Assembly: GCF_900172225.1 (NCBI RefSeq)
Contig: NZ_FWFO01000002.1
Span: forward strand, 1-64,000
DNA: 64,000 nucleotides
Direction: 5' to 3'
From: Falsiruegeria litorea R37
GTDB taxonomy: Bacteria; Pseudomonadota; Alphaproteobacteria; Rhodobacterales; Rhodobacteraceae
The notes beneath the pieces were generated by a model. That model saw nothing but the letters and a program-made list of their open reading frames with translations. It did no database searches and had not been told where the DNA came from. Made by a program: the position numbers and the translations under genes. Within the stretch, counting starts at the first letter, position 1; each line of letters opens with the position of its first letter. Of the stretch, positions 1-64,000 are shown one piece after another.

Positions 1-121
1 GGATCTCGGGCCGTTTGTCGACCTCCTCGATCACTCCGGCCAGTTGTTTGCAGGGAACGGTCGTCACAAACTCGATCCCGTTGGCTATCAGATCATCCGC
101 GATCCGGGCGTCAATACTCAT
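1..121 (-). CDS. comD: Sulfopyruvate decarboxylase alpha subunit, N-terminal 40 codons (partial)
   Basis: This is the 5' end of a gene that runs off the left edge. Reading the minus strand from the ATG at 121 gives an open frame of 40 codons starting MSIDARIADDLIANGIEF and containing VTTVPCKQLAG. That segment matches the N-terminus of the thiamine-diphosphate-dependent sulfopyruvate/phosphonopyruvate decarboxylase family, which has a conserved VPC near residue 24. ComD with ComE decarboxylates sulfopyruvate to sulfoacetaldehyde. It is the last visible gene of the hps operon, 32 bases after the stress-protein gene, which is where a DHPS pathway would need it once sulfolactate has been oxidised. 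The assignment rests on a short segment plus context, so phosphonopyruvate decarboxylase is the main alternative. Confidence 0.72.
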   Translation of the reverse strand, partial: MSIDARIADDLIANGIEFVTTVPCKQLAGVIEEVDKRPEI

Positions 122-153
122 CGGCGGTTTGCCTTTGCTTTGAAATGGAAACT

Positions 154-564
154 TCAGGTTCTTCGGTAGACATGGACAGCACAGGGCGCATGGCGCACCA
201 CGCGAGCAGCCGTTGAACCCAGCAGATAGTCGCTGAATCCAGGTTTGTGTGATCCGATGACGATACAATCGACATCATGCGCCGCCGCATAATCAATGAT
301 CGAGCGATAGGTGTGGCCTTTGACAATCTCGGCCGTGACCCCGTCCAGTCCGTCGGTCTTTTCCTTCAGCACTTGCACGGCTCTTTCAAATCCCTCGCGT
401 ACGGCGTCCTTGTCCAAAAATGCGGCGACCGAACCTTGGGGGGCTTCGTGGACATGAAATGCCACGATGTTGCCACCGGGTGTACAAAGCGCCTTGGCCA
501 CTTTCAGCGTCTCGGGCGACAGGCCGTGATCAAGGGCCATGGGAACCAGTATCTTGTCATACAT
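154..564 (-). CDS. Universal stress protein (UspA family)
   Basis: A 136-residue single-domain Usp protein. It starts MYDKILVPMALD, the usual first beta strand of the fold. Near the C-terminus it has the ATP-binding pattern G-x2-G-x9-GS as GSHKPGFSDYLLGSTAARVV, followed by the closing strand PCAVHVY. This suggests the ATP-binding Usp subclass. It lies 19 bases after hpsP and before comD, inside the TRAP-transporter operon. Usp proteins encoded next to TRAP transporters (TeaD with TeaABC is the known case) can modulate transport, so a regulatory role for DHPS uptake is a reasonable inference. No catalytic role in the pathway is expected. Confidence 0.9.
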   Translation of the reverse strand: MYDKILVPMALDHGLSPETLKVAKALCTPGGNIVAFHVHEAPQGSVAAFLDKDAVREGFERAVQVLKEKTDGLDGVTAEIVKGHTYRSIIDYAAAHDVDCIVIGSHKPGFSDYLLGSTAARVVRHAPCAVHVYRRT

Positions 565-583
565 GGGCTGTTTCCTTTCGCTG

Positions 584-1564
584 TCAGTTCCAAGGATCGA
601 GAACGATTTTGGGGGCCGCCACGATCCCGCGTCTCAGGTCGCGAAAGGCCTCGGCCCCCTGGGACAGGGGGCGTTCTTCGATCCAGTTCAGATCCCCAAG
701 CTTACCATCGAAAATGGCCTGTGCGGTGTCTCGGAAATCTTGTGCGGTATAGGTGTAGGTCCCAACAAAGGTGATCTCTTGCAAAGTTAGTCGCCGAACA
801 TCAATGCCGCCTGTATCCTCCCCCAGACCCACATGGGCGATCACGCCGCCGGGTTCAGCCAAAGCCGAGGCGAGCTCGCGCGTTTTGGCATAGCCCACGG
901 CGTCAATCACCAACGGGGCTGGGTGGCGCGTAGCAGTTTCGGCAGGTTGACCACATCGCTCACGCAAAAAGGCGCGGCGGCTGTCGTTGGGCTCTATGAT
1001 GGTGATATCCTCGACCCCCATGGCTTGCAAGGCCAACGCGGCGGCCAGCCCGATGGCACCACCACCAATTACGATGGCACGTCGTTCCATCGACGGATGC
1101 AGCGCCTCAAGCGCAAGCCGTGCGGCGTGCCAACTCACCGCCAAGGGCTCTGCCAGGGCCGCCTTGTTCAGCGGCACGCTGTCGGGCACGGTCACCAGGT
1201 TGCTTTCCGGCATCGAGACATATTGCGCAAAGGCCCCCTCGCGCGGTGGCATCGAAATGATCTGCCGCTCGATGCACAGGTTCTCGCGGCCCGCAAGGCA
1301 GGCGGGGCAAGTGCCGCAGGTCACCAATGGGTTGATGGTCACGCGGCGCCCGCTCTGTGGCCCACCTTCGATCACTCCGGCCGCCTCGTGGCCAAGGATC
1401 AGCGGGGCGGGGCGACGGGCGTCGTGGCCCAGATAGGCGTGCATGTCCGAGCCGCAGATACCAACCGCCGCCACCCGAACCAGATGCTCGCCCACGTTCG
1501 AGATCGGGCCGATTGTGTCGCGATAGGCCAGCGTTTCAACGCCTTCATAGATCAGAGCCTTCAT
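584..1564 (-). CDS. hpsP: Zn-dependent alcohol dehydrogenase, probable DHPS 2-dehydrogenase HpsP
   Basis: A 326-residue medium-chain alcohol dehydrogenase. The N-terminal catalytic domain has the Zn-ligand pattern GICGSDMH followed by GHEAAG, and a structural Zn loop CGTCPACLAGRENLC. The nucleotide-binding motif is IVIGGGAIGLAAA. The ATG at 1564 overlaps the stop of the preceding SDR gene as ATGA. Longer in-frame upstream starts would lie inside that gene and give a non-homologous leader. In the described DHPS pathway HpsP and HpsO are 2-dehydrogenases of opposite stereochemistry that interconvert DHPS enantiomers through dihydroxyacetone sulfonate. The family call is firm. The substrate is inferred from the hpsK-hpsP gene order and the sulfopyruvate decarboxylase downstream. 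Confidence 0.82.
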   Translation of the reverse strand: MKALIYEGVETLAYRDTIGPISNVGEHLVRVAAVGICGSDMHAYLGHDARRPAPLILGHEAAGVIEGGPQSGRRVTINPLVTCGTCPACLAGRENLCIERQIISMPPREGAFAQYVSMPESNLVTVPDSVPLNKAALAEPLAVSWHAARLALEALHPSMERRAIVIGGGAIGLAAALALQAMGVEDITIIEPNDSRRAFLRERCGQPAETATRHPAPLVIDAVGYAKTRELASALAEPGGVIAHVGLGEDTGGIDVRRLTLQEITFVGTYTYTAQDFRDTAQAIFDGKLGDLNWIEERPLSQGAEAFRDLRRGIVAAPKIVLDPWN

Positions 1565-2322
1565 TTCGCTGTGAACCCTCCATCCACCATCAGTGTTTGT
1601 CCCGTCACGTAGCCCGACGCGTCCGAGCACAGGAACAGCAGCGGGCCGTCAAGGTCGCTGAGCAGTCCATTGCGCCCTATACAGGTTTGCGCTGCGTTGC
1701 GGGCAGCGCGGGCATCGTCGGCAAAAACGGCATGTGTCAGCTCGGTCGGAAAGAATCCGGGCCCGATGGCGTTGGCGGTGATGCCATGCGGCGACCAGGC
1801 CTCGGCCATGGCGCGGGTCAGCTGCGAGATGCCCCCCTTGCTGGCCCCATAGGCAATGCCGCCGGGAAAGGCACGGGTGCTTTGAAGCGAGGCGAAATTG
1901 ACGATCCGACCCCAGCCTTTGGCCTTCATTTCGGGCACAAAGGTCTGGCTCAGGAAGAAGGGCGCGGACAGATTGAGCGTAAGCGTCATGTCCCACCCGT
2001 CATCTGTCACGTCATCCGCTGCCTGCCGCGTGTTGACGCCTGCAGCATGAACCAGGATGTCGGGTGCCCCAAAGGGCGCGCGAATGGCGTCGCTGATCGA
2101 CGGCAATGCGTCCCGATCCGCGACATCGGCCACCACATAGGCCGAGGCGTCGCCGATCTCGCCACAGGTCTCGCGCAGCGCCTCTTCACGGCGTGCCACG
2201 ACCACGACTTTGGCCCCCGCAGCGGCCAAGGTCATCGCGGCCTGCCGCCCCAGACCCGAGCTGGCGCCGGTGATGCAGGCAACCTTGCCGTTCAGGTCAA
2301 AGAGGTGTCTTGGGTCAGCCAT
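1561..2322 (-). CDS. hpsO: Short-chain dehydrogenase, probable DHPS 2-dehydrogenase HpsO
   Basis: A 253-residue classical SDR. It has the cofactor motif TGASSGLG after the first strand, an active-site serine in NFASLQST, the YxxxK pair in YGASKGG, and the C-terminal GQTLMVDGGF typical of FabG-like SDRs. Its start overlaps the hpsN stop by 8 bases and its own stop overlaps the hpsP start, so the three dehydrogenases should be translated together. By analogy with the described pathway it would oxidise one DHPS enantiomer at C2 with NAD+, and with HpsP act as a racemising pair. The sequence alone would fit many sugar-alcohol or hydroxyacid SDRs; the substrate comes from context. Confidence 0.8.
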   Translation of the reverse strand: MADPRHLFDLNGKVACITGASSGLGRQAAMTLAAAGAKVVVVARREEALRETCGEIGDASAYVVADVADRDALPSISDAIRAPFGAPDILVHAAGVNTRQAADDVTDDGWDMTLTLNLSAPFFLSQTFVPEMKAKGWGRIVNFASLQSTRAFPGGIAYGASKGGISQLTRAMAEAWSPHGITANAIGPGFFPTELTHAVFADDARAARNAAQTCIGRNGLLSDLDGPLLFLCSDASGYVTGQTLMVDGGFTAK

Positions 2323-3622
2323 TTGCAGTCAGATCAAAGGTTTCGTCCGGGAAATACTTGGCCAAGCGCACATCAGCGGCGCGGGCGTGCCCCTCCATCC
2401 CTTCGAGGCGCGAGATGCGCGCGGTGGCCTCGGCCACGGCCTTCGATCCTTCTCGGGTGGCGCGCTGCCAGGTGACGATTTTCATGTATTTGTGCACGCT
2501 GAGACCGCCGGTGTAGCTGGCCGCGCGCGAGGTGGGCAGCACGTGGTTGGTGCCGGTTGCCTTGTCGCCATAGGACACAGTCGTTTCTTCTCCAAGGAAC
2601 AGCGAGCCATAGCAGGTGAGCCGGTCCAACCACCAATCCAGATCTTCGGCCTGTACGGTCAGATGCTCGGGCGCATATTCGTCGGAGCACGCGGCCATCG
2701 CCTCTCGGTCGGAACACAGGATCACCTCGGCATAGTCGCGCCAGGCCGCAGTGGCGTTTTCGCGGTTCACATCCGGAAGATCGGCGATCAGGCCGGGGAC
2801 CAGTTCCATCACCTCTTCGGCCAGCTTGCGGTCATCGGTGACCAACCAGACAGGCGAGTTGTAGCCATGCTCGGCCTGGCTCACCAGATCGGTGGCGACG
2901 ATGTGCGCGTCTGCCGTTGAATCGGCCAGGATCAGGCTATCGGTCGGGCCCGCGATCATGTCGATGCCGACACGGCCAAACAGGATGCGCTTGGCTTCGG
3001 CCACGAATTGATTGCCGGGGCCCACAAGGATGTTGGCCTTGGGCAGGCCAAACAGGCCGAAGGTCATCGCTGCAACGCCCTGCACACCGCCCATGGCCAT
3101 GATCTTGTCCGCGCCGCAGATGTGGGCGGCGTAAACAATCGCAGGGGCAACACCCACGCCGGGACGAGGAGGGGAGCAAGCGGTGATATGCTTGCAGCCC
3201 GCGACCTTGGCCGTCGTTACGGTCATGATCGCACTGGCGATGTGGCTGTAACGGCCGCCGGGTACGTAACAACCGGCAGCATCAACCGGGATCGCTTTTT
3301 GACCCGTGATAAAGCCCGGCGCGATCTCGGTCTCAACATCGCTGACGGTGCTTTTCTGCAACTCAGCAAAGCGGCGCACGTTGTCATGGGCAAAGCGGAT
3401 ATCGGCCTTGAGCTTTTCCGGCACCAGGTCACAGGCGGCCTCGATCTCTTCGGGCGTGAGCAGAACGTTGCCTTCGTATTGGTCGAATTTGGCGGCGTAT
3501 TTCATCGCCACCGCATCACCGCCTGCTTCGATCTCGTCCAGGATTCCCTTGACGATCAGGTGGGTTTCGGCGGCATTCGATTTGGGCGTCAACGTTGCCT
3601 GCTTGAGGTATTCGCGTGTCAT
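2315..3622 (-). CDS. hpsN: Histidinol-dehydrogenase-like sulfopropanediol 3-dehydrogenase HpsN
   Basis: A 435-residue member of the histidinol dehydrogenase family. The family hallmarks are all present: YVPGGRYSH, GPGNQFVAEAK, the Zn/catalytic pattern SQAEHG, the catalytic EYAPEHL, GTNHVLPT and a C-terminal EGMEGHARAADVR. No histidine genes are nearby; instead it sits in a TRAP-transporter operon with an SDR, a Zn alcohol dehydrogenase and a sulfopyruvate decarboxylase fragment. That is the context of HpsN, which oxidises (R)-DHPS at C3 in two NAD+-dependent steps to (R)-sulfolactate. It starts 12 bases after hpsM with AGGA upstream. A true HisD is the alternative but does not fit the neighbours. 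Confidence 0.85.
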   Translation of the reverse strand: MTREYLKQATLTPKSNAAETHLIVKGILDEIEAGGDAVAMKYAAKFDQYEGNVLLTPEEIEAACDLVPEKLKADIRFAHDNVRRFAELQKSTVSDVETEIAPGFITGQKAIPVDAAGCYVPGGRYSHIASAIMTVTTAKVAGCKHITACSPPRPGVGVAPAIVYAAHICGADKIMAMGGVQGVAAMTFGLFGLPKANILVGPGNQFVAEAKRILFGRVGIDMIAGPTDSLILADSTADAHIVATDLVSQAEHGYNSPVWLVTDDRKLAEEVMELVPGLIADLPDVNRENATAAWRDYAEVILCSDREAMAACSDEYAPEHLTVQAEDLDWWLDRLTCYGSLFLGEETTVSYGDKATGTNHVLPTSRAASYTGGLSVHKYMKIVTWQRATREGSKAVAEATARISRLEGMEGHARAADVRLAKYFPDETFDLTANG

Positions 3623-3634
3623 TGCAGGGAAATC

Positions 3635-4963
3635 CTATTTGTAGATATCGGGGAGTAGGGTTGTCGAAATCGCGGGTACATATGCGATCAAGAGTACCAC
3701 GATCAGCATGGTCAGAACAAAGGGCACAGCGCGCGCCGCGATCTTGAGGATCGATTCACCGGTGATGCCCGAGACCACAAAGAGGTTGAGGCCAAGGGGC
3801 GGCGTGATGAAACCCACACCCAGGGCGGTGATCATCATGATGCAGAACTGAATCTCGTTCATGCCGATGTTGTCCGCCAGCGGCTTCAGGATTGGTGCCA
3901 GGATCACGATGTTGGGCGTTGTTTCCATCACGCAGCCAGCGGCAATCAGGATGCCGATCATCAGCAGGATCAGCATGGCCGGATCGTCGGTCAAACCAGT
4001 CACGGCGGTCACGAACCCTTGCGGCACACCCATGATCGCCAGCGCTTCGGCCAGGGGGGCCGAGAAGGCGATGATTGGCAGGATGACGCCGTTGACCTTG
4101 GCCGAGCTCACCAGCATGGCCGGAAAGTCCGACAGCTTCAGGGTTTTCAGGATGAACCCCATGATGATGGTCACGACCACGGCGGTGGCACCGGCTTCGG
4201 TCGGGGTCAGGCGACCCGAAAAGATGCCGTAGAAGATGATGCCGGGCACGATAAAGGCGTACCAGCCGGATTTCAGCGATTTCAGCAGGTTGGCGGACCA
4301 TTCGCTCATGCTCATGTTGCCGCCGCTTTCATAGCTGTAGAGGCGGTTCATGATGATGTTGGTCACGAGAATGGACACCAGAATGGCCAGACCGGGGATC
4401 AGTGCGGCCAAAAACAGCGTCGAGGCGGAAATACCCAGCACAAGCCCGATGATGATGTAAGCGATCGACGGCGGGATCAGGATGCCGGTACAGGCACCCG
4501 CCGCGACCAACGCGCAGGCATAGGGGCGGGGATAGCCGCTTTCGACCAGACGGTTGATGGTCATCCGACCCACGGCAGCAGCACCGGCTGCGTCCGAACC
4601 CGAGATGGCCGCGAACATGCCGCAGACCAGAACCGTGGCCGAGCCAAAGCCGCCCTTAGTCCAGCAGGTCAGCGCCTCGGCCACGTCCAGAAACTTGCGA
4701 CTGAGGCCGGTGCGCACCAACACGTCGCCTGTCAGGATAAAGAGCGGCACGGCGGTCAGGGCAAAGGCGTCGATGCCGGTGAACAGGCTCTCGCCAACGG
4801 CACTAAGTGGCAGATCGCCCGACATGATGAGCATCGTGATCGCAGCAGCACCGATGGCGGCCCAGACAGGCACGGCCATGGCGATGAGACCCACGAACAT
4901 GAGAACGGGCAGATAGAAATCCCAGCCAAGTTCAACGGTTTGATTGAGTTGTTGCCAAAGCAT
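3635..4963 (-). CDS. hpsM: TRAP transporter large permease (DctM type), DHPS uptake
   Basis: A 442-residue integral membrane protein of about 12 hydrophobic segments and the usual DctM length. It has family features such as GSDAAGAAAVG, PRPYACALVAAGACTGILIPPSI and GFITPPLGLNLFV. It forms the ion-coupled channel of a tripartite periplasmic transporter. The ATG at 4963 is preceded by GAGGGG. The gene lies 11 bases after the DctQ gene and 12 before hpsN, so uptake and first oxidation are co-transcribed. The symbol is given because the operon order from the binding protein onward matches hpsK-L-M-N-O-P. Confidence 0.88.
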   Translation of the reverse strand: MLWQQLNQTVELGWDFYLPVLMFVGLIAMAVPVWAAIGAAAITMLIMSGDLPLSAVGESLFTGIDAFALTAVPLFILTGDVLVRTGLSRKFLDVAEALTCWTKGGFGSATVLVCGMFAAISGSDAAGAAAVGRMTINRLVESGYPRPYACALVAAGACTGILIPPSIAYIIIGLVLGISASTLFLAALIPGLAILVSILVTNIIMNRLYSYESGGNMSMSEWSANLLKSLKSGWYAFIVPGIIFYGIFSGRLTPTEAGATAVVVTIIMGFILKTLKLSDFPAMLVSSAKVNGVILPIIAFSAPLAEALAIMGVPQGFVTAVTGLTDDPAMLILLMIGILIAAGCVMETTPNIVILAPILKPLADNIGMNEIQFCIMMITALGVGFITPPLGLNLFVVSGITGESILKIAARAVPFVLTMLIVVLLIAYVPAISTTLLPDIYK

Positions 4964-4974
4964 GTCTTATCCCC

Positions 4975-5487
4975 TCAATCAAACATCTTTTCGCCTTCGA
5001 ACACGGGGCGGCCGGCTCGAAAGTCGTTGATATCACGCCACAAAGACTGCAGCAGACGCCAGGTCATCAGGGCAAAGCCAAGGGGAACTGCCATCAGGAA
5101 CCAGACCATCGAGATGCGCAGGCCGTGGCTGACCGAGCCGAACTTGGCCGAGACATGCACCGTCTCATACGACCAGTAGAGCGCCACCAGAGCGACAACG
5201 AGCATCACCAGATCACCAAAGATGTAGAATGCCGCCTTCATCCGGGGGCCAAAGTAATGAAGGATCACGTCGATGCGGATGTGAGCGCGATCCTTGACCG
5301 CCGCTGCAGCGCCAATCCAGGCGAGGTAGATAAAGGAATAGCGCACGATCTCTTCGCCCCAAATCGAGGAATAGGCAAAAAGTTCGCGACGAATGACTTC
5401 GATTGCCATCGTGGCAACCAGCATCACGTAGAACGTCAGAAGCAGCCAGCGCTCTGCGTTTTGGTCGATTGATCGCAGGATACTCAT
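4975..5487 (-). CDS. hpsL: TRAP transporter small permease (DctQ type)
   Basis: A 170-residue protein with four predicted membrane segments, the standard DctQ layout. It has RRELFAYSSIWGEEIVRYSFIYLAWIGAA, the usual conserved stretch between the second and third segments, followed by KDRAHIRIDV. It pairs with the large permease encoded just downstream. A gap of 113 bases separates it from the binding-protein gene and contains a stem-loop (see 5565-5591). That arrangement normally lets the binding protein be made in excess over the membrane subunits. Confidence 0.87.
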   Translation of the reverse strand: MSILRSIDQNAERWLLLTFYVMLVATMAIEVIRRELFAYSSIWGEEIVRYSFIYLAWIGAAAAVKDRAHIRIDVILHYFGPRMKAAFYIFGDLVMLVVALVALYWSYETVHVSAKFGSVSHGLRISMVWFLMAVPLGFALMTWRLLQSLWRDINDFRAGRPVFEGEKMFD

Positions 5488-5564
5488 TGTAATTCCTTGG
5501 CGTTCGACACGTCTTTAAATCCGCCATCCGGTGGCGTTCACAGGTCATGTCGTCAAAAGGGTAG

Positions 5565-5591
5565 CGCAGGCACCCATGGCGGATGCCTGCG
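5565..5591 (-). terminator. Intercistronic stem-loop between TRAP binding-protein and small-permease genes
   Basis: On the transcribed minus strand an 8-base-pair stem (CGCAGGCA with TGCCTGCG, 11-base loop) lies 9 bases after the hpsK stop and is followed shortly by CCCTTTT. The stem is perfect as read by eye. Such hairpins after periplasmic binding-protein genes act as partial terminators or 3'-end stabilisers, giving more binding protein than permease. The function is inferred from position and structure. Confidence 0.55.
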
Positions 5592-5600
5592 GGCTTTGGA

Positions 5601-6746
5601 TCAGGCGTCGTGCACGAAGTATTTGCCCTGCGTGCCGGCGGCCTCTTCCATCTTGGCAAAGTTGTCCATCGACCCTGCCAGTTCTTTTTTGAAGTCGTCC
5701 CATTCGGACCGCTGATATCCACCGGCCTCTTTCCATTCGCCAAGCTGATCGTCGCTGAGCGAGTGGAATTGAACACCTGCCTTGGTCAGTTCGGACATGG
5801 CATAGGCGCGGGCCGAGGGGACCTTGGACAGGTTCTGGTGTCCGGTCATCTCGGCACCCCACATAACGCCCTCTTGCACGTCCGACGGCAGCGCGCTGAA
5901 CCATTCCAGGTTACAGGAATAGACCTGACTGTCCGGCACGGCCTGGGTAAAGGTCACATGGCTCAGGATGTCCTTGAAGCCAAAGACATAAAGCGCGCCG
6001 ACCGACGGGTCGAGCGCATCGGCCACGCCCTGTTTGATCGCTGACGGTGTCTCGCCCCAGGCGACAGGCGTCGGGTTGGCGCCGACCATGCGATAATACT
6101 GCTGCAACATCTTCGAACCCGGAACGCGGAATTTGACACCGGACATGTCGCCGGGGCTCATCACCTTGTTGCCGCCCTTGCGGACCGCGACGACGCGGGG
6201 GTCGATGTTCACGTAAAACAGCGCTTTGAAGCCGTTGGATTCGACCTTGGGTTCCACTTCGGATTTCCAGAAACCGGACGTGACCAGATTGGTGAAACGC
6301 TGGTTCGAGCCACACAGATAAGGCATGTTGATCAGGTCAACGGTCGAGGCGAAGGGCGCAAAGTTCGACAGCGAATGCTGCGCCGCCTGGATAGTGCCGC
6401 CCTGAACCTTTTGCACAAGTGCGCCGCCCGCACCCAACTGCCCACCGGGGGCCAGTTTGACATAGACCTTGCCGTTGGTGGCGTTCTGGATGTTTTCCTT
6501 CAGGTCCAGTTGCATGATCGGATAGCTGCGCGATGCCCCCAGCACATAGGCCGTGGCGACAGTCATGACGTGCTCTGCCGCCTGCTCTCGCTCTTTCTCT
6601 TCCTTGGCGGTCTGGGCCACAGCCTCCGAGGACCACAATACGCCTCCGGCGCCAGCAACCATTGCCGCGGTGAAAGAGCCCGTTGAGGCCAGTTTCAGAA
6701 AATTTCGGCGCTCAGCAGATTTGAGGCCATCCTTACCATTTGTCAT
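5601..6746 (-). CDS. hpsK: TRAP transporter substrate-binding protein (DctP type), Tat-exported
   Basis: A 381-residue periplasmic binding protein. The ATG at 6746 is chosen because GGAGGAA stands 7 bases upstream and the next residues form a twin-arginine signal: ERRNFLKLAST, then a hydrophobic stretch and an AVAQ cleavage region. The mature part has DctP features such as GGQLGAGGALVQKVQGG and the conserved central region around KFRVPGSKMLQQYYRMVG. It is the binding component for the two permeases that follow. Tat export of a TRAP binding protein is less common than Sec export and implies folding in the cytoplasm. The DHPS ligand is inferred from the operon. Confidence 0.88.
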   Translation of the reverse strand: MTNGKDGLKSAERRNFLKLASTGSFTAAMVAGAGGVLWSSEAVAQTAKEEKEREQAAEHVMTVATAYVLGASRSYPIMQLDLKENIQNATNGKVYVKLAPGGQLGAGGALVQKVQGGTIQAAQHSLSNFAPFASTVDLINMPYLCGSNQRFTNLVTSGFWKSEVEPKVESNGFKALFYVNIDPRVVAVRKGGNKVMSPGDMSGVKFRVPGSKMLQQYYRMVGANPTPVAWGETPSAIKQGVADALDPSVGALYVFGFKDILSHVTFTQAVPDSQVYSCNLEWFSALPSDVQEGVMWGAEMTGHQNLSKVPSARAYAMSELTKAGVQFHSLSDDQLGEWKEAGGYQRSEWDDFKKELAGSMDNFAKMEEAAGTQGKYFVHDA

Positions 6747-6768
6747 TGTCTTCCTCCCTAAAGATCGG

Positions 6769-6954
6769 TCAGCCGCCGGTGTTGTTTTTCTGGTCAGCTT
6801 CGCGTTTGAGAATGGCCGCCACGAACAGGATCGAGGCAACAAACAGAACCAGCATCTCTCCGACATCTCCAAGAAATCCACCGCTGCCAAAGGCGCCCAG
6901 GGCGACATTGGAAAAAAACGCGACAAATACGGCGATTGCAGCCCAAAGGAACAT
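6769..6954 (-). CDS. Small two-helix membrane protein leading the TRAP operon
   Basis: A 61-residue protein with two hydrophobic segments (about residues 2-22 and 33-50) and a charged tail, KREADQKNN. It has a good ribosome site: GGAG 7 bases before the ATG at 6954. It ends 22 bases before the binding-protein start, making it the first gene after the regulated promoter. No domain is recognised. Position and topology suggest an accessory protein of the TRAP transporter, but this is inference. It is short enough to be missed by automated annotation. Confidence 0.65.
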   Translation of the reverse strand: MFLWAAIAVFVAFFSNVALGAFGSGGFLGDVGEMLVLFVASILFVAAILKREADQKNNTGG

Positions 6955-6987
6955 CGTAGAACTCCAGATTCTTATCTCAAATCCATT

Positions 6988-7001
6988 TGTAAGCGCTTAC
7001 A
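6988..7001. promoter_or_regulatory. LacI-family operator 1 (perfect 14-bp palindrome)
   Basis: TGTAAGCGCTTACA is a perfect palindrome with the central CG typical of LacI/GalR-family operators. It lies between the divergent DHPS operon and the lacI-type regulator gene, 34 bases upstream of the small membrane protein start. It is the likely binding site of the adjacent regulator, controlling one or both directions. Confidence 0.8.
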
Positions 7002-7008
7002 TTTGCAA

Positions 7009-7022
7009 TGCAAGCGTTTACA
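7009..7022. promoter_or_regulatory. LacI-family operator 2 (near-palindrome)
   Basis: TGCAAGCGTTTACA matches operator 1 at 12 of 14 positions and keeps the AAGCG core. Its centre is 21 bases from the centre of operator 1, two helical turns, so two dimers could bind the same face of the DNA. It lies 33 bases before the first candidate start of the regulator gene, consistent with autoregulation. Confidence 0.7.
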
Positions 7023-7054
7023 TTGATCAAGTGGCAAGCGACCGGTTTTGTGTT

Positions 7055-8110
7055 ATGACAGGGGAAAGCAATGGCAGGCATGGCATGGGAAAAAACCGCT
7101 CAGCTCCGACACTTAACGACGTCGCCAGAGAGGCGGGAGTTTCAACGGCCACCGTGTCACGTTGCCTGAACTCTCCGGACCGGGTGATCGAAACAACTCG
7201 TCAGAGGGTCATGCAGGCCGTCGAATCACTCGGCTATACACCGAATTTTGCGGCTCGGGTCATGGCGGCAAATCGCAGTTACACCATCGGGGCCATCATC
7301 CCGACCATGGACAATGCCATCTTTGCCCGGGGGCTGCAGGAATTCCAGGATCAACTGCGCCAGAGAGGATATACGCTTTTGGTATCGAGCTCGGCTTATG
7401 ACCCTGAAATGGAGCGGGAGCAGATCCGTACGTTGGTCGCGCGCGGGGCGGATGGGCTGTTGCTGATCGGGCACGCGCGCGACGCGAGCATCTATACGTT
7501 TCTCGAGCAGCATCAGGTTCCGTCACTTGTGGCTTGGTCATATACGCCAGAGGCGCAACAGCCCTCTGTCGGATTTAGCAATATCGAGGCCATGGGTGAG
7601 CTTGCGCAGCTTGTTATCGGGGCCGGTCATCGACGAATTGCCATGATCTCGGGGCAAACATCGGGCAATGACCGAGCACAGGGCCGCGTCGAAGGTGTAA
7701 AGCGTGCAATGGCGCAGAGCGGGCTCGACGCTGCAACACTGACGCTGATTGAGACGGATTACGAGATCGAAAAGGGTGCCGACGCCTTTGCACAGTTGAT
7801 GACTCTTTCACCACGGCCGACAGTTGTGATGTGCGGCAATGATGTTCTGGCCGCAGGTGCCCTGAGCGAGGCACGACGGCTTGGGATCAAAGTACCGGAA
7901 CAAGTCTCGGTAACAGGCTTCGATGACATAGAACTGGCCGAGATCGTCAGCCCTGGCCTGACCACTGTTCATGTTCCGCACCGGGAAATGGGGCGCGAGG
8001 CTGCGCGTGAACTGACGGCAATGGTCGAAGGCAAATCAGCTGGCCAGTCCGTTTGCATAAAGACAAGGTTGATGGCTCGCCATTCATTGGCAGAACCTCC
8101 GTGCCAATGA
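7055..8110 (+). CDS. LacI-family transcriptional regulator of the DHPS operon
   Basis: About 351 residues from the ATG at 7055; a second in-frame ATG at 7085 with CAGG upstream gives 341 and is equally plausible. The N-terminus is a LacI helix-turn-helix: TLNDVAREAGVSTATVSRCLN, with the hinge region RVMQAVESLGYTPNFAARVM. The rest is a periplasmic-binding-protein-like effector domain with SYTIGAIIPTMDN and the C-terminal VSVTGFDDIELAEIVSPGLTTV. It is divergent from the DHPS operon with two LacI-type palindromes between them. The effector is probably DHPS or a pathway intermediate, with repression relieved on binding, as is usual for the family. Confidence 0.9.
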   Translation: MTGESNGRHGMGKNRSAPTLNDVAREAGVSTATVSRCLNSPDRVIETTRQRVMQAVESLGYTPNFAARVMAANRSYTIGAIIPTMDNAIFARGLQEFQDQLRQRGYTLLVSSSAYDPEMEREQIRTLVARGADGLLLIGHARDASIYTFLEQHQVPSLVAWSYTPEAQQPSVGFSNIEAMGELAQLVIGAGHRRIAMISGQTSGNDRAQGRVEGVKRAMAQSGLDAATLTLIETDYEIEKGADAFAQLMTLSPRPTVVMCGNDVLAAGALSEARRLGIKVPEQVSVTGFDDIELAEIVSPGLTTVHVPHREMGREAARELTAMVEGKSAGQSVCIKTRLMARHSLAEPPCQ

Positions 8111-8193
8111 ATGCGTCGAACGGACCGGCCTAGAGCGATCCGCTGACGACTGCGCGTGAACTGAAGGCCAGGTACTGTCAGTTTTCAAACGCG

Positions 8194-10272
8194 TCACGAT
8201 GAGGAGACGACGCCGTCCAAGATTAGCTGATTGGTATTGGCCTCAGCTGAATGCTGGTGTTTGTCCTCTCCGATTGGCTCGTCGGCAAGCTCTTTCGCAG
8301 GGATATGGCAATGAATGATGTGTTCGCGGGTCAGCCCTTGAGCAGGTGGCGTTGCCGTGTCGCAGATCTTTCCGACGTGGCGAGTACAGCGCCGTTGAAA
8401 TGGACATCCACTGGCGGGTGGTTCCTTTTCCGTCACATCGTCAGCCAATAGAACCGGGTGCGTGTCAGGGTCGGGTTCCAGAACGGCGCCCATGAGGGTC
8501 TTTGTGTAAGGGTGATAGGGGGGAGCATAGACGTGTTCGGCCGGGCCGATTTCGCAAATGCGGCCCTGGTACAATACCGCAACCCGATCCGAGACAGCTC
8601 GAACCACTGCCAAGTCGTGGCTGACAAAAATGTATGAGCTGCCGTTTGCCTTTTGCAGCCTGGTCAACAAGGCCAAGGCTGCGGCTTGAACCGACACATC
8701 CAATGCGCTTGTGACTTCGTCGCACAGGGTGATTTCCGGATTGGCAGCGAATGCCCGTGCGACACCGACACGTTGCTTCTCGCCGCCGGACAGCTGACTG
8801 GGGAAACGGTCGAGATAGCGTTCAGGAAGACGGACCGCCTCTAGAAGCTCCTTGGCCTTATCGCGGGAGGCCTGGCCCTTTAGGTCAAAATACAACTGCA
8901 AAGGCGCCGCCAGGATTTCGGCGACAGTGCGGCGTGGATTGAGCGAGGCATCCGCGTTCTGAAAGATCATTTGAACCTTACGCAATGTTTCGCGATCCCG
9001 GCGGCCAACCGGCGGGGCCAGATCCTGAGTGCCATCAAGAGTAATAGAGCCAGATTCAGTGCCGACCAATCCTGCTACAGCCCGCAATATGGTTGATTTT
9101 CCCGAACCGGATTCGCCAACGAGTCCCAGCGTTTCACCCTTTTTCAGATCAACGGACACATGGTCGACTGTTGGTGTCTTTTGGGGTCGTTTGAGCAGCC
9201 GGTCCAGCAGGCCAGGACGTCGATACGAGATTGCGACGTTGTTCAATGAAAGGGCTGCCTCGTGTCCGATGTCTGGGGTTCGTTCGTTCGCAGTATGTGT
9301 GTTTGTCGTGTCGAGAGCAAAGAGACACCGCGACCGGCCCAAGCCCCGGTCGACAAGATCGGGCATTCCGTTGCGGCAGGCTTCTTGAACCTGGTTGCAT
9401 CGATTTGCGAATGCGCAGGACGTGAGCTCGGATCCAACCGCCGGGGGCACGCCGGGCATGGATGATGGAATACCGGGTTGGTTCAATCTGGGGATCGAAG
9501 CCAACAGGCCACGTGTGTATGGATGTTGCGGTCTTTTCAGCACATCGCGGGTTTGGCCTTCTTCAACAAGCTGGCCGGCGTACATGACGGCAACTCGGTC
9601 GGCCACACGCGCAATAACACCCAAGTCATGACTGACGTAGACCATCGCGACCCCAAGATCCTGGGCCAGATGACGCAGGAACTCAAGAATATGCGCTTGA
9701 GTAGTGACGTCCAAACCTGTCGTAGGTTCGTCCAACAACAGGGCTTTTGCATTCCCGGCAAGAGCCATGGCAACAGCCGCGCGTTGTTGTTGCCCCCCTG
9801 ACAGTTCATGTGGATAGCGTGTGGCCATGTCTTCGGGGCTGGGCAGGCGCACTTTGCTCAGAAGCTCGACCACACGTGTTTCGCGTTCGGTACGGCCCAA
9901 ATTCGTGTGCAACTGCAGGGCCTCGTCGATCTGTTGTCCAATTTTCAGTGTTGGCGTCAAAGCCTGACCTGCGTTCTGCGGGATCAATGCGATTGACGAA
10001 CCGCGAAGCCGCGCCCGTTCCGGCTCGGGTAAAGCGAACATGTCGTTTCCATCGAACAGGGCATGCCCCGAGAACACAGACAATCCGGATTTCAGATATC
10101 CCATCATGGCCAGGGCAACAGTCGATTTTCCCGATCCGGATTCACCTACGATGCCAAGGGTTTCACCCGGCTTCAATTCAAGCGACACGCCGCGCAGAAT
10201 GGGGGCCTGACGCTGGTCTTTTGCGGTGAACCCGATCGACAGATCGTGGATTTTGATCAGAGGAGTGGTCAT
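8194..10272 (-). CDS. Peptide/opine-type ABC transporter ATPase, two fused ATPase domains
   Basis: A 692-residue fusion of the DppD-like and DppF-like ATPases. Each half has a Walker A motif GESGSGKST (near residues 40 and 400), its own signature (LSGGQQQR in the first, LSGGEKQR in the second), a Walker B region ending in DEPT or DEVT, and the oligopeptide-family C-terminal Cys-containing extension (CAFANRC; CPFQRRC). It would energise the two permeases encoded just upstream. It is the last gene of the operon and converges on the lacI-type gene. Fused tandem ATPases of this class serve peptide, opine, glutathione or sugar-derived substrates, so the substrate cannot be named. Confidence 0.9.
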   Translation of the reverse strand: MTTPLIKIHDLSIGFTAKDQRQAPILRGVSLELKPGETLGIVGESGSGKSTVALAMMGYLKSGLSVFSGHALFDGNDMFALPEPERARLRGSSIALIPQNAGQALTPTLKIGQQIDEALQLHTNLGRTERETRVVELLSKVRLPSPEDMATRYPHELSGGQQQRAAVAMALAGNAKALLLDEPTTGLDVTTQAHILEFLRHLAQDLGVAMVYVSHDLGVIARVADRVAVMYAGQLVEEGQTRDVLKRPQHPYTRGLLASIPRLNQPGIPSSMPGVPPAVGSELTSCAFANRCNQVQEACRNGMPDLVDRGLGRSRCLFALDTTNTHTANERTPDIGHEAALSLNNVAISYRRPGLLDRLLKRPQKTPTVDHVSVDLKKGETLGLVGESGSGKSTILRAVAGLVGTESGSITLDGTQDLAPPVGRRDRETLRKVQMIFQNADASLNPRRTVAEILAAPLQLYFDLKGQASRDKAKELLEAVRLPERYLDRFPSQLSGGEKQRVGVARAFAANPEITLCDEVTSALDVSVQAAALALLTRLQKANGSSYIFVSHDLAVVRAVSDRVAVLYQGRICEIGPAEHVYAPPYHPYTKTLMGAVLEPDPDTHPVLLADDVTEKEPPASGCPFQRRCTRHVGKICDTATPPAQGLTREHIIHCHIPAKELADEPIGEDKHQHSAEANTNQLILDGVVSSS

Positions 10273-10284
10273 GTGCGTTGCCCT

Positions 10285-11124
10285 TTACACGGCGATTGCG
10301 GTGGCGCGGTCGAGGCCAAGAGCCTTGCCAACTGCATCTGCAAGCAGGTTTATTCCGATGATCAGTGTGCTGAGCGCGAAACACGGCCAGAAAACTGCCC
10401 AGGGTGCGGTGCTGATCAGGCTGCGCTCTTGCGCGACCATAAGGCCCCAGTCCGGTGTCGGCGGGGTTGCGCCAAAACCCAGAAAGCTGAGCGACGAAAA
10501 GGCCAGCAGCATCCAGCTCCATCTCATGGCGCCTTCCACCAACAGAATGTCGCTCAGGTTCGGGAACATCTCGCGCGAAATGATCGGCCAGATTTTTTCA
10601 CCCCGCGCACGCGCGGCTGTTACGTAGTCACGAGCGGCGATCTGCATGGCTGCGCCCCGAACGACCCGCAGGACGGCAACGCCATAGAAGAAGCCCAACG
10701 TTGGGATGATTGTTGCGGGACCGGCCCCGCCCACCGAGATGATGAGCAGCAAAAAGAGCAGCCACGGCATGGACAGGAATGCGTCCACGATGCGCATCGA
10801 ATATTCGTCCACGCGCCCGCCGACGGCTCCGAAGAAGATCCCGGCAAAGCCGCCCCACAGGGTTGCGATGAGCGCGGCTGCGAAGGTCACGGAAATGGCC
10901 AGACGACCGCCATAAATGACACGTGAAAACACATCGCGCCCCAAGGAATCCGTGCCCAACCAATGCGTCAGGTCCGGGGCCAGCAGGATTGCGTCAGCGT
11001 TTTGCGTTGTTGGATCAAATGGGGCGATCATGGGGGCAAGCAGGGCCAAAAGCACGTGAAACAGGGTCAATCCCAGGCCAAGGGCTCCCGAAGGTTTTGA
11101 GGCGATGTTTTGCAGAAGGTTCAT
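10285..11124 (-). CDS. ABC transporter permease, DppC type
   Basis: A 279-residue permease. The ATG at 11124 fits best because it follows the DppB-type stop by 4 bases; longer forms would run into that gene. It has the N-terminal OppC region, about six membrane segments, the conserved HWLGTDSLGRDVFSRVIYGGR, and the EAA loop in the region RAARGEKIWPIISREMFPN. It forms the membrane channel with the DppB-type protein. It is followed 12 bases later by the fused ATPase gene. Confidence 0.9.
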   Translation of the reverse strand: MNLLQNIASKPSGALGLGLTLFHVLLALLAPMIAPFDPTTQNADAILLAPDLTHWLGTDSLGRDVFSRVIYGGRLAISVTFAAALIATLWGGFAGIFFGAVGGRVDEYSMRIVDAFLSMPWLLFLLLIISVGGAGPATIIPTLGFFYGVAVLRVVRGAAMQIAARDYVTAARARGEKIWPIISREMFPNLSDILLVEGAMRWSWMLLAFSSLSFLGFGATPPTPDWGLMVAQERSLISTAPWAVFWPCFALSTLIIGINLLADAVGKALGLDRATAIAV

Positions 11125-11128
11125 GATG

Positions 11129-12079
11129 TCAGTGCCCTTTGCGGCGTTGGCGCGGGTCGAGCGCCAGTGCAGCAAGATCCGCGATCAAATTCACGGCCAC
11201 GTAAATGGCCGAAAAAATCAGTGCGATGGATTGAACCAAAGGTAGGTCGCGATCATGGATCGCTTCGATCATCAGGGTTCCAAGTCCCGGGTAATTGAAC
11301 ACCTTCTCGACCACCACAACACCGGCCAGCAGCCAAGCTATGGTCAAGGCAATGACGTTCAGGGCCGGGATCATTGCGTTGGGGACAGCATGTCGGCGGA
11401 TGATCTGTCGTTCTGGAACCCCCTTCAGTCGGGCCATCTGCACATAGTCCGACGACATGGCATCAATGACCGAAGCGCGAACCATCCGCATGATGTGTGC
11501 GATCAGAACTGCACTTAGAACAAGCACAGGCAGCACGATGTTGGGCAGCATCTGGGCGAAGGACGCACCTGGCGGCACGATCGTTACAGCAGGGAACCAT
11601 TGCAACGTGATTGCAAAAACATAGATCAGCGCGGTGGCAGTGACGAATTCGGGGATTGTCATGGCCAGCATCGCCGCCCCTGACAATGACAGGTCCAACG
11701 GCTTGTCCCGCCTGACCCCCGCAGCAATTCCAAGCAGGATCGCAAATGGAATGGCAAGCAGGGCCGCTATGCCGCCCAAGATCATCGTGTTGCGAAACCG
11801 GTCCCAGATCAGCTCGTTGATTGGTTTTCGCTTTTTCAGCGAGTATCCAAAATCGCCTTGCACTGCGGCCGATATCCAATCGCCGTAGCGGACCACTGCA
11901 GAGCGATCAAGACCTTGCTGTTCGATGCAGCGTTCAAGCCTGGGCCCTTGCGCAAATCGTTGCAGAAAAGAAGTGCAGACGTTTCCAGGTAGGGCTTCGA
12001 CCGCCGCAAACATTACCATCGACACAAAGGCAATGGTGAAGGCGGCAAACCCCATACGGCGCAAGAACAATGACGTCAT
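11129..12079 (-). CDS. ABC transporter permease, DppB type
   Basis: A 316-residue permease of the DppB/OppB family. The first membrane segment is followed by a periplasmic domain with a pair of cysteines (VCTSFLQRF and LERCIEQQG). Later come GDFGYSLKKRKPINELIWDR and the EAA-loop region MARLKGVPERQIIRRHAVPNAMIPAL. It follows the binding-protein gene by 82 bases and precedes the DppC-type gene by 4. Confidence 0.9.
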   Translation of the reverse strand: MTSLFLRRMGFAAFTIAFVSMVMFAAVEALPGNVCTSFLQRFAQGPRLERCIEQQGLDRSAVVRYGDWISAAVQGDFGYSLKKRKPINELIWDRFRNTMILGGIAALLAIPFAILLGIAAGVRRDKPLDLSLSGAAMLAMTIPEFVTATALIYVFAITLQWFPAVTIVPPGASFAQMLPNIVLPVLVLSAVLIAHIMRMVRASVIDAMSSDYVQMARLKGVPERQIIRRHAVPNAMIPALNVIALTIAWLLAGVVVVEKVFNYPGLGTLMIEAIHDRDLPLVQSIALIFSAIYVAVNLIADLAALALDPRQRRKGH

Positions 12080-12104
12080 GGCGGGCTCCGTTGAAAATTA
12101 TGTC

Positions 12105-12130
12105 GGCGCAACCCTCAAACAGGTTGCGCC
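12105..12130 (-). terminator. Intercistronic stem-loop after the ABC binding-protein gene
   Basis: A perfect 9-base-pair stem (GGCGCAACC with GGTTGCGCC, 8-base loop) lies between the binding-protein and permease genes. On the minus strand it is followed by ATAATTTTC. It resembles a leaky terminator or mRNA-stabilising hairpin that favours expression of the binding protein over the permeases. It parallels the hairpin in the TRAP operon of this window. Confidence 0.6.
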
Positions 12131-12161
12131 GGGAGTTGTGGAACTGGCTGAGAAAGACGGG

Positions 12162-13658
12162 TTAGCCGCCAGAGCCCGCTTTGGTCACGTTTTCAAGACG
12201 CAACGAGAAGTCTTCGACCGGATCAATGCCTTTCAGGTTCGAGCTGAACGCACGGACGGTGTTCAGGTGAACTGGGATGAACGACCCGCCGTTTTCCCAC
12301 AGGTCCTTTTGCAACTCGCCATAGAGCGCTTTACGCTTGTCGAATTCCAATTCTCCGCGCGCGCCGTCCAGGGCGGCGTCGAATTCTGCTGAATTCCAGG
12401 CACTTTCGTTCCAGGATGCGCCCGAGCGATAGGCCTCGTTCAGGATCTGATCAGCCGGGCGTTGGGACCAGCCAGTGGCAAAGAATGGTTCCTTCATCCA
12501 AACGTCGCCCCAATAACCGTCCGACGGGGCCATCACCAATTCGATTTCGATGCCCGCATCTTTGGCCTGGTTCTGAAGGACCTCTGCCATCTTCACGGCA
12601 CCTTCCGAGATGTCAGAAACGAATAGCTCCAGCTTCAGGCCGTCGGCGTAACCGGCTTCGGCAAGCAGAGCCTTGGCGCCTTCGATGTCCCGAGCGCATT
12701 CGATGTCAGCACGGTACTGATCTCCGGACCAGACAGGGTGATCACACGTGGTGATAAAGCCGTCCTTGCCGTAAACCAATTTGCCCAAGGCCTCGCGATC
12801 CGCGCTCATGCGAACCGCTTTGCGCACACGGGGATCATCAAACGGGGCTTCTTGCGTGTTCATAACCATGCCCACCCAACGGCCGGTGGGAACGGACTGA
12901 ACCGTGAAGGCCGGGTTGTTGGCAAAGAGAGGAACCTGTTCTGCGGACAGGGCATAGATGAAATCGATCTGACCAGCCTGCAGCGCTGCAACGCGCGCAT
13001 CTTGGTCCGCAATCGCAATCAGCTCGATGTTTTCAACACCGGCAGGACCGTCATAGTAGTCTTCGAAACGCTTGAGCGACGTGGTGCCAAGCGGGTCATA
13101 GTCCACCAGCTCAAAGGGGCCGGTGCCAACACCACTCTCGCACAGGGCGTCCAGATCTCCGCCACAGGTTTCGGCATCCAGCATCTTGATCCGGTAATCC
13201 ATCACCAGCAGCGGGAAGTCGGCATGGGTCTGTTTAAGAACGACCTTGGCTGTCAGCGGATCAACAATGTCTACCCGATCGATGATTTCCATTACATCCT
13301 TGGTGGGGCTGTCGATGGCCGGGGATTGCGTCCGCATCAGAGAAAATGCGACATCCTCGGCCGTGAATGGGTTGCCGTTGTGGAATGTAACGCCATCGCG
13401 CAACTTAAAGGTCCATTCCTTGGCATCCGGCGTTGCCTCCCAGCTGAGAGCAAGATCGGCACTGGGGCGCCCGTCATTGCCTTGGCGCACAAGACGCGAA
13501 TACACGTTTTGGATCGCCTCGTAGAACCGCTGAGGCGAGATTGGATCAATGGATTCCGAGCCCCCATATCCAAGCTCGTGGGGAATGCGCAGCGTGTCCG
13601 CAACGGCGGCACTGGAGGCCGCGGCAATTGCGGCGGAAAGCAAAAGTGACTTTTTCAT
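12162..13658 (-). CDS. ABC transporter substrate-binding protein (SBP_bac_5/DppA family)
   Basis: A 498-residue periplasmic protein. The ATG at 13658 is chosen because AGGGA lies 6 bases upstream and a Sec signal follows: MKKSLLLSAAIAAASSAAVADT. The mature protein carries family features such as TFKLRDGVTFHNGNPFTAEDVAFSL near residue 95 and VRMSADREALGKLVYG. It is the first gene of the operon (binding protein, two permeases, fused ATPase). The ligand is unknown: the family binds peptides, opines, heme, nickel complexes and oligosaccharides. The divergent LysR regulator is its likely controller. Confidence 0.9.
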   Translation of the reverse strand: MKKSLLLSAAIAAASSAAVADTLRIPHELGYGGSESIDPISPQRFYEAIQNVYSRLVRQGNDGRPSADLALSWEATPDAKEWTFKLRDGVTFHNGNPFTAEDVAFSLMRTQSPAIDSPTKDVMEIIDRVDIVDPLTAKVVLKQTHADFPLLVMDYRIKMLDAETCGGDLDALCESGVGTGPFELVDYDPLGTTSLKRFEDYYDGPAGVENIELIAIADQDARVAALQAGQIDFIYALSAEQVPLFANNPAFTVQSVPTGRWVGMVMNTQEAPFDDPRVRKAVRMSADREALGKLVYGKDGFITTCDHPVWSGDQYRADIECARDIEGAKALLAEAGYADGLKLELFVSDISEGAVKMAEVLQNQAKDAGIEIELVMAPSDGYWGDVWMKEPFFATGWSQRPADQILNEAYRSGASWNESAWNSAEFDAALDGARGELEFDKRKALYGELQKDLWENGGSFIPVHLNTVRAFSSNLKGIDPVEDFSLRLENVTKAGSGG

Positions 13659-13940
13659 GTGTGTGTCCCTCGGGCATTTGCCCGGTCGCGAGTGAGGAGG
13701 CATCATTGCCGTCTTTGCGCGTCTGAGATTTTTGTAAAAGTTGGATGACGTGCTTGTTGGGTCTGAAGTGGGCCGGTCATGGCACGTCTGTGGTTTCCCT
13801 TGTTTTCAAGGCGCTAACTGGGGGCTTTGTGAAATTCCGGCTTGCATCGTTACAAAAATTTCACATCTCAGCATGATGTTTTTCTGCCCTGATTGGTGTA
13901 TTTTTATCCTTAACACCCAAAAAATTAATTGGACGATGTT

Positions 13941-14831
13941 GTGCGACTTGATTCGACGATCAATCTAAGCTGGCTTTCCGCCTTTGATGCTGCAGCGCGG
14001 CATCTGAATTTCACCAAAGCGGCCGAGGAATTGGGGCTGTCGCAGGGGGCAGTGTCGATCCAGATTCAGAAACTGGAACGACATCTGAATGCCAGCCTGT
14101 TCGAGCGGCGCGGTCGACACATCGTGCTGACTGACGAGGGCTACGCCTATCACCCACATGTGAGTGATGCGCTCGAAGGGCTGTCTTCGGTGACGACCCG
14201 AATGTTCTCGCGTCATGGGCGCAACACAGTATCGATCGCCTGCTTTTCTCCGACGTTTGTGGACCATTGGCTGTGTCCTTTGATCCCCCAGATGACAAAA
14301 GACATTCCTGAGGTGGAACTGAATCTGATGGTCGATTATCAGGCCAACTATGCGCGTTCTCAGCGTGACGATCTGGTGATTTCGTACGAAGCCGGGGATG
14401 CGGCCACATTTGTCCCACTGGCTGAAGAGACCCTGATTGCCGTCTGTTCTCCGAGTTACCTCGAAATCCATAAGTCGGACTGGGGGCGGGGGATATTGAT
14501 TGAAATCGCAGGCCCGCGTCCCAATTGGCCTTTGTGGCGAGCCACAACAGGCGTCCAGGCCCAGTTGGATGGGCGTGTCATGCAGGTCAACTCGCTCAGT
14601 GCGGCCATTCGATTGGCACGTTGCGGCGGAGGTGTCGCCTTGGCTGCGCGGTCTTTTGTGTCACAAGATCTGAGGTCGGAGGCTTTGGTCGAAACCTGTC
14701 CAGGGCGTTATATCAAAGGCAGGACACATGGGTTTGACGTGCGTCAGGTTGAAGGGGCTCGGCCTGTGGTGAAAAAGGTTGCTCGTTGGTTGATTGAACG
14801 AGCAGATCAATCGATCCCGGATTTTTTCTAA
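13941..14831 (+). CDS. LysR-family transcriptional regulator (GcvA-like)
   Basis: About 296 residues from the GTG at 13941, which has GGA 7 bases upstream; an in-frame TTG at 13929 is an alternative. The N-terminal winged helix is clear: WLSAFDAAARHLNFTKAAEELGLSQGAVSIQIQKLE. The effector domain includes VSIACFSPTFVDHWLCPLIP and RSQRDDLVISYEAG, resembling the GcvA-like LysR subgroup. It is divergent from the ABC transporter operon across a 282-base intergenic region rich in A/T near the regulator start, so it probably controls that operon and itself. Confidence 0.88.
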   Translation: MRLDSTINLSWLSAFDAAARHLNFTKAAEELGLSQGAVSIQIQKLERHLNASLFERRGRHIVLTDEGYAYHPHVSDALEGLSSVTTRMFSRHGRNTVSIACFSPTFVDHWLCPLIPQMTKDIPEVELNLMVDYQANYARSQRDDLVISYEAGDAATFVPLAEETLIAVCSPSYLEIHKSDWGRGILIEIAGPRPNWPLWRATTGVQAQLDGRVMQVNSLSAAIRLARCGGGVALAARSFVSQDLRSEALVETCPGRYIKGRTHGFDVRQVEGARPVVKKVARWLIERADQSIPDFF

Positions 14832-14885
14832 CGGCTTGCGACTAGAGGGGCCTGACCCTAAGCATCAGAGCGCGCATATTTTGCG

Positions 14886-15512
14886 TCACCCTTGTTCGGT
14901 CAGATGCCGCGACATGAAACGTCCAACATCGCTTTCGTTGGGGCGTTGGCCTGTGAAAACCTCGACGTAATCCGGTACGCGGGCCAGGCGTTTCCAGTGA
15001 CTTTCCTGCACCCGCATCGAAAGGTATCCGATCTGCGTGTATAGAACCGTCATGGTTCGCACTTCGGCTTCAGCTTCTGAATATCCGTGATAGATGAACA
15101 TCGATTGGATTGCGTCCTGGCGCTGCACATCGGCGCGGTTCAGCCGCTCCTGAAGCCCTGGGTCCGTGCGGGCCCAATTCCGGATTGCAAGATCCAGGCG
15201 CGAGTCAAACAATGCGTCATCCAGCCAACAATCACATAAGTTGAACATCGCTTCGCAGATGTTGTCGGCAAAGGCTTCGGTGCGGGCCACCAAGTTGCCT
15301 GTGTTCTTGGCCTCCCAGCGTTGGATCAGCGCCTCCAGCAAGGCATCGCGGTCCCGGAAATGCCAATAAAACCCGGTCCGTGACAGCCCCAACAACTTGG
15401 CCAGTGGCATTACTTTTACCGCGTCGATACCAGCTTCGCACAAAAGCTGCGCGGCTGCATCCAGCCACACTGTCTCGGATCCGCGCAGACGGGGAGTTTG
15501 ATCGTCAGTCAT
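14886..15512 (-). CDS. TetR-family transcriptional regulator
   Basis: A 208-residue regulator. The N-terminal helix-turn-helix region includes AAQLLCEAGIDAVKVMPLAKLLGLSRTGFYWHF, the classic TetR DNA-binding helix ending in a YWHF-type motif. The C-terminal ligand domain is helical and not assigned. It converges on the LysR gene and is divergent from the P5C-reductase-like gene across 190 bases, so it is a candidate regulator of the carboxylase gene group to its right. Confidence 0.87.
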   Translation of the reverse strand: MTDDQTPRLRGSETVWLDAAAQLLCEAGIDAVKVMPLAKLLGLSRTGFYWHFRDRDALLEALIQRWEAKNTGNLVARTEAFADNICEAMFNLCDCWLDDALFDSRLDLAIRNWARTDPGLQERLNRADVQRQDAIQSMFIYHGYSEAEAEVRTMTVLYTQIGYLSMRVQESHWKRLARVPDYVEVFTGQRPNESDVGRFMSRHLTEQG

Positions 15513-15702
15513 CAGGCAGCCTTAGCATCGTGTTTCACAGCTCACAACGCCGTTGACAGCCACGCTGAGGAAATTGGACAGTCGTGTCGGGACGCGCCTC
15601 TGGGCCCATCCCGCTCAAAGAAGCTCTGCTGCCAAATGTGTGGCCGATGTGAGAAGCGAGCTTTGACAACTGTGGTCACTGCACTTGAAAAAAGGATAAT
15701 CA

Positions 15703-16458
15703 ATGCGGATCGGGATTTTAGGAACCGGAACGATTGCGACGGCACTTGTGCGTGGGATCGCTGAGGATGGCCATCAAATCCTGGTTTCGGAACGTTCACA
15801 GTCCAATGCGCTTGCCCTTTCGCAAGAGTTTGCAAATGTGTCCATCGCGCCAAACCAGCAGGTATTGGACCACAGCGACGTCGTGATCTTGGGATTGATG
15901 CCTGACGTCGCAAGATCATTGTTGCCTGAAGTTCGGTTTCGCGAAGATCAGCCAGTTGTCTCTTTGATGGCCGAAGTCCCCAAGTCAGAGCTGGTGTCTT
16001 TGGTTGCGCCCGCACAGGTTGAAGGCATTGCCATTCCGTTTCCGGCCATAGCAAAGGGCGGGTCCCCTGTTCTGTGTTGTCCTGCTGGCCGGTTGATGCA
16101 CGCATTGTTTGGGGGGCGAAATCACGTGATCTCGGTGCAAACCCCGAGCGATCTCGAGGCTTTTCTGGCAGCGCAGGCCATTTTGTCACCGGCTGTGAAG
16201 CAGTTGACTTTGGCGCGCGACTGGCTGACCGCGAAGACGGGCGAGGCAGGCGAGGCCGAAAGGTTTCTGCGTCTGCTGGTTGGCGGCGGGCTTCTGGCCG
16301 CTCCACTTGAGCACGAGGGCGCGTTGGATGATCTGCTCGCGGCGCTTGATACGCCGGGTGGGTTCAATGCCGAGCTTCGAGATTTTCTGCTAGAGCGCGG
16401 CATGAAGCAGCATATTGATGATGGATTGGAAAAGCTGTTCAGCCGCTTCGGAACTTGA
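15703..16458 (+). CDS. NAD(P)-binding protein, pyrroline-5-carboxylate reductase-like
   Basis: A 251-residue protein beginning MRIGILGTGTIATALVRGI, a GxGxxA Rossmann motif of the ProC/F420-dependent oxidoreductase type. AGGA precedes the ATG. The middle region VVILGLMPDVARSLLPEV and VSLMAEVPKSEL follows the ProC plan, but the C-terminal helical dimerisation domain does not obviously carry the ProC signature. It may therefore act on another imine or keto acid rather than make proline. It lies 98 bases before the carboxylase gene on the same strand and may share its pathway. Confidence 0.65.
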   Translation: MRIGILGTGTIATALVRGIAEDGHQILVSERSQSNALALSQEFANVSIAPNQQVLDHSDVVILGLMPDVARSLLPEVRFREDQPVVSLMAEVPKSELVSLVAPAQVEGIAIPFPAIAKGGSPVLCCPAGRLMHALFGGRNHVISVQTPSDLEAFLAAQAILSPAVKQLTLARDWLTAKTGEAGEAERFLRLLVGGGLLAAPLEHEGALDDLLAALDTPGGFNAELRDFLLERGMKQHIDDGLEKLFSRFGT

Positions 16459-16556
16459 GCCGTACTGGGTTACGACCCTGCGTCAACCATCAACGATTGG
16501 GTGGATTTGCCATCGCGCCCGCCCTTTGATGGAAGGCAAAATGAAGGGGAGCCCCG

Positions 16557-19500
16557 ATGTTCAAGAAATTGCTGATCGCCAACCGGGGTGAGATTGCCAT
16601 CCGCATCGCGCGAACCGCGGCCGAGATGGGGGTGTCTGTTGTCGCTGTCCATACCCCGGATGACGCACGTTGTTTGCACGTCAAACATGGCGATCAGGTG
16701 CGAGTACTGCCAGGTGCAGGTGCTGCCGGCTACATGGACGTCGACGCTTTGATCCGGATTGCAGCTGAGACGAATTGCGATGCGGTGCACCCAGGGTATG
16801 GCCTGCTAAGCGAAAGGGCGGATTTTGTTCGCGCCTGTCACGAGGCGGGTTTGATCTTTGTAGGGCCGGACGCTGCGACGATGGAAAGGCTGGGCGACAA
16901 ATTGCAGGCTCGCGAGATGGCACAATCCTTGAACCTGCCAGTGCCGCTGGGGGACGGGCCGTTCGACACCGTCCAGGACGCCCAGGCCTTTCTCGATCAG
17001 ATCCAGGGGCCGATTATGCTCAAGGCCGTGCAAGGTGGGGGCGGACGTGGAATGCGGCGGGTTGAAACCTCTCAGCAGCTCCGGGCACGCTTCGAGCAGG
17101 CGCGCATCGAGGCCGAGTCCGGATCCGGTGTGGCCGAGATCTATGCCGAGGAGTATTTGATCAACCAACGCCACATAGAGGTGCAGGTTTTGGGCGACGG
17201 GCAAGCTGTGACTCACTTGTGGGACCGGGATTGCACCCTGCAACGCCGCAATCAGAAAGTGATCGAATTTGCGCCTGCTCCGGGGCTGACGGATGAGCTG
17301 CGCGCGCAGATGATCCAAGCGTCGTTGACCCTTGCCCGCGCGTCCAATTTGCGTGGTTTGGCCACGATGGAGTTTATGGTTGATGTTCAGGCGGGCGTGT
17401 TTCGGTTCATTGAAACCAACCCCCGAATCCAGGTCGAACACACGATAACCGAAGCCATCACCGGCTATGACCTGGTCGAGCTGCAGCTGCGGCTGGCCGT
17501 TGGAGAGACCTTGGAGCAGATTGATCCGGAAATCCTGAACCCTGCCGCGCCGTTGGGCATGGCCGTTGAACTGCGCGTAAACACCGAGAACTTTCAACCA
17601 GACGGCACCTCGACACCGGTTAGCGGGGTTCTCGAGCGGTTTCAGATGCCCTGTGGGCGTGGTGTTCGGGTCGAGACGCATGGCTACACAGGTTACGCCG
17701 TCAATCCCGGTTTCGATCCAATGCTGGCCAAACTTATTCTGCACCATCGCAAGGACGATTTAGGTGGTTTGCTGCGACGCGCGGACCGAGCGCTGTCAGA
17801 GGCGGACATCCGGGGGATTGATACCAACCTTACCCATCTGCGCGGAATCTTGGCGACGCCCGAGGTGCTGGAATGGAATGTGTCGACCCAATTTCTCGAC
17901 GGGTTTTCTGGGGAAGATAACCGGAAAGGCCGCGTTTTTGAGGCAGAGCAGATTGCGCCGGAGGTGCTGCAGCCAGAGAGCCACATACCGGACGGCTGTA
18001 TCGGCGTGACTGCTCCGATCCAAGCCATTGTCAGCGATGTGCTGGTCTCTTCGGGGGACATCGTGCAAGCCGGGCAAGAGTTGTTCATCATCGAAGCGAT
18101 GAAAATGCAGCACGCGGTTACGGCCCCCCAGTCTGGCCAGGTCAAAGTGATATCTGCTGCAAAAGGTGAAACTATCCGTGTTGACGCGGTGCTTTGTGCT
18201 TTGCGGCCTGACGGGGACGAGCAAAAGCTGCAGGAAATTGCAGATGACTTTGATCCAAACAACCCTCGCAGTGATTTGACCAGGCTGAACGACCGGTTGG
18301 AACTGACGCTGGACGCGGCTCGGCCAAAGGCCGTGGAACGACGGCGCACCCGGGGTCAGGCCACCACCCGCGAGAATGTGGCGCGCCTGTGCGAGGGCGG
18401 AGAGTTTCATGAATACGGGCAATTGGTCATCGCGGCACAACGCAAAAAGCTAGGTGTTGACGCGCTGATCAAATCCTCGCCTGCCGATGGGATCGTGACG
18501 GGCTTGGGCACGGTAAATGCAGGGCAGTTTGAGGACGCCAAAGGGCAGGTTGCCATACTTGCGTACGATTCGACGGTGATGGCGGGAACCCAGGGTGTGT
18601 TCGGTCATCGCAAAACCGACCGACTGCTGGAAAAAGCATCGGAACTGGGTCTGGCCAGTATCTTTTTGACCGAAGGCGGGGGTGGGCGGCCCAATGACGA
18701 TGATTTTGCAGGTACCATGCATTGCGCCCTGGATGTCAAAACCTTCTCTGCCTTTGCCGGCTTGCGCGGCTGGGGGCCAAAGATCACTGTGAACTCGGGC
18801 TTTTGCTTTGCGGGCAACGCCGCGCTTTTTGGGGCAGGGGATATCCGTATCTCTGCGCGCAACAGTTGGATCGGCTTGGGTGGCCCGGCCATGATCGAGG
18901 CCGGAGGTTTAGGGCGCTTTGATCCGCGCAAAGTCGGCCCGGCGCCGATGCAGGCCGAAATTGGGCTGGTCGACATTCTGACCGAGGACGATACGCAGGC
19001 CGTGGACGCGGCGCGCCAGGTGTTGTCGTATTTTCAGGGCGCGACCAGCGACTGGACTGTCGCGGACGAGCGGTTGCTGCGCCATCTGGTACCCGAGAAC
19101 CGGAAGCGTATTTATGATCCGCGCAAGGTTGTTCACGCGCTGGCCGACGCAGGTAGTTTTCTGGAACTGGGCGCACAGTTCGGGGTTGGATTGATTACCG
19201 GGTTTGTCAGGGTCGAAGGGCGCCCGATGGGTGTCATGCTCAACAATCCGCACCACCTGGGCGGCGCATTGGATGCACCTGCGTCGACCAAGGGCGCGCG
19301 GTTCATGCGGCTGTGCAACCGCTTTGGTCTGCCGGTCCTTTCCTTGTGCGATACGCCGGGCTTCATGGTCGGTCCTGACAGCGAGCGCCAAGGTGGCGTG
19401 GCCGCAGCCTGCGATTTCATCAGCGCCGGGGCGGACCTCGACGTGCCGCTCTTCTTTGTCGCTCTGCGCAAGGGGTACGGTATTGGGGCCCAGGCCATGG

Positions 19501-19790
19501 CGGGTGGCAGTTTTGCCAACCCAGTGTTCACCATATCGTGGCCCACCGGAGAGTTCGGCGCCATGGGGCTCGAAGGGGGAGTTCGCCTGGGTTACCGCAA
19601 GGAATTGGAAGCCCAACCAGATGCCGCTGCGCGCGAGGTCCTGTTCGACAAGTTGGTGGCACGTGCCTACGCCGAGGGGGGCGCGATCAACGTGGCCTCG
19701 TACAATGAAATCGACGCGGTGATCGACCCTGCGGATACGCGGTCTTGGATCTTGTGCGGGCTGAATACGGGTGAGGCAACGCGGGTGTGA
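16557..19790 (+). CDS. Single-chain biotin-dependent acyl-CoA carboxylase (BC-BCCP-CT fusion)
   Basis: A 1077-residue enzyme holding all functions of a biotin-dependent carboxylase. Residues 1 to about 450 are biotin carboxylase: MFKKLLIANRGEIAIRIART, the ATP-grasp glycine loop AVQGGGGRGMRRV and the ETNPRIQVEHTITE motif. A biotinyl domain follows with the acceptor lysine near residue 516 in EAMKMQH. From about 570 to the end is the carboxyltransferase, with GGGGRPNDDDF, GPAMIEAGGLG and SLCDTPGFMVGP. Most bacteria encode these parts on separate genes. GGGGAG precedes the start. Substrate (acetyl-, propionyl- or longer acyl-CoA) cannot be read from sequence; the neighbouring thioesterase suggests a catabolic acyl-CoA route. 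Confidence 0.88.
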   Translation: MFKKLLIANRGEIAIRIARTAAEMGVSVVAVHTPDDARCLHVKHGDQVRVLPGAGAAGYMDVDALIRIAAETNCDAVHPGYGLLSERADFVRACHEAGLIFVGPDAATMERLGDKLQAREMAQSLNLPVPLGDGPFDTVQDAQAFLDQIQGPIMLKAVQGGGGRGMRRVETSQQLRARFEQARIEAESGSGVAEIYAEEYLINQRHIEVQVLGDGQAVTHLWDRDCTLQRRNQKVIEFAPAPGLTDELRAQMIQASLTLARASNLRGLATMEFMVDVQAGVFRFIETNPRIQVEHTITEAITGYDLVELQLRLAVGETLEQIDPEILNPAAPLGMAVELRVNTENFQPDGTSTPVSGVLERFQMPCGRGVRVETHGYTGYAVNPGFDPMLAKLILHHRKDDLGGLLRRADRALSEADIRGIDTNLTHLRGILATPEVLEWNVSTQFLDGFSGEDNRKGRVFEAEQIAPEVLQPESHIPDGCIGVTAPIQAIVSDVLVSSGDIVQAGQELFIIEAMKMQHAVTAPQSGQVKVISAAKGETIRVDAVLCALRPDGDEQKLQEIADDFDPNNPRSDLTRLNDRLELTLDAARPKAVERRRTRGQATTRENVARLCEGGEFHEYGQLVIAAQRKKLGVDALIKSSPADGIVTGLGTVNAGQFEDAKGQVAILAYDSTVMAGTQGVFGHRKTDRLLEKASELGLASIFLTEGGGGRPNDDDFAGTMHCALDVKTFSAFAGLRGWGPKITVNSGFCFAGNAALFGAGDIRISARNSWIGLGGPAMIEAGGLGRFDPRKVGPAPMQAEIGLVDILTEDDTQAVDAARQVLSYFQGATSDWTVADERLLRHLVPENRKRIYDPRKVVHALADAGSFLELGAQFGVGLITGFVRVEGRPMGVMLNNPHHLGGALDAPASTKGARFMRLCNRFGLPVLSLCDTPGFMVGPDSERQGGVAAACDFISAGADLDVPLFFVALRKGYGIGAQAMAGGSFANPVFTISWPTGEFGAMGLEGGVRLGYRKELEAQPDAAAREVLFDKLVARAYAEGGAINVASYNEIDAVIDPADTRSWILCGLNTGEATRV

Positions 19791-19864
19791 CGTCAGGACC
19801 TGTTTGTTCGCTGTCGGCTTTCAGGTCAAGTTGATCGTTAGATTGCGAACAAAGGGGCAAGTTC

Positions 19865-20377
19865 ATGAACAACTCTGCTGTCAGTGGCCAAGATGGCCCA
19901 TACCCCGCGCCGATCGTTGTCCGGGGCATGTCTGTCAAACCGGATTGGATCGACTACAACAAACACATGAACGTGGGCTACTACGGCGTGGCGTTCGATC
20001 AGGCATTGGAAGAGATGGTCGGCGACTATCTGGGGATCGGCGAAGACTATGTCCAAACCGCCGGAGCAGGTCCCTATATGATCCAATCCCACATTCACTT
20101 CCTGCGTGAGCTATTGGAAGACGACAAATTCTATTTCCACTTTCGTCTGATCAATCACGATCATAAGCGGCTGCACTATTTCGCACAGATGTTTGCGGAA
20201 AAGGACGATGTCCTGTGCGCCACGCAAGAGGGAATGATCATCAACGTCAGCCAAGAAACGGGACGCTCGGCCGACTATCCGGAGTGGGCTCAAAAGCGGT
20301 TGGCGCAGATGCTTGAAGATCACCGAGGCTTGCCACCCGAGCCACAGATCGGCGCCAAACTGGGCATCCGCAAATAG
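19865..20377 (+). CDS. Hotdog-fold thioesterase (4HBT family)
   Basis: A 170-residue protein with the 4-hydroxybenzoyl-CoA-thioesterase pattern: WIDYNKHMNVGYYGVAFDQALEEMV, where the aspartate and the following helix form the active site, and MIQSHIHFLREL as the central strand. AAAGGGGCAAG precedes the ATG. It is 74 bases after the carboxylase gene and followed at once by a strong terminator. Similar proteins occur as thioesterases in carnitine and betaine degradation, which is a possible but unproven role here. Confidence 0.8.
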   Translation: MNNSAVSGQDGPYPAPIVVRGMSVKPDWIDYNKHMNVGYYGVAFDQALEEMVGDYLGIGEDYVQTAGAGPYMIQSHIHFLRELLEDDKFYFHFRLINHDHKRLHYFAQMFAEKDDVLCATQEGMIINVSQETGRSADYPEWAQKRLAQMLEDHRGLPPEPQIGAKLGIRK

Positions 20378-20405
20378 AAAAGGACCGGCATTGGCCGGTC
20401 CTTTT
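20378..20405. terminator. Bidirectional rho-independent terminator
   Basis: A 12-base-pair stem (AAAAGGACCGGC with GCCGGTCCTTTT) with a 4-base loop directly follows the thioesterase stop. T-runs occur on both strands. It lies between two convergent genes, so it should stop transcription from the carboxylase side and from the repeat-protein gene. Confidence 0.9.
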
Positions 20406-20424
20406 CGGTTTTTCAGGGTGTGGG

Positions 20425-22212
20425 TTACACCATGTCGTCGAGTTCTTCGTCATCCCATTTGTCGTCGGAATGGGTGTCGTCGATATCTTCGGTGCCCTTG
20501 TTCATGAGGGCCATGAAGTCGTTTGACTTGGCTCCACCCGAAGTGCCACCGGACGCGTAAACTACGGTGTCGTCATAGGCGTACCCGTCGTCTTCGTATT
20601 CATCCTTGTACTTCGGCAAGTCATAATCGGACCCCTTGGTTCCACCCGAACCGGACCCTTTGGTTCCGCCGGAGCCGGAGCCCTTGGTTCCACCCGAGCC
20701 GGACCCTTTGGTGCCGCTCGAGCCGGACCCTTTGGTGCCGCCGGAGCCGGACCCTTTGGTGCCGCCGGAGCCGGAGCCCTTGGTGCCGCCGGAGCCGGAC
20801 CCTTTGGTGCCGCCGGAGCCGGACCCTTTGGTGCCGCCCGAACCGGAGCCCTTGGTTCCACCCGAGCCGGACCCTTTGGTGCCGCCCGAGCCGGAGCCCT
20901 TGGTGCCGCCGGAGCCGGAGCCCTTGGTGCCGCCCGAGCCGGACCCTTTGGTGCCGCCCGAACCGGAGCCCTTGGTTCCACCCGAACCGGACCCTTTGGT
21001 GCCACCCGAACCGGAACCTTTGGTATCCGAATACTTGTCACTCAGTGTCTTGTCGTACCAATCTTCCAGGCCGTCACCCTCGACGCCGCCATTGTGATAG
21101 GCGTCTGACGTGCTCGCACCCGAGTTTACAGCATCTGACGTAGTAAGCAGCTGTGCATCGGCTGAGTTGGTATCGATTGCGACTGCAATGCTGTCCAAAT
21201 CAATGTCATCCAACGTCAGCGGGCCATTGTTGGACCAGAGTGTGAAGTTGATGTCATAGGTCTCTTCGCCGAACTCCTGCTCGCCGGGATCTTCGTCGGT
21301 GTCACCAAATTCAAACGCCGCATCAAAAGCGGTGCTTACAGTGAACCCATTGGCCAGGCCGGTCACGCCATTGGCGCTGGCTTGATGCCCGGTCACGCCG
21401 CGTTCCCCATCAGATGGGAAGAAGTTCAGAGCAGAGACTTCGCTGTCATCGCTCATGTTGAAGAAGAAGCCGTCGATGTCGCCTTCGGTGCCATCAAATT
21501 CGGTCGCTGACAGGCGGATGAACAATTCACCACTATCGAGCGCTGAGATTTCGACTGTCACCTGAGGGTCTTCGCCGACTTCGAATGTAACCTTGGTTTT
21601 ATCTGGTTCGACTGGATCTGTACCCTTGGTGCCGGAGCCCTTGGTTCCACCCGAACCGGACCCTTTGGTGCCGCCCGAGCCGGACCCTTTGGTGCCGCCC
21701 GAGCCGGAACCCTTGGTGCCGCCGGAGCCGGAGCCCTTGGTTCCACCCGAGCCGGAGCCCTTGGTGCCGCCCGAGCCGGAGCCCTTGGTGCCGCCCGAGC
21801 CGGACCCCTTGGTTCCACCCGAGCCGGAGCCCTTGGTGCCGCCCGAGCCGGACCCCTTGGTTCCACCCGAGCCGGAGCCCTTGGTGCCGCCCGAGCCGGA
21901 GCCCTTGGTTCCACCCGAGCCAGACCCCTTGGTGCCACCCGAGCCGGACCCCTTGGTGCCACCCGAGCCGGAGCCCTTGGTTCCACCCGAACCGGACCCT
22001 TTGGTTCCGCCGGAGCCGGAGCCCTTGGTGCCGCCGGAGCCGGAGCCCTTGGTGCCGCCCGAACCGGACCCCTTGGTGTCACCGTAACCCCATCCGTACT
22101 TGTCATAGAGGTAGGCATCATACCAATCGGAGAAGCTGTCGCCCTCGACGCCTCCGTTGTGATACGACTTGCTGCCGCCGTACCCGTACCAATTCCAATA
22201 ACTGTAACCCAT
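20425..22212 (-). CDS. Secreted-type protein with two long TKGSGSGG octapeptide arrays
   Basis: A 595-residue low-complexity protein; the start at 22212 is chosen because GGGGGAG lies 8 bases upstream. Order: an aromatic head with a lead-in YHNGGVEGDSFSDWYD ending DKY (residues 17-45); 18 copies of TKGSGSGG (46-189); a folded-looking domain of about 170 residues rich in Asp, Thr and Val (198-370); a second lead-in YHNGGVEGDGLEDWYD (372-396); 16 further copies (397-524, one reading TKGSGSSG); and a very acidic tail ending DDKWDDEELDDMV. No N-terminal signal peptide is seen. The acidic tail would suit type I secretion. A role as extracellular matrix or surface protein is inference. No family was recognised. 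Confidence 0.8.
   Translation of the reverse strand: MGYSYWNWYGYGGSKSYHNGGVEGDSFSDWYDAYLYDKYGWGYGDTKGSGSGGTKGSGSGGTKGSGSGGTKGSGSGGTKGSGSGGTKGSGSGGTKGSGSGGTKGSGSGGTKGSGSGGTKGSGSGGTKGSGSGGTKGSGSGGTKGSGSGGTKGSGSGGTKGSGSGGTKGSGSGGTKGSGSGGTKGSGSGGTKGSGTKGTDPVEPDKTKVTFEVGEDPQVTVEISALDSGELFIRLSATEFDGTEGDIDGFFFNMSDDSEVSALNFFPSDGERGVTGHQASANGVTGLANGFTVSTAFDAAFEFGDTDEDPGEQEFGEETYDINFTLWSNNGPLTLDDIDLDSIAVAIDTNSADAQLLTTSDAVNSGASTSDAYHNGGVEGDGLEDWYDKTLSDKYSDTKGSGSGGTKGSGSGGTKGSGSGGTKGSGSGGTKGSGSGGTKGSGSGGTKGSGSGGTKGSGSGGTKGSGSGGTKGSGSGGTKGSGSGGTKGSGSGGTKGSGSSGTKGSGSGGTKGSGSGGTKGSGSGGTKGSDYDLPKYKDEYEDDGYAYDDTVVYASGGTSGGAKSNDFMALMNKGTEDIDDTHSDDKWDDEELDDMV
20641..21024 (-). repeat. 24-bp tandem repeat array, 16 units
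   Basis: Sixteen in-frame 24-base units encode TKGSGSGG, with one SSG variant. Units differ mainly at synonymous positions (GGT/GGC/GGG, TCC/TCG), so the peptide is conserved while the DNA has drifted. This is the array nearer the C-terminus. Copy number may vary between strains by slippage or recombination. Confidence 0.95.
21646..22077 (-). repeat. 24-bp tandem repeat array, 18 units
   Basis: Eighteen in-frame 24-base units encode TKGSGSGG, followed by a broken unit reading TKGSGTKG. It is the array nearer the N-terminus and shares unit variants with the 16-unit array, consistent with duplication of the whole lead-in-plus-array block. Confidence 0.95.
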
Positions 22213-22607
22213 GCGTATCACTCCCCCTATGGACGTGTGCATTTTCCCAGCCACCTGACCCGCAATTGGCCCCCCCATCGCGTCAGGCAGCTTGATTTCA
22301 CCGAATGCCGCTCAGGGTATGGCCCGGCGTCAAATCCGGCAATTTTGTGTCAACTTTCTGACAAATCTGCCTTTGTATTAATTGGAGTTGGGAAACAATG
22401 ACTGCGCCGTTCGGTCAATTGATTGCTCAAGGCCGCCAATCGCGGGTCACGCCGGGTCAACGTCACCGGCGAATCGCTACGATGTGCTATGCGGAGTTGA
22501 CTTATTGCTTCCTCAGAATCGCCAAAGTCCCAAAGTATCCAGTTGGCCATTCGAGCAATCCAGATGCCGTTTCGCGCGTGACTGGAGTAAAAACGTGAGG
22601 TGTTATT
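22213..22607. other. 395-bp intergenic region between divergent genes
   Basis: This separates the octapeptide-repeat gene (minus) from the kinase-fold gene (plus) and must hold both promoters. It is more AT-rich than its flanks around 22330-22400. I see no convincing RNA, repeat or protein; a 66-codon open frame at 22398-22598 has a fair ribosome site but no recognisable sequence. Confidence 0.5.
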
Positions 22608-23642
22608 GTGGCCAAGAACGACAACGACGATCGAATGAAGCGTATTGTGGAGACTGCCGAAGATCACTTTGGCCGCGCGGTTCTAAAGGTGACGGCGCCC
22701 GGTGGCGAAGGGCGATCAAGTTTTCGCCTGCACTTTGACGATATGGACGTGATCGCAACTTTTCGTCCGAATTTCCGCCGTACCCATCTGGAAGCTCATG
22801 TTCTGGAAGAGTTGCGCACCTATTGCGACGACACACCCGAGGTATTGGGCGTTGTGGGCGAGATCATGTTTCAAAGCGATGTTGGCCGTCGTCGTCTGAA
22901 CCAGGAGATCATGCGCCACGACAGCGCCGGGCAACTGGATTTGGCCGCACAGGCGGTGTCGTCGATCTTTCGCTACCAAAGTGCCGCGCGTAAATCCGAC
23001 CTGCACGAGATGATGCCGCATCTGGGCACCAACAAGAACTGGATCGACAATGTGGTGGGGGCGATTGACGCGCTGCAGCCCTATTCGATAGGCATTTCAG
23101 ACAGCTTCGACGGTGCGGCCGCGCGCGAAGCAGTGGCCCATCCCGGGCGTCAGTTCGTCAAATGGGATTGCCGGTCGGGCAACGCCGCTATCGGCAAGGA
23201 CGGCAAATTGCGCTGGTTCGATTTTGAATACGCAGGTCTGCGTCACGGCGCTGAAGATTTTGCCTGGCTGATCGGAGACGAGGCGTGGCCGATTGCACCG
23301 GATCAGATGGTGGATGTGATGATCGACTGCTTTGATCCGGACTGTGGTCACGACATCGCGGCCTATCTGGAATACCTGTCGATCTATCTGACCTTCCATT
23401 GTGTGCAACGGTTCAAGCTGATCGTGAAAGAGGCCAAAAAGCGCGGCTGGCTGTCCAAACAGCGCGTGCGCAAATATGATGACGCGGGGGTGCATCCAGA
23501 GTTTGCGGCTCAGATCTGTCAGGTCGGCGCGTATTTCTCGGCTCAGGCCAAAGTGACCGCACCCTTGACCCGCAATTTCGAAGGTGCGCGGGACAGCTTT
23601 CTTGAAATCCTCAAGGAAGGCCGCTCGCTGAAAAGCGCGTGA
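22608..23642 (+). CDS. Kinase-fold phosphotransferase (APH-like)
   Basis: A 344-residue protein from a GTG preceded by GAGG. The key segment is FVKWDCRSGNAAIGKDGKLRWFDFEYAG: a D-x-R-x-G-N catalytic loop followed by an F-D-F-E metal-binding motif, as in aminoglycoside phosphotransferases and related small-molecule or protein kinases. The N-terminal ATP-lobe motifs are weak. It overlaps the next gene at TGATG, so the two are likely co-translated. Its substrate is unknown; the adjacent GNAT protein and the nearby polysaccharide locus suggest modification of a surface or storage molecule. Confidence 0.65.
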   Translation: MAKNDNDDRMKRIVETAEDHFGRAVLKVTAPGGEGRSSFRLHFDDMDVIATFRPNFRRTHLEAHVLEELRTYCDDTPEVLGVVGEIMFQSDVGRRRLNQEIMRHDSAGQLDLAAQAVSSIFRYQSAARKSDLHEMMPHLGTNKNWIDNVVGAIDALQPYSIGISDSFDGAAAREAVAHPGRQFVKWDCRSGNAAIGKDGKLRWFDFEYAGLRHGAEDFAWLIGDEAWPIAPDQMVDVMIDCFDPDCGHDIAAYLEYLSIYLTFHCVQRFKLIVKEAKKRGWLSKQRVRKYDDAGVHPEFAAQICQVGAYFSAQAKVTAPLTRNFEGARDSFLEILKEGRSLKSA

Positions 23643-24877
23643 TGACGGTTCATCGCGCAATTTCCGACCAAGGCACTGTCGCGGGTTTGCGAATCGAAAC
23701 TGTCGACAGGCTGGACGACTTTCGTGCCTTGCGCTCTGACTGGGAAGCACTGGAGCAGAAGGACACCGAGGGAACAGTGTTTTTGTCCTGGGTCTGGTTG
23801 AGCCAGGCCTTTGAACGCACGACGGGTCGTTGGCGGGTGATCACCGCCTGGATGGGCCAGGATCTGGTGGCGGTTCTGCCGCTGAAGTACCGCGTTCATT
23901 GGAGCAAGACCCGAACCGAGTTCCAGACCGAGATCGAGGCGGGCGGGCGTCTTTTGTGGAGCGAATACACCGGGTTTCTGTGTCATCCTGCGTATGAAGA
24001 GGCCGCGATAAAGGCGATTGGTGAGCACCTTCAAGGTATCCCTTGGGTCAAGCTATCTTTGCGATATGTCCTGTCCAGGCGTCGAGCGGACTACTTCGCT
24101 AGCTCATTTTCGCAAGATGCTTTCCGTTTCCGATACAAACCCTATCGCATCAACCGTGGTGAAACAGACAACTTGCTGTGCCCACAGGTCGCGCTGCCAA
24201 ACAGCTATGACCAATATCTGAGTGACTGCCTCAGCCGGAATTCAAGGCAAAAGATCAAGCGATTTGAACGAAAATTCTTGGATGGCGGAGCGTTGACGTT
24301 TGCCGCGACCACGGATCACGTGCGCGACATCGACGCTTTGCTTGCGCTATGGTGGGCCAAGTGGTCCCCTGTCAAAGGCGCGGAAACAGCGCGTCAGGTC
24401 GCCGCCAACTATCGACATGTCCTGATGGCTGCGCAGACCCTGGGGCTGCTCTATCTATCTGTCTTGCGCGATGGTGACCGGACGTTGGGGGCCTTGGGCC
24501 ATGTCCTGGACCCGCTCCACAAGCGTGTGCATTTCATTGTTGCCGGACGAGACGAGCGCGCCAAAGGTCACCACATCGGGGCGTTGTTACACTCACAAAG
24601 CATTCGTTGGGCCATCGAAAATGGCTATCGCGTTTATGATTTTTGCCATGGCAACGAAAGCTACAAATACGGGTATGGAGCCAAGGACGTGCAGGCACTG
24701 TACCTGTCGATCCGGCCCCGAAACCTGCAAGAACCGGGGGGACATCTGGATGGGATGAGCCACAAAGAGGCTTTGGCGCGGGTTCTGTCCTTTGTCGAAG
24801 ATGGGCAAAATGATCGCGCCGCCGCGGGCACGCGGCAGCTGCTGGAACAGCTTCACAAAAGAGACATCCGCCCTTAA
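23642..24877 (+). CDS. GNAT-family acetyltransferase (BcsL/CelD-like)
   Basis: A 411-residue protein with the two-half GNAT layout of the PF13480 type. The C-terminal half contains RQKIKRFERKFLDGGALTF, then LYLSVLRDGDRTLGALGHVLD and a closing WAIENGYRVYDFCHGNESYKYGYGAKD. These are typical of acyltransferases near cellulose and exopolysaccharide genes. The ATG at 23642 overlaps the preceding stop; a GTG three bases earlier is possible. It converges with, and overlaps by 4 bases, the EthD-like gene. Confidence 0.75.
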   Translation: MTVHRAISDQGTVAGLRIETVDRLDDFRALRSDWEALEQKDTEGTVFLSWVWLSQAFERTTGRWRVITAWMGQDLVAVLPLKYRVHWSKTRTEFQTEIEAGGRLLWSEYTGFLCHPAYEEAAIKAIGEHLQGIPWVKLSLRYVLSRRRADYFASSFSQDAFRFRYKPYRINRGETDNLLCPQVALPNSYDQYLSDCLSRNSRQKIKRFERKFLDGGALTFAATTDHVRDIDALLALWWAKWSPVKGAETARQVAANYRHVLMAAQTLGLLYLSVLRDGDRTLGALGHVLDPLHKRVHFIVAGRDERAKGHHIGALLHSQSIRWAIENGYRVYDFCHGNESYKYGYGAKDVQALYLSIRPRNLQEPGGHLDGMSHKEALARVLSFVEDGQNDRAAAGTRQLLEQLHKRDIRP

Positions 24878-25182
24878 CCGATCACTTCGCCAATCAGCAT
24901 GTTTGGCTGAACATTGGTAAAGTTGGGCACATCCGCAATCACGGGCCCCGCCGACCCCATCGCAGCCCCAAGCGCATCATTGTCGGCAAAGACGATTGTG
25001 GCGACCGCGTGATATCCTGCGGGAACATCCGGTCCGCCGGCAAGACCCTTTGTCACCAAAGTCGATTGGATATGCGCGCCCATATGTTCCGCGACCAGCG
25101 GCATGTGAGTGTTCGCATAATAGTCGTGATCAAAGGTCGATCCCTCTGCGACGGGATAAATGACTTGCAGGGAAACTGGCAT
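24874..25182 (-). CDS. EthD-family small protein
   Basis: A 102-residue protein. The ATG at 25182 is supported by AGGAG 9 bases upstream. The pattern FDHDYYANTHMPLVAEHMG is the EthD ferredoxin-like fold signature (an H-x-P-L near residue 38). EthD proteins are small dimeric stress or catabolism accessories, often of unclear function. It lies downstream of a LysR gene on the same strand with a 76-base gap. Confidence 0.8.
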   Translation of the reverse strand: MPVSLQVIYPVAEGSTFDHDYYANTHMPLVAEHMGAHIQSTLVTKGLAGGPDVPAGYHAVATIVFADNDALGAAMGSAGPVIADVPNFTNVQPNMLIGEVIG

Positions 25183-25258
25183 TCGTTTGATCTCCTGAAT
25201 GAAAGTAAGGTGCCCAAGCATTAGGGTCCTGACACTAAGCCCCGGTGCCTTGGTTGTG

Positions 25259-26164
25259 TCAAAGCTTGTTCTTGGGGGGCTGGCTCAGTTGATGCACCAG
25301 AAAATCGATGAAAGCGCGTACTTTCGGCTGCGTGAAGCGGCCTGGAGGATAGACTGCGTAAACTGGCTGCATCTGCTCCGGGAGCGAGGGCATGGCGTCC
25401 CGCAACAAGTCGAATTCGACCGCTTCGCGAAACAGGAATTCAGGGAGATAGGCGATCCCAAGACCTGCGACCGCGGCGTTGAGAAGCGATTGCCCGTCAT
25501 TGACACTCAGCCCACCAGTCGCAGCGACTTGGCGCACGGCACCGGTGGTATCTGTCAGCCGCCAGATGTTGGCACCCGGTCGGGTCGATGCACTAAGGAG
25601 CTTGTGGGCCTCAAGGTCCACAGGCTTCTCGGGTGTGCCGTGAAGGCTCAAGTATTCAGGGCTGGCGACAAGGCGCATTGGAAATTCCAGCAATTTCCGT
25701 GCGCGCAGGCTGCTGTCCCGCAACTCGCCAACTCTAATGGCAAGGTCGAACCCTTCAGCGATCAGGTCCATGGTCTGATCACTAAGCTCAAGGTTCACGG
25801 TGATGTCCGGATATTCTGCAAGAAAGTCGCTGAGCAGAGGGGACAGTTCGTGAATGCCAAAATCGCTGGCGGCGGAGACTTGCAACAGGCCTGACGGTTG
25901 GGCGTGCAATGCCACAACCAGCGCGTCGGCTTCGCCCGCATCATTCAGGATGCGGCTGGCACGGTCGTAATAGGCCAAGCCGATCTCGGTCGGGTTGACG
26001 CGGCGTGTCGTGCGGCTGAGCAAACGAGCTCCAAGACGGGATTCGAGCGCTGAGATGTGTTTTGACACCGCAGACTTGGAAATCCCCATCTTGCGCGCCG
26101 CATCGGTAAAGCCCCCTTCTTCGACGACGGTGGCAAATGCTTCCATTTCAGTCAGGCGGCTCAT
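25259..26164 (-). CDS. LysR-family transcriptional regulator
   Basis: A 301-residue LysR protein. The DNA-binding part reads MEAFATVVEEGGFTDAARKMGISKSAVSKHISALESRLGARLLSRTTRRVNPTEIG. The effector domain includes GLLQVSAASDFGIHELSPLLSDFLAEYPDITV and LDLAIRVGELRDSSLRARKL, features of the CrgA/DmlR-like subgroup. It reads toward the EthD-like gene and is divergent from the AraC gene across 283 bases. Targets are unknown. Confidence 0.9.
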   Translation of the reverse strand: MSRLTEMEAFATVVEEGGFTDAARKMGISKSAVSKHISALESRLGARLLSRTTRRVNPTEIGLAYYDRASRILNDAGEADALVVALHAQPSGLLQVSAASDFGIHELSPLLSDFLAEYPDITVNLELSDQTMDLIAEGFDLAIRVGELRDSSLRARKLLEFPMRLVASPEYLSLHGTPEKPVDLEAHKLLSASTRPGANIWRLTDTTGAVRQVAATGGLSVNDGQSLLNAAVAGLGIAYLPEFLFREAVEFDLLRDAMPSLPEQMQPVYAVYPPGRFTQPKVRAFIDFLVHQLSQPPKNKL

Positions 26165-26447
26165 TCAGACCCTCCAAAAATCCCGATTGTGCCGGCAACA
26201 CCCAGGCAGCCCTGTTTTGGGCGCTGGATGTTGGCCTGCATTCTAATGTCATGGGACATTTGAGCATTGGGTACGAGCTGCGCTTAAGGATATTGGACAA
26301 TTCATTCGGCGAGCCGGTCATTTTGCTGGGGATTTTTGGTCAGCAGGTGCTATGTTCTTAGAAACTCGGTTGAAACAACAAGGGTCTAGGCAGAATTGTT
26401 GCAGTCAGTTTGGCGTGAATTCATGCGGGCAAAGGGGGGAGCCTGAC

Positions 26448-27458
26448 ATGGTACAGCCAACCCCCATGCATGGTGCGGTCTTTGTGCAAACCTTGGCGCG
26501 GGACTTGCTGGCCCAAGGCTTCAGTGAACGGCAGGTGTTCAACGGAACCGGTATTGCGCCGGAAATGCTGGATCAGGAAAAGCCCTTTTTGCCTTTCGAT
26601 CAGATCGCGGGTTTTTTTGAGCATGCCAGTGAGTTGACCGGCGATGATGTTCTGGGCTTCGTACGTGGCGCCAAACGTGAAATGCGTCGGACAGGGCTGA
26701 TTTGTTACGTGGGCATGTCCTCGCCCACGGTAAAGGATTTCATCCGCAACGTGACCCGATATCGCCGGGTGTTCAGTGACGCGGTGGAGATCGACATCGA
26801 TAGGTTGGACAGTGATGGCGTGTTGCGCTGGTACTTTGCTGTGCCGACCCACGTGAAGCGGCGTCATTATGTGGAGTTCGGAGCGTCGGGCCTGTTGTTC
26901 GCCATGCGGCAAGCTACCAACCGCGATTTCTGCCCGGAACTTGTAACCTTTCACCACGCACGCAAATCGAATGTAGACGTGTTCGAACGGTTTTTTGGAT
27001 GCCCGGTCAAATTTGGCGAAAACGCCAACGAATACCACTTCAAACAGACCGACCTGGATTTGCCGCTGATGACGGCCGACAATGAGCTTTACAAGGTTTT
27101 GGTCGATTTGTGTGACCGCGTACTGAAAGACAAATCACGGAACCTGCCGCCCATTGTGGTCGAGGTGGAACGCGCTATCGCGGATCGGTTGTCATCCGGA
27201 GAGGTTGGACAGGAAACGGTGGCCCGCACTTTGGGGATGAGCGCGCGCACCTTGTCGCGGCGCCTCGCCGAGCAAAACACCACGTTCTTCAAAACGCTCG
27301 AGGATCTTCGCACGGCGTTGGCGATTAATTACCTCAAGGATAGCGATCTGTCGCTGGCCGAGATCTCTTTCCTGCTCGGGTACTCAGGCCTCAGCAGCTT
27401 TAACGATGCGTTCAAGCGATGGACCGGGAATACGCCGGGACAATATCGGACGGCCTAA
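26448..27458 (+). CDS. AraC-family transcriptional regulator (OruR-like)
   Basis: A 336-residue protein. The ATG at 26448 is chosen because GGGGGAG lies just upstream; an earlier in-frame ATG adds 32 unlikely residues. The N-terminal two thirds resemble the arabinose-operon-regulator-like domain of OruR-type proteins (LLAQGFSERQVFNGTGI; GLICYVGMSSPTVKDFI). The C-terminus has the AraC double helix-turn-helix: VARTLGMSARTLSRRLAEQNTTF and LSLAEISFLLGYSGLSSFNDAFKRWTGNTPGQYR. It reads toward the polysaccharide locus, with a 493-base gap, and could regulate it. Confidence 0.88.
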   Translation: MVQPTPMHGAVFVQTLARDLLAQGFSERQVFNGTGIAPEMLDQEKPFLPFDQIAGFFEHASELTGDDVLGFVRGAKREMRRTGLICYVGMSSPTVKDFIRNVTRYRRVFSDAVEIDIDRLDSDGVLRWYFAVPTHVKRRHYVEFGASGLLFAMRQATNRDFCPELVTFHHARKSNVDVFERFFGCPVKFGENANEYHFKQTDLDLPLMTADNELYKVLVDLCDRVLKDKSRNLPPIVVEVERAIADRLSSGEVGQETVARTLGMSARTLSRRLAEQNTTFFKTLEDLRTALAINYLKDSDLSLAEISFLLGYSGLSSFNDAFKRWTGNTPGQYRTA

Positions 27459-27951
27459 TCGGTCAGGTTGATGAGGTGTTGCGCCTTTGGCAGGACGCCG
27501 AGGCGCGGCGGTCAGAAACAAGGCATGCGCCATGTTTGCGCCACATTTGGTGGAATTCCCCTTTCTTGGGGTTGGAAGGCAGGGCAATTTGATTCTGGCC
27601 TTGGAACTATTGCTGCTCCGTGAACAATCGGGGTGGTTTTGGGGGGACTGGTTCCCGGCAAAATGAAGAAATCCCGCTTTTTCGTTGTGTTAGAGGTGGA
27701 AACAATCTGTTTACGCGGATTTTCTGAAAATTGAATCGGCGGGTGATACCTTCAATCGTGGCAGAACAAAGGCATAAATTGGCCGTGTTCTGGTCGTGAA
27801 GACAGTCGCGATGGGTGCGGGCGCGGCTTATATGAAACAATAACCCGCTCGGAGCAGCTGCTACGTTTCGGGCCAGAGTGAGAGTGTAGTTACGGCGTCG
27901 GTCGTTGGTGGTGTAGCCAGCGTTTTTTTTGACGCATACATGGGGGAAACG
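27459..27951. other. 493-bp intergenic region upstream of the exopolysaccharide genes
   Basis: This lies between the AraC gene and the initiating sugar transferase gene. It is unusually long for this window and should contain the promoter and leader of the polysaccharide operon. Several A/T-rich patches occur at about 27690-27780, and a T-rich tract (GCGTTTTTTTTGACG) is found just before the start. I see no convincing coding frame, hairpin terminator or RNA motif. Confidence 0.45.
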
Positions 27952-28710
27952 ATGAAGGATTATGTCCAAGAAGCGGCCTTGGAAGCGTCTAGGCGGATAA
28001 CGGTGACGCCGGGGGGGCGATCCGGGTCTGTTGTGACTGTTGCTGCGATTCCTGCAAATGTGAACGCGGGTATGGGCGCATTTGTCGAAGGCTTGGGGCA
28101 ATCGACCTATGCCCAATTTGGCAAACGTGTTCTCGACATCAGCCTGATTGTCCTGACAGCGCCAATTTGGATGCTGGTCATTGGAATTTGCGCCATCGCG
28201 CTCATGATGGAAGGCGGCAATCCGTTCTATAGGCAGTCTCGCTTGGGGCGTGGGGGACGCACCTTTCAGATTCTGAAACTGCGGACCATGGTGATGGATG
28301 CGGACGCGCAGTTCGAGCGTTTGATGCAAACTGATCCGGAATTGCGGCACGAGTGGGAAACCACCCAAAAGCTGAAAAATGACCCTCGGATCACGCGCGT
28401 TGGCGGGTTTCTGCGGAAGACATCTCTGGATGAACTGCCGCAGCTTTGGAACGTGTTTATCGGAGACATGAGCTTGGTCGGCCCCCGTCCGATGTTGCCA
28501 GAGCAGCTGCCGCTATATGGTCCCAGTGGCTCATACTTTTCGTTGCGTCCGGGCATTACCGGGTTGTGGCAGGTGTCGGCCCGTAACGAGGAAGTCTTCA
28601 GCTTCCGCTCTCGCGTGGATGCAACCTATGCCCGCTCGGTGAGCTTCTGGCAGGATGTGGTTTTGCTGTTCAAGACGATCGGTGTTGTGGCAAGGCGAAC
28701 CGGTTACTGA
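27952..28710 (+). CDS. Initiating undecaprenyl-phosphate sugar transferase (ExoY type)
   Basis: A 252-residue member of the bacterial sugar transferase family. The ATG at 27952 has GGGGGA 4 bases upstream. After a variable N-terminus comes KRVLDISLIVLTAPIWMLVIGI, the single membrane segment. The cytoplasmic catalytic part follows with RQSRLGRGGRTFQILKLRTM, TSLDELPQLWNVFIGDMSLVGPRPM and RPGITGLWQVSARN. It transfers the first sugar-1-phosphate to undecaprenyl phosphate and so starts the polysaccharide repeat unit. It is the first gene of a three-gene plus-strand run with the BY-kinase-like and Wzz-like genes. Confidence 0.92.
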   Translation: MKDYVQEAALEASRRITVTPGGRSGSVVTVAAIPANVNAGMGAFVEGLGQSTYAQFGKRVLDISLIVLTAPIWMLVIGICAIALMMEGGNPFYRQSRLGRGGRTFQILKLRTMVMDADAQFERLMQTDPELRHEWETTQKLKNDPRITRVGGFLRKTSLDELPQLWNVFIGDMSLVGPRPMLPEQLPLYGPSGSYFSLRPGITGLWQVSARNEEVFSFRSRVDATYARSVSFWQDVVLLFKTIGVVARRTGY

Positions 28711-28766
28711 CCGCCGCTTGCGCGTGAAATCGAATGTTCGGGAAAAAGTGGTTTGGGAGCAGCGAC

Positions 28767-29693
28767 ATGAGTTACTATGATAACAAGATGATGTCGGAAG
28801 TTGAAAGCGGCCGGAACCCATCCCCTTTGGACGATACGTCCGGCGGGGCAGAGGATACCTATCGGCCATTCCGCCGCAAGGCTGCCCTGCGCGACGAACC
28901 CGTTTTTGCGCAACGCCAACAGCCTGTCGCGCCCCATATCCTGACCGAAGAGGTGCGGGTTGAAACCCTTCCTGCCGTTCTTCCAAACACTTGGGAACAG
29001 TTGCAGATTGTTTCTTTTGGTATGCGCGATCATATTCGGTCGCGGGCGCCATTGGTGAACTTTTTCCGTGAAACACCCACGGCCCGAGCTTTTGACATTC
29101 TGCGCACCCGCTTGTTGCAGACCCTCAAGCACGAGGGGTGGCGGCGTGTGGCGATCGTTGCGCCGACATCGGGATGTGGTGCGACTTTTACTGCGGTCAA
29201 CTTGGCGCTGAGTTTGGCACGCGTGCCGGACAGTCGCACTGTGTTGATGGACATGAACATGCGCGACCCAGGCGTAAAATCCACGTTGGACATCGCTGCC
29301 CCAGGGCGGCAACAAGATTTCCTGGACGGGCAGATTGCAATGAAGGACCATCTAGTGCGTTGCAGCGATACGTTGGCCGTTGGACTGGCCGATGAGGCAA
29401 GCTCAAACGCGTCGGAATTGTTGCAATCGCAAGCCTGCAGCGAAGCGTTGGACGCGATGATCGAGGACACGCAGCCGGATGTTGTCCTGTATGATCTTCC
29501 ACCGGTTCTGGCGCATGACGATCTGACTGCCTTTATGAACCAGATAGATGGCGTTTTGCTGGTCTCGGATGGTGAGCAGACCACCTCGGATCAGATCAAG
29601 GCCTGCGAGAAAATCATTGGAGGTCACGTGCCGTTGCTGGGGGTGATTTTGAACCGTGGTCGCGGGTCCCGCCTTGAAGCTTACGCCTCCTGA
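28767..29693 (+). CDS. CpsD/BY-kinase-like protein with degenerate Walker A
   Basis: A 308-residue P-loop-like protein of the polysaccharide co-polymerase kinase family. The start at 28767 has GGGAG 7 bases upstream; an earlier ATG at 28734 lacks a ribosome site. A Walker A-prime motif (VLMDMNMRDPG) and a Walker B strand (DVVLYDLPPVLAHDD) are present. The P-loop reads APTSGCGATFTA, so alanine stands where the nucleotide-binding lysine should be. There is also no C-terminal tyrosine cluster. It is unlikely to be an active tyrosine kinase and may regulate export by binding the Wzz-like protein encoded next. Confidence 0.82.
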   Translation: MSYYDNKMMSEVESGRNPSPLDDTSGGAEDTYRPFRRKAALRDEPVFAQRQQPVAPHILTEEVRVETLPAVLPNTWEQLQIVSFGMRDHIRSRAPLVNFFRETPTARAFDILRTRLLQTLKHEGWRRVAIVAPTSGCGATFTAVNLALSLARVPDSRTVLMDMNMRDPGVKSTLDIAAPGRQQDFLDGQIAMKDHLVRCSDTLAVGLADEASSNASELLQSQACSEALDAMIEDTQPDVVLYDLPPVLAHDDLTAFMNQIDGVLLVSDGEQTTSDQIKACEKIIGGHVPLLGVILNRGRGSRLEAYAS

Positions 29694-29818
29694 CACCAGC
29701 TTGGACTTGCTGATGCCATAGTTTCGCCTGTTTGCTATGGTTTATTGCGTGCGTCGACCCGATATTTGGGTGGCAGAGCAGCAAGAGAACAAAGCAGTTT
29801 GCAGGTTGGACAAGGCAC

Positions 29819-31099
29819 ATGGGGCCGATCTTTTCGCTAGATGATCTGATGGACATGTTCCGTCGCCGGGCACGAATGATCGTGGCCGTGATTGTGCTTG
29901 GGTGTGTGGCTTCCGTGTTGTTGGCACTCAGCCAGACGCACGAGTACGAATCCGCCGAAGTCATCCAGATCGCACAGCCAGTGATTGCCGATGATCTCGC
30001 GCGCACCACGGTCGAAGGTTCGTCGGCTCGGCGCTTGCAGTTGATCCAGCAGCGCCTGATGACCCGGGGTATCGTTCTGGAAATCATCGACAAGTTTGGC
30101 CTGTATCAGGACTTGCCCGACCTAAAAGACAGCGCCCGCATTGACCGGTTGCGCCGCTCGGTCCGGATCGAAGGGATCGCGGCCGCGCGCGAAGGATACG
30201 CCGACGATGGTACAATCTCGGTGCTGACCATCACGGCGCGAATGGAAACGCCCGAGCTGGCACAGTCTGTGGCGCATGAGTTTGGGCAGCGCACCATCGA
30301 GCTGAGCAATCAAAACCGCATCGAACAGGCCAGCAAGACGCTTGCATTCTTCGATGCGCAAGAGCAGGCGATTTCAGAAGAGATCGCCGCGCTGGAAAAT
30401 GAAATCACCGAGTATCGCAACACCCACGACCTGTCGCTGCCCGGCAGTCTGGAGTTTCGTCGCGAAGAGGTGTCGACCATCAACGAGGGCCTATTGGATA
30501 TCGCTCGCGACCGGATCGAAGTCGAGCGCGCGATGGAATTGGCCGACAAAAGCCAGCGACCTGCTACGGCGGAGCGTCTGCGAGCGGACTATCTGGAACA
30601 GCTCGCTACGCTGGACGCGCAACAACAGTTGTTGATGAACCGCAAGCAGGAACTTGAAGCGTTGATCGAAACCTCGCCTGAAGTGCAGCGCGAGATCGGC
30701 GCTTATGAGCGCCAGCTCGAGCAGTTGCGGGACGAACTGTCGAACATCGCGACGCGTCGCACTGACGCTGAATTGGGGTTCCGGCTGGAGGATCAGCGCC
30801 AGGCCGAGCGTCTGACAGTCATCGAAGAGGCCGCGCTGCCGGATTACCCTGTGACGGAAAGCCGGACCAAAAAGGCCATTTTGGGCGGAGCTGCGAGTGT
30901 CTTTCTGGCCTTTGCGCTGGCCTATCTGCTTGAGATGCGGAACCCGGTTTTGCGGTCGGCAGCGCAGATGGAGCGCGAGTTGGGACTGGCCCCTGTTGTC
31001 ACCGTGCCGTTTTTGGACACGCGCGAACCACGCAGATCCATTTGGTCGCGTATCGGGTCTATGTTCTCAGGTAAAAAGGCCGGTGGCGGTACAGCTTGA
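29819..31099 (+). CDS. Wzz/GumC-like polysaccharide chain-length protein
   Basis: A 426-residue inner-membrane protein; the ATG at 29819 gives the expected start MGPIFSLDDLMDMFRRRARMIV and has AAGG upstream. One membrane segment lies near residues 20-42 and the second near 355-375. Between them is a long periplasmic helical, coiled-coil region rich in Glu, Gln and Arg. The short cytoplasmic tail has no kinase domain, consistent with the separate P-loop protein encoded 125 bases upstream. It probably sets chain length or couples polymerisation to export. Confidence 0.88.
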   Translation: MGPIFSLDDLMDMFRRRARMIVAVIVLGCVASVLLALSQTHEYESAEVIQIAQPVIADDLARTTVEGSSARRLQLIQQRLMTRGIVLEIIDKFGLYQDLPDLKDSARIDRLRRSVRIEGIAAAREGYADDGTISVLTITARMETPELAQSVAHEFGQRTIELSNQNRIEQASKTLAFFDAQEQAISEEIAALENEITEYRNTHDLSLPGSLEFRREEVSTINEGLLDIARDRIEVERAMELADKSQRPATAERLRADYLEQLATLDAQQQLLMNRKQELEALIETSPEVQREIGAYERQLEQLRDELSNIATRRTDAELGFRLEDQRQAERLTVIEEAALPDYPVTESRTKKAILGGAASVFLAFALAYLLEMRNPVLRSAAQMERELGLAPVVTVPFLDTREPRRSIWSRIGSMFSGKKAGGGTA

Positions 31100-31102
31100 G
31101 CT

Positions 31103-32461
31103 TTACATCTGCGACAGGGCGCTGATCTGCTCCCAGTGGACCCGCAACAACCATGCAACGGCCAAGCTGGAAACTGTCACTGCAAAGATATCGTGCACAG
31201 GGTCCCAAACGCGGTGCTTTACGCTCAGCCAGACAAGGGCAGGGTAGGTGAAAATCATCGACACCCCCAACCCGGCGATGGCACCCAACATGCCGAAATT
31301 CAGCACACCAAAGATGATGCACAACGTTTGGGATGTGGCCTTAACCAGGCTCAGCAGGAAAAAAGACCGACTGTCCCCAGCGGTGAGGGCCGCAGCGTCA
31401 TAGGTCATTATGATCGCTTGCGGGATCAACGCGCAGGCAATCAGGGTGACGATGGGCCCCGACAGATGATAGCGATCATCGTAAAGCAGATCGACCAGCC
31501 CGGGACCAATGGCGGCCATCACAAGAAGCAGTCCCACAATTCCACAGGTCATGACGGCCCGTAGCATCCGCTGTTTGCGTCGACTGCCGGGATCTTCGTG
31601 CGCCGGGCGGTCGCGATAAACCGGGATCATGATCTTTTGGCTAACCGCATGGCCCAGCATCGACGGAAAGCTGCCTAGAAAAAAGCCAATGTTATATAGC
31701 CCCAAGGCTTCCAGCGTCAGGAAACGGCCCAAGATGGCCCGGTCACCCTGGCTGATCAGAAAGGCGAGGCCCGTGCTGAGGAAGATCCACTTGCCGAAAT
31801 GGGCGATCTCGATGGCGGCGGCTTTTTCCCAGCGGAAGCGATTGCGCGGGCCGGGCAGGCCATAGTGTGTGAGCAGCAGTTTTGCGACCGACTGCACCAC
31901 GCCGCCCAACACCAGGGCCAGAACAGACCCGGTCGCCATTGCAAACCAGACCATGAAGCCGATGCCGATGACTTGGCTTGCAAGGTCCAGCAAGGTCAAC
32001 CGGCCCACCAGCAGGTGTCGATGTGCGGTCTCGATCCGGGTCGGGTTGAACCCCGCCACCAACAAGGCCACGGCCGCGATCGGTAGGTATTGCTTCAGTT
32101 CGGGTTCGCCATAGAACGCGGCCACCGGACTGGCCAAGGCCCAGGCCAAGCCAAACAGAAAAACACCCCGGATCACCTGAATTGTCCAGGCCGTGTCCAG
32201 AAAGTCGGGGTCGTCTCCACGTTTGTTCTGCGCGATCGATGGCCCCAAGCCCACGTCCGAGAACAGGTTAAGGCCAACGGTCACAACACTGACCAATGCC
32301 ATCAGGCCAAAGGCTTCGGGGAACAGGATACGGGTCAGGACCAGGTTGGCCGCCAGCCGCAACGCCTGACTGCCGCCAAAACCGATGATCAGCCAAGAGG
32401 CACTGCGCAGCACGCGCGCCATCAGGCCGGATCCGGCAAAGGCTGATACCATCCTGTTCAT
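31103..32461 (-). CDS. Lipopolysaccharide/exopolysaccharide flippase (Wzx-like, MATE/MOP fold)
   Basis: A 452-residue membrane protein with about 12-14 hydrophobic segments; the start MNRMVSAFAGSGLMARVLRSASWL at 32461 is preferred. It carries the polysaccharide-transporter pattern LRLAANLVLTRILFPEAFGLMALVSVV and later FLISQGDRAILGRFLTLEALGLYNIGF, typical of the WzxC-like oligosaccharide flippases. It would move the lipid-linked repeat unit across the inner membrane. It converges with the chain-length gene and is divergent from the glycosyltransferase at 32580. Confidence 0.9.
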   Translation of the reverse strand: MNRMVSAFAGSGLMARVLRSASWLIIGFGGSQALRLAANLVLTRILFPEAFGLMALVSVVTVGLNLFSDVGLGPSIAQNKRGDDPDFLDTAWTIQVIRGVFLFGLAWALASPVAAFYGEPELKQYLPIAAVALLVAGFNPTRIETAHRHLLVGRLTLLDLASQVIGIGFMVWFAMATGSVLALVLGGVVQSVAKLLLTHYGLPGPRNRFRWEKAAAIEIAHFGKWIFLSTGLAFLISQGDRAILGRFLTLEALGLYNIGFFLGSFPSMLGHAVSQKIMIPVYRDRPAHEDPGSRRKQRMLRAVMTCGIVGLLLVMAAIGPGLVDLLYDDRYHLSGPIVTLIACALIPQAIIMTYDAAALTAGDSRSFFLLSLVKATSQTLCIIFGVLNFGMLGAIAGLGVSMIFTYPALVWLSVKHRVWDPVHDIFAVTVSSLAVAWLLRVHWEQISALSQM

Positions 32462-32579
32462 CTTGTCCGGCTGTCCCTCAAGACTTGGTTCTGTGGGGAT
32501 AGTGCCTGTAGGTATTGGGGTACACAACAAAAACCGTTTTGCTGGCCCGCTTTTCAGATTGCGGACAACAGGTTAGGAC

Positions 32580-33818
32580 TTGAACGACCCAGATCTCCGG
32601 TGCTGCCCTGTGAAAATTGCTTATGTCCTGAACACCTATCCGCAACCCTCGCACAGCTTCATCCGCCGCGAGGTGCAGGCGCTCGAGCGCCAAGGGTTCG
32701 ACATCACCCGCCTGGCCATGCGTCGAAGCGAGGCTGCGCTTGTGGACGCGCGCGATCAGGGGGAAGCAGCACAGACGACCTATGTGCTGGATCGCGGTGC
32801 ATTTGGCTTGTTTGGCGACACTCTCAGGCAAGCGATCCGGGCGCCGATCAAAACGGCCAAAGGGTTTTTCTTGGCCTGGCGCATGGGGCGGGCCTCGCAA
32901 ATCGGGGTTCTGCGGCATTTTATTTACTTGGCTGAGGCGGCCCATGTGGCGCGGCGATGCCGGGCGGACGAGATTGAGCACGTGCACGCGCATTTCGGTA
33001 CGAATGCGGCTGCGGTGGCGATGCTGTCCCACGTTTTGGGTGGCCCGCGGTATTCGTTCACGGTCCACGGTCCCGAGGAGTTTGACGCGCCCCACACCCT
33101 GTCCCTTGGCGACAAGCTGGATCATGCGTCCTTTGCCGTCGGTGTCAGCGCGTTTGGGCGAAGCCAACTGTGCCGGTGGGCAAGTTTTGCGGCTTGGGAC
33201 CGGTTGCACGTTGTTCATTGTGGGATCGAACCCGCTGCCTTTGAGCATTCGACCCCAGTGCCAGATGGGCCTTTGCGATTGGTCGCCATCGGGCGGTTCG
33301 TCGAACAGAAGGGGCAGATGGTTCTGATACGCGCGTTGGAGCACTTGAAGGAGGCGCACCCGGACACGCAACTGGCCTTGGTCGGTGATGGCGAAATGCG
33401 CAACGATCTGGAACATGCTGTGACGGATGCGGGTCTTGGCGACATGGTGCGTTTTACCGGTTGGTTGGATCAGGACGGTGTCCGGGCCGAAATTGAGCAA
33501 GCCCACGCGCTGGTGATGCCCAGCTTTGCCGAAGGCCTGCCCATGGTGATTATGGAAGCCATGGCCGCGGCACGTCCGGTGATTGCCACCTACATCGCCG
33601 GCACGCCCGAGCTGGTGGTCGAGGGGCAGACCGGGTGGCTGGTTCCAGCAGGCGATGATTTTGCATTTGCCAAGGCGATGGAAATGTTGGCAGCCGCACC
33701 AACCGAAGGGCTCGCGCGTATGGGGGAAACCGGCCGTGCGCGGGTATTGCAGCGCCACGATATCGACGATCAGGCCCGCAAGCTTGGTGATCTGTTTCGC
33801 GCGGCAGCAGACTGCTGA
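32580..33818 (+). CDS. Glycosyltransferase family 4
   Basis: A GT-B glycosyltransferase of 412 residues from a TTG at 32580, or 402 from the GTG at 32610, where the homologous part KIAYVLNTYPQPSHSFI begins; neither start has a strong ribosome site. The donor-binding half has VAIGRFVEQKGQMVLIRAL, LALVGDGEMRNDLE and the E-x7-E motif in PSFAEGLPMVIMEAMA. It lacks membrane segments. It likely adds a sugar to the lipid-linked repeat unit. It stands alone on the plus strand and converges with the glycosyltransferase ending at 33819. Confidence 0.88.
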   Translation: MNDPDLRCCPVKIAYVLNTYPQPSHSFIRREVQALERQGFDITRLAMRRSEAALVDARDQGEAAQTTYVLDRGAFGLFGDTLRQAIRAPIKTAKGFFLAWRMGRASQIGVLRHFIYLAEAAHVARRCRADEIEHVHAHFGTNAAAVAMLSHVLGGPRYSFTVHGPEEFDAPHTLSLGDKLDHASFAVGVSAFGRSQLCRWASFAAWDRLHVVHCGIEPAAFEHSTPVPDGPLRLVAIGRFVEQKGQMVLIRALEHLKEAHPDTQLALVGDGEMRNDLEHAVTDAGLGDMVRFTGWLDQDGVRAEIEQAHALVMPSFAEGLPMVIMEAMAAARPVIATYIAGTPELVVEGQTGWLVPAGDDFAFAKAMEMLAAAPTEGLARMGETGRARVLQRHDIDDQARKLGDLFRAAADC

Positions 33819-34664
33819 TCAGCGCCCGCGCGCCCAATCTGAGGTGGATTTGTAAAGCGGAGACTTTACGGCCGAGGCGACAGTGGCGTAGACCAGAAAC
33901 CCTATCGGATGCCTCAGCGTGCGGCGTATCAGACCGCTCAACCCGATCTCTGCCTTGTCGTCGTTGGTGGTTAGGGCGGGAAACAATTCGGCAATCTGTG
34001 CAACCCCGTCATTCTGGCGTCTGCGCACCCTGACGAGACTTCGAAACCCTTCGACCAAGGGCCAATGGTATTCAGCCGTGACCCGAACCCTTTCAGCAGA
34101 GGTAAAGTTCAGCCGGGCAAACGTGTCGTCCGAGATGATCTGCGGCCAGTCTCCCCACCGGTCACGTCCCGCACGATTCATGGCAAAAATCCCGAACCCC
34201 GGGCAGCCATCGGTCACAAACGGGAGCGTCACCCAAAAGCGGCCATAGGTTCGGGTGATCCAACTTTGCGCTGGTGACACATGCGGTGAACCACTGCCAT
34301 AGGCGGCATCATCGCCAGACAACTGCTCGATCAATTGTGGCAACAGAGCCGAAGACACCGTCACATCTGCATCCAGATAAACCAGCACTTGGCCGGTCGC
34401 AGCAGCATCACCCGCGTTGAGCGCGCCAGGTTTGCTGCCTTGGTCCAAGTCGACAACCTGCCACCCCCATCCGCGCGCCTCAGCGGCGGTGGCATGCGAA
34501 ATGGCGCGATCAGCCGTGTTGTCCGTGCAGCCATTGGCGACCACGATTACTTGAGCCTGCCACCCCTCTGGCAGGGCATCGCTGTTCAGCAAAGCCCGCG
34601 CGCAGGCGTCGATGTAGTCCGCCTCGTTATGTGCGGGCAGGATGATGCTGACGGTTTTGATCAT
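33819..34664 (-). CDS. Glycosyltransferase family 2
   Basis: A 281-residue GT-A enzyme. The ATG at 34664 overlaps the upstream stop as ATGA and gives the standard start MIKTVSIILPAHNEADYI. Further motifs are VIVVANGCTDNTAD, KPGALNAGDAAATG and the metal-binding VYLDADVTVS. Near residue 140 it carries CPGFGIFAMNRAG. It is the last gene of the long minus-strand run that starts with the PKS, so at least one sugar transfer is coupled to the NRPS-PKS operon. Confidence 0.88.
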   Translation of the reverse strand: MIKTVSIILPAHNEADYIDACARALLNSDALPEGWQAQVIVVANGCTDNTADRAISHATAAEARGWGWQVVDLDQGSKPGALNAGDAAATGQVLVYLDADVTVSSALLPQLIEQLSGDDAAYGSGSPHVSPAQSWITRTYGRFWVTLPFVTDGCPGFGIFAMNRAGRDRWGDWPQIISDDTFARLNFTSAERVRVTAEYHWPLVEGFRSLVRVRRRQNDGVAQIAELFPALTTNDDKAEIGLSGLIRRTLRHPIGFLVYATVASAVKSPLYKSTSDWARGR

Positions 34665-37228
34665 CGGAACGCTGACACGGCTTGCCATCGGGGATTGTTG
34701 TCGCTCAGGTGCCGCAGGTGACCCCAACTGCCCCATTTGTTCGGTCGATAGACATCCGCGTAGGCGTTGAACAGTTTGCCGCCAAGTGCATGCCAACCCC
34801 GGATCAGCTCGGTGTAAAGCGCGCCCATTTCCGGCGAATAGTTGAAATGGGTGAAAAACGCGGTCAGCTCTTCATCGTCGACCATGGGGCCGATACCGAC
34901 AACATGTGTGCCGCCCTCGTACATGATCAGGTCCAGAGCATATGTGTCCGCCACTTTCGCATGGTACGGCAGGCGCTCTGTCAAATTGTGGGCCAGCGTG
35001 TCTTCTGTCTGGCCGCTCACAAGCCCGTCTCGCAGTTCGGCCCAAGCCAGAGCCGAGGCCGCGTCGAACCGGTGTTGGCTGATATGGTCCTGCAAGGCCG
35101 TGCCAGTCAGCCCCTTGGCTGTGCCTTGTGCTGATGCTTGCGCACGACTTTCCGCCAACCAGCCCTGTACCATGTCGCGGCGATCTTCGAGGCCAAGAAC
35201 ACCGCCAAAATATCCCGTCACAGCGTAGGCATCAAAGTGGTCCGCGGGGCGTGTTCGGCCTGGTTTTTCGGCGACCCAAGGCGGTGCCTCAAGGATCAAC
35301 TCTTCCAAACCGATCCAACCCGTTTGGGTGGAAATCACCCGAACCAGGCGGTCTGCTGCCTGATCGCCATAAACCTGCGTCCAGATCTGCGCCATTTCAG
35401 CGGCCCGACCGCCGTAAAAAGCAACCCAATGATCTTTTTTGTCCCAGGCCGCCAGCGCCTGTTCATCGGCCCAATGGGCCTGTTGAAATTGCCAGTTCCA
35501 GACCTCATTGGAATATTCGACATAGGCCTTTTGCTCGATCCACAGCGTATCGCGGACATACTCGGCAAAGGTGCGCATATAGGCATCGTCCGCCATATGG
35601 GGCATGTTGAACCATCCGTCCCCGCCCGTGCGGTTGAGCAGCTCGACCATCACCTCCAGCGGAACGCCATGATGTGCGTAGGTGTAGTCACTGGGGCGCG
35701 GGCGATCGGCCCAGGTGGTTTGGGTCGAGTTGTTGGTCTCCATCCAATCCATGAACCGCAACACTTGGAAGCCCTGAAGATGGTCCAGCCAAAGCGGATT
35801 GAAGATTGCGCCTGCGTCATAGGCCGCCTCATGCTCCAGCTTCACGACCGAGATGTTGCGGATGTAATCGCCACCCAAATGCGTGCGCTGAATGCGGATG
35901 TCGACGGGGCCGGGGCCGGGCTCAAAGTCGAACTCGATCCGGTTCTTGCCGTAACGCACGTTCTTGGCGCGGCCACGGACCTCGACAATGCCCTTGCCCT
36001 GATACCGCAACGCGTATCGCCCTTTGGTCGATACGGCTTCGGGTGGCAGATCTGTCAGAATCAAGGTCCCGATCGAGCCCAGCTCGGGCGGGATTTCCAC
36101 CGGCCAGCCATAATCGTCCAGATAGCCCGCCGCATTCAGATCCTCATGAGTTGCACCGCCAAAACGCCGAGGCAAATGCCCGATCCAGGGGCGGGCGGTT
36201 TTCATCACGTCAAGGAACGGTTGCTGGACCGACCAGTCGTTGACCCCAGCCAGCCCAATGGCCAGTGGCACGCGGCCCTCCGGTTCGGGGGGGGCGGGAA
36301 ACCCCTCGGGCAAGGGAATGGGATCGATGGTCGATTCGGATGCAACGGGCGCCTCCGGCGCAGTCGGTGCAGGCGGGGTGCCCGCCTGTGCCGGCTGCGC
36401 CGCCCCCGGCTTGGGTGGCGTTGGTTGGATGGCGTCGTAGGCGTTGACCACTTCAAACGCAATTTGTTGTAGCCGTTGAGCAAGGGCGGGGTTCGGGGCC
36501 TTGAACGGCCCGCCCCACTTGTCGCGCAACCGACGCGGCAGGCCTTCGGGGTTTTCACCGGTGATGGCGGCAAATTGCACCATGGTCAGAAAGTAGAACC
36601 CCAGATCGTTGGGGTGGATGGTGTCCGAAAACACATCGTCGATGCGATCCAGGCCGGGGACCGAGCCTGCGGTGATCTCATAGGCCAGCTGTGCCATCGC
36701 CTGACCGGCGGGGATCAGCTGCATGGGCGGTACATCCGGCCCGCGCTGCGCGTTCACCGAAGCGACAATCCCCTCCCACGCGGGCAGGTCTTGCTCGATC
36801 CGTTGTAGCCAGGGTGTGCCGTCGCCGTCGTCATATTCGATGTCGATTCCGCTGCCCGAGCGCAGGTCGTGCCAGGTTTCCTGTAAAAACACGCGCGTTT
36901 CCGGATTGGCGCCTGTGGCCAGATCGAAGTATTTTTGCGCATAGCCCGCGCTGTCGTTGAATTCGACCTGGTTGGCGAGCGGGATTGCTTCGGTCAGGAT
37001 CACGACGTTGTAATCCCCACCAGCAAGTGCACGCCGCGCGTTCAACCCCTCAGCCCGGTCCGCGTCGGTCCAGTTGTAAGACAGCGGCGCACCGTTGATG
37101 ATCTGAAAATCCACTTGCGCCTGCGGAGCGGCGCGTTCCAGAACTTGCGCCATCATCTGCGGGTTGGTCGGCCCGAACAGGCTGTGCCCCACAAAGAACA
37201 CGCCAACCAATGTGGACAACCAGCTCAT
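34661..37228 (-). CDS. Large SGNH-like plus glycoside-hydrolase-like protein
   Basis: An 855-residue protein; the ATG at 37228 overlaps the preceding stop. Its N-terminal 240 residues resemble the upstream protein: a hydrophobic start with FFVGHSLFG (Ser16), a VVILTEAIPL strand, a YETWH-like FLQETWHDL and the DTIHPNDLG block (Asp202, His205). That is the SGNH hydrolase plan. A Pro/Ala-rich linker (about 285-325) follows. Residues 330-855 resemble a clan GH-A barrel, with YSNEVWNW (Glu575) and MYEGGTH (Glu771) as candidate acid/base and nucleophile. A role in deacylating, cleaving or trimming the polysaccharide is inferred. A signal-like hydrophobic N-terminus suggests export. Confidence 0.65.
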   Translation of the reverse strand: MSWLSTLVGVFFVGHSLFGPTNPQMMAQVLERAAPQAQVDFQIINGAPLSYNWTDADRAEGLNARRALAGGDYNVVILTEAIPLANQVEFNDSAGYAQKYFDLATGANPETRVFLQETWHDLRSGSGIDIEYDDGDGTPWLQRIEQDLPAWEGIVASVNAQRGPDVPPMQLIPAGQAMAQLAYEITAGSVPGLDRIDDVFSDTIHPNDLGFYFLTMVQFAAITGENPEGLPRRLRDKWGGPFKAPNPALAQRLQQIAFEVVNAYDAIQPTPPKPGAAQPAQAGTPPAPTAPEAPVASESTIDPIPLPEGFPAPPEPEGRVPLAIGLAGVNDWSVQQPFLDVMKTARPWIGHLPRRFGGATHEDLNAAGYLDDYGWPVEIPPELGSIGTLILTDLPPEAVSTKGRYALRYQGKGIVEVRGRAKNVRYGKNRIEFDFEPGPGPVDIRIQRTHLGGDYIRNISVVKLEHEAAYDAGAIFNPLWLDHLQGFQVLRFMDWMETNNSTQTTWADRPRPSDYTYAHHGVPLEVMVELLNRTGGDGWFNMPHMADDAYMRTFAEYVRDTLWIEQKAYVEYSNEVWNWQFQQAHWADEQALAAWDKKDHWVAFYGGRAAEMAQIWTQVYGDQAADRLVRVISTQTGWIGLEELILEAPPWVAEKPGRTRPADHFDAYAVTGYFGGVLGLEDRRDMVQGWLAESRAQASAQGTAKGLTGTALQDHISQHRFDAASALAWAELRDGLVSGQTEDTLAHNLTERLPYHAKVADTYALDLIMYEGGTHVVGIGPMVDDEELTAFFTHFNYSPEMGALYTELIRGWHALGGKLFNAYADVYRPNKWGSWGHLRHLSDNNPRWQAVSAFR

Positions 37229-38172
37229 TGCGGCACCCCAGTCTTGGGATAAGAGGTGACGGTCTTCCACACCACCTCTTGCATCAGACGCGCAGCCTTG
37301 GCCGACGGGGCCTTGGCCCGGGTGCCATCAGCCTTGAGCAGCTCATGCGGCAGTCCAACGGGTGATTTCTGATAGAGCACAGCGTAATGCGTCAATGCCA
37401 CCAGATAGTTGCCCAGATCGCCCATATGGATCGGATCGAGTTCGCCTTTCGGGTCGAGGCCAAACAGATCCTCAGGGCCAGTGATGCCCTCAACTCCACC
37501 AGCCTCTCGCACAGTTGTCATGAAGTTCAGCAACACCTGACCGGCGGGGATGACATGCACGGCGCGATCCGGCTTCCGCGCCAGATCCGCCAGCAGCAAG
37601 CGGTTTTCCCACAAATCCGTCAGATCCTGTTGCAGTCGGATCTCCCATCCCTTGGGATCGGTCAGCCAATGCCAGGTTTCATACAGATAGACCGGCGCAT
37701 CGGGGTTGCCGGAATGCGCCAGATCAGCCCAGAGGCCCAGGTATTTCACACTGTCGTGGTATTTGATTGCATCGCTCAGCTCGACCATTTCGGTCAGCAC
37801 CACAGCATCATAGTCGCCCGAACCGATGGCCTGTTTTGCATCCCGAAAAACCCCAGTCTGGGCATTGCTTTCATCGAACCCCAGGATCTCAACGTCTTCT
37901 TCCCAATGCGCGCGCATCGGTGTGCCCCAGCCCAATTGACTGTTATAGTCATGTCCCTCGGGCGCCAACTGCGCCAGCATTGCGGGCATGTCCTGATTGA
38001 CCAGACTGTGACCCAGGAAAAAGACCCGCATCGGCCCCTGGGGCGCAGGCACCGGTTTTGCATAGGTCGTCGCGACTACCTCTGGCGCGGGCAGGCGGGG
38101 TTTGAACCAGACCCACCATGCGCCAGCCCCCAAGAGGAGGACAACGACAAGGATCAACAGAACCAAACGCAT
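37225..38172 (-). CDS. Membrane-anchored SGNH-like protein
   Basis: A 315-residue protein with an N-terminal membrane anchor (residues 3-23) and the rest likely periplasmic. Conserved blocks are VFFLGHSLVNQDMPAML (Ser56), AVVLTEMVEL, YLYETWHWL, IPAGQVLLNF and DPIHMGDLG (Asp246, His249). Together they follow the Ser / D-x-x-H layout of SGNH esterases and acyltransferases. The same blocks appear in the N-terminal part of the next gene product, so the two are paralogues. It starts 61 bases after the phosphopantetheinyl transferase gene. Acyl-ester removal from, or transfer to, polysaccharide or the NRPS-PKS product is a plausible but unproven role. Confidence 0.65.
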   Translation of the reverse strand: MRLVLLILVVVLLLGAGAWWVWFKPRLPAPEVVATTYAKPVPAPQGPMRVFFLGHSLVNQDMPAMLAQLAPEGHDYNSQLGWGTPMRAHWEEDVEILGFDESNAQTGVFRDAKQAIGSGDYDAVVLTEMVELSDAIKYHDSVKYLGLWADLAHSGNPDAPVYLYETWHWLTDPKGWEIRLQQDLTDLWENRLLLADLARKPDRAVHVIPAGQVLLNFMTTVREAGGVEGITGPEDLFGLDPKGELDPIHMGDLGNYLVALTHYAVLYQKSPVGLPHELLKADGTRAKAPSAKAARLMQEVVWKTVTSYPKTGVPQ

Positions 38173-38233
38173 TTTCAGTGTCTTTCGCTCTTTGACGGGA
38201 CCGCTGCCAACCTAACGCGCCCGTGGATCGGTT

Positions 38234-38905
38234 TCACGCACGAACTGCAACAGCAGTGACGATCAACCCGTCGCCGCGGGCAATTTTGCCCGGAATTTCA
38301 TCCCCTTTCCCGAAGGGGGCAACCGGGTGGGCAAAGCGGGCGACAAAGGAACTCAGCGTCTCATCCATCGTCACCTCAAGCGTTTGAAAATCAAAAAGCG
38401 TCTGGCTGGCTGGATATTGTGCCTTATAGGCGCATTCCTTTGCGGAAAAGATCACTTTTGCCGCGCGACCGGGATCCGTTTGGCGGGCCAGCCAGGTCTG
38501 TTCGATTGGGGTGCAGACGGTCGCTGTCAGATCCTCTGGCAGCGCTGCGTCCTCCTCAATGTCGAGCGCCAGCATCCGAACTTCCCCAACCCAGGCCACA
38601 GCAGCCAGACAGGCGGTGTCCGTGTGCGAGATCGTTCCCAACAGCGGGTCGGGCCAGATCGGAGCGCGGTCCTGGCCCATGAGCACGGCGAGCGGCGGCG
38701 CGCCGAGCTCGGCCATCGCTTGTCGGGCAGCGACACGGCCGGCAGAGAACTCGCGCAGTCGTTTGGGAACTGCACCGGGCAGGGCGGCCAGTTCGTCGTC
38801 ATAGGCCTGATGAGCTGCACGCGGGTCGGTGGCGGATACGGCAATCACCGGATCCAGCAGCGCCCCCGCCAGCATCAGAGCCGTGGTATGATCGCCCTGG
38901 GTCAT
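38234..38905 (-). CDS. 4'-Phosphopantetheinyl transferase (EntD/Sfp type)
   Basis: A 223-residue transferase. Family motifs are FSAGRVAARQAMAELG, GTISHTDTACLAAVA, the metal-binding LALDIEED and the catalytic IFSAKECAYKAQYP. It converts apo carrier proteins to the holo form using coenzyme A. Its ATG overlaps the NRPS stop as ATGA, so it is translationally coupled to that gene and most likely activates the NRPS PCP (Ser1465) and the PKS ACP (Ser1808). Confidence 0.92.
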   Translation of the reverse strand: MTQGDHTTALMLAGALLDPVIAVSATDPRAAHQAYDDELAALPGAVPKRLREFSAGRVAARQAMAELGAPPLAVLMGQDRAPIWPDPLLGTISHTDTACLAAVAWVGEVRMLALDIEEDAALPEDLTATVCTPIEQTWLARQTDPGRAAKVIFSAKECAYKAQYPASQTLFDFQTLEVTMDETLSSFVARFAHPVAPFGKGDEIPGKIARGDGLIVTAVAVRA

Positions 38906-41900
38906 TGCGTTTTCATCCGACGTCCGGCGCGCATGGCACGACGTTTCGAAATGGTGTCGGCGCGGGCTGCCGTATCCTCGGCCGGTTTTTCTTCGGTTGG
39001 CTTGTCCTGCTGGATGTGGGCGCTCAGGCCCGACAGGGTCGGAAAGCGGAAGATGTCGGTGATCGACAGGCGCGGCAGTTCCAGTGTCTCGCGTATCTCG
39101 CGATGCGCCTGCACCGCCAGCAGGGAATGCCCCCCAAGCGTGAAGAAGTTGTCATCGGCCCGGATGTCCGCCACCCCCAGGATGCGCGACCAGATGGCAG
39201 CGATCCGGGTTTGAACGTCGCCCGAGGCCGGGGCGCTGCTGGTCACAGGGGCGCTGCTGCGTTGTGGCACGGGGGCAGGCAGCGCCTTGCGGTCGATTTT
39301 CTTGTTGGGTGTCAGTGGCAAGGCATCCAGCGTCATGATGTGGGTGGGCACCATGACCTCGGGCAGGCGGTCGCTCAGATGGGCGCGCAGGGCCGCGTCC
39401 GACACCGGCGTATCCGTGGTGATATAGCCCACCAACTGCGTGTTGCCGCCTTGTTCGCGGGCAATGACCACGCCCGAGCGCACACCGGTGAAGGCCGCAA
39501 GCGCGGCTTCGATCTCGCCCAGTTCGATCCGCTGGCCCCGGATCTTGATCTGGTGATCGGCGCGGCCCAGGAAATCCAGACTGCCATCGGCGCGCCACCG
39601 CACCATATCGCCGGTGCGGTACATGCGTGGTGCTGCCGTCACCGTCAGCCCGGCCTCGGCGGCAAAGGGATCAACCACATAGCGCTCATCCGTCAGTTCG
39701 GGTCGCTGCCAATAGCCGCGCGTCACGCCTTCGCCGCCGATAAACAGCTCTCCCGGTACCCCGATGGGGCAGGGCGCCCCTGTCGCATCGAGTACATAGA
39801 CCGAAGTGTTGGCAATCGGCGTTCCAATATCGACGATCCCGCTGTTCTGTTCAGGTACCGCTTGGCACGTCGACCAGATTGTCGTCTCGGTCGGTCCGTA
39901 CATGTTTAGGATCTGTGCGTTTGTGCAGTGACGCAGGTCATCCACCAGATCCCCGGCCAGCGCCTCGCCGCCCAACAGCAGATGGTCAACCCGCCCAAGC
40001 GCCATCCGCGCCTCGTCATTCATCGCGATGATGCGGGCCATGGATGGGGTGCATTGCAAGTGGGTCACATCGTGGCGGATGATCTGAGCCGCCAGAGAAT
40101 AGTCATCCTCAGCCAGCGTGCTTGGGGCATTGGAGCGCCGCAAGACTTCGGCCAGGGGTTTTAGCCCTTCGAGGACCAGACCAGGATCAATGCCATAGTC
40201 GATCAGGCAGGCAACCTCATCCACACCGATCCGCTTGAGGCTTTCAACCCGCGCCACGGCGTCTTCGACGGTGCCGAACAGACCTGAGTCCTCAAAATAC
40301 CGCTCAAAAGCGAAATCCAGGATTGCTTCCAGCTCGTCCTCGGTCAGCTGACCCAGGTCCATCTCGAACGGGTTTGATACGCCCTTGGGTTTCTTGAATG
40401 CGGGAAAGGCCCAGGCGTATTGCTTGATCAGCGCGGCGGCCGAGCGCAGGTAGTCCTTCATCGGTTCTCGTGCGATGCGGGCGGCCTCTTCTCGTGTGTC
40501 GGCCAGATAGCTGTGCAGCATCAGAGTGACGCGGTGGTTGTCCGGGTCATGTCCAGCCTCGCGCAGCGCGCTGTGGTACAGGTGGATCTTCTCCGCCACC
40601 TCGTCGATGCTTTGGCCCAGCAAGTGGGTCAGAACATTTGCCCCGATGCGCCCGGCCTCGATCCAGGTTTCGGGGTTGCCTGCGGTGGTCACCCAAACCG
40701 GCAATTCGTCCGACACCGGACGAGGCTGCGTGACGACTTCATGCAAGGTTCCGTCCGCCTTGGGAAAGGCCACGCTTTCACCACGCCACAGTTTGCGCAC
40801 CGTTTCGATGGCCTCGAACATCGCCGGTTTGTTCTGCGGTGGCGTGTTTTCGGGGCGCAGGATAAAGTCATCCGGCTGCCAGCCCGAGGCAAAGCCAATC
40901 GCCGCGCGCCCGCCGGTGAGGTTGTCGATCACCGCCCAATCCTCGGCAATGCGGGCGGGGTGGTGCAGGGGCGCGACGCAACTGCCCGCGCGGATTGAGA
41001 GGTTCTTGGTCACGGCAGCCACCGCCGCGCCGGTCACCGCCGGGTTGGGGTAGGGACCGCCAAAGGCGTGGAAATGCCGTTCGGGCGTCCAGACCGCGTT
41101 GAACCCATGGGCGTCGGCAAATTTGGCCCCTTCCAGTAGCAGCTCGTATTTCTTTGGTCCCGGACCATCGTCATTGCCCCAATACATCAGGTTAAAGTCG
41201 ATGTGCCGGTCGCTGCTGGCGATGGGGCCGTTTGACACCACCGCGCGGTTTTCCGTGCCGGTCAGCACCACCTTGAACCCGCGCGCCAGCGTCCAGAACA
41301 GCTCCAGCACCGAGATATCGAAGTTCAGGCTGGTCACGGCCAGCCAAACCGCGCCTGTCGCATTGTCGATACGGTCATCCATCCCGGCAAAGAAGTTGGC
41401 GACGTTGCGGTGTTCGACCATGACCCCCTTGGGTGTCCCGGTCGAGCCTGAGGTGTAGATCAGATAGGCCAGATCGTCGGCTGTCGCGCCCCCATCCACG
41501 TCGCGTGCCTGTGGGTCGGTCTCAACCGCGTCGATGCACAGCACATCCGCCTCGGATGCGGGCAGGTTGTTCACAAGGTTGCTCTGGCTCAGCAACACGC
41601 TGGCCTGGCTGTCTGCGATGTAATGCGCGATGCGATCTGCGGGATAGGCCGGGTCCAGCGGCACATAGGCCCCCCCGGCCTTGAGGATCGCCATTGCACC
41701 CACCACCATGTCGAGCGACCGGTCGGTGTACAGGCCAACATGCGCGCCGGGACCAACACCCATAGCGCGCAACCGTTCGGCCACGCTGTTGGCGCGGGTG
41801 TTGAGGTCGCGGTAACTAAGCGACTGGTCGTCGATCACCAAGGCGGTGTCTTCCGGGGAGCGGGCCACCTGCGCCTCGAACGCCTGATGCAGGGTTTCGG

Positions 41901-43518
41901 TGCGATCATAATCGCGGGCCGAACTGTTCCAATCGGCCAGGATGCGCGCACGTTCGGCTGCCGAGAGGATCGAGATATCGGCCAGTCGGGCACTTGCTTC
42001 GGCGTCACGCAGTGCCTGCAGTGCGGTTTCCAGCCGCTGCGCCAAAAGTTCCACGCTTTGCGGATCAAAGGCCGCGGTGTCGACATGCAGCGTTGCCTGT
42101 CCTTGCGAGAGGGACACGGTTGCAAGAGCGCCGGAAACCGGGCCCGACCCGTCCAGAGAGAGCGCAACCTGCGGCACTGAAAAGCTCTGGACCTCGGGGT
42201 CCCGGGCGGGCAGGTCTGATGGGAATGCGCCAAGCCGGTTCACCATGTCCGCCACGTGCGTCAGCCGTTGGGTCGCATCTGCCACGCTGTCTTGCGTGGA
42301 CAGGTGTACCGGCACCCAAGGTTCCAAAAAGTCCGGGGTCGCAAAGGCAGCAGCCTGTAGGGCCGAATGGGTGAGGGCGGCCGTGACTTCTTCGTTTCCG
42401 TCCCCCTGTTGCGCCCACCGAAGCACAGCAACACCGGCCTGTTCCACATCAATCCCATGGGGAACCGCGATGCGAACCGCGCTCCACTTGTCACTGATTC
42501 CACTGCCCGCGAGGGGCATTTGTACTGGCTGGATGGATTGCAGCTTGGGCCGCCAATGGCGTTCCGCAGCCAGGGATTGGGTGATGGCCGTCGCGCGCGC
42601 CTGCGCGGTTTCCGGCGAGAGCGCAGGCAGCATGTTGCCGACCGAGGCAATGTCGGATGGCTGCACCGGCACGCCGTGCGGGCTGCGCAGATGCTCCAGT
42701 CGAAGATCGCCATCGCCGGTTGCCACAAGCACGCCATTGGTGTCGAAATCCAGAACGGTGCCCGGGGTTTTACCACTGTTGGTGCCTGCAAGAATAGCGC
42801 GCCCGACCAGGACAGAGCCATTGGTCGTGTCGATGCGCGGGCTGAGGAGCGGGTTCCAATATTCACCAAAATCCAATGCGCGCACTTGCGCCGCCACCTG
42901 CGCGGCAGGTTGCGACAGATCCAGCGTCCCACCCGCCCCGGGCCGGGCGTCGCGGGCAAAATAGCGCCGTGCGCTGGCGTCTTGAACTGTGGGGGTCAGC
43001 TCTGTTTCCAGCTGGGTCAGCACATCAACAAAACTGTCCAGAGCTGCCGCATAGCATTTCGAATTCAGCGACAGAGCAGTTTCATCTTCGGCAATGTCGA
43101 ATTCGGGCCGGGCCAGGATGTCGCCGGTGTCGATGCCGCTTTCGATCAGATGCCAGGTGATGCCATACCGGGTTTCGCCGTTGAGCAGGGCCCAAACCGG
43201 CGTGTTCAGACCGGCATAGCGCGGTAGCGGCCCATCGTGAAAGTTGACGGCCCCTTTGGCAGGTAGAGCGAGGATTTCGTCTGAAACGACTTGCAGGTTC
43301 GCAATCGACAAGAGCCAGTCGAAGTCACCGGGCTGAAATTGCTCAGTCAGCGCCCCCATCTGGTCCGCTTGCGGCAAACCTTTGGTTGCGGCCCAGGTCT
43401 TGATCGCGGGGTCCGTGGAAATGACCGCCTTGATCTGATGCCCGCGATCCAACAGCGCGTCGGCACAGCCGATCAGCAGAGATTCATTGCCGATGACAAC
43501 GCAGGAAAATCCAGTCAT
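38902..43518 (-). CDS. NRPS: formyltransferase, degenerate C, A domain split by luciferase-like monooxygenase, PCP
   Basis: A 1538-residue synthetase. The ATG at 43518 has GGAGG upstream and overlaps the previous stop; the longer frame to 43851 gives junk sequence. Residues 1-310 resemble methionyl-tRNA formyltransferase (catalytic Asn92, His94, Asp130). Residues about 330-515 look like a condensation-domain remnant without HHxxxDG. The adenylation domain starts near 535 (TSGSTGTPKG near 690). It is interrupted after NFDISVLELFW (Asp734) by a MupA/Atu3671-type luciferase-like monooxygenase at about 765-1130, then resumes (Gln1155, NMYGPTE at 1206). A hand-read pocket code DILQLGMIW suggests glycine. 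The PCP carries Ser1465 in GGHSLL. There is no thioesterase, so the chain must pass to another protein. Confidence 0.88.
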   Translation of the reverse strand: MTGFSCVVIGNESLLIGCADALLDRGHQIKAVISTDPAIKTWAATKGLPQADQMGALTEQFQPGDFDWLLSIANLQVVSDEILALPAKGAVNFHDGPLPRYAGLNTPVWALLNGETRYGITWHLIESGIDTGDILARPEFDIAEDETALSLNSKCYAAALDSFVDVLTQLETELTPTVQDASARRYFARDARPGAGGTLDLSQPAAQVAAQVRALDFGEYWNPLLSPRIDTTNGSVLVGRAILAGTNSGKTPGTVLDFDTNGVLVATGDGDLRLEHLRSPHGVPVQPSDIASVGNMLPALSPETAQARATAITQSLAAERHWRPKLQSIQPVQMPLAGSGISDKWSAVRIAVPHGIDVEQAGVAVLRWAQQGDGNEEVTAALTHSALQAAAFATPDFLEPWVPVHLSTQDSVADATQRLTHVADMVNRLGAFPSDLPARDPEVQSFSVPQVALSLDGSGPVSGALATVSLSQGQATLHVDTAAFDPQSVELLAQRLETALQALRDAEASARLADISILSAAERARILADWNSSARDYDRTETLHQAFEAQVARSPEDTALVIDDQSLSYRDLNTRANSVAERLRAMGVGPGAHVGLYTDRSLDMVVGAMAILKAGGAYVPLDPAYPADRIAHYIADSQASVLLSQSNLVNNLPASEADVLCIDAVETDPQARDVDGGATADDLAYLIYTSGSTGTPKGVMVEHRNVANFFAGMDDRIDNATGAVWLAVTSLNFDISVLELFWTLARGFKVVLTGTENRAVVSNGPIASSDRHIDFNLMYWGNDDGPGPKKYELLLEGAKFADAHGFNAVWTPERHFHAFGGPYPNPAVTGAAVAAVTKNLSIRAGSCVAPLHHPARIAEDWAVIDNLTGGRAAIGFASGWQPDDFILRPENTPPQNKPAMFEAIETVRKLWRGESVAFPKADGTLHEVVTQPRPVSDELPVWVTTAGNPETWIEAGRIGANVLTHLLGQSIDEVAEKIHLYHSALREAGHDPDNHRVTLMLHSYLADTREEAARIAREPMKDYLRSAAALIKQYAWAFPAFKKPKGVSNPFEMDLGQLTEDELEAILDFAFERYFEDSGLFGTVEDAVARVESLKRIGVDEVACLIDYGIDPGLVLEGLKPLAEVLRRSNAPSTLAEDDYSLAAQIIRHDVTHLQCTPSMARIIAMNDEARMALGRVDHLLLGGEALAGDLVDDLRHCTNAQILNMYGPTETTIWSTCQAVPEQNSGIVDIGTPIANTSVYVLDATGAPCPIGVPGELFIGGEGVTRGYWQRPELTDERYVVDPFAAEAGLTVTAAPRMYRTGDMVRWRADGSLDFLGRADHQIKIRGQRIELGEIEAALAAFTGVRSGVVIAREQGGNTQLVGYITTDTPVSDAALRAHLSDRLPEVMVPTHIMTLDALPLTPNKKIDRKALPAPVPQRSSAPVTSSAPASGDVQTRIAAIWSRILGVADIRADDNFFTLGGHSLLAVQAHREIRETLELPRLSITDIFRFPTLSGLSAHIQQDKPTEEKPAEDTAARADTISKRRAMRAGRRMKTQ

Positions 43519-44525
43519 TTGGGGTCCTCCAGAATGGAAACGGGGGCGGGCGGCACCTGAAAGGCGGGACCGCGAAATGGGGTGATCAAGGCGTGTATGA
43601 TCAGATCGCGCAAGAACCAGTCGGGGTCGGCCTGTGGTTTGCGCTGCGCCAACCTGCGCAACCGCCAGAGTGTTCCGGCCGCAATCAGGCCAAGGGTAGA
43701 CAGCGCAGTGTAGAACGCGCCGTGGCTTTTGCTGAGATAGCGAAGCCTGGAATCGAACCAATATTGCGGCGTGCGGGCCCAGGTCTTCATGCCTGTGCTG
43801 GCCGAGCCGATGTGAACCACATGGCTGTCGGGCTGGTAATGGGTCGTCCACCCGTGCGCCAAGGCCCGTCGGCTCAGGTCGGTTTCTTCGAAGTAGAGAA
43901 AGAACTTTTCGTCAAACCCACCGGTCGCCTCGATCACCTCTTGCTTGATCATCAGGCTGGCGCCAGCGGTCCAGTCGACGCGGGTAGGGCCCGAGGGTTG
44001 GGGCAGCGGCACGATCGAGTTCTTGAGCATCTGGCTGATCGCGCCGGTACGGGCGGCACCTTCGAACTCTCCGGCGATCGAGGGGAAGCGGAAGGCGGTT
44101 GTATGCGTGATGCCATCGGGGCCTTTGATGTGGCTGCCCACCAGGCCGGCCGTCGGGTTGGTTTGCAGGAAATCGCGTAACACCTCGATGGCGCCGGGTT
44201 CAGGCCAGGCGTCCGAGTTCAGCAGATAGTAATAATCCGGCGCAGCCCCTGACGACAGCCCGGCCCGCATGCCAAAATTCATGCCTGCCCCAAAGCCCCC
44301 GTTCCAGCCACTTTGAAGGACCCGCAATCGCCCCCCCTGTGTCCACCCCTTTTCCTGCGCGGCTTGGTACAATGCTTCGAACGAGCCATCTCCCGAGGCA
44401 TTGTCGACGACCACAATCTCACCCTTCAGCCCGGCCATTTCACGCAGCGCGGCTTCGCAGGCCTGCAGCGTCAGCTCGGGCGTGCGATAGTTCAGGATGA
44501 TTGTCAGGACCGTCTGTTCTGCCAT
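43515..44525 (-). CDS. Glycosyltransferase family 2 (rhamnosyltransferase-like)
   Basis: A 336-residue GT-A enzyme beginning MAEQTVLTIILNYRTPEL. It has VVVDNASGDGS, NGGFGAGMNFGM, the metal-binding YLLNSDAWPEPG and the region FDEKFFLYFEETDLSRRALAHGW, the pattern of WbbL-like rhamnosyltransferases. A hydrophobic C-terminal segment may anchor it. It lies 5 bases after the PKS stop and overlaps the NRPS start, placing a sugar transfer step between the two megasynthase genes. Rhamnose as donor is only a family tendency. Confidence 0.9.
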   Translation of the reverse strand: MAEQTVLTIILNYRTPELTLQACEAALREMAGLKGEIVVVDNASGDGSFEALYQAAQEKGWTQGGRLRVLQSGWNGGFGAGMNFGMRAGLSSGAAPDYYYLLNSDAWPEPGAIEVLRDFLQTNPTAGLVGSHIKGPDGITHTTAFRFPSIAGEFEGAARTGAISQMLKNSIVPLPQPSGPTRVDWTAGASLMIKQEVIEATGGFDEKFFLYFEETDLSRRALAHGWTTHYQPDSHVVHIGSASTGMKTWARTPQYWFDSRLRYLSKSHGAFYTALSTLGLIAAGTLWRLRRLAQRKPQADPDWFLRDLIIHALITPFRGPAFQVPPAPVSILEDPK

Positions 44526-44530
44526 GTGGG

Positions 44531-47500
44531 TTACTCGGCCGCCGTCGCGTTTGACCAGGCGCCGTCCTTGCCTGAATGGCGGGCATCGGCCTGATCCAGA
44601 TAGCTGCGCAGTTTCTCGGCCAGGACCGAGACATTGGGCACCAGCACCATGCTGTCGTGATCACCTGTAACCTCGACAACCTCGATCTTGGGCGCCCATT
44701 TGCCCCAGTCGTTGTCGGCAAACACGTATTCCCGTTCAGAGCTCACCCATTTCCCTCCGCTGACCTTCCAATGCTTGTCCAGTGGCGGGCGGAACAAGGT
44801 TAGCGGGCCATCCCAGGGTTTGACTTGATAAATCTCGATGGCTGCGCGAAAAGCCAGTTCGACCTTCACGTTGTTGAACGCTGTGGCGACGTTTTCTTCG
44901 GGGCGCGGTGCATTGCGCTTGCGCAGTTCCCACTCCCACCGGTTTCGGGCCCATTCGCTGAAATAGCCGGGGCCCTTGCGCTTGAATTCATGGAGCTTGA
45001 TCAGCGCCTTGTCGGGACGGCTCAGCGACGGGCGCACGGGAAGTGGCGAGTCCAGAAGTGCCAGAACCGATACCTCTTCGCCTGCCGCTTTGAGTTGTTG
45101 CGCCATCTCATAGGCGGTGATGCCGCCGCCCGAGAAACCGCTTAACATATAGGGGCCATGTGGCTGCACTTGCCGCAGTTCTTCGACATAGGCGCGGGCC
45201 GCGTCGACAAGATCGTGGTGCGGGTCTTCGTCGCCGATCAATCCGCGCGCCTGAAGGCCAAAGACCGGACGATCACGCCCCAGCATCAAGGCCAAGTGAC
45301 GCAGGTTCAGCACATTGCCGCCCATGCCGGCCACCAGGAAGAAGGGCGTCGCAGTGGTCTGTTCACCCTGATGAAGGGGAACCAGATGTTTGAAATTGGG
45401 CTGATCGCTTGTCGTGCTTCCCTCGCCCGGTGTGCTTACATCGCCCACGCGCGCGGCAATTCGCTCGGCGATCCGGGCGACGCTTGGGGCCTCAAACAAG
45501 ACCGAGATGGGGAACTCTACCTGATAGGTGCGGTTGATCTGCGCAAAGAGGCGCACCGCGATCAACGAGTGACCGCCCAAATCAAAGAAGCTGTCCTGTG
45601 TGCCGACCTGGCTGACCCCCAGAAGCGTTTCAAAGAAGCCTGCAAGCGTCTTTTCAATCTCGGTCTCAGGGGCAACATATTCGGTGTCGAGGTTGGGCCG
45701 CTCAAAGCTCTGCCCCTCGTCCGTCGGGCTTTCGGACACGGCGTCGGCCTGCTGGATCAACCCTTGCAGATCCAGCGAGCTGAGCACCACCTGCGGACAC
45801 CCGGCCGCAATGGCCCGGCGCAGAGCTTCGGGGCCTTCTTCGGCGCGAATTCCCTGGGCAATCTGTCGATGCAGGCGCTGTTCTTCTGGTGAAAGCGGCG
45901 TGTCCATCCCACGCGCGATCAGACCCAGATAGGCCGCAGTGGCGTCAACGGTTTCCGGTGCCTCAAGGTTCAGAGCTTCGGTCAGGCGTTTCATCTGAAA
46001 GCCTTCGATTTCGACACAGACCGCGCCCTGCGCGTCAAATAATGTGACGTTGAAAGAGGCAAATCCGCCAATGGGCGTGACCTCGGGTGACAGGCGCACC
46101 CAGCTGCGCAGATCCGCGGGCAGCGCGGCATGGACGCGCAGGCTGCGATAGGACACGGGCACCCATAGCGCGTCGTTGTCATAGCCATCCACAAGAGAGA
46201 TGGCCCATCCCGTAGCCAGATCCATCAAGCCCGGGTGCAGCTGATACCCCTGTACCAAATCACTACCAAAGACGTCCGGCAACACAAGGCGGGCGACGCC
46301 TTCGCCATCGCCAAAGGCGGTGCTGCGCACGACATGCCAGCGGGGACCAAAGTTCAGGTGCCGCTCTTGGGGAGACCGCAAGCGGCCCTCGGCCGGCGCG
46401 GTCTCGGTTTTGGGGCAGCGGGCGGCGATCTGGGACAAAACGACCGGCTCTGGTGCAATCTCGGGCAACAGGGTCAAGGTGGCTTGTGCATTCAACACAT
46501 AGCCATCACCCGTTGAACTGTGCACGGTGAAGGCGATGGTGTCGGCCTTCTGCTCCAGCCTGACAAGAGTTTCGCGCGGCTGACCCGGCTTGACCTCCAG
46601 CGGACGGAAAAAGAACAGGTCGCGGACCTCATACGGGACGGTGATCCCGTGTGCCTTGAGCGCTTGGGCCGCCAGTTCGATATAGCCCGTGCCGGGCATC
46701 AGCGCGGTGCCATCGCGGGTGCGGTGTTCATCCAGAACCCAATGTTCATCAAGAGAGAACGCCGACACAAAGATGCGGTTGCCGTCGGCATCAAATCCCA
46801 TCTCGTCCAGCAAGGGCAGTTCGATGACCTCGCGTTCGGTCGGTTGAGCTCCCCCGGTGCGAGCTGACATGGCATCGGCGGCCATGCCCACATCGGCCCA
46901 AACGCCCCAGTTCACCGCAACCACGCGGGTCGCCGCATTACGTCGCGAGCGCGCCCAAGCGTTGAGGTATTCGTTGGCGGCCACATAATCCACCTGACCC
47001 GCAGGACGGGTGGCGGTCGAGGATGAGGCAAAGAGCACCATCAGTTCCAGCATGCCATCGGGGAACAGGGTGTTCAGAACCTGTAACCCGTTGACCTTGG
47101 GGGCCAGCACTTGCTGGATTTCCGCTTCGCTCTTGGTCGCGATCAGACTGTCAGCGATATGGCCTGCTGCATGGATCACACCGTTCAGCGCGCCAAATCG
47201 TTCTTCGGCTTGGTGCGCGGCGGCGCGCATTTGGTCGATGTTGCAGACGTCCGCGGCCACGGCCATAACCTGGCCCGTCTTGATCCCTTGCAACTGTCGC
47301 AACGCGGCAATGCGGCGCGCGATGCGGTCGTTGGGGCTGTGGCTGCGCAGGTAGTTGTCCCACTCCTCTGTCGCGGGCAGAGCATCGCGCGAAAGCAGCA
47401 CCACATTGGCGCCATTGTTGCGCATCAGATCCGCCGCCAGCGTCAGGCCAATGCCGCCAAACCCACCAGTGATCAGATAGGTGCCGCCATCAGTGAACAC

Positions 47501-50500
47501 TGGCCGCTCGGGCGCATCCAACGGCAAACGCTTGTAACTCTGCCCGAACCGTTGGTTGCCCCGCAAGGCGGCGACGGTGTTGCCGGGTTCTGACAGCAGT
47601 TCTTCGAGGATTCGATTGGTCAGCCCATCATCGCCCAAAGGCGACGGTTTGCGTCCGCGAGACCAAAAGCCTGCCGCCTCAACCTCGGGCAGGTCGATGT
47701 CGATGGTGGCACAGGTGACACCGGGCATTTCGTGGGGAAGGACCCCGGCGGGGCCTGCGATGGTGGCTTTTTCCGGATAGGGGAGCGCCTCGCCGCGCAC
47801 CTGCGCGGCACCGGTGGTGAAGACGGCGATGTGCAGGGTATCTGGCAGTTCGACGCTGGTCAGCGCCTGCGCCAATGAGGTCAGGCTCAGAAAACCCTGT
47901 TCCATGTTACGGTCGTAAAAGCTGTGACCAGGGCGGAAGGTTTCCGTGCGTGTCACCAACCAGAAGTGACCGATCCGATCGGGCAGACGGTCTGCCTCGG
48001 TCAGGTGATGCAGCAGGCTGTCATACCCGTGCCGCCCCTGTTCCGGTGGGACCTGATACAGATCTTCGCCTAGTTTGGCATAGGTGTCGCCCGCGCGCAC
48101 CCGCGTGACGGAATGACCGGCAGACGTAAGGCGTTCAATGGCTGGTGCCGCGACGCCTGCATCGTCCTCAAAAATCAGCCAGTTGAGCGGGGTGGTCTCG
48201 TCCAGCTCGGTTTCGACGTCCACATCGCATTCTGCCAGACGCGGTCGCCATGCGGGACGCCAGCCCCAATCGTTCAGGTCCTCTGCGCGTTTCAGGGCCG
48301 GAACGGTGGCGCGCGCGGTTTGCGTGCCGGGTTCGATGAAATACCGGCTGCGCTGGAACGCATAGGTGGGCAGCGGCAGGCGGTGGCGCTTGGCTTCGCC
48401 CCAAATCTGGGCCCAATCGGCATTGACCCCGCAGGCCCAAAGCCGCCCGATCACTTGCAGGAAATAGGCGTCATCGGCGGTGTTCTGATCCGGGTGACGC
48501 AATGAGCTGAGCACCTGTCCCGGGGACACGGCATCTGCCATCTGCGCCAGCGAGCTCAGCGCTTTGCCGGGGCCGACCTCAAGGAACACCCGCGCAGGTG
48601 TGTCGGCCAGCGTGTCGATGCAATCGGCGAAATGCACGGTGTTGCGCAGCTGCCCGACCCAATAGTCGGGATCGGTGGCCTGCTCGGCGGTCAGAACCTG
48701 TCCGGTGCGGTTTGACAGCACTTGCATCTGTGGCGGGTTGAGCACGATGCTTTGCAAAAATGCACGATAATCGGCCAAAATCGGCTCCAGCATCCGCGAA
48801 TGTGCTGCGATGTCGATGGCGATGCGCTGATGGTCAACATCTTGTGCTACCAAGGTCTCGGCCAACTGATCCAGGGCCTCTTGCGGGCCGCTCACAGCGG
48901 TCAGGCGCGGGGCGTTGACCGAGGCGATGTCCAGATCGTCGCCAATCAGCGCCTCGACCTTGGTCAAAGGAAGCGAGATCGACAGCATGCCGCCGGCAGG
49001 CACCGTATCGAACAGACGCCCCCGCAGCAGGATCAGGTCGATGCAATCCTCGAACGAGATGACGCCCGCCAGGCAGGCAGCGGTATTTTCGCCCATGGAA
49101 TGACCCACCAAAGCGGCGGGTTTCACGCCCCAGTCGACCCAGAGCTGAGCCAGAGCATATTCGACGATCATGATCAGGGGCAGCTGAACCGAGGGTCGGG
49201 TCAGCTTGGCGTCAGCCTCGGCGGTATCGCCTTCGGGCAGCCAGATGGCGCGGATGTCATAGTCGAGCTGCTTTTGCAGATGCTCCAGCCCGCGATCCAT
49301 CCAGTCGGCAAAGACCGGCTCTGTCTCATAAAGGTCACGCGCCATCCCCGCATATTGCGCGCCGCCGCCGGGGAACATGAACACCGTGTCGGGCGTGCCA
49401 GGCAGGGCGTCATGGGTGAACACCTGCTGAGGGTCATTGTTTGCCAGCATCTCCGCGGCATGCTCGGGCGTTTCGGCAACCAGCACGCGGCGTTTCTCAA
49501 ACGCGCGGCGGCCCTCTTTCAGGGTAAAGGCCACATCCGCCAGATCCAGGTCTGGATTGGCGCGCAGGTGCTCGGCCAATTGCTGCGCGTTGGCATCCAG
49601 CGCCGCGCGGGAGCGGGCCGAGAGACAGAGCACGTGGAAGGGAAAATCACTTTCCTCGGATGCGCCCCGGTCGGGGGCCTGTTCCAGGATTGTGTGCGCA
49701 TTGGTGCCGCCCACGCCAAGGGCGTTCACCGCTGCGCGGCGGGGGCCCCTGTGCGAGGTCCAGTCGCGCAAAGCGTCGTTCACCTTGAAGGGGGAGGTTT
49801 CAAAGTCGATCGCGGGGTTTGGTGCCTCATACCCCAGCGAAGGCGGGATCTGTTCGTGATGCAGCCCCAGTGTGGCTTTGGCCAGACCTGCGATGCCGGC
49901 CGCCGTATCCAAATGGCCGATGTTGGTTTTGACGGATCCGACGCGGCAGTACCCGATGTCGTCGGTCTGCGTCCGGTATGCCTCGGTCAGGGCCGAGATT
50001 TCGATGGGATCGCCCAGATAGGTGCCGGTGCCGTGGCATTCGACATAGTCGATGGTGTCTGGCGTGACCTTTGCGTCCTTCAATGCCGCCTGTACCGCCG
50101 CGGCCTGTCCGTCGACGCTTGGGGCCAGATAGCCCGCCTTGGCCGCACCGTCATTGTTGACCGCCGAGCCCTTGATCACCGCCCAGATATGATCGCCGTC
50201 GGCCACTGCATCCTCAAGTCGTCGCAGCGCCACAGCGCCCGAACCCGAGCCAAATACTGTTCCCTGCGCCCGGTGGTCGAAGGCATGGCAATGCCCACCC
50301 GGCGACAAGATTTCGTTTTCCTTGTACAGATACCCGCGCCCCTGCGGCAGTTCGATGGTCACGCCACCGGCAAGCGCCATGTCAACCTCGCCATCACGCA
50401 GCGCCTTGCAGCCATAGTGGATGGCCACGAGCGAGGTGGAACAGGCGGTCTGGATGTTGATCGACGGCCCTTTGAGGTCGAAGACATGGCTGACTCGGGT

Positions 50501-50989
50501 CGACAGGAAATCCTTGTCGTTACCGGTATGGCGCAACAGGAACATGCCCGTTTCATCCACCAGGCCGGGGTTCGAGCAGATGTTGAAATAGAAATAGCTG
50601 CCCATGCCGCAGCCCGCATAAACACCGATCGCTCCGGGGATGCTTTCGGGCGGATGACCAGCATCCTCCATCGCTTCCCAGGCAACTTCAAGGAACTTGC
50701 GGTGCTGAGGATCAAGGATCGCGGCCTCTTTTGGGCTGAAGCCAAAGAATTCGGCGTCAAAATCGGCGAACCTCTCGAGCAGGGCGGCCGAGGGCACATA
50801 ATTGGGGTCGGCCAAAAGCGCGGGATCTTCGCCAGCGGCCAGCAGGGCCTCTTCGCTTAGGGGTTGAATGGATTCCACGCCATCGCGCAGATTGCGCCAA
50901 AACTCAGAGGTTGAGGCAGCTCCGGGCACGCACAAAGACATGCCTACAATGGCGATATCGCCGGAAAACTTATCTGTACCTGTTACCAT
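44531..50989 (-). CDS. Type I polyketide synthase, KS-AT-KR-DH-ACP-TE
   Basis: A 2152-residue single-module PKS. The ATG at 50989 is preferred; a TTG at 51010 would add seven residues without a ribosome site. Domains in order: ketosynthase (about 10-435; Cys183 in TACSTS, His in ECHGTGT and NIGH); acyltransferase (530-850; Ser631 in GHSMGE; IAAHS gives no clear extender preference); ketoreductase (NADP motif LITGGFGGIG near 1170, catalytic Tyr in VDYVAANEYL); dehydratase (1405-1690; His1422 in EHRTRDGTALMPG); acyl carrier protein (Ser1808 in GGHSL); thioesterase (1880-2135; Ser1953 in GFSGGG). Having the KR ahead of the DH is unusual for a modular PKS. The C-terminal TE makes it the releasing enzyme, so it should act after the NRPS. 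Confidence 0.92.
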   Translation of the reverse strand: MVTGTDKFSGDIAIVGMSLCVPGAASTSEFWRNLRDGVESIQPLSEEALLAAGEDPALLADPNYVPSAALLERFADFDAEFFGFSPKEAAILDPQHRKFLEVAWEAMEDAGHPPESIPGAIGVYAGCGMGSYFYFNICSNPGLVDETGMFLLRHTGNDKDFLSTRVSHVFDLKGPSINIQTACSTSLVAIHYGCKALRDGEVDMALAGGVTIELPQGRGYLYKENEILSPGGHCHAFDHRAQGTVFGSGSGAVALRRLEDAVADGDHIWAVIKGSAVNNDGAAKAGYLAPSVDGQAAAVQAALKDAKVTPDTIDYVECHGTGTYLGDPIEISALTEAYRTQTDDIGYCRVGSVKTNIGHLDTAAGIAGLAKATLGLHHEQIPPSLGYEAPNPAIDFETSPFKVNDALRDWTSHRGPRRAAVNALGVGGTNAHTILEQAPDRGASEESDFPFHVLCLSARSRAALDANAQQLAEHLRANPDLDLADVAFTLKEGRRAFEKRRVLVAETPEHAAEMLANNDPQQVFTHDALPGTPDTVFMFPGGGAQYAGMARDLYETEPVFADWMDRGLEHLQKQLDYDIRAIWLPEGDTAEADAKLTRPSVQLPLIMIVEYALAQLWVDWGVKPAALVGHSMGENTAACLAGVISFEDCIDLILLRGRLFDTVPAGGMLSISLPLTKVEALIGDDLDIASVNAPRLTAVSGPQEALDQLAETLVAQDVDHQRIAIDIAAHSRMLEPILADYRAFLQSIVLNPPQMQVLSNRTGQVLTAEQATDPDYWVGQLRNTVHFADCIDTLADTPARVFLEVGPGKALSSLAQMADAVSPGQVLSSLRHPDQNTADDAYFLQVIGRLWACGVNADWAQIWGEAKRHRLPLPTYAFQRSRYFIEPGTQTARATVPALKRAEDLNDWGWRPAWRPRLAECDVDVETELDETTPLNWLIFEDDAGVAAPAIERLTSAGHSVTRVRAGDTYAKLGEDLYQVPPEQGRHGYDSLLHHLTEADRLPDRIGHFWLVTRTETFRPGHSFYDRNMEQGFLSLTSLAQALTSVELPDTLHIAVFTTGAAQVRGEALPYPEKATIAGPAGVLPHEMPGVTCATIDIDLPEVEAAGFWSRGRKPSPLGDDGLTNRILEELLSEPGNTVAALRGNQRFGQSYKRLPLDAPERPVFTDGGTYLITGGFGGIGLTLAADLMRNNGANVVLLSRDALPATEEWDNYLRSHSPNDRIARRIAALRQLQGIKTGQVMAVAADVCNIDQMRAAAHQAEERFGALNGVIHAAGHIADSLIATKSEAEIQQVLAPKVNGLQVLNTLFPDGMLELMVLFASSSTATRPAGQVDYVAANEYLNAWARSRRNAATRVVAVNWGVWADVGMAADAMSARTGGAQPTEREVIELPLLDEMGFDADGNRIFVSAFSLDEHWVLDEHRTRDGTALMPGTGYIELAAQALKAHGITVPYEVRDLFFFRPLEVKPGQPRETLVRLEQKADTIAFTVHSSTGDGYVLNAQATLTLLPEIAPEPVVLSQIAARCPKTETAPAEGRLRSPQERHLNFGPRWHVVRSTAFGDGEGVARLVLPDVFGSDLVQGYQLHPGLMDLATGWAISLVDGYDNDALWVPVSYRSLRVHAALPADLRSWVRLSPEVTPIGGFASFNVTLFDAQGAVCVEIEGFQMKRLTEALNLEAPETVDATAAYLGLIARGMDTPLSPEEQRLHRQIAQGIRAEEGPEALRRAIAAGCPQVVLSSLDLQGLIQQADAVSESPTDEGQSFERPNLDTEYVAPETEIEKTLAGFFETLLGVSQVGTQDSFFDLGGHSLIAVRLFAQINRTYQVEFPISVLFEAPSVARIAERIAARVGDVSTPGEGSTTSDQPNFKHLVPLHQGEQTTATPFFLVAGMGGNVLNLRHLALMLGRDRPVFGLQARGLIGDEDPHHDLVDAARAYVEELRQVQPHGPYMLSGFSGGGITAYEMAQQLKAAGEEVSVLALLDSPLPVRPSLSRPDKALIKLHEFKRKGPGYFSEWARNRWEWELRKRNAPRPEENVATAFNNVKVELAFRAAIEIYQVKPWDGPLTLFRPPLDKHWKVSGGKWVSSEREYVFADNDWGKWAPKIEVVEVTGDHDSMVLVPNVSVLAEKLRSYLDQADARHSGKDGAWSNATAAE

Positions 50990-51180
50990 AGCCTGACAAA
51001 ACGATCCCAAGTTCGTTCACATCAGCCCGCTCACCCTTGGATCAAACTAACCAAAGCGTGTGCAGGCCGAAAGCATTCAATTTTATCTATCCTCCTGCCA
51101 GAAGCCTAACGCACTGATAACGTGTCACAAAGCGTTTCAATGGTGTCGGGTATCCCCTCATGGCAGCAGAACAATTCCTT

Positions 51181-51224
51181 TGATCAGTGAATATTGTGGC
51201 GATATTGCGAACAATATGTGATCA
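51181..51224. promoter_or_regulatory. Imperfect dyad in the PKS upstream region
   Basis: In the 265-base gap between the PKS start and the ligase-like gene, ATATTGT (51191-51197) is matched by ACAATAT (51211-51217) across 13 bases. A TGATCA lies outside each arm (51181-51186 and 51219-51224), with the left one 3 bases out of register. The gap is AT-rich compared with the genes. It is a candidate operator or looped site for the NRPS-PKS operon; no regulator is identified. Confidence 0.35.
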
Positions 51225-51254
51225 ATAAAGACCTTCAGACAGGGGAAAATCCGG

Positions 51255-52718
51255 TCACAACAAACTGCGCTTTTCCGAGGCATTGACCGGTCGCCCGATA
51301 ACCGGACCCTTGTCGAAAAATAGTTTATCCTCAGGCGTTTCAGCCGGAAACCGCAATCGCTCAGCATAGCCCAGAACCGCCCCTGCACACAGCCACGTAA
51401 AAGGCGTTAGGGTGGCATTCAAGAGCATGTCCATCATGGTTGCGGCCAATATTATCGCAATTGGTGCCACAAAGGGCGAAAACTCGGCCGTTGGAATGCG
51501 TCTGGTGTACACGAACAGCAGAAGGATCGGCCCTGCAAGCAGGCCCATCTGCGCGATGTATCCCACCCAACCAAAGGTCCCGAAGACGATGATCCAGCTG
51601 CCATCGGGAACGGTCAGGATTTCGGCCGTCTCAGTGTGACGCACCAGATTGCGGCCCCAACCGCCCCATCCGAACCACGGTTTTTCGTGGGCGCGATCCA
51701 GCATCTGCTCTTCGTTGTCAAAGCGATATTGCAGCGATTGTGCGCGTGCTGCGCTGACGTCTTCGGCCTGAGCTACGATGGCATCCAGTGGGATGACGCC
51801 AAAGTTGCGCAGCATAGGATAGGTGATCGCGATCGAGGCTAAAACCAAAGCCAGCAGGATCTTGGTCCGCACGCCAAAGAACAGCATCACCGGCGTCAGC
51901 ACCAGACCATAGCTGAGAGAGGCCAGACTTTTGCAGGCATTCAGGACAAACAGCAGATAAAGCGTCGCCCCGCCCCAATAAAGCCGCGCCTCGTCTTTTG
52001 AGGCGCGGGCCAGAGCCGCCGCGGAAAGCAAGGCCGAGACAAAGAAAAACGCCAACCACAGCCCGTGAGGCAGAAACATGATCGGGCGGAACCCGCCTTC
52101 GCGGATCATCTGGCGGAAATCATGCTGAAAGAAGCCGTAGACGTAGATGTTGATGATCGGGCTGATGATCGTCTCAAGCAGAGCAGGCACAGAATAGACC
52201 AACCCCGCCACGGCAAGGGCCAGAATGATCTCGCGCAGGCCGGTGTCTGACGATAGATATGTCATCGCCAGAAAGAACGGCAGCAGCACGATGACCTGGT
52301 TGATCGTCACCGACAGCAGGTCGCGCACGCCCATGCCAGGCAGGTAATTCGTGATGAACCGGATCGGTTCGCTGCCTGCCAGCACCTCAAAGATCATCGG
52401 CTCGCGGTTGGTCAGTACCGTGGGGATCACCACCAGCATGAAAGTTGCCAGCAACATCTGCATGGACCAGGATTTTGGCCAGAACGACACCCGTTTGCGC
52501 GCAACGAAAACACAGCCCAACGTGGCACTGACGGCGGCGATGGAATCCTTGTTCATTGATGGGATCAGCGGCAAATCGAACTCGGCCACCGGGGGTAGGA
52601 TCAGGTAACCGCCCAGAATGCTCCAGATGATCGCTCGTTCGATGGGCAAACGCCGAAACAGGGCCACGCAGACAAGCGGCCATGTCATCAGCATCAGATA
52701 TGCGAACGCATTGGGCAT
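51255..52718 (-). CDS. O-antigen ligase/polymerase-like membrane protein (Wzy-like)
   Basis: A 487-residue polytopic membrane protein with about 11-12 hydrophobic segments. The recognisable O-antigen-ligase family stretch is the periplasmic-loop motif AHEKPWFGWGGWGRNLV near residue 350. In an exopolysaccharide locus with a flippase and chain-length protein this is the best candidate for the repeat-unit polymerase. A ligase attaching glycans to another acceptor is the alternative. It is on the same strand as the PKS but separated by 265 bases, and is divergent from the WecG/TagA-type gene. Confidence 0.8.
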   Translation of the reverse strand: MPNAFAYLMLMTWPLVCVALFRRLPIERAIIWSILGGYLILPPVAEFDLPLIPSMNKDSIAAVSATLGCVFVARKRVSFWPKSWSMQMLLATFMLVVIPTVLTNREPMIFEVLAGSEPIRFITNYLPGMGVRDLLSVTINQVIVLLPFFLAMTYLSSDTGLREIILALAVAGLVYSVPALLETIISPIINIYVYGFFQHDFRQMIREGGFRPIMFLPHGLWLAFFFVSALLSAAALARASKDEARLYWGGATLYLLFVLNACKSLASLSYGLVLTPVMLFFGVRTKILLALVLASIAITYPMLRNFGVIPLDAIVAQAEDVSAARAQSLQYRFDNEEQMLDRAHEKPWFGWGGWGRNLVRHTETAEILTVPDGSWIIVFGTFGWVGYIAQMGLLAGPILLLFVYTRRIPTAEFSPFVAPIAIILAATMMDMLLNATLTPFTWLCAGAVLGYAERLRFPAETPEDKLFFDKGPVIGRPVNASEKRSLL

Positions 52719-52917
52719 TTGGTTTGTTTACCGTTTTTTCGTTGGCCTTCAGACAGCATAGCAGCCTGGGCCAGTCCTGTCGCGGATAGCGGGGGATTTG
52801 GGCAAGGTGATGGCGACAATGGCACGGTTTTGAAGTGAAACAGGAATTGCGGGTGTCGGAACTGGTGCTCTGTCCCCGGTCTCGCTAAGCATTTGCCAAA
52901 AGGACAGGAGCATCCAG

Positions 52918-53673
52918 GTGCAGTTCACCTTTTCAGATCAGGTCATTCACGTGAATTGTCCCGACCAAGACAGCCTGTTCACCGCCGTGACCAAGCGGTT
53001 TCAGGTGGGTCAGGGGTTTTCGCTGGCGACGATCAATCTGGATCACTTAGTGAAATTGGGCGAGGATGCCACGTTCGCACGTGTCTATGCGGCGCAGGAT
53101 TTCATCGTGGCAGACGGCCGCCCGATTGTGTGGTTGTCGCGGCTTGCCGGGCGTCCCGTGCAGCTTTTGCCAGGGTCGGACATGGTGCGCCCGCTGGCTG
53201 GGCTGGCGGCGAAATGCGGTGTGAAGGTCGCATTGGTGGGCAGCACGGATCAGGCCCTGTCCGATGCCAAACGCGTGCTCGAGGCTGAGGTGCCGGGATT
53301 GCAGATCACCCTGTGTCGCTCGCCGCGATTGGGGTTTGACCCAGAGAGCGACGATGCCATAGCAATCTTGCAAGAGCTGGATGAGGCAGGCGTGCAGTTC
53401 TGTTTTCTGGCCCTTGGCGCCCCCAAACAGGAAACGCTTGCCTTGCGCGGGCGCAACTTGGCACCGCGGGTAGGGTTTGCCTCGGTCGGGGCGGGGCTGG
53501 ATTTTTTGGGCGGGCATCAGACGCGGGCACCGCAGTGGGTGCGGAGCTTGGCCTTGGAATGGGTCTGGCGCGCTCTGTCCAACCCGGCGCGGCTGATCCC
53601 AAGATACGCGCGGTGCCTGGCCATTCTGCCGGGGCAGGCGCGTCAGGCCCGCAAGCTGCGCAAAAGCGGCTAG
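52918..53673 (+). CDS. WecG/TagA/CpsF-family glycosyltransferase
   Basis: A 251-residue GT26 enzyme from a GTG with CAGGAG 7 bases upstream. Conserved stretches are ATINLDHLVKL, VADGRPIVWLSRL, LLPGSDMVRPL, CFLALGAPKQETLAL and VGAGLDFLGGHQTRAPQWVRSLALEWVWRAL. Such enzymes add N-acetylmannosamine-type or related sugars as the second step on a lipid-linked glycan. Its stop overlaps by 4 bases the stop of the convergent oxidoreductase-epimerase gene, the two sharing the CTAG sequence. Confidence 0.92.
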   Translation: MQFTFSDQVIHVNCPDQDSLFTAVTKRFQVGQGFSLATINLDHLVKLGEDATFARVYAAQDFIVADGRPIVWLSRLAGRPVQLLPGSDMVRPLAGLAAKCGVKVALVGSTDQALSDAKRVLEAEVPGLQITLCRSPRLGFDPESDDAIAILQELDEAGVQFCFLALGAPKQETLALRGRNLAPRVGFASVGAGLDFLGGHQTRAPQWVRSLALEWVWRALSNPARLIPRYARCLAILPGQARQARKLRKSG

Positions 53674-55778
53674 AACCCGAACAGCTTGGCCTGGGTGATG
53701 GCCTTGCGGATGAACTCGGCGCGGTTGCTCTCGGGGTGCCATCCCAGCACGCGACAGGCTTTGGCGTTGTCAAAGGGGCTGTAATGCGCGCGGGATTTCC
53801 AATCTGCCAGCGAGGGGCGGGTCAACCCGTGGCGTCGCAGAACGTGATGCTTCAACTGGTGCTTGATGTAATCGGCGGCAAACATGACTGATAGGTTACC
53901 AAAGCCCACGCGCAAGCGCGCGCCCATGGCATCTTCGATCGCGTCAAAGTAATCGCGCCCTGTCATCATCGGTGCGCCGACGATGTTGAAGCTTTCGCCC
54001 TCGATGTCCGGCGTTTCGGCCATACGCGCAAGCGCCTCGACCGTGTCGTCTATCAACACGAAAGGCAGCGTGTTGCGCCCGTTACCCCAAAGCTTGACGG
54101 CTCCCGCCCCGTGCCATCGGCCAATGCCCCAATGCTGCAACGGACCGCCGTGGCCCACCACGATGCCGGGCCGCGCGATCACCAGCGGCAGGCTCTTGGT
54201 GCGATGCATCGCCAACAGCCGTCGTTCGCACTCGGCCTTGGACCGGGCATAGAGATTGCGGTCGCTCATATCCTGGGCAAAGCCAGTGTCCTCGGTGATC
54301 CGAATCTGCGGGTCGGACATGTCATAAGACGCAATCGTACCAGTGTAGATCAGCCGTTTGACGCCTGCATCCAACGCAGCCTGGCCGATCCCTTCGGCCA
54401 CAGCGACGTCGTGTTTCAGACAATCCTCCCACGAGGTATCGACAGAGCGGGCCAGGTTGTAGACCGTTTCGATCCCCTCCATTGCTTGCGTCAGGCCTTG
54501 GGTATCGGACAGCGACAACCCAACGGTTTCCACCTGATCTGGTAGATCGGCAAAGGGACCAGAGGTGCCCCGGCTGATCACGCGAACGTCCTTGCCCATG
54601 GCGACCAGGTGCCGAGTCAGGGCGCGCCCGATGAAGCCGGTGCCGCCGATCACCATGACGGTGGGTTCGGGGGCGCGATTGGCTTGTGGCGGAGCAGGCA
54701 GGTCTCGCTGCTCCGAGGACATCAGAGACAGCGCCTGATCCAGGGCGCCCATCACCTTGATTGCCGAGGCGCCCGAAAACCGCGTGTCCGCTGGGGCGTT
54801 GCGCGTCAGCGGGCCATAGACTCCATCCATCATGCCCCGAAAGCTCAGCCCGTAAGGCGATTTGGCATTGAACGAGGTCAACTGCCGAGCCGCGTTCACA
54901 CATCCCGCTTTCAGGTGCTGGCCACTCACCGAAAGTTGCCGCCAGAGCGGATTGGCCACCAGATCAGCCGTATTCTCGGTATCCACGATCAACGTGTCCG
55001 CCGCCAGATCGAGCCGCGCCCGTCCGGTGGAACCGCGCAAAGTCACTGAGCGGTCATCGCTGGTCTCGACCAGAGAGATCATCAGACTCAGTTCGACATC
55101 CCTCACGTTGGCGCGCATGTGCCAGGTCTGCGGGCGCGTGCCGCTGCCGGGGATGGCAATCGGGTGAGAAAGACCCAAATCGCGAACTTCAGCTTGGCCA
55201 AACAGATCCTGAACGATCGCAAACAGATGCGGCCCGATCTCTAGCAGCAGGTTCTCGGGCTTGCGCATCAGCCACAGGCCAAAGGGACCTGACCGCAGGG
55301 GCGACAACGGAAAGCACCAACGCACTTCGGCCGAAGAAATCCGTCCCAGTTTGCCTGCATGCGCCATCGCCTTGAGCCGTTCATAGGACGGCAGACCCAA
55401 AAAGTTGTGGCCTGCGTGAAAGCGTCTGTCGGCCTGTTGCGCGGCCTCTTCGATGGCCTGCGTGTCCTGGGCGGACAGGGCCACGGGTTTTTCCACCAGC
55501 ACATGCAGCCCTGCGTTCAGACATTGGATCGCCAGATCGCGGTGGCTGTCGGGGGGCGTCAGGATGTGAACCGCATCGCAGACCTCGGCGGCGATCAGAT
55601 CCTCGACCGAGGCAAAACCCCGAACCCCATAGGCGTCGGCCAGCCCGTGGGCTGCATTTGCTGCGCGGTCACAGATTGCGCTCAGTTCGATATCTGGCGT
55701 GGCTTTGATCGCGTCAGCGTGCCAGCTGGCGATGTATCCAGCGCCAATCAGGCCGATACGGATGGGGGATTGGGTCAT
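53670..55778 (-). CDS. Fused Gfo/Idh/MocA oxidoreductase and NAD-dependent epimerase/dehydratase
   Basis: A 702-residue two-enzyme fusion. Residues 1-350 are a Gfo/Idh/MocA sugar oxidoreductase: IGLIGAGYIASWHADAI, then the cofactor-site motif VLVEKPVAL. From about 370 a second Rossmann domain starts (VMVIGGTGFIGRALTRHL), with an extended-SDR active site, YTGTIASYDM and YARSKAECERR (YxxxK). The two halves are usually separate genes. It probably oxidises and then epimerises or reduces a nucleotide sugar for the polysaccharide. It is the last gene of a three-gene minus-strand run after two glycosyltransferases (9-base gap). Confidence 0.88.
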   Translation of the reverse strand: MTQSPIRIGLIGAGYIASWHADAIKATPDIELSAICDRAANAAHGLADAYGVRGFASVEDLIAAEVCDAVHILTPPDSHRDLAIQCLNAGLHVLVEKPVALSAQDTQAIEEAAQQADRRFHAGHNFLGLPSYERLKAMAHAGKLGRISSAEVRWCFPLSPLRSGPFGLWLMRKPENLLLEIGPHLFAIVQDLFGQAEVRDLGLSHPIAIPGSGTRPQTWHMRANVRDVELSLMISLVETSDDRSVTLRGSTGRARLDLAADTLIVDTENTADLVANPLWRQLSVSGQHLKAGCVNAARQLTSFNAKSPYGLSFRGMMDGVYGPLTRNAPADTRFSGASAIKVMGALDQALSLMSSEQRDLPAPPQANRAPEPTVMVIGGTGFIGRALTRHLVAMGKDVRVISRGTSGPFADLPDQVETVGLSLSDTQGLTQAMEGIETVYNLARSVDTSWEDCLKHDVAVAEGIGQAALDAGVKRLIYTGTIASYDMSDPQIRITEDTGFAQDMSDRNLYARSKAECERRLLAMHRTKSLPLVIARPGIVVGHGGPLQHWGIGRWHGAGAVKLWGNGRNTLPFVLIDDTVEALARMAETPDIEGESFNIVGAPMMTGRDYFDAIEDAMGARLRVGFGNLSVMFAADYIKHQLKHHVLRRHGLTRPSLADWKSRAHYSPFDNAKACRVLGWHPESNRAEFIRKAITQAKLFGF

Positions 55779-55787
55779 CTTGATGGC

Positions 55788-56756
55788 TCACTGATATTCG
55801 ATGATTTCGGGCGTCCGGTTCCGTACCCGGTTCAGTTGATACTTGGCCATTCCCAGCAGGTTAGGGAATTTCGACAGGGTCAGGAACAGCGCGTGGACGC
55901 GCGCCTGAGGGGGAGGCAGGTTTTCGGCTCGCAACCCGGCAACCGTTCTCAGGTAAGAGGCAGCGTAAAGACCCAGAACCATCAGCAGCACCCATGGTGA
56001 AAACGCGGCGCCGACAATGGCCAGAAGCGGTAGGATAAGCCCAAAAAGCAGGACACGTCTAATTTCGCTGCGGAAATGGCCAGGGTGCAGCCCGTTTACT
56101 TGAGCAAACCCGTGGCCGGCCCGTACGGCTCGTTGCCACCACTGACCAAAGCGGGTCATGGCTGCGTCATGGCGCGTCATCTCAAGCGGCAGCCGTTCCA
56201 GCCGCCAGCCTGCCAACCCCAAGCGTAGGCAAAAATCGTCGTCTTCGGCTGCGATCACATGGTTCGAAAACCCGCCGACTTGCCGGAACGCTTCGGCCCG
56301 CACCAGCATGTCACCGCCGCAGGCGATGATCGGACCGGCAGGGCGGTGCCATTCGTGGTCGCACATCTGGTTGTATACGCTGGCGTCCCGGTGAACCTCG
56401 GACCGCCACCCTGTGACCACGGCCAGCTTTGAATCGGTCTCGATATGGGCTTGGGCGGCAGCGATCCAGCCGGGGACCAAGGCACAGTCGCCGTCGATGA
56501 ACTGTACCAGGTCTGGCGGGTCGCCCTGTTCCAGCCGCGCAAAGCCCGCGTTGCGGGCGCGGGCTGCGCTGAAGGGGACGGACATGTCCAATTCGACCAC
56601 TTCGGCCCCGGCTTTATGAGCCGCGGCGACGCTGTCGTCGGTCGAGCCGGAATCCACATAGACGATCCGGGATGCCTGCCCCTGTGCCGCGTCCAGCGCG
56701 CGTTTGAGCCGATCGCCTTCGTTGCGACCGATCAGGACCAGAGCGACGGGGGTCAT
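55788..56756 (-). CDS. Glycosyltransferase family 2 with C-terminal membrane segments
   Basis: A 322-residue GT-A enzyme. The ATG at 56756 overlaps the upstream stop (ATGA) and gives the proper start MTPVALVLIGRNEGDRLKRAL; the longer frame upstream is non-homologous. Motifs: RIVYVDSGSTDDSV, ARNAGFARL, VQFIDGDCALVPGW, then GGDMLVRAEAFRQVGGF and EDDDFCLRL. A hydrophobic pair near residues 250-280 may anchor it to the membrane. It probably extends the polysaccharide repeat unit. Confidence 0.88.
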   Translation of the reverse strand: MTPVALVLIGRNEGDRLKRALDAAQGQASRIVYVDSGSTDDSVAAAHKAGAEVVELDMSVPFSAARARNAGFARLEQGDPPDLVQFIDGDCALVPGWIAAAQAHIETDSKLAVVTGWRSEVHRDASVYNQMCDHEWHRPAGPIIACGGDMLVRAEAFRQVGGFSNHVIAAEDDDFCLRLGLAGWRLERLPLEMTRHDAAMTRFGQWWQRAVRAGHGFAQVNGLHPGHFRSEIRRVLLFGLILPLLAIVGAAFSPWVLLMVLGLYAASYLRTVAGLRAENLPPPQARVHALFLTLSKFPNLLGMAKYQLNRVRNRTPEIIEYQ

Positions 56757-57841
56757 GACGCCTCCCGCAAAGCGGTCTCGAGCCGGTCGCAGGCGTGCGC
56801 CCAGGTGTGGGCAGCAGCCACGTCGCGGCTGACTTGCGACATCGCTTGCCAGTCGGCGTTCGGTGCTTTGAGGATGCGCAAAGCGTGATCCGCAATTGCC
56901 GCTGCATCGCCCACATCGACAATGGCCCCGTTCACGCCGGGGGTGATCAGATCCTGCGCCGCACCCACGTCCGTTGACACGAGTGGACAGCCACAGGCCA
57001 TCGCCTCGAGCAAGGGTAGGAAATACCCCTCGGACGTGCTGCCGCAGAGAAACAGATCGCAACCCGCATAAAGCGCGGGGATTTGCGCCTGTTCGGGACG
57101 GCAGAGGTAGTCTGATCCGGGCGGCAAGGGCAGGTCGTCCGACATCGGCTCGGCACCAAAGGCACGCACGCGCAGATCGGGCAGAGCCGCACGTATCTGT
57201 TCAATCGCTTGCAACAGCGTGCCGGTGCCTTTGATCGCATTGGTGCTGTAGAGCAGCCCGACAGTTGGATGATCCTGTTTGTCGCGAGGGGGGGCGCTGA
57301 AATGGCTCAAGTCCACGCCGTTGGGCACCAGCACCGCGTCGTTCTGACCATACTCCGAGGCCATGACCTGGCCCAGCCAGTTCGATACAACAAAGTGCTT
57401 TAAGGGCAGGTAGTAAGTGCTGCGCGAGATCTGCCAGGGCAGGAAATCATGCACCTCGTGGTGCTGGATCAGGTAGTAGGGGCGCCCTTTGGACGGAGGC
57501 ATGGCTGCGGCGGAAAACGCGGTTTCCCACCAGGTGGCGATCAGGGCATCACCGTCGGGGATGTCGTCATGGGTGAACAGGAAATCATCGCGGCCGGCCT
57601 CGACGATCGGCACTGTGATCTGGTCGAAATGCCCACCCTCATCGGGCTCACGGTCGGGCAGACGCCCCCGGATCAGGGATTTCGCCCAGGTCTTGGCCTG
57701 GGTTTTGGCCCCGACTTGCCGTTTTGCCGGAACCACGATGCTTACCTCGTGTCCCCGGTCCTGCAACATCTGCGCATGGATCGCGATCACGCGCAGGCCG
57801 CCCGACAGGTTCGAGCGAGGGCTGAGAAACGTGATCCGCAA
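56753..57841 (-). CDS. Glycosyltransferase family 4
   Basis: A 362-residue GT-B enzyme starting MRITFLSPRSNLSGGLRVIAIHA, the usual acceptor-domain opening of this group. The donor half has VGLLYSTNAIKGTGTLLQAI and the E-x7-E motif within LCGSTSEGYFLPLLEAMACGCPLVSTDVG. It is the first gene of the three-gene minus-strand run with the GT2 enzyme and the fused oxidoreductase-epimerase, and marks the right edge of the polysaccharide locus. Confidence 0.9.
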   Translation of the reverse strand: MRITFLSPRSNLSGGLRVIAIHAQMLQDRGHEVSIVVPAKRQVGAKTQAKTWAKSLIRGRLPDREPDEGGHFDQITVPIVEAGRDDFLFTHDDIPDGDALIATWWETAFSAAAMPPSKGRPYYLIQHHEVHDFLPWQISRSTYYLPLKHFVVSNWLGQVMASEYGQNDAVLVPNGVDLSHFSAPPRDKQDHPTVGLLYSTNAIKGTGTLLQAIEQIRAALPDLRVRAFGAEPMSDDLPLPPGSDYLCRPEQAQIPALYAGCDLFLCGSTSEGYFLPLLEAMACGCPLVSTDVGAAQDLITPGVNGAIVDVGDAAAIADHALRILKAPNADWQAMSQVSRDVAAAHTWAHACDRLETALREAS

Positions 57842-57995
57842 ATTGGGTCTCCGAGGCTTTTGATCCTTGATGCGGTTTTAGCACCAATTGTCACGAGATG
57901 GACGGCTTTTCGGGCGTGCGCAGGGATTAACCCGACAAGCGGCATAAAATTGGGCCGGTCTGTGGTCAATCTGGGGCAGGTCGGGTTTGGGATTT

Positions 57996-58018
57996 TTTAA
58001 TTTGACACTAGAATTAAA
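57996..58018. promoter_or_regulatory. AT-rich inverted repeat upstream of the xylose operon
   Basis: TTTAATT (57996-58002) and AATTAAA (58012-58018) form perfect 7-base arms around 9 bases. A TTGACA sequence (58002-58007) lies inside it, 47 bases before the xylulokinase start. An operator overlapping a -35 element would fit repression of the operon, for example by a ROK-type xylose regulator. No such regulator gene is in the window and no clear -10 element was found. Confidence 0.45.
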
Positions 58019-58054
58019 TGTGAGGACAGTGAGGTAACAGCGCGGGGAGGGCGT

Positions 58055-59503
58055 ATGTTCATCGGATTGGATCTGGGAACGTCGGGGGTTCGGGCCCTCT
58101 TGGTTGATGATGGGGGCATGGCTTTGGCCAGTGCCGATTGCGGTCTGGAAGTGTCGCATCCGCATCCGGGTTGGAGTGAACAAGACCCCGCAGATTGGGT
58201 CGCGGCCAGCCGTTCAGCCTTGCAAGCGTTGAATGCAAAGGCCCCGGCCCAGATGGCTCGCGTGCGTGGTTTGGGTCTCTCGGGCCAGATGCATGGCGCG
58301 ACCGTGCTGGACGCAAAGGGCTCTGTGCTGCGCCCCTGTATCCTGTGGAATGACACCCGAAGCCACGCACAGGCTGCGGCGTTGGATGGGGCGGCAGACG
58401 TGCGCGCCTTGTCCGGCAACATCGTCTTTCCCGGGTTCGCCGCGCCAAAGCTGATGTGGATGGCCGCGCATGAACCCGATATCTTTGCACAAGTGGCCAA
58501 GGTGCTGTTGCCAAAGGATTACCTGAGCTTCTGGCTGACCGGTCGGGCAGTTTCGGACATGTCCGACAGTGCCGGGACAAGCTGGCTGGATGTGGGGGAT
58601 CGAGGATGGTCGGATCGGCTGCTTGACGCGGGCAACATGCGCCGTGACCAGATGCCGGACGTGATCGAAGGGACCGAAGTTGTTGGCCCCATGCGTGCCG
58701 ATGTGGCGCAAGATTTGGGACTGCCCAACGGCGTTCTGGTGGTGGCCGGGGGCGGTGATAATGCCGCTGCTGCCTGTGGTGTGGGCGCGTTGCGCGACGG
58801 GGATGGATTTGTCTCGCTTGGCACATCCGGCGTGATTTTGGCAGCGCGGGATGGGTTCCACCCCGATCCGGGCAGTGCGGTGCATACGTTTTGCCACGCG
58901 GTTCCGAACCGCTGGTATCAGATGGGGGTCATGCTGGCCGCAACCGACAGCCTGAACTGGCTGGCAAAGATCACCGGGACGCCCCCGGCGGTATTGACCG
59001 GCGCGCTGACCGATCTGCGCCCGCCAGCAAATGCACGTTTTCTTCCGTATCTGTCCGGAGAGCGTACGCCCCACAATGACAGCGCGGTGCGCGGGGCCTT
59101 TGTGGGGCTCGACATCGCGTCGGATCGGGCCGAGCTGACACAGGCCGTGATCGAAGGCGTCAGTTTCGGCCTGCGCGACAGCCTGGAGGCCCTGCGCGGC
59201 ACCGGTGCCGATCTGTCATCCCTGCTGGCCATCGGTGGCGGCACCGGTTCGCGCTATTGGGTCGAGCTTTTGTCAACGGTCCTGGGACTGCCGCTGCAGC
59301 TGCCCGCACAGGGCGAATTCGGCGCGGCCCTGGGGGCGGCGCGCTTGGCAATCTGCGGTGTGACCGGAGCAGATCCCGCGCGGATCATGGCCAAGCCCGA
59401 TATCGCCGAGACCATCGACCCGAACCCGAACCTCAAGTCCGCATTCGACGACGCTTATACCGACTTCCGCTCTTCTTATCCTGCTTTGAAAGCCATGCTA
59501 TGA
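58055..59503 (+). CDS. xylB: Xylulokinase
   Basis: A 482-residue FGGY-family carbohydrate kinase. It opens [19 protein letters not shown] (the ATP phosphate loop) and has [13 protein letters not shown], the xylulokinase-type substrate signature, plus ILWNDTRS and the C-terminal [15 protein letters not shown]. It phosphorylates D-xylulose to xylulose 5-phosphate. Its stop overlaps the xylose isomerase start as ATGA. Confidence 0.93.
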
Positions 59504-60804
59504 CACAGTTTTTCGCCGACATCGCCCCGATCACCTATCAAGGTCCCGATACGGCCAATGCGCTGGCCTTTCGCCATTACAACCCGAACGAGGTTGTTCT
59601 GGGCAAACGGATGGAGGATCACCTGCGCTTTGCCGTAGCCTATTGGCATTCCTTCGCTTGGGAGGGCGGTGATCCCTTTGGCGCGCAGACGTTCGAACGC
59701 CCTTGGCACCCGCAGGATCAGATGGACCGGGCCAAGATCAAAGCGGACGCCGCGTTCGAGATGTTCGATATTCTTGGCCAGCCATATTTCTGCTGGCACG
59801 ACGCAGACATCCGGCCTGAAGGTGCGGATTTCGCTGGATCTCTGCGCAATTTCGAAGAGATCATCGACTATTTCCTTGGCAAGATGGAGAGCCGCAAGAC
59901 AAGGCTCCTGTGGGGCACGGCCAACATGTTCAGCCACCGCCGCTGGATGTCGGGCGCCTCGACCAACCCGGACCCGGATGTCTTTGCCTATTCCGCAGCG
60001 ACGGTGAAGACCTGCATGGATGCGACCCACAAGATGGGCGGCGAGAACTATGTCCTCTGGGGGGGACGCGAGGGGTATGAGACGCTGTTGAACACCGATC
60101 TGACCCGCGAGCTGGACCACATGGGGCGGTTCCTGAGCATGGTGGTCGACTACAAGCACAAGATCGGCTTCAAGGGCACCATCCTGGTCGAACCCAAGCC
60201 GCAGGAGCCATCGAAGCACCAATATGATTTCGACGCGGCCACCTGTATCGGGTTCTTGCGGAAATACGGGCTTGAGGGCGAGGTGAAGCTGAACCTGGAG
60301 CAGGGGCACGCGATTTTGGCAGGCCATTCCTTCGAGCACGAGGTCGCCGTGGCGGCGGCAGAGGGGATGTTGGGATCCATCGACATGAACCGCAACGACT
60401 ATCAATCGGGCTGGGATACCGATCAATTCCCCAACAACGTACCAGAGGTGGCGCTGACCTATTATCACATCCTGCGCGCAGGGGGGCTGGGTACAGGGGG
60501 CACCAATTTTGACGCCAAACTCCGGCGGCAATCGCTGGATGCCAAGGACCTGATCGCGGCGCATGTGGGTGCAATGGACATCTGCGCGCGGGGCCTCAAG
60601 GCGGCCGCCGCGATGATCGAAGACGGCGGCCTGGATGCGGCCCTGCGCGATCGCTATGCGGGTTGGGACAGCAACGATGCCCAAGAGATGCTGAACAGCG
60701 ATTTCGACAGCATTTTTGCCAATGTGGTGAGCGGTAAGATCAATCCGCAACCCCGGTCCGGTCGGCAAGAGATCCTGGAAAATTACGTCAATCGGTTTGT
60801 CTGA
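59500..60804 (+). CDS. xylA: Xylose isomerase
   Basis: A 434-residue isomerase, the usual length for the class II enzyme. The ATG at 59500 lies in the xylB stop. Motifs include [17 protein letters not shown], the catalytic-His region [46 protein letters not shown] and [15 protein letters not shown]. It converts D-xylose to D-xylulose with divalent metal. The stop is directly followed by the aldose epimerase ATG. Confidence 0.96.
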
Positions 60805-61743
60805 ATGGAGCAGATCCGGCGCCATGTCCTGAGCGATGGCGAGGTTTCGGTCGCGGTTCTGTCGCTTGGCTGCATCACGCAGGATTGGCAGGTGCCGATG
60901 GCGGGCAAGCGGATGCCCGTAGTGTTGGGGTATCGCGACCCGGCCGCCTATCTGTATAATCCCTGCTATCTGGGGGCGATCGTCGGTCGTGTGGCCAACC
61001 GTATCTCGGGCGCGGTGTTCGAATTGGATGGGGTGCGATACCCGTTGGACGCCAACGAGCCGCCCCACCACCTGCACGGTGGTGCCTATGGGCTGCACAG
61101 TCGGAACTGGACGTTGGAGGCAGATGGCGCGCGGGCCGTGCAGTTGCGATTGACCTCTGCGGATGGAGAGGGTGGCTATCCGGGCCGGTTGGACCTGTGT
61201 GTGACAATCACGCTAGAGGGGCATCGCCTGACCTACGAGATCGAGGCGCGCAGCAACCGACCTACGCCGGTCAACCTGGCACAGCATTCCTATTACGCGC
61301 TTGGGGACGCATCGGTACACATCCCGGCGCAGGTTTACACACCGACAGACGACCGCATGATCCCCACAGCAGCGCGCGACCCGATTGCGGGGCATTCGTT
61401 TGATTTCAAGACAACTAAGCCTGTTTCGCTGGCGGATCCGGATGGTGCGGGGCTGGACATGAATTTCATCCTTGATGGCACGCGGATCGAGGCGCGCGGC
61501 AGCGGGCTGCAAATGGTGATGGAGACAGATCAGCCCTGCCTGCAACTCTACACTGCGCAGCATCTTGTTCAGGTCGCCGAGCCCCTCAAAGGGCAGACGC
61601 ACAAGCCGCGCTCGGCCCTGTGTCTGGAGCCGCAAGGTTATCCCAATGCGGTCAATACGCCCGGGTTCCCCTTGTCTCTGGCCACCCCCGAGGAACCCTA
61701 TTGTCAGCGCCTGAGCGTCAGTATTCGCGAGGACACCACATGA
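60805..61743 (+). CDS. Aldose 1-epimerase (GalM family)
   Basis: A 312-residue mutarotase. Its ATG is immediately after the xylA stop. Family features: GAIVGRVANRISGAVFELDG, the histidine-containing HHLHGGAYGLHSRNW, the second active-site region NLAQHSYYALG, and the C-terminal glutamate region SALCLEPQGYPNAVN. It interconverts anomers of xylose or another aldose so that the isomerase is supplied with its preferred form. Its stop overlaps the next start as ATGA. Confidence 0.93.
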   Translation: MEQIRRHVLSDGEVSVAVLSLGCITQDWQVPMAGKRMPVVLGYRDPAAYLYNPCYLGAIVGRVANRISGAVFELDGVRYPLDANEPPHHLHGGAYGLHSRNWTLEADGARAVQLRLTSADGEGGYPGRLDLCVTITLEGHRLTYEIEARSNRPTPVNLAQHSYYALGDASVHIPAQVYTPTDDRMIPTAARDPIAGHSFDFKTTKPVSLADPDGAGLDMNFILDGTRIEARGSGLQMVMETDQPCLQLYTAQHLVQVAEPLKGQTHKPRSALCLEPQGYPNAVNTPGFPLSLATPEEPYCQRLSVSIREDTT

Positions 61744-63035
61744 TCCGTTATTTGCTTGCTCTCAGCCTTGGCACCTCTGCGGCAGCCCAGGATCTGAGTA
61801 TTGCTGAACCTGAGTTCCCGCCTGTGAACATGGTCGAGGTCGAATTGGGTCAGCTCTTGTTCTATGACCCCGTGCTCAGCGGCAGCCGCACAGTGTCTTG
61901 CGCGACGTGTCACCACCCGCGCTTTGCCACCTCGGACGGGGTGCCGCTGGGGATTGGGGATGGTGGCAGGGGTCTTGGGCCAGAGCGGGTGTTTGATCCG
62001 GAAAATCGCCCCGAACAGCGCATTCCCCGCAATTCGCCTGCTTTGTTCAATCTGGGTGCGGCTGAGTTCACGACGTTTTTTCACGATGGCCGGTTGGAAC
62101 TGGACGAAACCCGCCCCTCGGGCATTCGGACGCCACTGGGAACCGAGATGGAGCAAGGGTTTGCGTCGGTCTTAAGCGCGCAAACGATGTTTCCGGTGCT
62201 CTCGGGTGATGAGATGGCGGGGCACTATTCCGAAAATGACGTGGCTCAGGCCGTGCGGCAGGGGTTTCTGACCGGTCCCGGTGGGGCCTGGGATATTCTG
62301 TCGAAACGGGTCGAGGCGTTGCCAGACTACCGAGCGCGCTTTGATCTGGTGATCGGAGAGAGACCTATAGCGTTCACTGACATATCGAACATGATTGCGG
62401 CCTTCATTGCGTTTGAATGGCGCGCTGACGACAGCCCGTTTGACCGGTATCTGCGTGGAGAAGAGACGTTGAATGCGGCCAAGCTGCGCGGGATGGCACT
62501 CTTCTATGGCGAGGCAGGCTGTGCTTCGTGCCACTCTGGTCGGTTTCAGACGGATCACGGGTTCCATGCCATCGCCATGCCGCAGATCGGTCCGGGCAAG
62601 GCGGCTCGGTTCGAACGGCACAACCGCGATGTCGGTCGGATGCGGGTGACTGGCAAAGCCGAGGATGCTTTCGCCTTTCGCACACCATCCTTGCGGAATG
62701 TAGCGGAGACCGCGCCTTATGGACATTCGGGGGCCTATGCCTCGTTAGAGGGGGTGATCCGACATCATTTGGACCCGGTCCAAAGCTTGCGTTCCTACAG
62801 GGCAGAGCTAGCGCCGCTGCCGGGGGAACAGTTCGAGACGGATTTTGCATTGATGACCATCGACCGAGAGGTGGACGACATTGCAAGCGCCAATGCTCTG
62901 CCTCCACAGCATCTGTCAGAGGAACAGGTCGCCGATCTGATAGCCTTTCTTGGGACCTTGACCGACCAGACGGCTTTGAAGGGGCGCCTGGGCGTGCCCG
63001 ATCAAGTACCCAGCGGGCTGACCGTCGAGAGATAA
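61740..63035 (+). CDS. Di-haem cytochrome c peroxidase/MauG-like protein
   Basis: A 431-residue exported protein. The start at 61740 overlaps the epimerase stop and gives a Sec signal, MIRYLLALSLGTSAAAQ. Two c-type haem sites are present, SCATCHH near residue 58 and GCASCHSG near 260, in the bacterial di-haem peroxidase layout, with ETAPYGHSGAYASLEGVI as the conserved C-terminal region. It should act in the periplasm as a peroxidase or a MauG-like oxidant of a partner protein. Its coupling to a xylose operon is unexpected; the convergent FG-GAP gene is a possible partner. Confidence 0.9.
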   Translation: MIRYLLALSLGTSAAAQDLSIAEPEFPPVNMVEVELGQLLFYDPVLSGSRTVSCATCHHPRFATSDGVPLGIGDGGRGLGPERVFDPENRPEQRIPRNSPALFNLGAAEFTTFFHDGRLELDETRPSGIRTPLGTEMEQGFASVLSAQTMFPVLSGDEMAGHYSENDVAQAVRQGFLTGPGGAWDILSKRVEALPDYRARFDLVIGERPIAFTDISNMIAAFIAFEWRADDSPFDRYLRGEETLNAAKLRGMALFYGEAGCASCHSGRFQTDHGFHAIAMPQIGPGKAARFERHNRDVGRMRVTGKAEDAFAFRTPSLRNVAETAPYGHSGAYASLEGVIRHHLDPVQSLRSYRAELAPLPGEQFETDFALMTIDREVDDIASANALPPQHLSEEQVADLIAFLGTLTDQTALKGRLGVPDQVPSGLTVER

Positions 63036-63037
63036 GC

Positions 63038-64000
63038 CTAGTTCGAGACCAAGAGATCGTTGCCCGCTCGGTTGAATGTTAGGGATTGGTTGGGCATCAC
63101 TTCGATGACATTACTGATTGTCCCGTCCGGCCAAGTCACGCGGACAAAGGCAGTGTTTGCCTTACCCAACCCAAAATGTTCGAATCCGGCGCTGCCGCCA
63201 GCATGTCCGCCCCCGCGTGTGATTTCGCGTGCCATCCAGAAACCAGAGGCAAGGTCGGTTGAAACCTCGATCCAGCTGCCCACGCCATTGCGATTTGGCC
63301 CGGGTTGGGTGATCGAAAGCGCCAGCCATGCGCCAGTGTTCTGGCTGGTGTTCTGCCAAACCTCTAACGGTGCCCGGCGATTGACAACGGCGATGTCCAA
63401 CAAGCCGTCAGCGTTCAAATCCACCATTGCAGCGCCGCGCCCGCGGTGCAGACTGTCCAGCCCTGCAAGGTCTCCGGCTTCGCTGAATGTGCCATCCGAA
63501 TTTTGAATCAACAAATTGTTTGGGTCATCCATGGCACTGCCGGGCATTTGTTCGACATTGCCCTTGGAGATGAAAACGTCATCCAATCCATCATTCTGCA
63601 CGTCGCCAAATGCCACGTGCCAACCGGTTGAGGGCCGTCCGTCACCACCGCTGTAGGGACGATGCGCGGTGGTGCCCAGAGTGTAGGGGACATCCTCGAA
63701 CCGGGGTCCGGGACCTGTCAGCCGTTGCAAGCGTTGATCGCCCATCGAGGTCAGGAAAACCTCTTGCTGTCCGTCGTGATCCAAGTCGCGCGCTGCGATC
63801 CCCATTCCCCAGAGCTTGTGATCCTGCCAACCATCGCTTTCATCATAAAGGCGCAAGTCAGGCGACAATCGCCAAAGCTGCTCGGCCCCACCGTCGACAT
63901 AATAGTGCCGGTCGTTACTGATCCGCAGGTCGGTTTGTCCGGTGCGTCCCCAATCGCTGAACAACATGGACAAGGGGCAGTATCCTGGTTCCAGTACGGT
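63038..64000 (-). CDS. FG-GAP/VCBS-repeat protein, CRTAC1/ASPIC-UnbV-like (partial)
   Basis: The frame is open to the right edge of the window, so the N-terminal part is missing; about 320 C-terminal residues are visible. Repeats include DLDHDGQQEVFLTSMGD, FGDVQNDGLDDVFISKGN and VDLNADGLLDIAVVNRR, calcium-binding beta-propeller blades of the FG-GAP/VCBS type. A C-terminal ASPIC/UnbV-like part follows: NGVGSWIEVSTDLASG, then VTWPDGTISNV. Such proteins are secreted. The stop lies 2 bases from the stop of the cytochrome c peroxidase gene. Calling the start at the TTG 63973 would truncate it wrongly. Confidence 0.82.
   Translation of the reverse strand, partial: TVLEPGYCPLSMLFSDWGRTGQTDLRISNDRHYYVDGGAEQLWRLSPDLRLYDESDGWQDHKLWGMGIAARDLDHDGQQEVFLTSMGDQRLQRLTGPGPRFEDVPYTLGTTAHRPYSGGDGRPSTGWHVAFGDVQNDGLDDVFISKGNVEQMPGSAMDDPNNLLIQNSDGTFSEAGDLAGLDSLHRGRGAAMVDLNADGLLDIAVVNRRAPLEVWQNTSQNTGAWLALSITQPGPNRNGVGSWIEVSTDLASGFWMAREITRGGGHAGGSAGFEHFGLGKANTAFVRVTWPDGTISNVIEVMPNQSLTFNRAGNDLLVSN

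Follow-up and report, generated by a model that had tools for sequence, protein, structure and literature searches.

The DNA analysed here, a 64,000-nt window from Falsiruegeria litorea R37, raises the question of why a PKS and an NRPS-like protein should be encoded in the midst of polysaccharide genes. The acyl, pyruvyl or amino-acid decorations of polysaccharides are generally the work of single-enzyme transferases. A literature search limited to open PubMed Central full texts found no description of a PKS-NRPS line within a polysaccharide locus, consistent with the original remark that no described product was known for the gene set. Many marine bacteria turn out to have such an assembly line, whose product is probably a glycine-derived decoration of a secreted sugar polymer.

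Organization of the locus

An operon of PKS, GT2 glycosyltransferase, NRPS-like and PPTase genes is enclosed by a polysaccharide locus at 27940-57841 (Table 1). The locus has the priming sugar-phosphate transferase, the Wzx flippase and the Wzz-type co-polymerase that characterize the Wzx/Wzy type. Indeed, the initiating transferase, Wzz, Wzx, Wzy/ligase-like and WecG proteins, five other glycosyltransferases, PKS, NRPS and PPTase previously proposed were all recovered. The position 27952, formerly given as the start of the first gene, is an internal ATG of the gene beginning at 27940, whose product scores 271 bits against the WbaP model, under the model's cut-off. The Wzz-type protein has two hydrophobic segments by hydropathy. 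Nine such segments are found in the Wzy candidate, whose Wzy_C match (E=0.0095 only) lies under the cut-off. No OPX (outer-membrane export) gene was recognised within the locus, and two Poly_export matches are found elsewhere in the genome. Likewise, none of the locus genes was recognised as encoding a dedicated acyltransferase. A GNAT-type acyltransferase is encoded outside it, at 23639-24877. Neither Rfam nor tRNA scanning gave a match in the window.

Table 1. Features of the polysaccharide locus and the enclosed operon (window coordinates).
Feature	Position	Strand	Evidence
WbaP-type initiating sugar-phosphate transferase (Bac_transf)	27940..28710	+	Pfam Bac_transf E=1e-57
BY-kinase-type ATPase (CpsD/Wzc-like)	28734..29693	+	NCBIfam tyrosine autokinase models, under cut-off
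Wzz-type chain-length protein	29732..31099	+	Pfam Wzz 27 bits (cut-off 25.5)
Wzx-type flippase	31103..32461	-	Polysacc_synt_3 E=1e-45
GT4 glycosyltransferase, EpsE-like	32580..33818	+	
GT2 glycosyltransferase	33819..34700	-	
855-aa SGNH/GH-like protein	34661..37228	-	motif by eye; co-occurrence with NRPS
SGNH-fold protein (esterase or O-acyltransferase type)	37225..38172	-	
4'-phosphopantetheinyl transferase (PPTase)	38234..38905	-	4PPT_N E=2e-23, ACPS E=1e-11
F-A[LLM]-PCP starting module, 1538 aa	38902..43518	-	Pfam/NCBIfam domains; residues over 172 sequences
Luciferase-like monooxygenase domain within adenylation domain	40144..41196	-	TIGR04020 480 bits (cut-off 244)
GT2 glycosyltransferase between PKS and NRPS	43515..44525	-	Glycos_transf_2 E=2e-14
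Mono-modular type I PKS, KS-AT-KR-DH-ACP-TE	44531..~50986	-	Pfam; catalytic residues in 164 sequences
Polytopic protein, Wzy polymerase / ligase candidate	51255..52718	-	Wzy_C + hydropathy
WecG/TagA/CpsF-type glycosyltransferase	52918..53673	+	Pfam E=8e-42
Gfo/Idh/MocA oxidoreductase + SDR epimerase fusion	53670..55778	-	
GT2 glycosyltransferase	55788..56768	-	
GT4 glycosyltransferase	56753..57841	-	

New relative to the original prediction are the formyltransferase, the inserted monooxygenase, the missing Condensation match, the BY-kinase-type ATPase, two SGNH-type proteins and the Gfo/Idh-epimerase fusion, the last matched in 40 of 109 family neighbourhoods (see below), in part by single-domain relatives. 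The SGNH-fold protein has one N-terminal hydrophobic segment and carries two signatures of the SGNH (GDSL) esterase/acyltransferase superfamily, the Ser of block I and the DxxH of block V. The N-terminal SGNH-like motif and the C-terminal glycoside-hydrolase-like look of the 855-aa protein were each judged by eye only; this protein matched no Pfam or NCBIfam model and no PDB sequence, also when an alignment served as the PDB query.

A predicted formylating starting module next to a mono-modular PKS

In the term "hybrid NRPS-PKS" applied to this system, "NRPS" is loose: the protein is a starting module of the F-A-PCP kind into which a monooxygenase is inserted. Pfam finds no Condensation domain in the protein, the part ahead of the adenylation domain included, and a peptide-elongating NRPS was ruled out on this ground. 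The approximately 200 aa linking the F and A domains matched no Pfam model. Residues were counted in 172 distinct NRPS and 164 PKS sequences, from which copies under 1400 and 2000 aa, respectively, had been excluded. The luciferase-like insertion is found in all 172 NRPS relatives. The N, H and D residues of the F domain, which we take to be catalytic, are kept in 170-171 of them and the PCP Ser in 170. The adenylation code, DILQLGMIWK in the window, is invariant except for position 299 and four I-to-V changes at 330; the resulting family-wide type, DILQxGM[I/V]WK, presumably denotes glycine, and the domain is predicted to load this amino acid.

The start codon of the PKS gene is uncertain (the ORF opens at 51010). 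The catalytic residues checked in the KS, AT, KR, DH, ACP and TE domains are intact in 164/164 sequences, and no methyltransferase domain was detected by Pfam. The intervening GT2 gene, whose product gave no match in a PDB sequence search, lies 5 nt from the PKS gene and overlaps the NRPS gene by 4 nt; the NRPS and PPTase genes also overlap by 4 nt.

Association of the cassette with glycan genes

Relatives of the NRPS-like protein are present in 143 of 394 sampled family genomes, nearly all from different genera. Leaving out the window's own copy, the 31 lowest-scoring ones and, of the remaining 111 genomes, two too fragmentary for the score cut-off (G155 and G147), 109 neighbourhoods were analysed. 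The PKS is present in 106 of these, and the order PKS-GT2-NRPS on one strand is kept in 101 of the 102 regions that have all three genes, as in 79/79 such named loci. The GT2 is absent beside the PKS-NRPS pair in five of the 109 regions, one of which is cut by the contig end. The original prediction would have been undermined by finding NRPS-PKS homologues mostly away from polysaccharide genes; instead, further glycan genes accompany the cassette in 104/109 neighbourhoods (median, 4 marker ORFs). Of 17 plasmid records, 11 were examined. The cassette regions of five named plasmids hold 6-12 glycan marker ORFs each, as against none in six stretches of 40 kb taken from these plasmids as controls; these replicons are thus not glycan-rich throughout.

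Exceptions exist. Four genomes (G364, G294, G217 and G185) carry the cassette with no glycan marker within 20-28 kb; housekeeping genes were seen beside it in G364, G217 and G185 (part of the neighbours scanned), and an SGNH/GH match lies elsewhere in each of the four genomes, a weak one in three of them. A fifth, G244, also lacks a marker, in 5.7 kb of sequence only. Nine of 80 named loci are marker-less. Six of them span less than 15 kb, and one of these six (L267) carries a GT4 by Pfam; the other three (L239, L262 and L268) lack markers over full stretches of about 21 kb. Taken together, the neighbourhood, named-locus and plasmid-control counts rule out chance co-location; the PKS-NRPS cassette is genetically associated with polysaccharide genes. 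Across the 394 genomes, the NRPS and the SGNH/GH-like protein occur together in 135, the NRPS only in 8, the SGNH/GH-like protein only in 13 and neither in 238; since these genomes are related to one another, a p-value computed from the counts does not represent a true probability. The SGNH/GH match is close to the cassette in only 39 of the 109 regions and is often confined to the C-terminal part of the protein.

Outside the family, the PKS-NRPS pair is found with glycan genes in Hyphomicrobiales (Aminobacter, Shinella, Neorhizobium, Rhizobium), in Burkholderiales and Verrucomicrobiales MAGs (Hydrogenophaga MAGs and a Verrucomicrobiales MAG) and in Deinococcus, MAG placements in other phyla being possible binning errors. 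The Deinococcus PKS terminates in a condensation domain that carries HHxxxD, suggestive of amide- or ester-forming release. In Aliiroseovarius, a related F-A-LLM-PCP module, identical in its glycine-type code, supplies a large NRPS-PKS that is not located near glycan genes, and the module alone therefore implies no glycan.

Possible roles of the cassette

The interpretation we favor, with reasonable though far from full confidence, is that the conserved cassette (PKS, GT2, F-A[LLM]-PCP and PPTase) makes a short, oxidised acyl unit of formylglycine and polyketide origin that decorates a Wzx/Wzy-type polysaccharide. We infer both the attachment to the glycan and the chemistry of the unit; it is the genetics that suggest a glycan-bound acyl group in preference to a free glycosylated molecule. 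In favour of this reading are the conserved gene order, residues and glycan context, the co-occurrence with the SGNH/GH-like protein, the recurrence outside the family and the condensation-domain ending in Deinococcus. Against it stand the regions without nearby glycan genes, the Aliiroseovarius line, the lack of a recognised dedicated acyltransferase in the locus, the five regions with no GT2 beside the pair and the frequent distance of the SGNH/GH match from the cassette. The PPTase, to judge from its family, would activate the carrier domains. Glycine would be loaded as the code predicts, and its amine presumably formylated by the formyltransferase domain, in view of the conserved N/H/D. 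The inserted monooxygenase might then oxidise the glycyl unit, the alpha carbon being the most likely site and N-oxidation another possibility. The PKS would probably add one malonate-type unit (both the single round and the extender are conjectural), then reduce and dehydrate it, yielding a putative 4-formamido-but-2-enoyl-type chain oxidised at C4 or N. The TE, or the terminal condensation domain in Deinococcus, could pass this chain on to an acceptor sugar, itself perhaps provided or lengthened by the neighbouring GT2. Wzx would flip the decorated repeat unit, polymerisation would follow, and the SGNH protein, whose fold is established, may move or trim acyl groups.

Could the PKS, NRPS and GT2 instead make a free, possibly glycosylated small molecule, such as a signal, chelator or toxin? 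Their location would then reflect shared accessory islands for a surface lifestyle, or use of the flippase for export. The pair is kept in four family regions without nearby glycan genes, the same module type starts the large Aliiroseovarius line, and simple hydrolysis by the TE is conceivable. This explanation nonetheless appears unlikely, given the zero glycan markers in the plasmid control stretches, the co-occurrence with the SGNH/GH-like protein, the recurrence of the pairing with glycan genes in further orders and phyla, and the lack of any dedicated small-molecule exporter or resistance gene by Pfam in the locus. It seems quite doubtful, too, that the PKS works iteratively from the glycine unit as starter to give a lipid-like anchor or primer for the polysaccharide. 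Mono-modular PKSs are known in capsule clusters (wcbR/rkpA) (PMC3908369), and a search of the genome gave no other ketosynthase ORF of PKS size. However, the PKS has no ER domain by Pfam, so that iteration would yield a polyene; the priming sugar-phosphate transferase makes another lipid carrier unnecessary; and neither Kps-type export genes nor an RkpG/WcbS-type acyltransferase was recognised in the locus. Finally, co-location might be historical hitch-hiking with no functional link: the cassette lies on different replicons, in several phyla and sometimes away from glycan genes, and correlated distances are also expected from shared descent alone. We consider this very improbable, as order, catalytic residues and glycan context survive both in relatives with only about 40-50% of the N-terminal 539 aa in common and across different glycan gene sets.

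If the cassette does decorate a polysaccharide, biofilm polymers would gain non-sugar groups from a new kind of source, a glycan-dedicated hybrid assembly line. Since the NRPS-like protein is so widespread among the genera sampled, the cassette may influence how a major group of marine bacteria attaches and aggregates. In that case, too, PKS/NRPS genes filed under secondary metabolism in Phaeobacter genome papers could partly be cell-surface genes. It is tempting to speculate, although we think it improbable, that the polysaccharide bears an N-oxidised or otherwise reactive C4 group derived from formylglycine, the product of a dedicated PKS-NRPS line present in several phyla, and thereby becomes a polyvalent metal binder or self-cross-linking matrix. 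Candidates for this group are an oxime, an N-hydroxyformamide and an N-formyl hemiaminal with the GT2 bridging two sugars.

Comparison with known systems

The proposed product of the RkpA/WcbR PKS is a lipid-like anchor or primer of the capsule, and this PKS is accompanied by an RkpG/WcbS-type acyltransferase and Kps-type ABC export genes. It resembles the present PKS in being a type I enzyme, also mono-modular, encoded within a polysaccharide cluster, among capsular synthesis and export genes; the available text of PMC3908369 mentions no formylating, monooxygenase-bearing NRPS partner. Here, in contrast, the PKS is KS-AT-KR-DH-ACP-TE, its gene usually has GT2 and F-A[LLM]-PCP genes as neighbours and the loci are of the Wzx/Wzy type; neither accompanying function was matched by Pfam for any gene called in 27940-57841. 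The best PDB sequence match for the whole NRPS-like protein is LgrA, which we take to be the formylating starting module of linear gramicidin synthetase. Both share the F-A-PCP start, the F-domain N, H and D and the lack of an upstream condensation domain, whereas the glycine-type code, the monooxygenase insertion and the stand-alone position beside a PKS set the present protein apart. Glycine adenylation domains with an inserted monooxygenase are typical of MtaG and MelG, and the luciferase-like domain found here is likewise inside a glycine-type adenylation domain. MtaG acts at the chain end, leaving an amide; the module described here is a starting one with a formyltransferase, not a terminal extension after condensation.

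The chromosomal exoY EPS cluster of Phaeobacter inhibens is similar by description, being of the Wzx/Wzy type, without OPX in the cluster and with glycosyltransferases unlike characterised EPS ones; it differs in that no modification genes are reported in the accessible part of PMC10984933. There, exoY is PGA1_c05320 or c05260, numerically near the NRPS tag PGA1_c05350 in PMC4062626. The latter source places this NRPS 42 tags from the PKS (PGA1_c04930), which is inconsistent with its Inhi_1972 (PKS) and Inhi_1974 (NRPS), separated by one tag; the link to P. inhibens is therefore a lead only. The published exoYC qPCR forward primer matched 0/18 and 0/121 genomes, sets that may lack P. inhibens. 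For Salipiger mucosus, the available text of the genome paper (PMC4148975) names EPS genes but not a PKS or NRPS. Necroxime and its relatives carry a glycine-primed oxime starter made by a long trans-AT line with a methyltransferase, and the word "formyl" is absent from the main text of PMC7318616 as available. The likeness to the present system is one of logic: a glycine primer, an oxygenase domain and a dehydratase acting early in a PKS line.

Gene organization of the polysaccharide locus

The sugar-polymer locus encodes a WbaP-type priming transferase, a BY-kinase-type ATPase, Wzz, Wzx, a polytopic protein that is a candidate Wzy or ligase, and the glycosyltransferases WecG and five others. 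A run of minus-strand genes inside it specifies a PKS, a GT2, an NRPS-like protein, a phosphopantetheinyl transferase (PPTase), an SGNH protein, an 855-aa SGNH/GH-like protein and a further GT2. Judging from ORF coordinates, the GT2 and NRPS genes overlap by 4 nt, as do the NRPS and PPTase genes. Ketosynthase matches elsewhere in the whole genome fall in ORFs of 392-554 aa; therefore, the PKS of the cassette (PKS, GT2, NRPS-like protein and PPTase) is the sole PKS-sized ketosynthase ORF found in this genome. No acyltransferase was recognised within the locus.

Coordinates of features in the window and in named plasmid records
Feature	Record	Positions	Strand
Acyl-CoA carboxylase type fusion	window	16557-19790	+
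Protein between carboxylase and locus	window	20425-22278	-
Protein between carboxylase and locus	window	22608-23642	+
GNAT-type protein (Acetyltransf_6)	window	23639-24877	+
Sugar-polymer locus	window	27940-57841	
SGNH/GH-like protein	window	34661-37228	-
Gfo/Idh-SDR epimerase fusion	window	53670-55778	-
NRPS and NRPS/PKS module	Aliiroseovarius sp. M344 plasmid (L044)	20004-33743	
Cassette	Deinococcus actinosclerus plasmid (L278)	16939-29983	
Short hypothetical ORF	Ruegeria sp. SCSIO 43209 plasmid (L279)	22662-23448	
Second adenylation-domain protein	Paracoccus marcusii plasmid (L040)	674-4552	

A Gfo/Idh oxidoreductase-SDR epimerase fusion has strong relatives of about 700 aa in many cassette loci, and its product may be an unusual sugar. 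About 8 kb ahead of the locus lies a 1077-aa fusion of the acyl-CoA carboxylase type (biotin carboxylase, biotin carrier and carboxyltransferase), which could be a source of malonyl-type extender for the PKS. Besides the GNAT-type protein, the intervening segment encodes two proteins with no Pfam match at E<=0.01.

Domain anatomy of the NRPS-like protein and the PKS

The NRPS-like protein begins with a formyltransferase (F; Formyl_trans_N and Formyl_trans_C), followed by a stretch of about 200 aa for which Pfam gives no match. Then come an adenylation domain (A) interrupted by a luciferase-like monooxygenase (LLM; TIGR04020, 480 bits against a cut-off of 244) and a PCP. Since Pfam finds no Condensation domain in this F-A[LLM]-PCP protein, it is most likely the starting module of the chain. 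Its adenylation code, read off an alignment, is DILQLGMIWK, which we take to be glycine-type. The PKS has the domain order KS-AT-KR-DH-ACP-TE.

Residue conservation was assessed in 172 distinct NRPS sequences of at least 1400 aa and 164 PKS sequences of at least 2000 aa. The N, H and D of the F domain are conserved in 170-171 of the 172 NRPS sequences and the PCP serine in 170, while the inserted monooxygenase is found in all of them. The adenylation code is invariant save at position 299 (M, L, F, Y, rarely V or A) and position 330 (four I-to-V changes). In the PKS, the catalytic residues checked in KS, AT, KR, DH, ACP and TE are conserved in 164/164 sequences.

Distribution and neighbourhood of the cassette

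A relative of the NRPS (query, the N-terminal 539 aa; E<=1e-20) was found in 143 of the 394 genomes sampled from the family, here called Rhodobacteraceae; these genomes are almost all of different genera. A class-level sample gave matches in 10 of 385 genomes, five of the same family (the window's own included) and five weaker ones from other families. At least 580 named relatives appear among the matches listed, 80 of which were analysed. Their loci are mostly from roseobacters (Tropicibacter, Ruegeria, Leisingera, Roseovarius, Salipiger, Shimia and others), together with two Hydrogenophaga MAGs, one Burkholderiales MAG and one Verrucomicrobiales MAG, for which binning errors are possible.

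The cassette is a conserved gene set of conserved order, placed in a glycan context. From 142 other genomes of the family, 111 regions of 3.8-40 kb were taken by NRPS score, and 109 had a scorable NRPS. The PKS is present in 106 of these; in the other three the sequence stops less than 1 kb from the NRPS start, twice at a contig end and once at a region boundary, and a longer named copy of the boundary-cut region (L207) does carry the PKS. GT2 is present in 104 regions (a contig end truncates one of the remaining five), the PPTase in 90 and a further glycan gene in 104. The same-strand order PKS-GT2-NRPS is found in 101 of the 102 regions having all three genes. Among the 80 named loci, partly on the same contigs as the 109 regions, 79 have the PKS, 80 GT2 and 71 another glycan gene, with the order retained in 79/79; in L221, the one locus without the PKS, the sequence breaks off near the start of the NRPS. 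As a control, six 40-kb stretches that we placed on five cassette-bearing plasmids, and window positions 1-26000, were searched with the same queries and cut-off. This small set, its stretches drawn from plasmids only, gave no glycan marker, whereas the cassettes on the same five plasmids are surrounded by 6-12.

In 17 plasmid records, the match covers at least 80% of the NRPS protein. Of the 11 examined, 10 have the PKS next to the NRPS together with glycan genes, known from annotation or detected by search; the eleventh is that of Aliiroseovarius, in which a large NRPS/PKS protein follows the module and no glycan genes accompany it. On a Methylobacterium plasmid the glycan context consists of weak GT4 matches only, and on the Rhizobium sp. 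BG6 plasmid the PKS reads as two ORFs. An independent search with the PKS gave 17 records with at least 45% identity, 16 of them shared with the NRPS set. In the remaining one, from Tateyamaria omphalii, 0.7 kb separates the PKS from the record end. The PPTase position of the Ruegeria sp. SCSIO 43209 plasmid is occupied only by a short hypothetical ORF that matches PPTase weakly, and a transposase gene comes next; this cassette may have lost its PPTase. In two cases the region also encodes a second adenylation-domain protein, of about 1300-1380 aa: in Paracoccus marcusii it adjoins WecG and GT4 genes, and in one relative's genome (G126) it adjoins the cassette NRPS.

Of the 394 genomes, 148 contain a match to the SGNH/GH-like protein. 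It is found with the NRPS in 135 and without it in 13; the NRPS occurs alone in 8 and neither in 238, counts to which no probability is attached because genomes of one family are not independent. As many matches are confined to the C-terminal part, and only 39 of the 109 regions have one near the cassette, the link is genome-level co-occurrence and not always locus-level. Pairwise distances of the NRPS correlate with those of the PKS (r=0.90, 161 loci), GT2 (r=0.70, 155 loci; reached by 0/999 permutations) and the SGNH/GH-like protein (r=0.79, 63 loci), correlations that would also be expected from shared descent alone.

A possible role in polysaccharide decoration

The F-A[LLM]-PCP protein would load glycine and then formylate it, and the inserted monooxygenase would oxidise the glycyl unit. 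The PKS would probably add one malonate-type unit, with reduction and dehydration, and the acyl chain would pass to a sugar ahead of flipping and polymerisation. MtaG provides a precedent for alpha-hydroxylation of glycine. An oxime formed from a glycine primer has been proposed for necroxime (PMC7318616), and for LLM domains elsewhere in assembly lines, hydroxylase, epoxidase or Baeyer-Villiger-type activities have been described or proposed (PMC8739492).

Of the genetic evidence, the PKS of Deinococcus actinosclerus hints most strongly at transfer of the chain to an acceptor, as opposed to simple release. The cassette of this species lies among capsule genes, a UDP-glucose dehydrogenase gene and sugar transferase genes; its formyltransferase is encoded separately from the A[LLM]-PCP protein, and its PKS ends in Condensation and gives no Thioesterase match. 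The terminal domain has the HHxxxD motif with alanine replacing the usual glycine, and an Acetyltransf_6/FemAB-like (GNAT-type) gene immediately precedes the formyltransferase gene. The acceptor may be a sugar, as is best hinted at by the conserved position of GT2 between the PKS and NRPS genes. Transfer could also be the task of the SGNH protein or of a GNAT-type protein, such as the Deinococcus one or that encoded 3 kb outside the locus.

Four regions (G364, G294, G217 and G185) have no nearby glycan genes; in G364, G217 and G185, Pfam searches of part of the ORFs identified adjoining housekeeping genes. Glycan markers are also absent from the named loci L239, L262 and L268, each about 21 kb long, and from the Aliiroseovarius region. 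There an F-A[LLM]-PCP protein that shares the glycine-type code precedes an NRPS/PKS of roughly 3,080 aa, and the module is flanked by nos genes on one side and xrtD, an exosortase gene, on the other. Because of these cases and the lack of a recognised acyltransferase in the locus, we consider it only moderately probable that the cassette makes a short acyl unit decorating a Wzx/Wzy-type polysaccharide.

Relation to known systems

In Phaeobacter inhibens T5, a PKS (Inhi_1972) and an NRPS (Inhi_1974) are separated by one locus tag, their product being unnamed in the relevant passages (PMC4062626). The P. daeponensis genome paper likewise has PKS/NRPS genes Daep_00050 and Daep_00048, with one tag between and the product unnamed in its corresponding passages. 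This spacing would fit the cassette in both species. According to a 2024 study of P. inhibens (PMC10984933), attachment is reduced in an exoY mutant. The chromosomal cluster containing exoY has no OPX gene, no modification genes were recognised in it, and its glycosyltransferases do not resemble the ones known from characterised EPS. An NRPS locus tag of P. inhibens is numerically close to exoY, and this cluster may be linked to the cassette. PKSs in capsule clusters are already known from wcbR/rkpA (PMC3908369). Our searches of open PubMed Central papers found no description of a PKS-NRPS cassette within an exopolysaccharide pathway; the locus would combine two known kinds of system, an assembly line and a Wzx/Wzy polymer.
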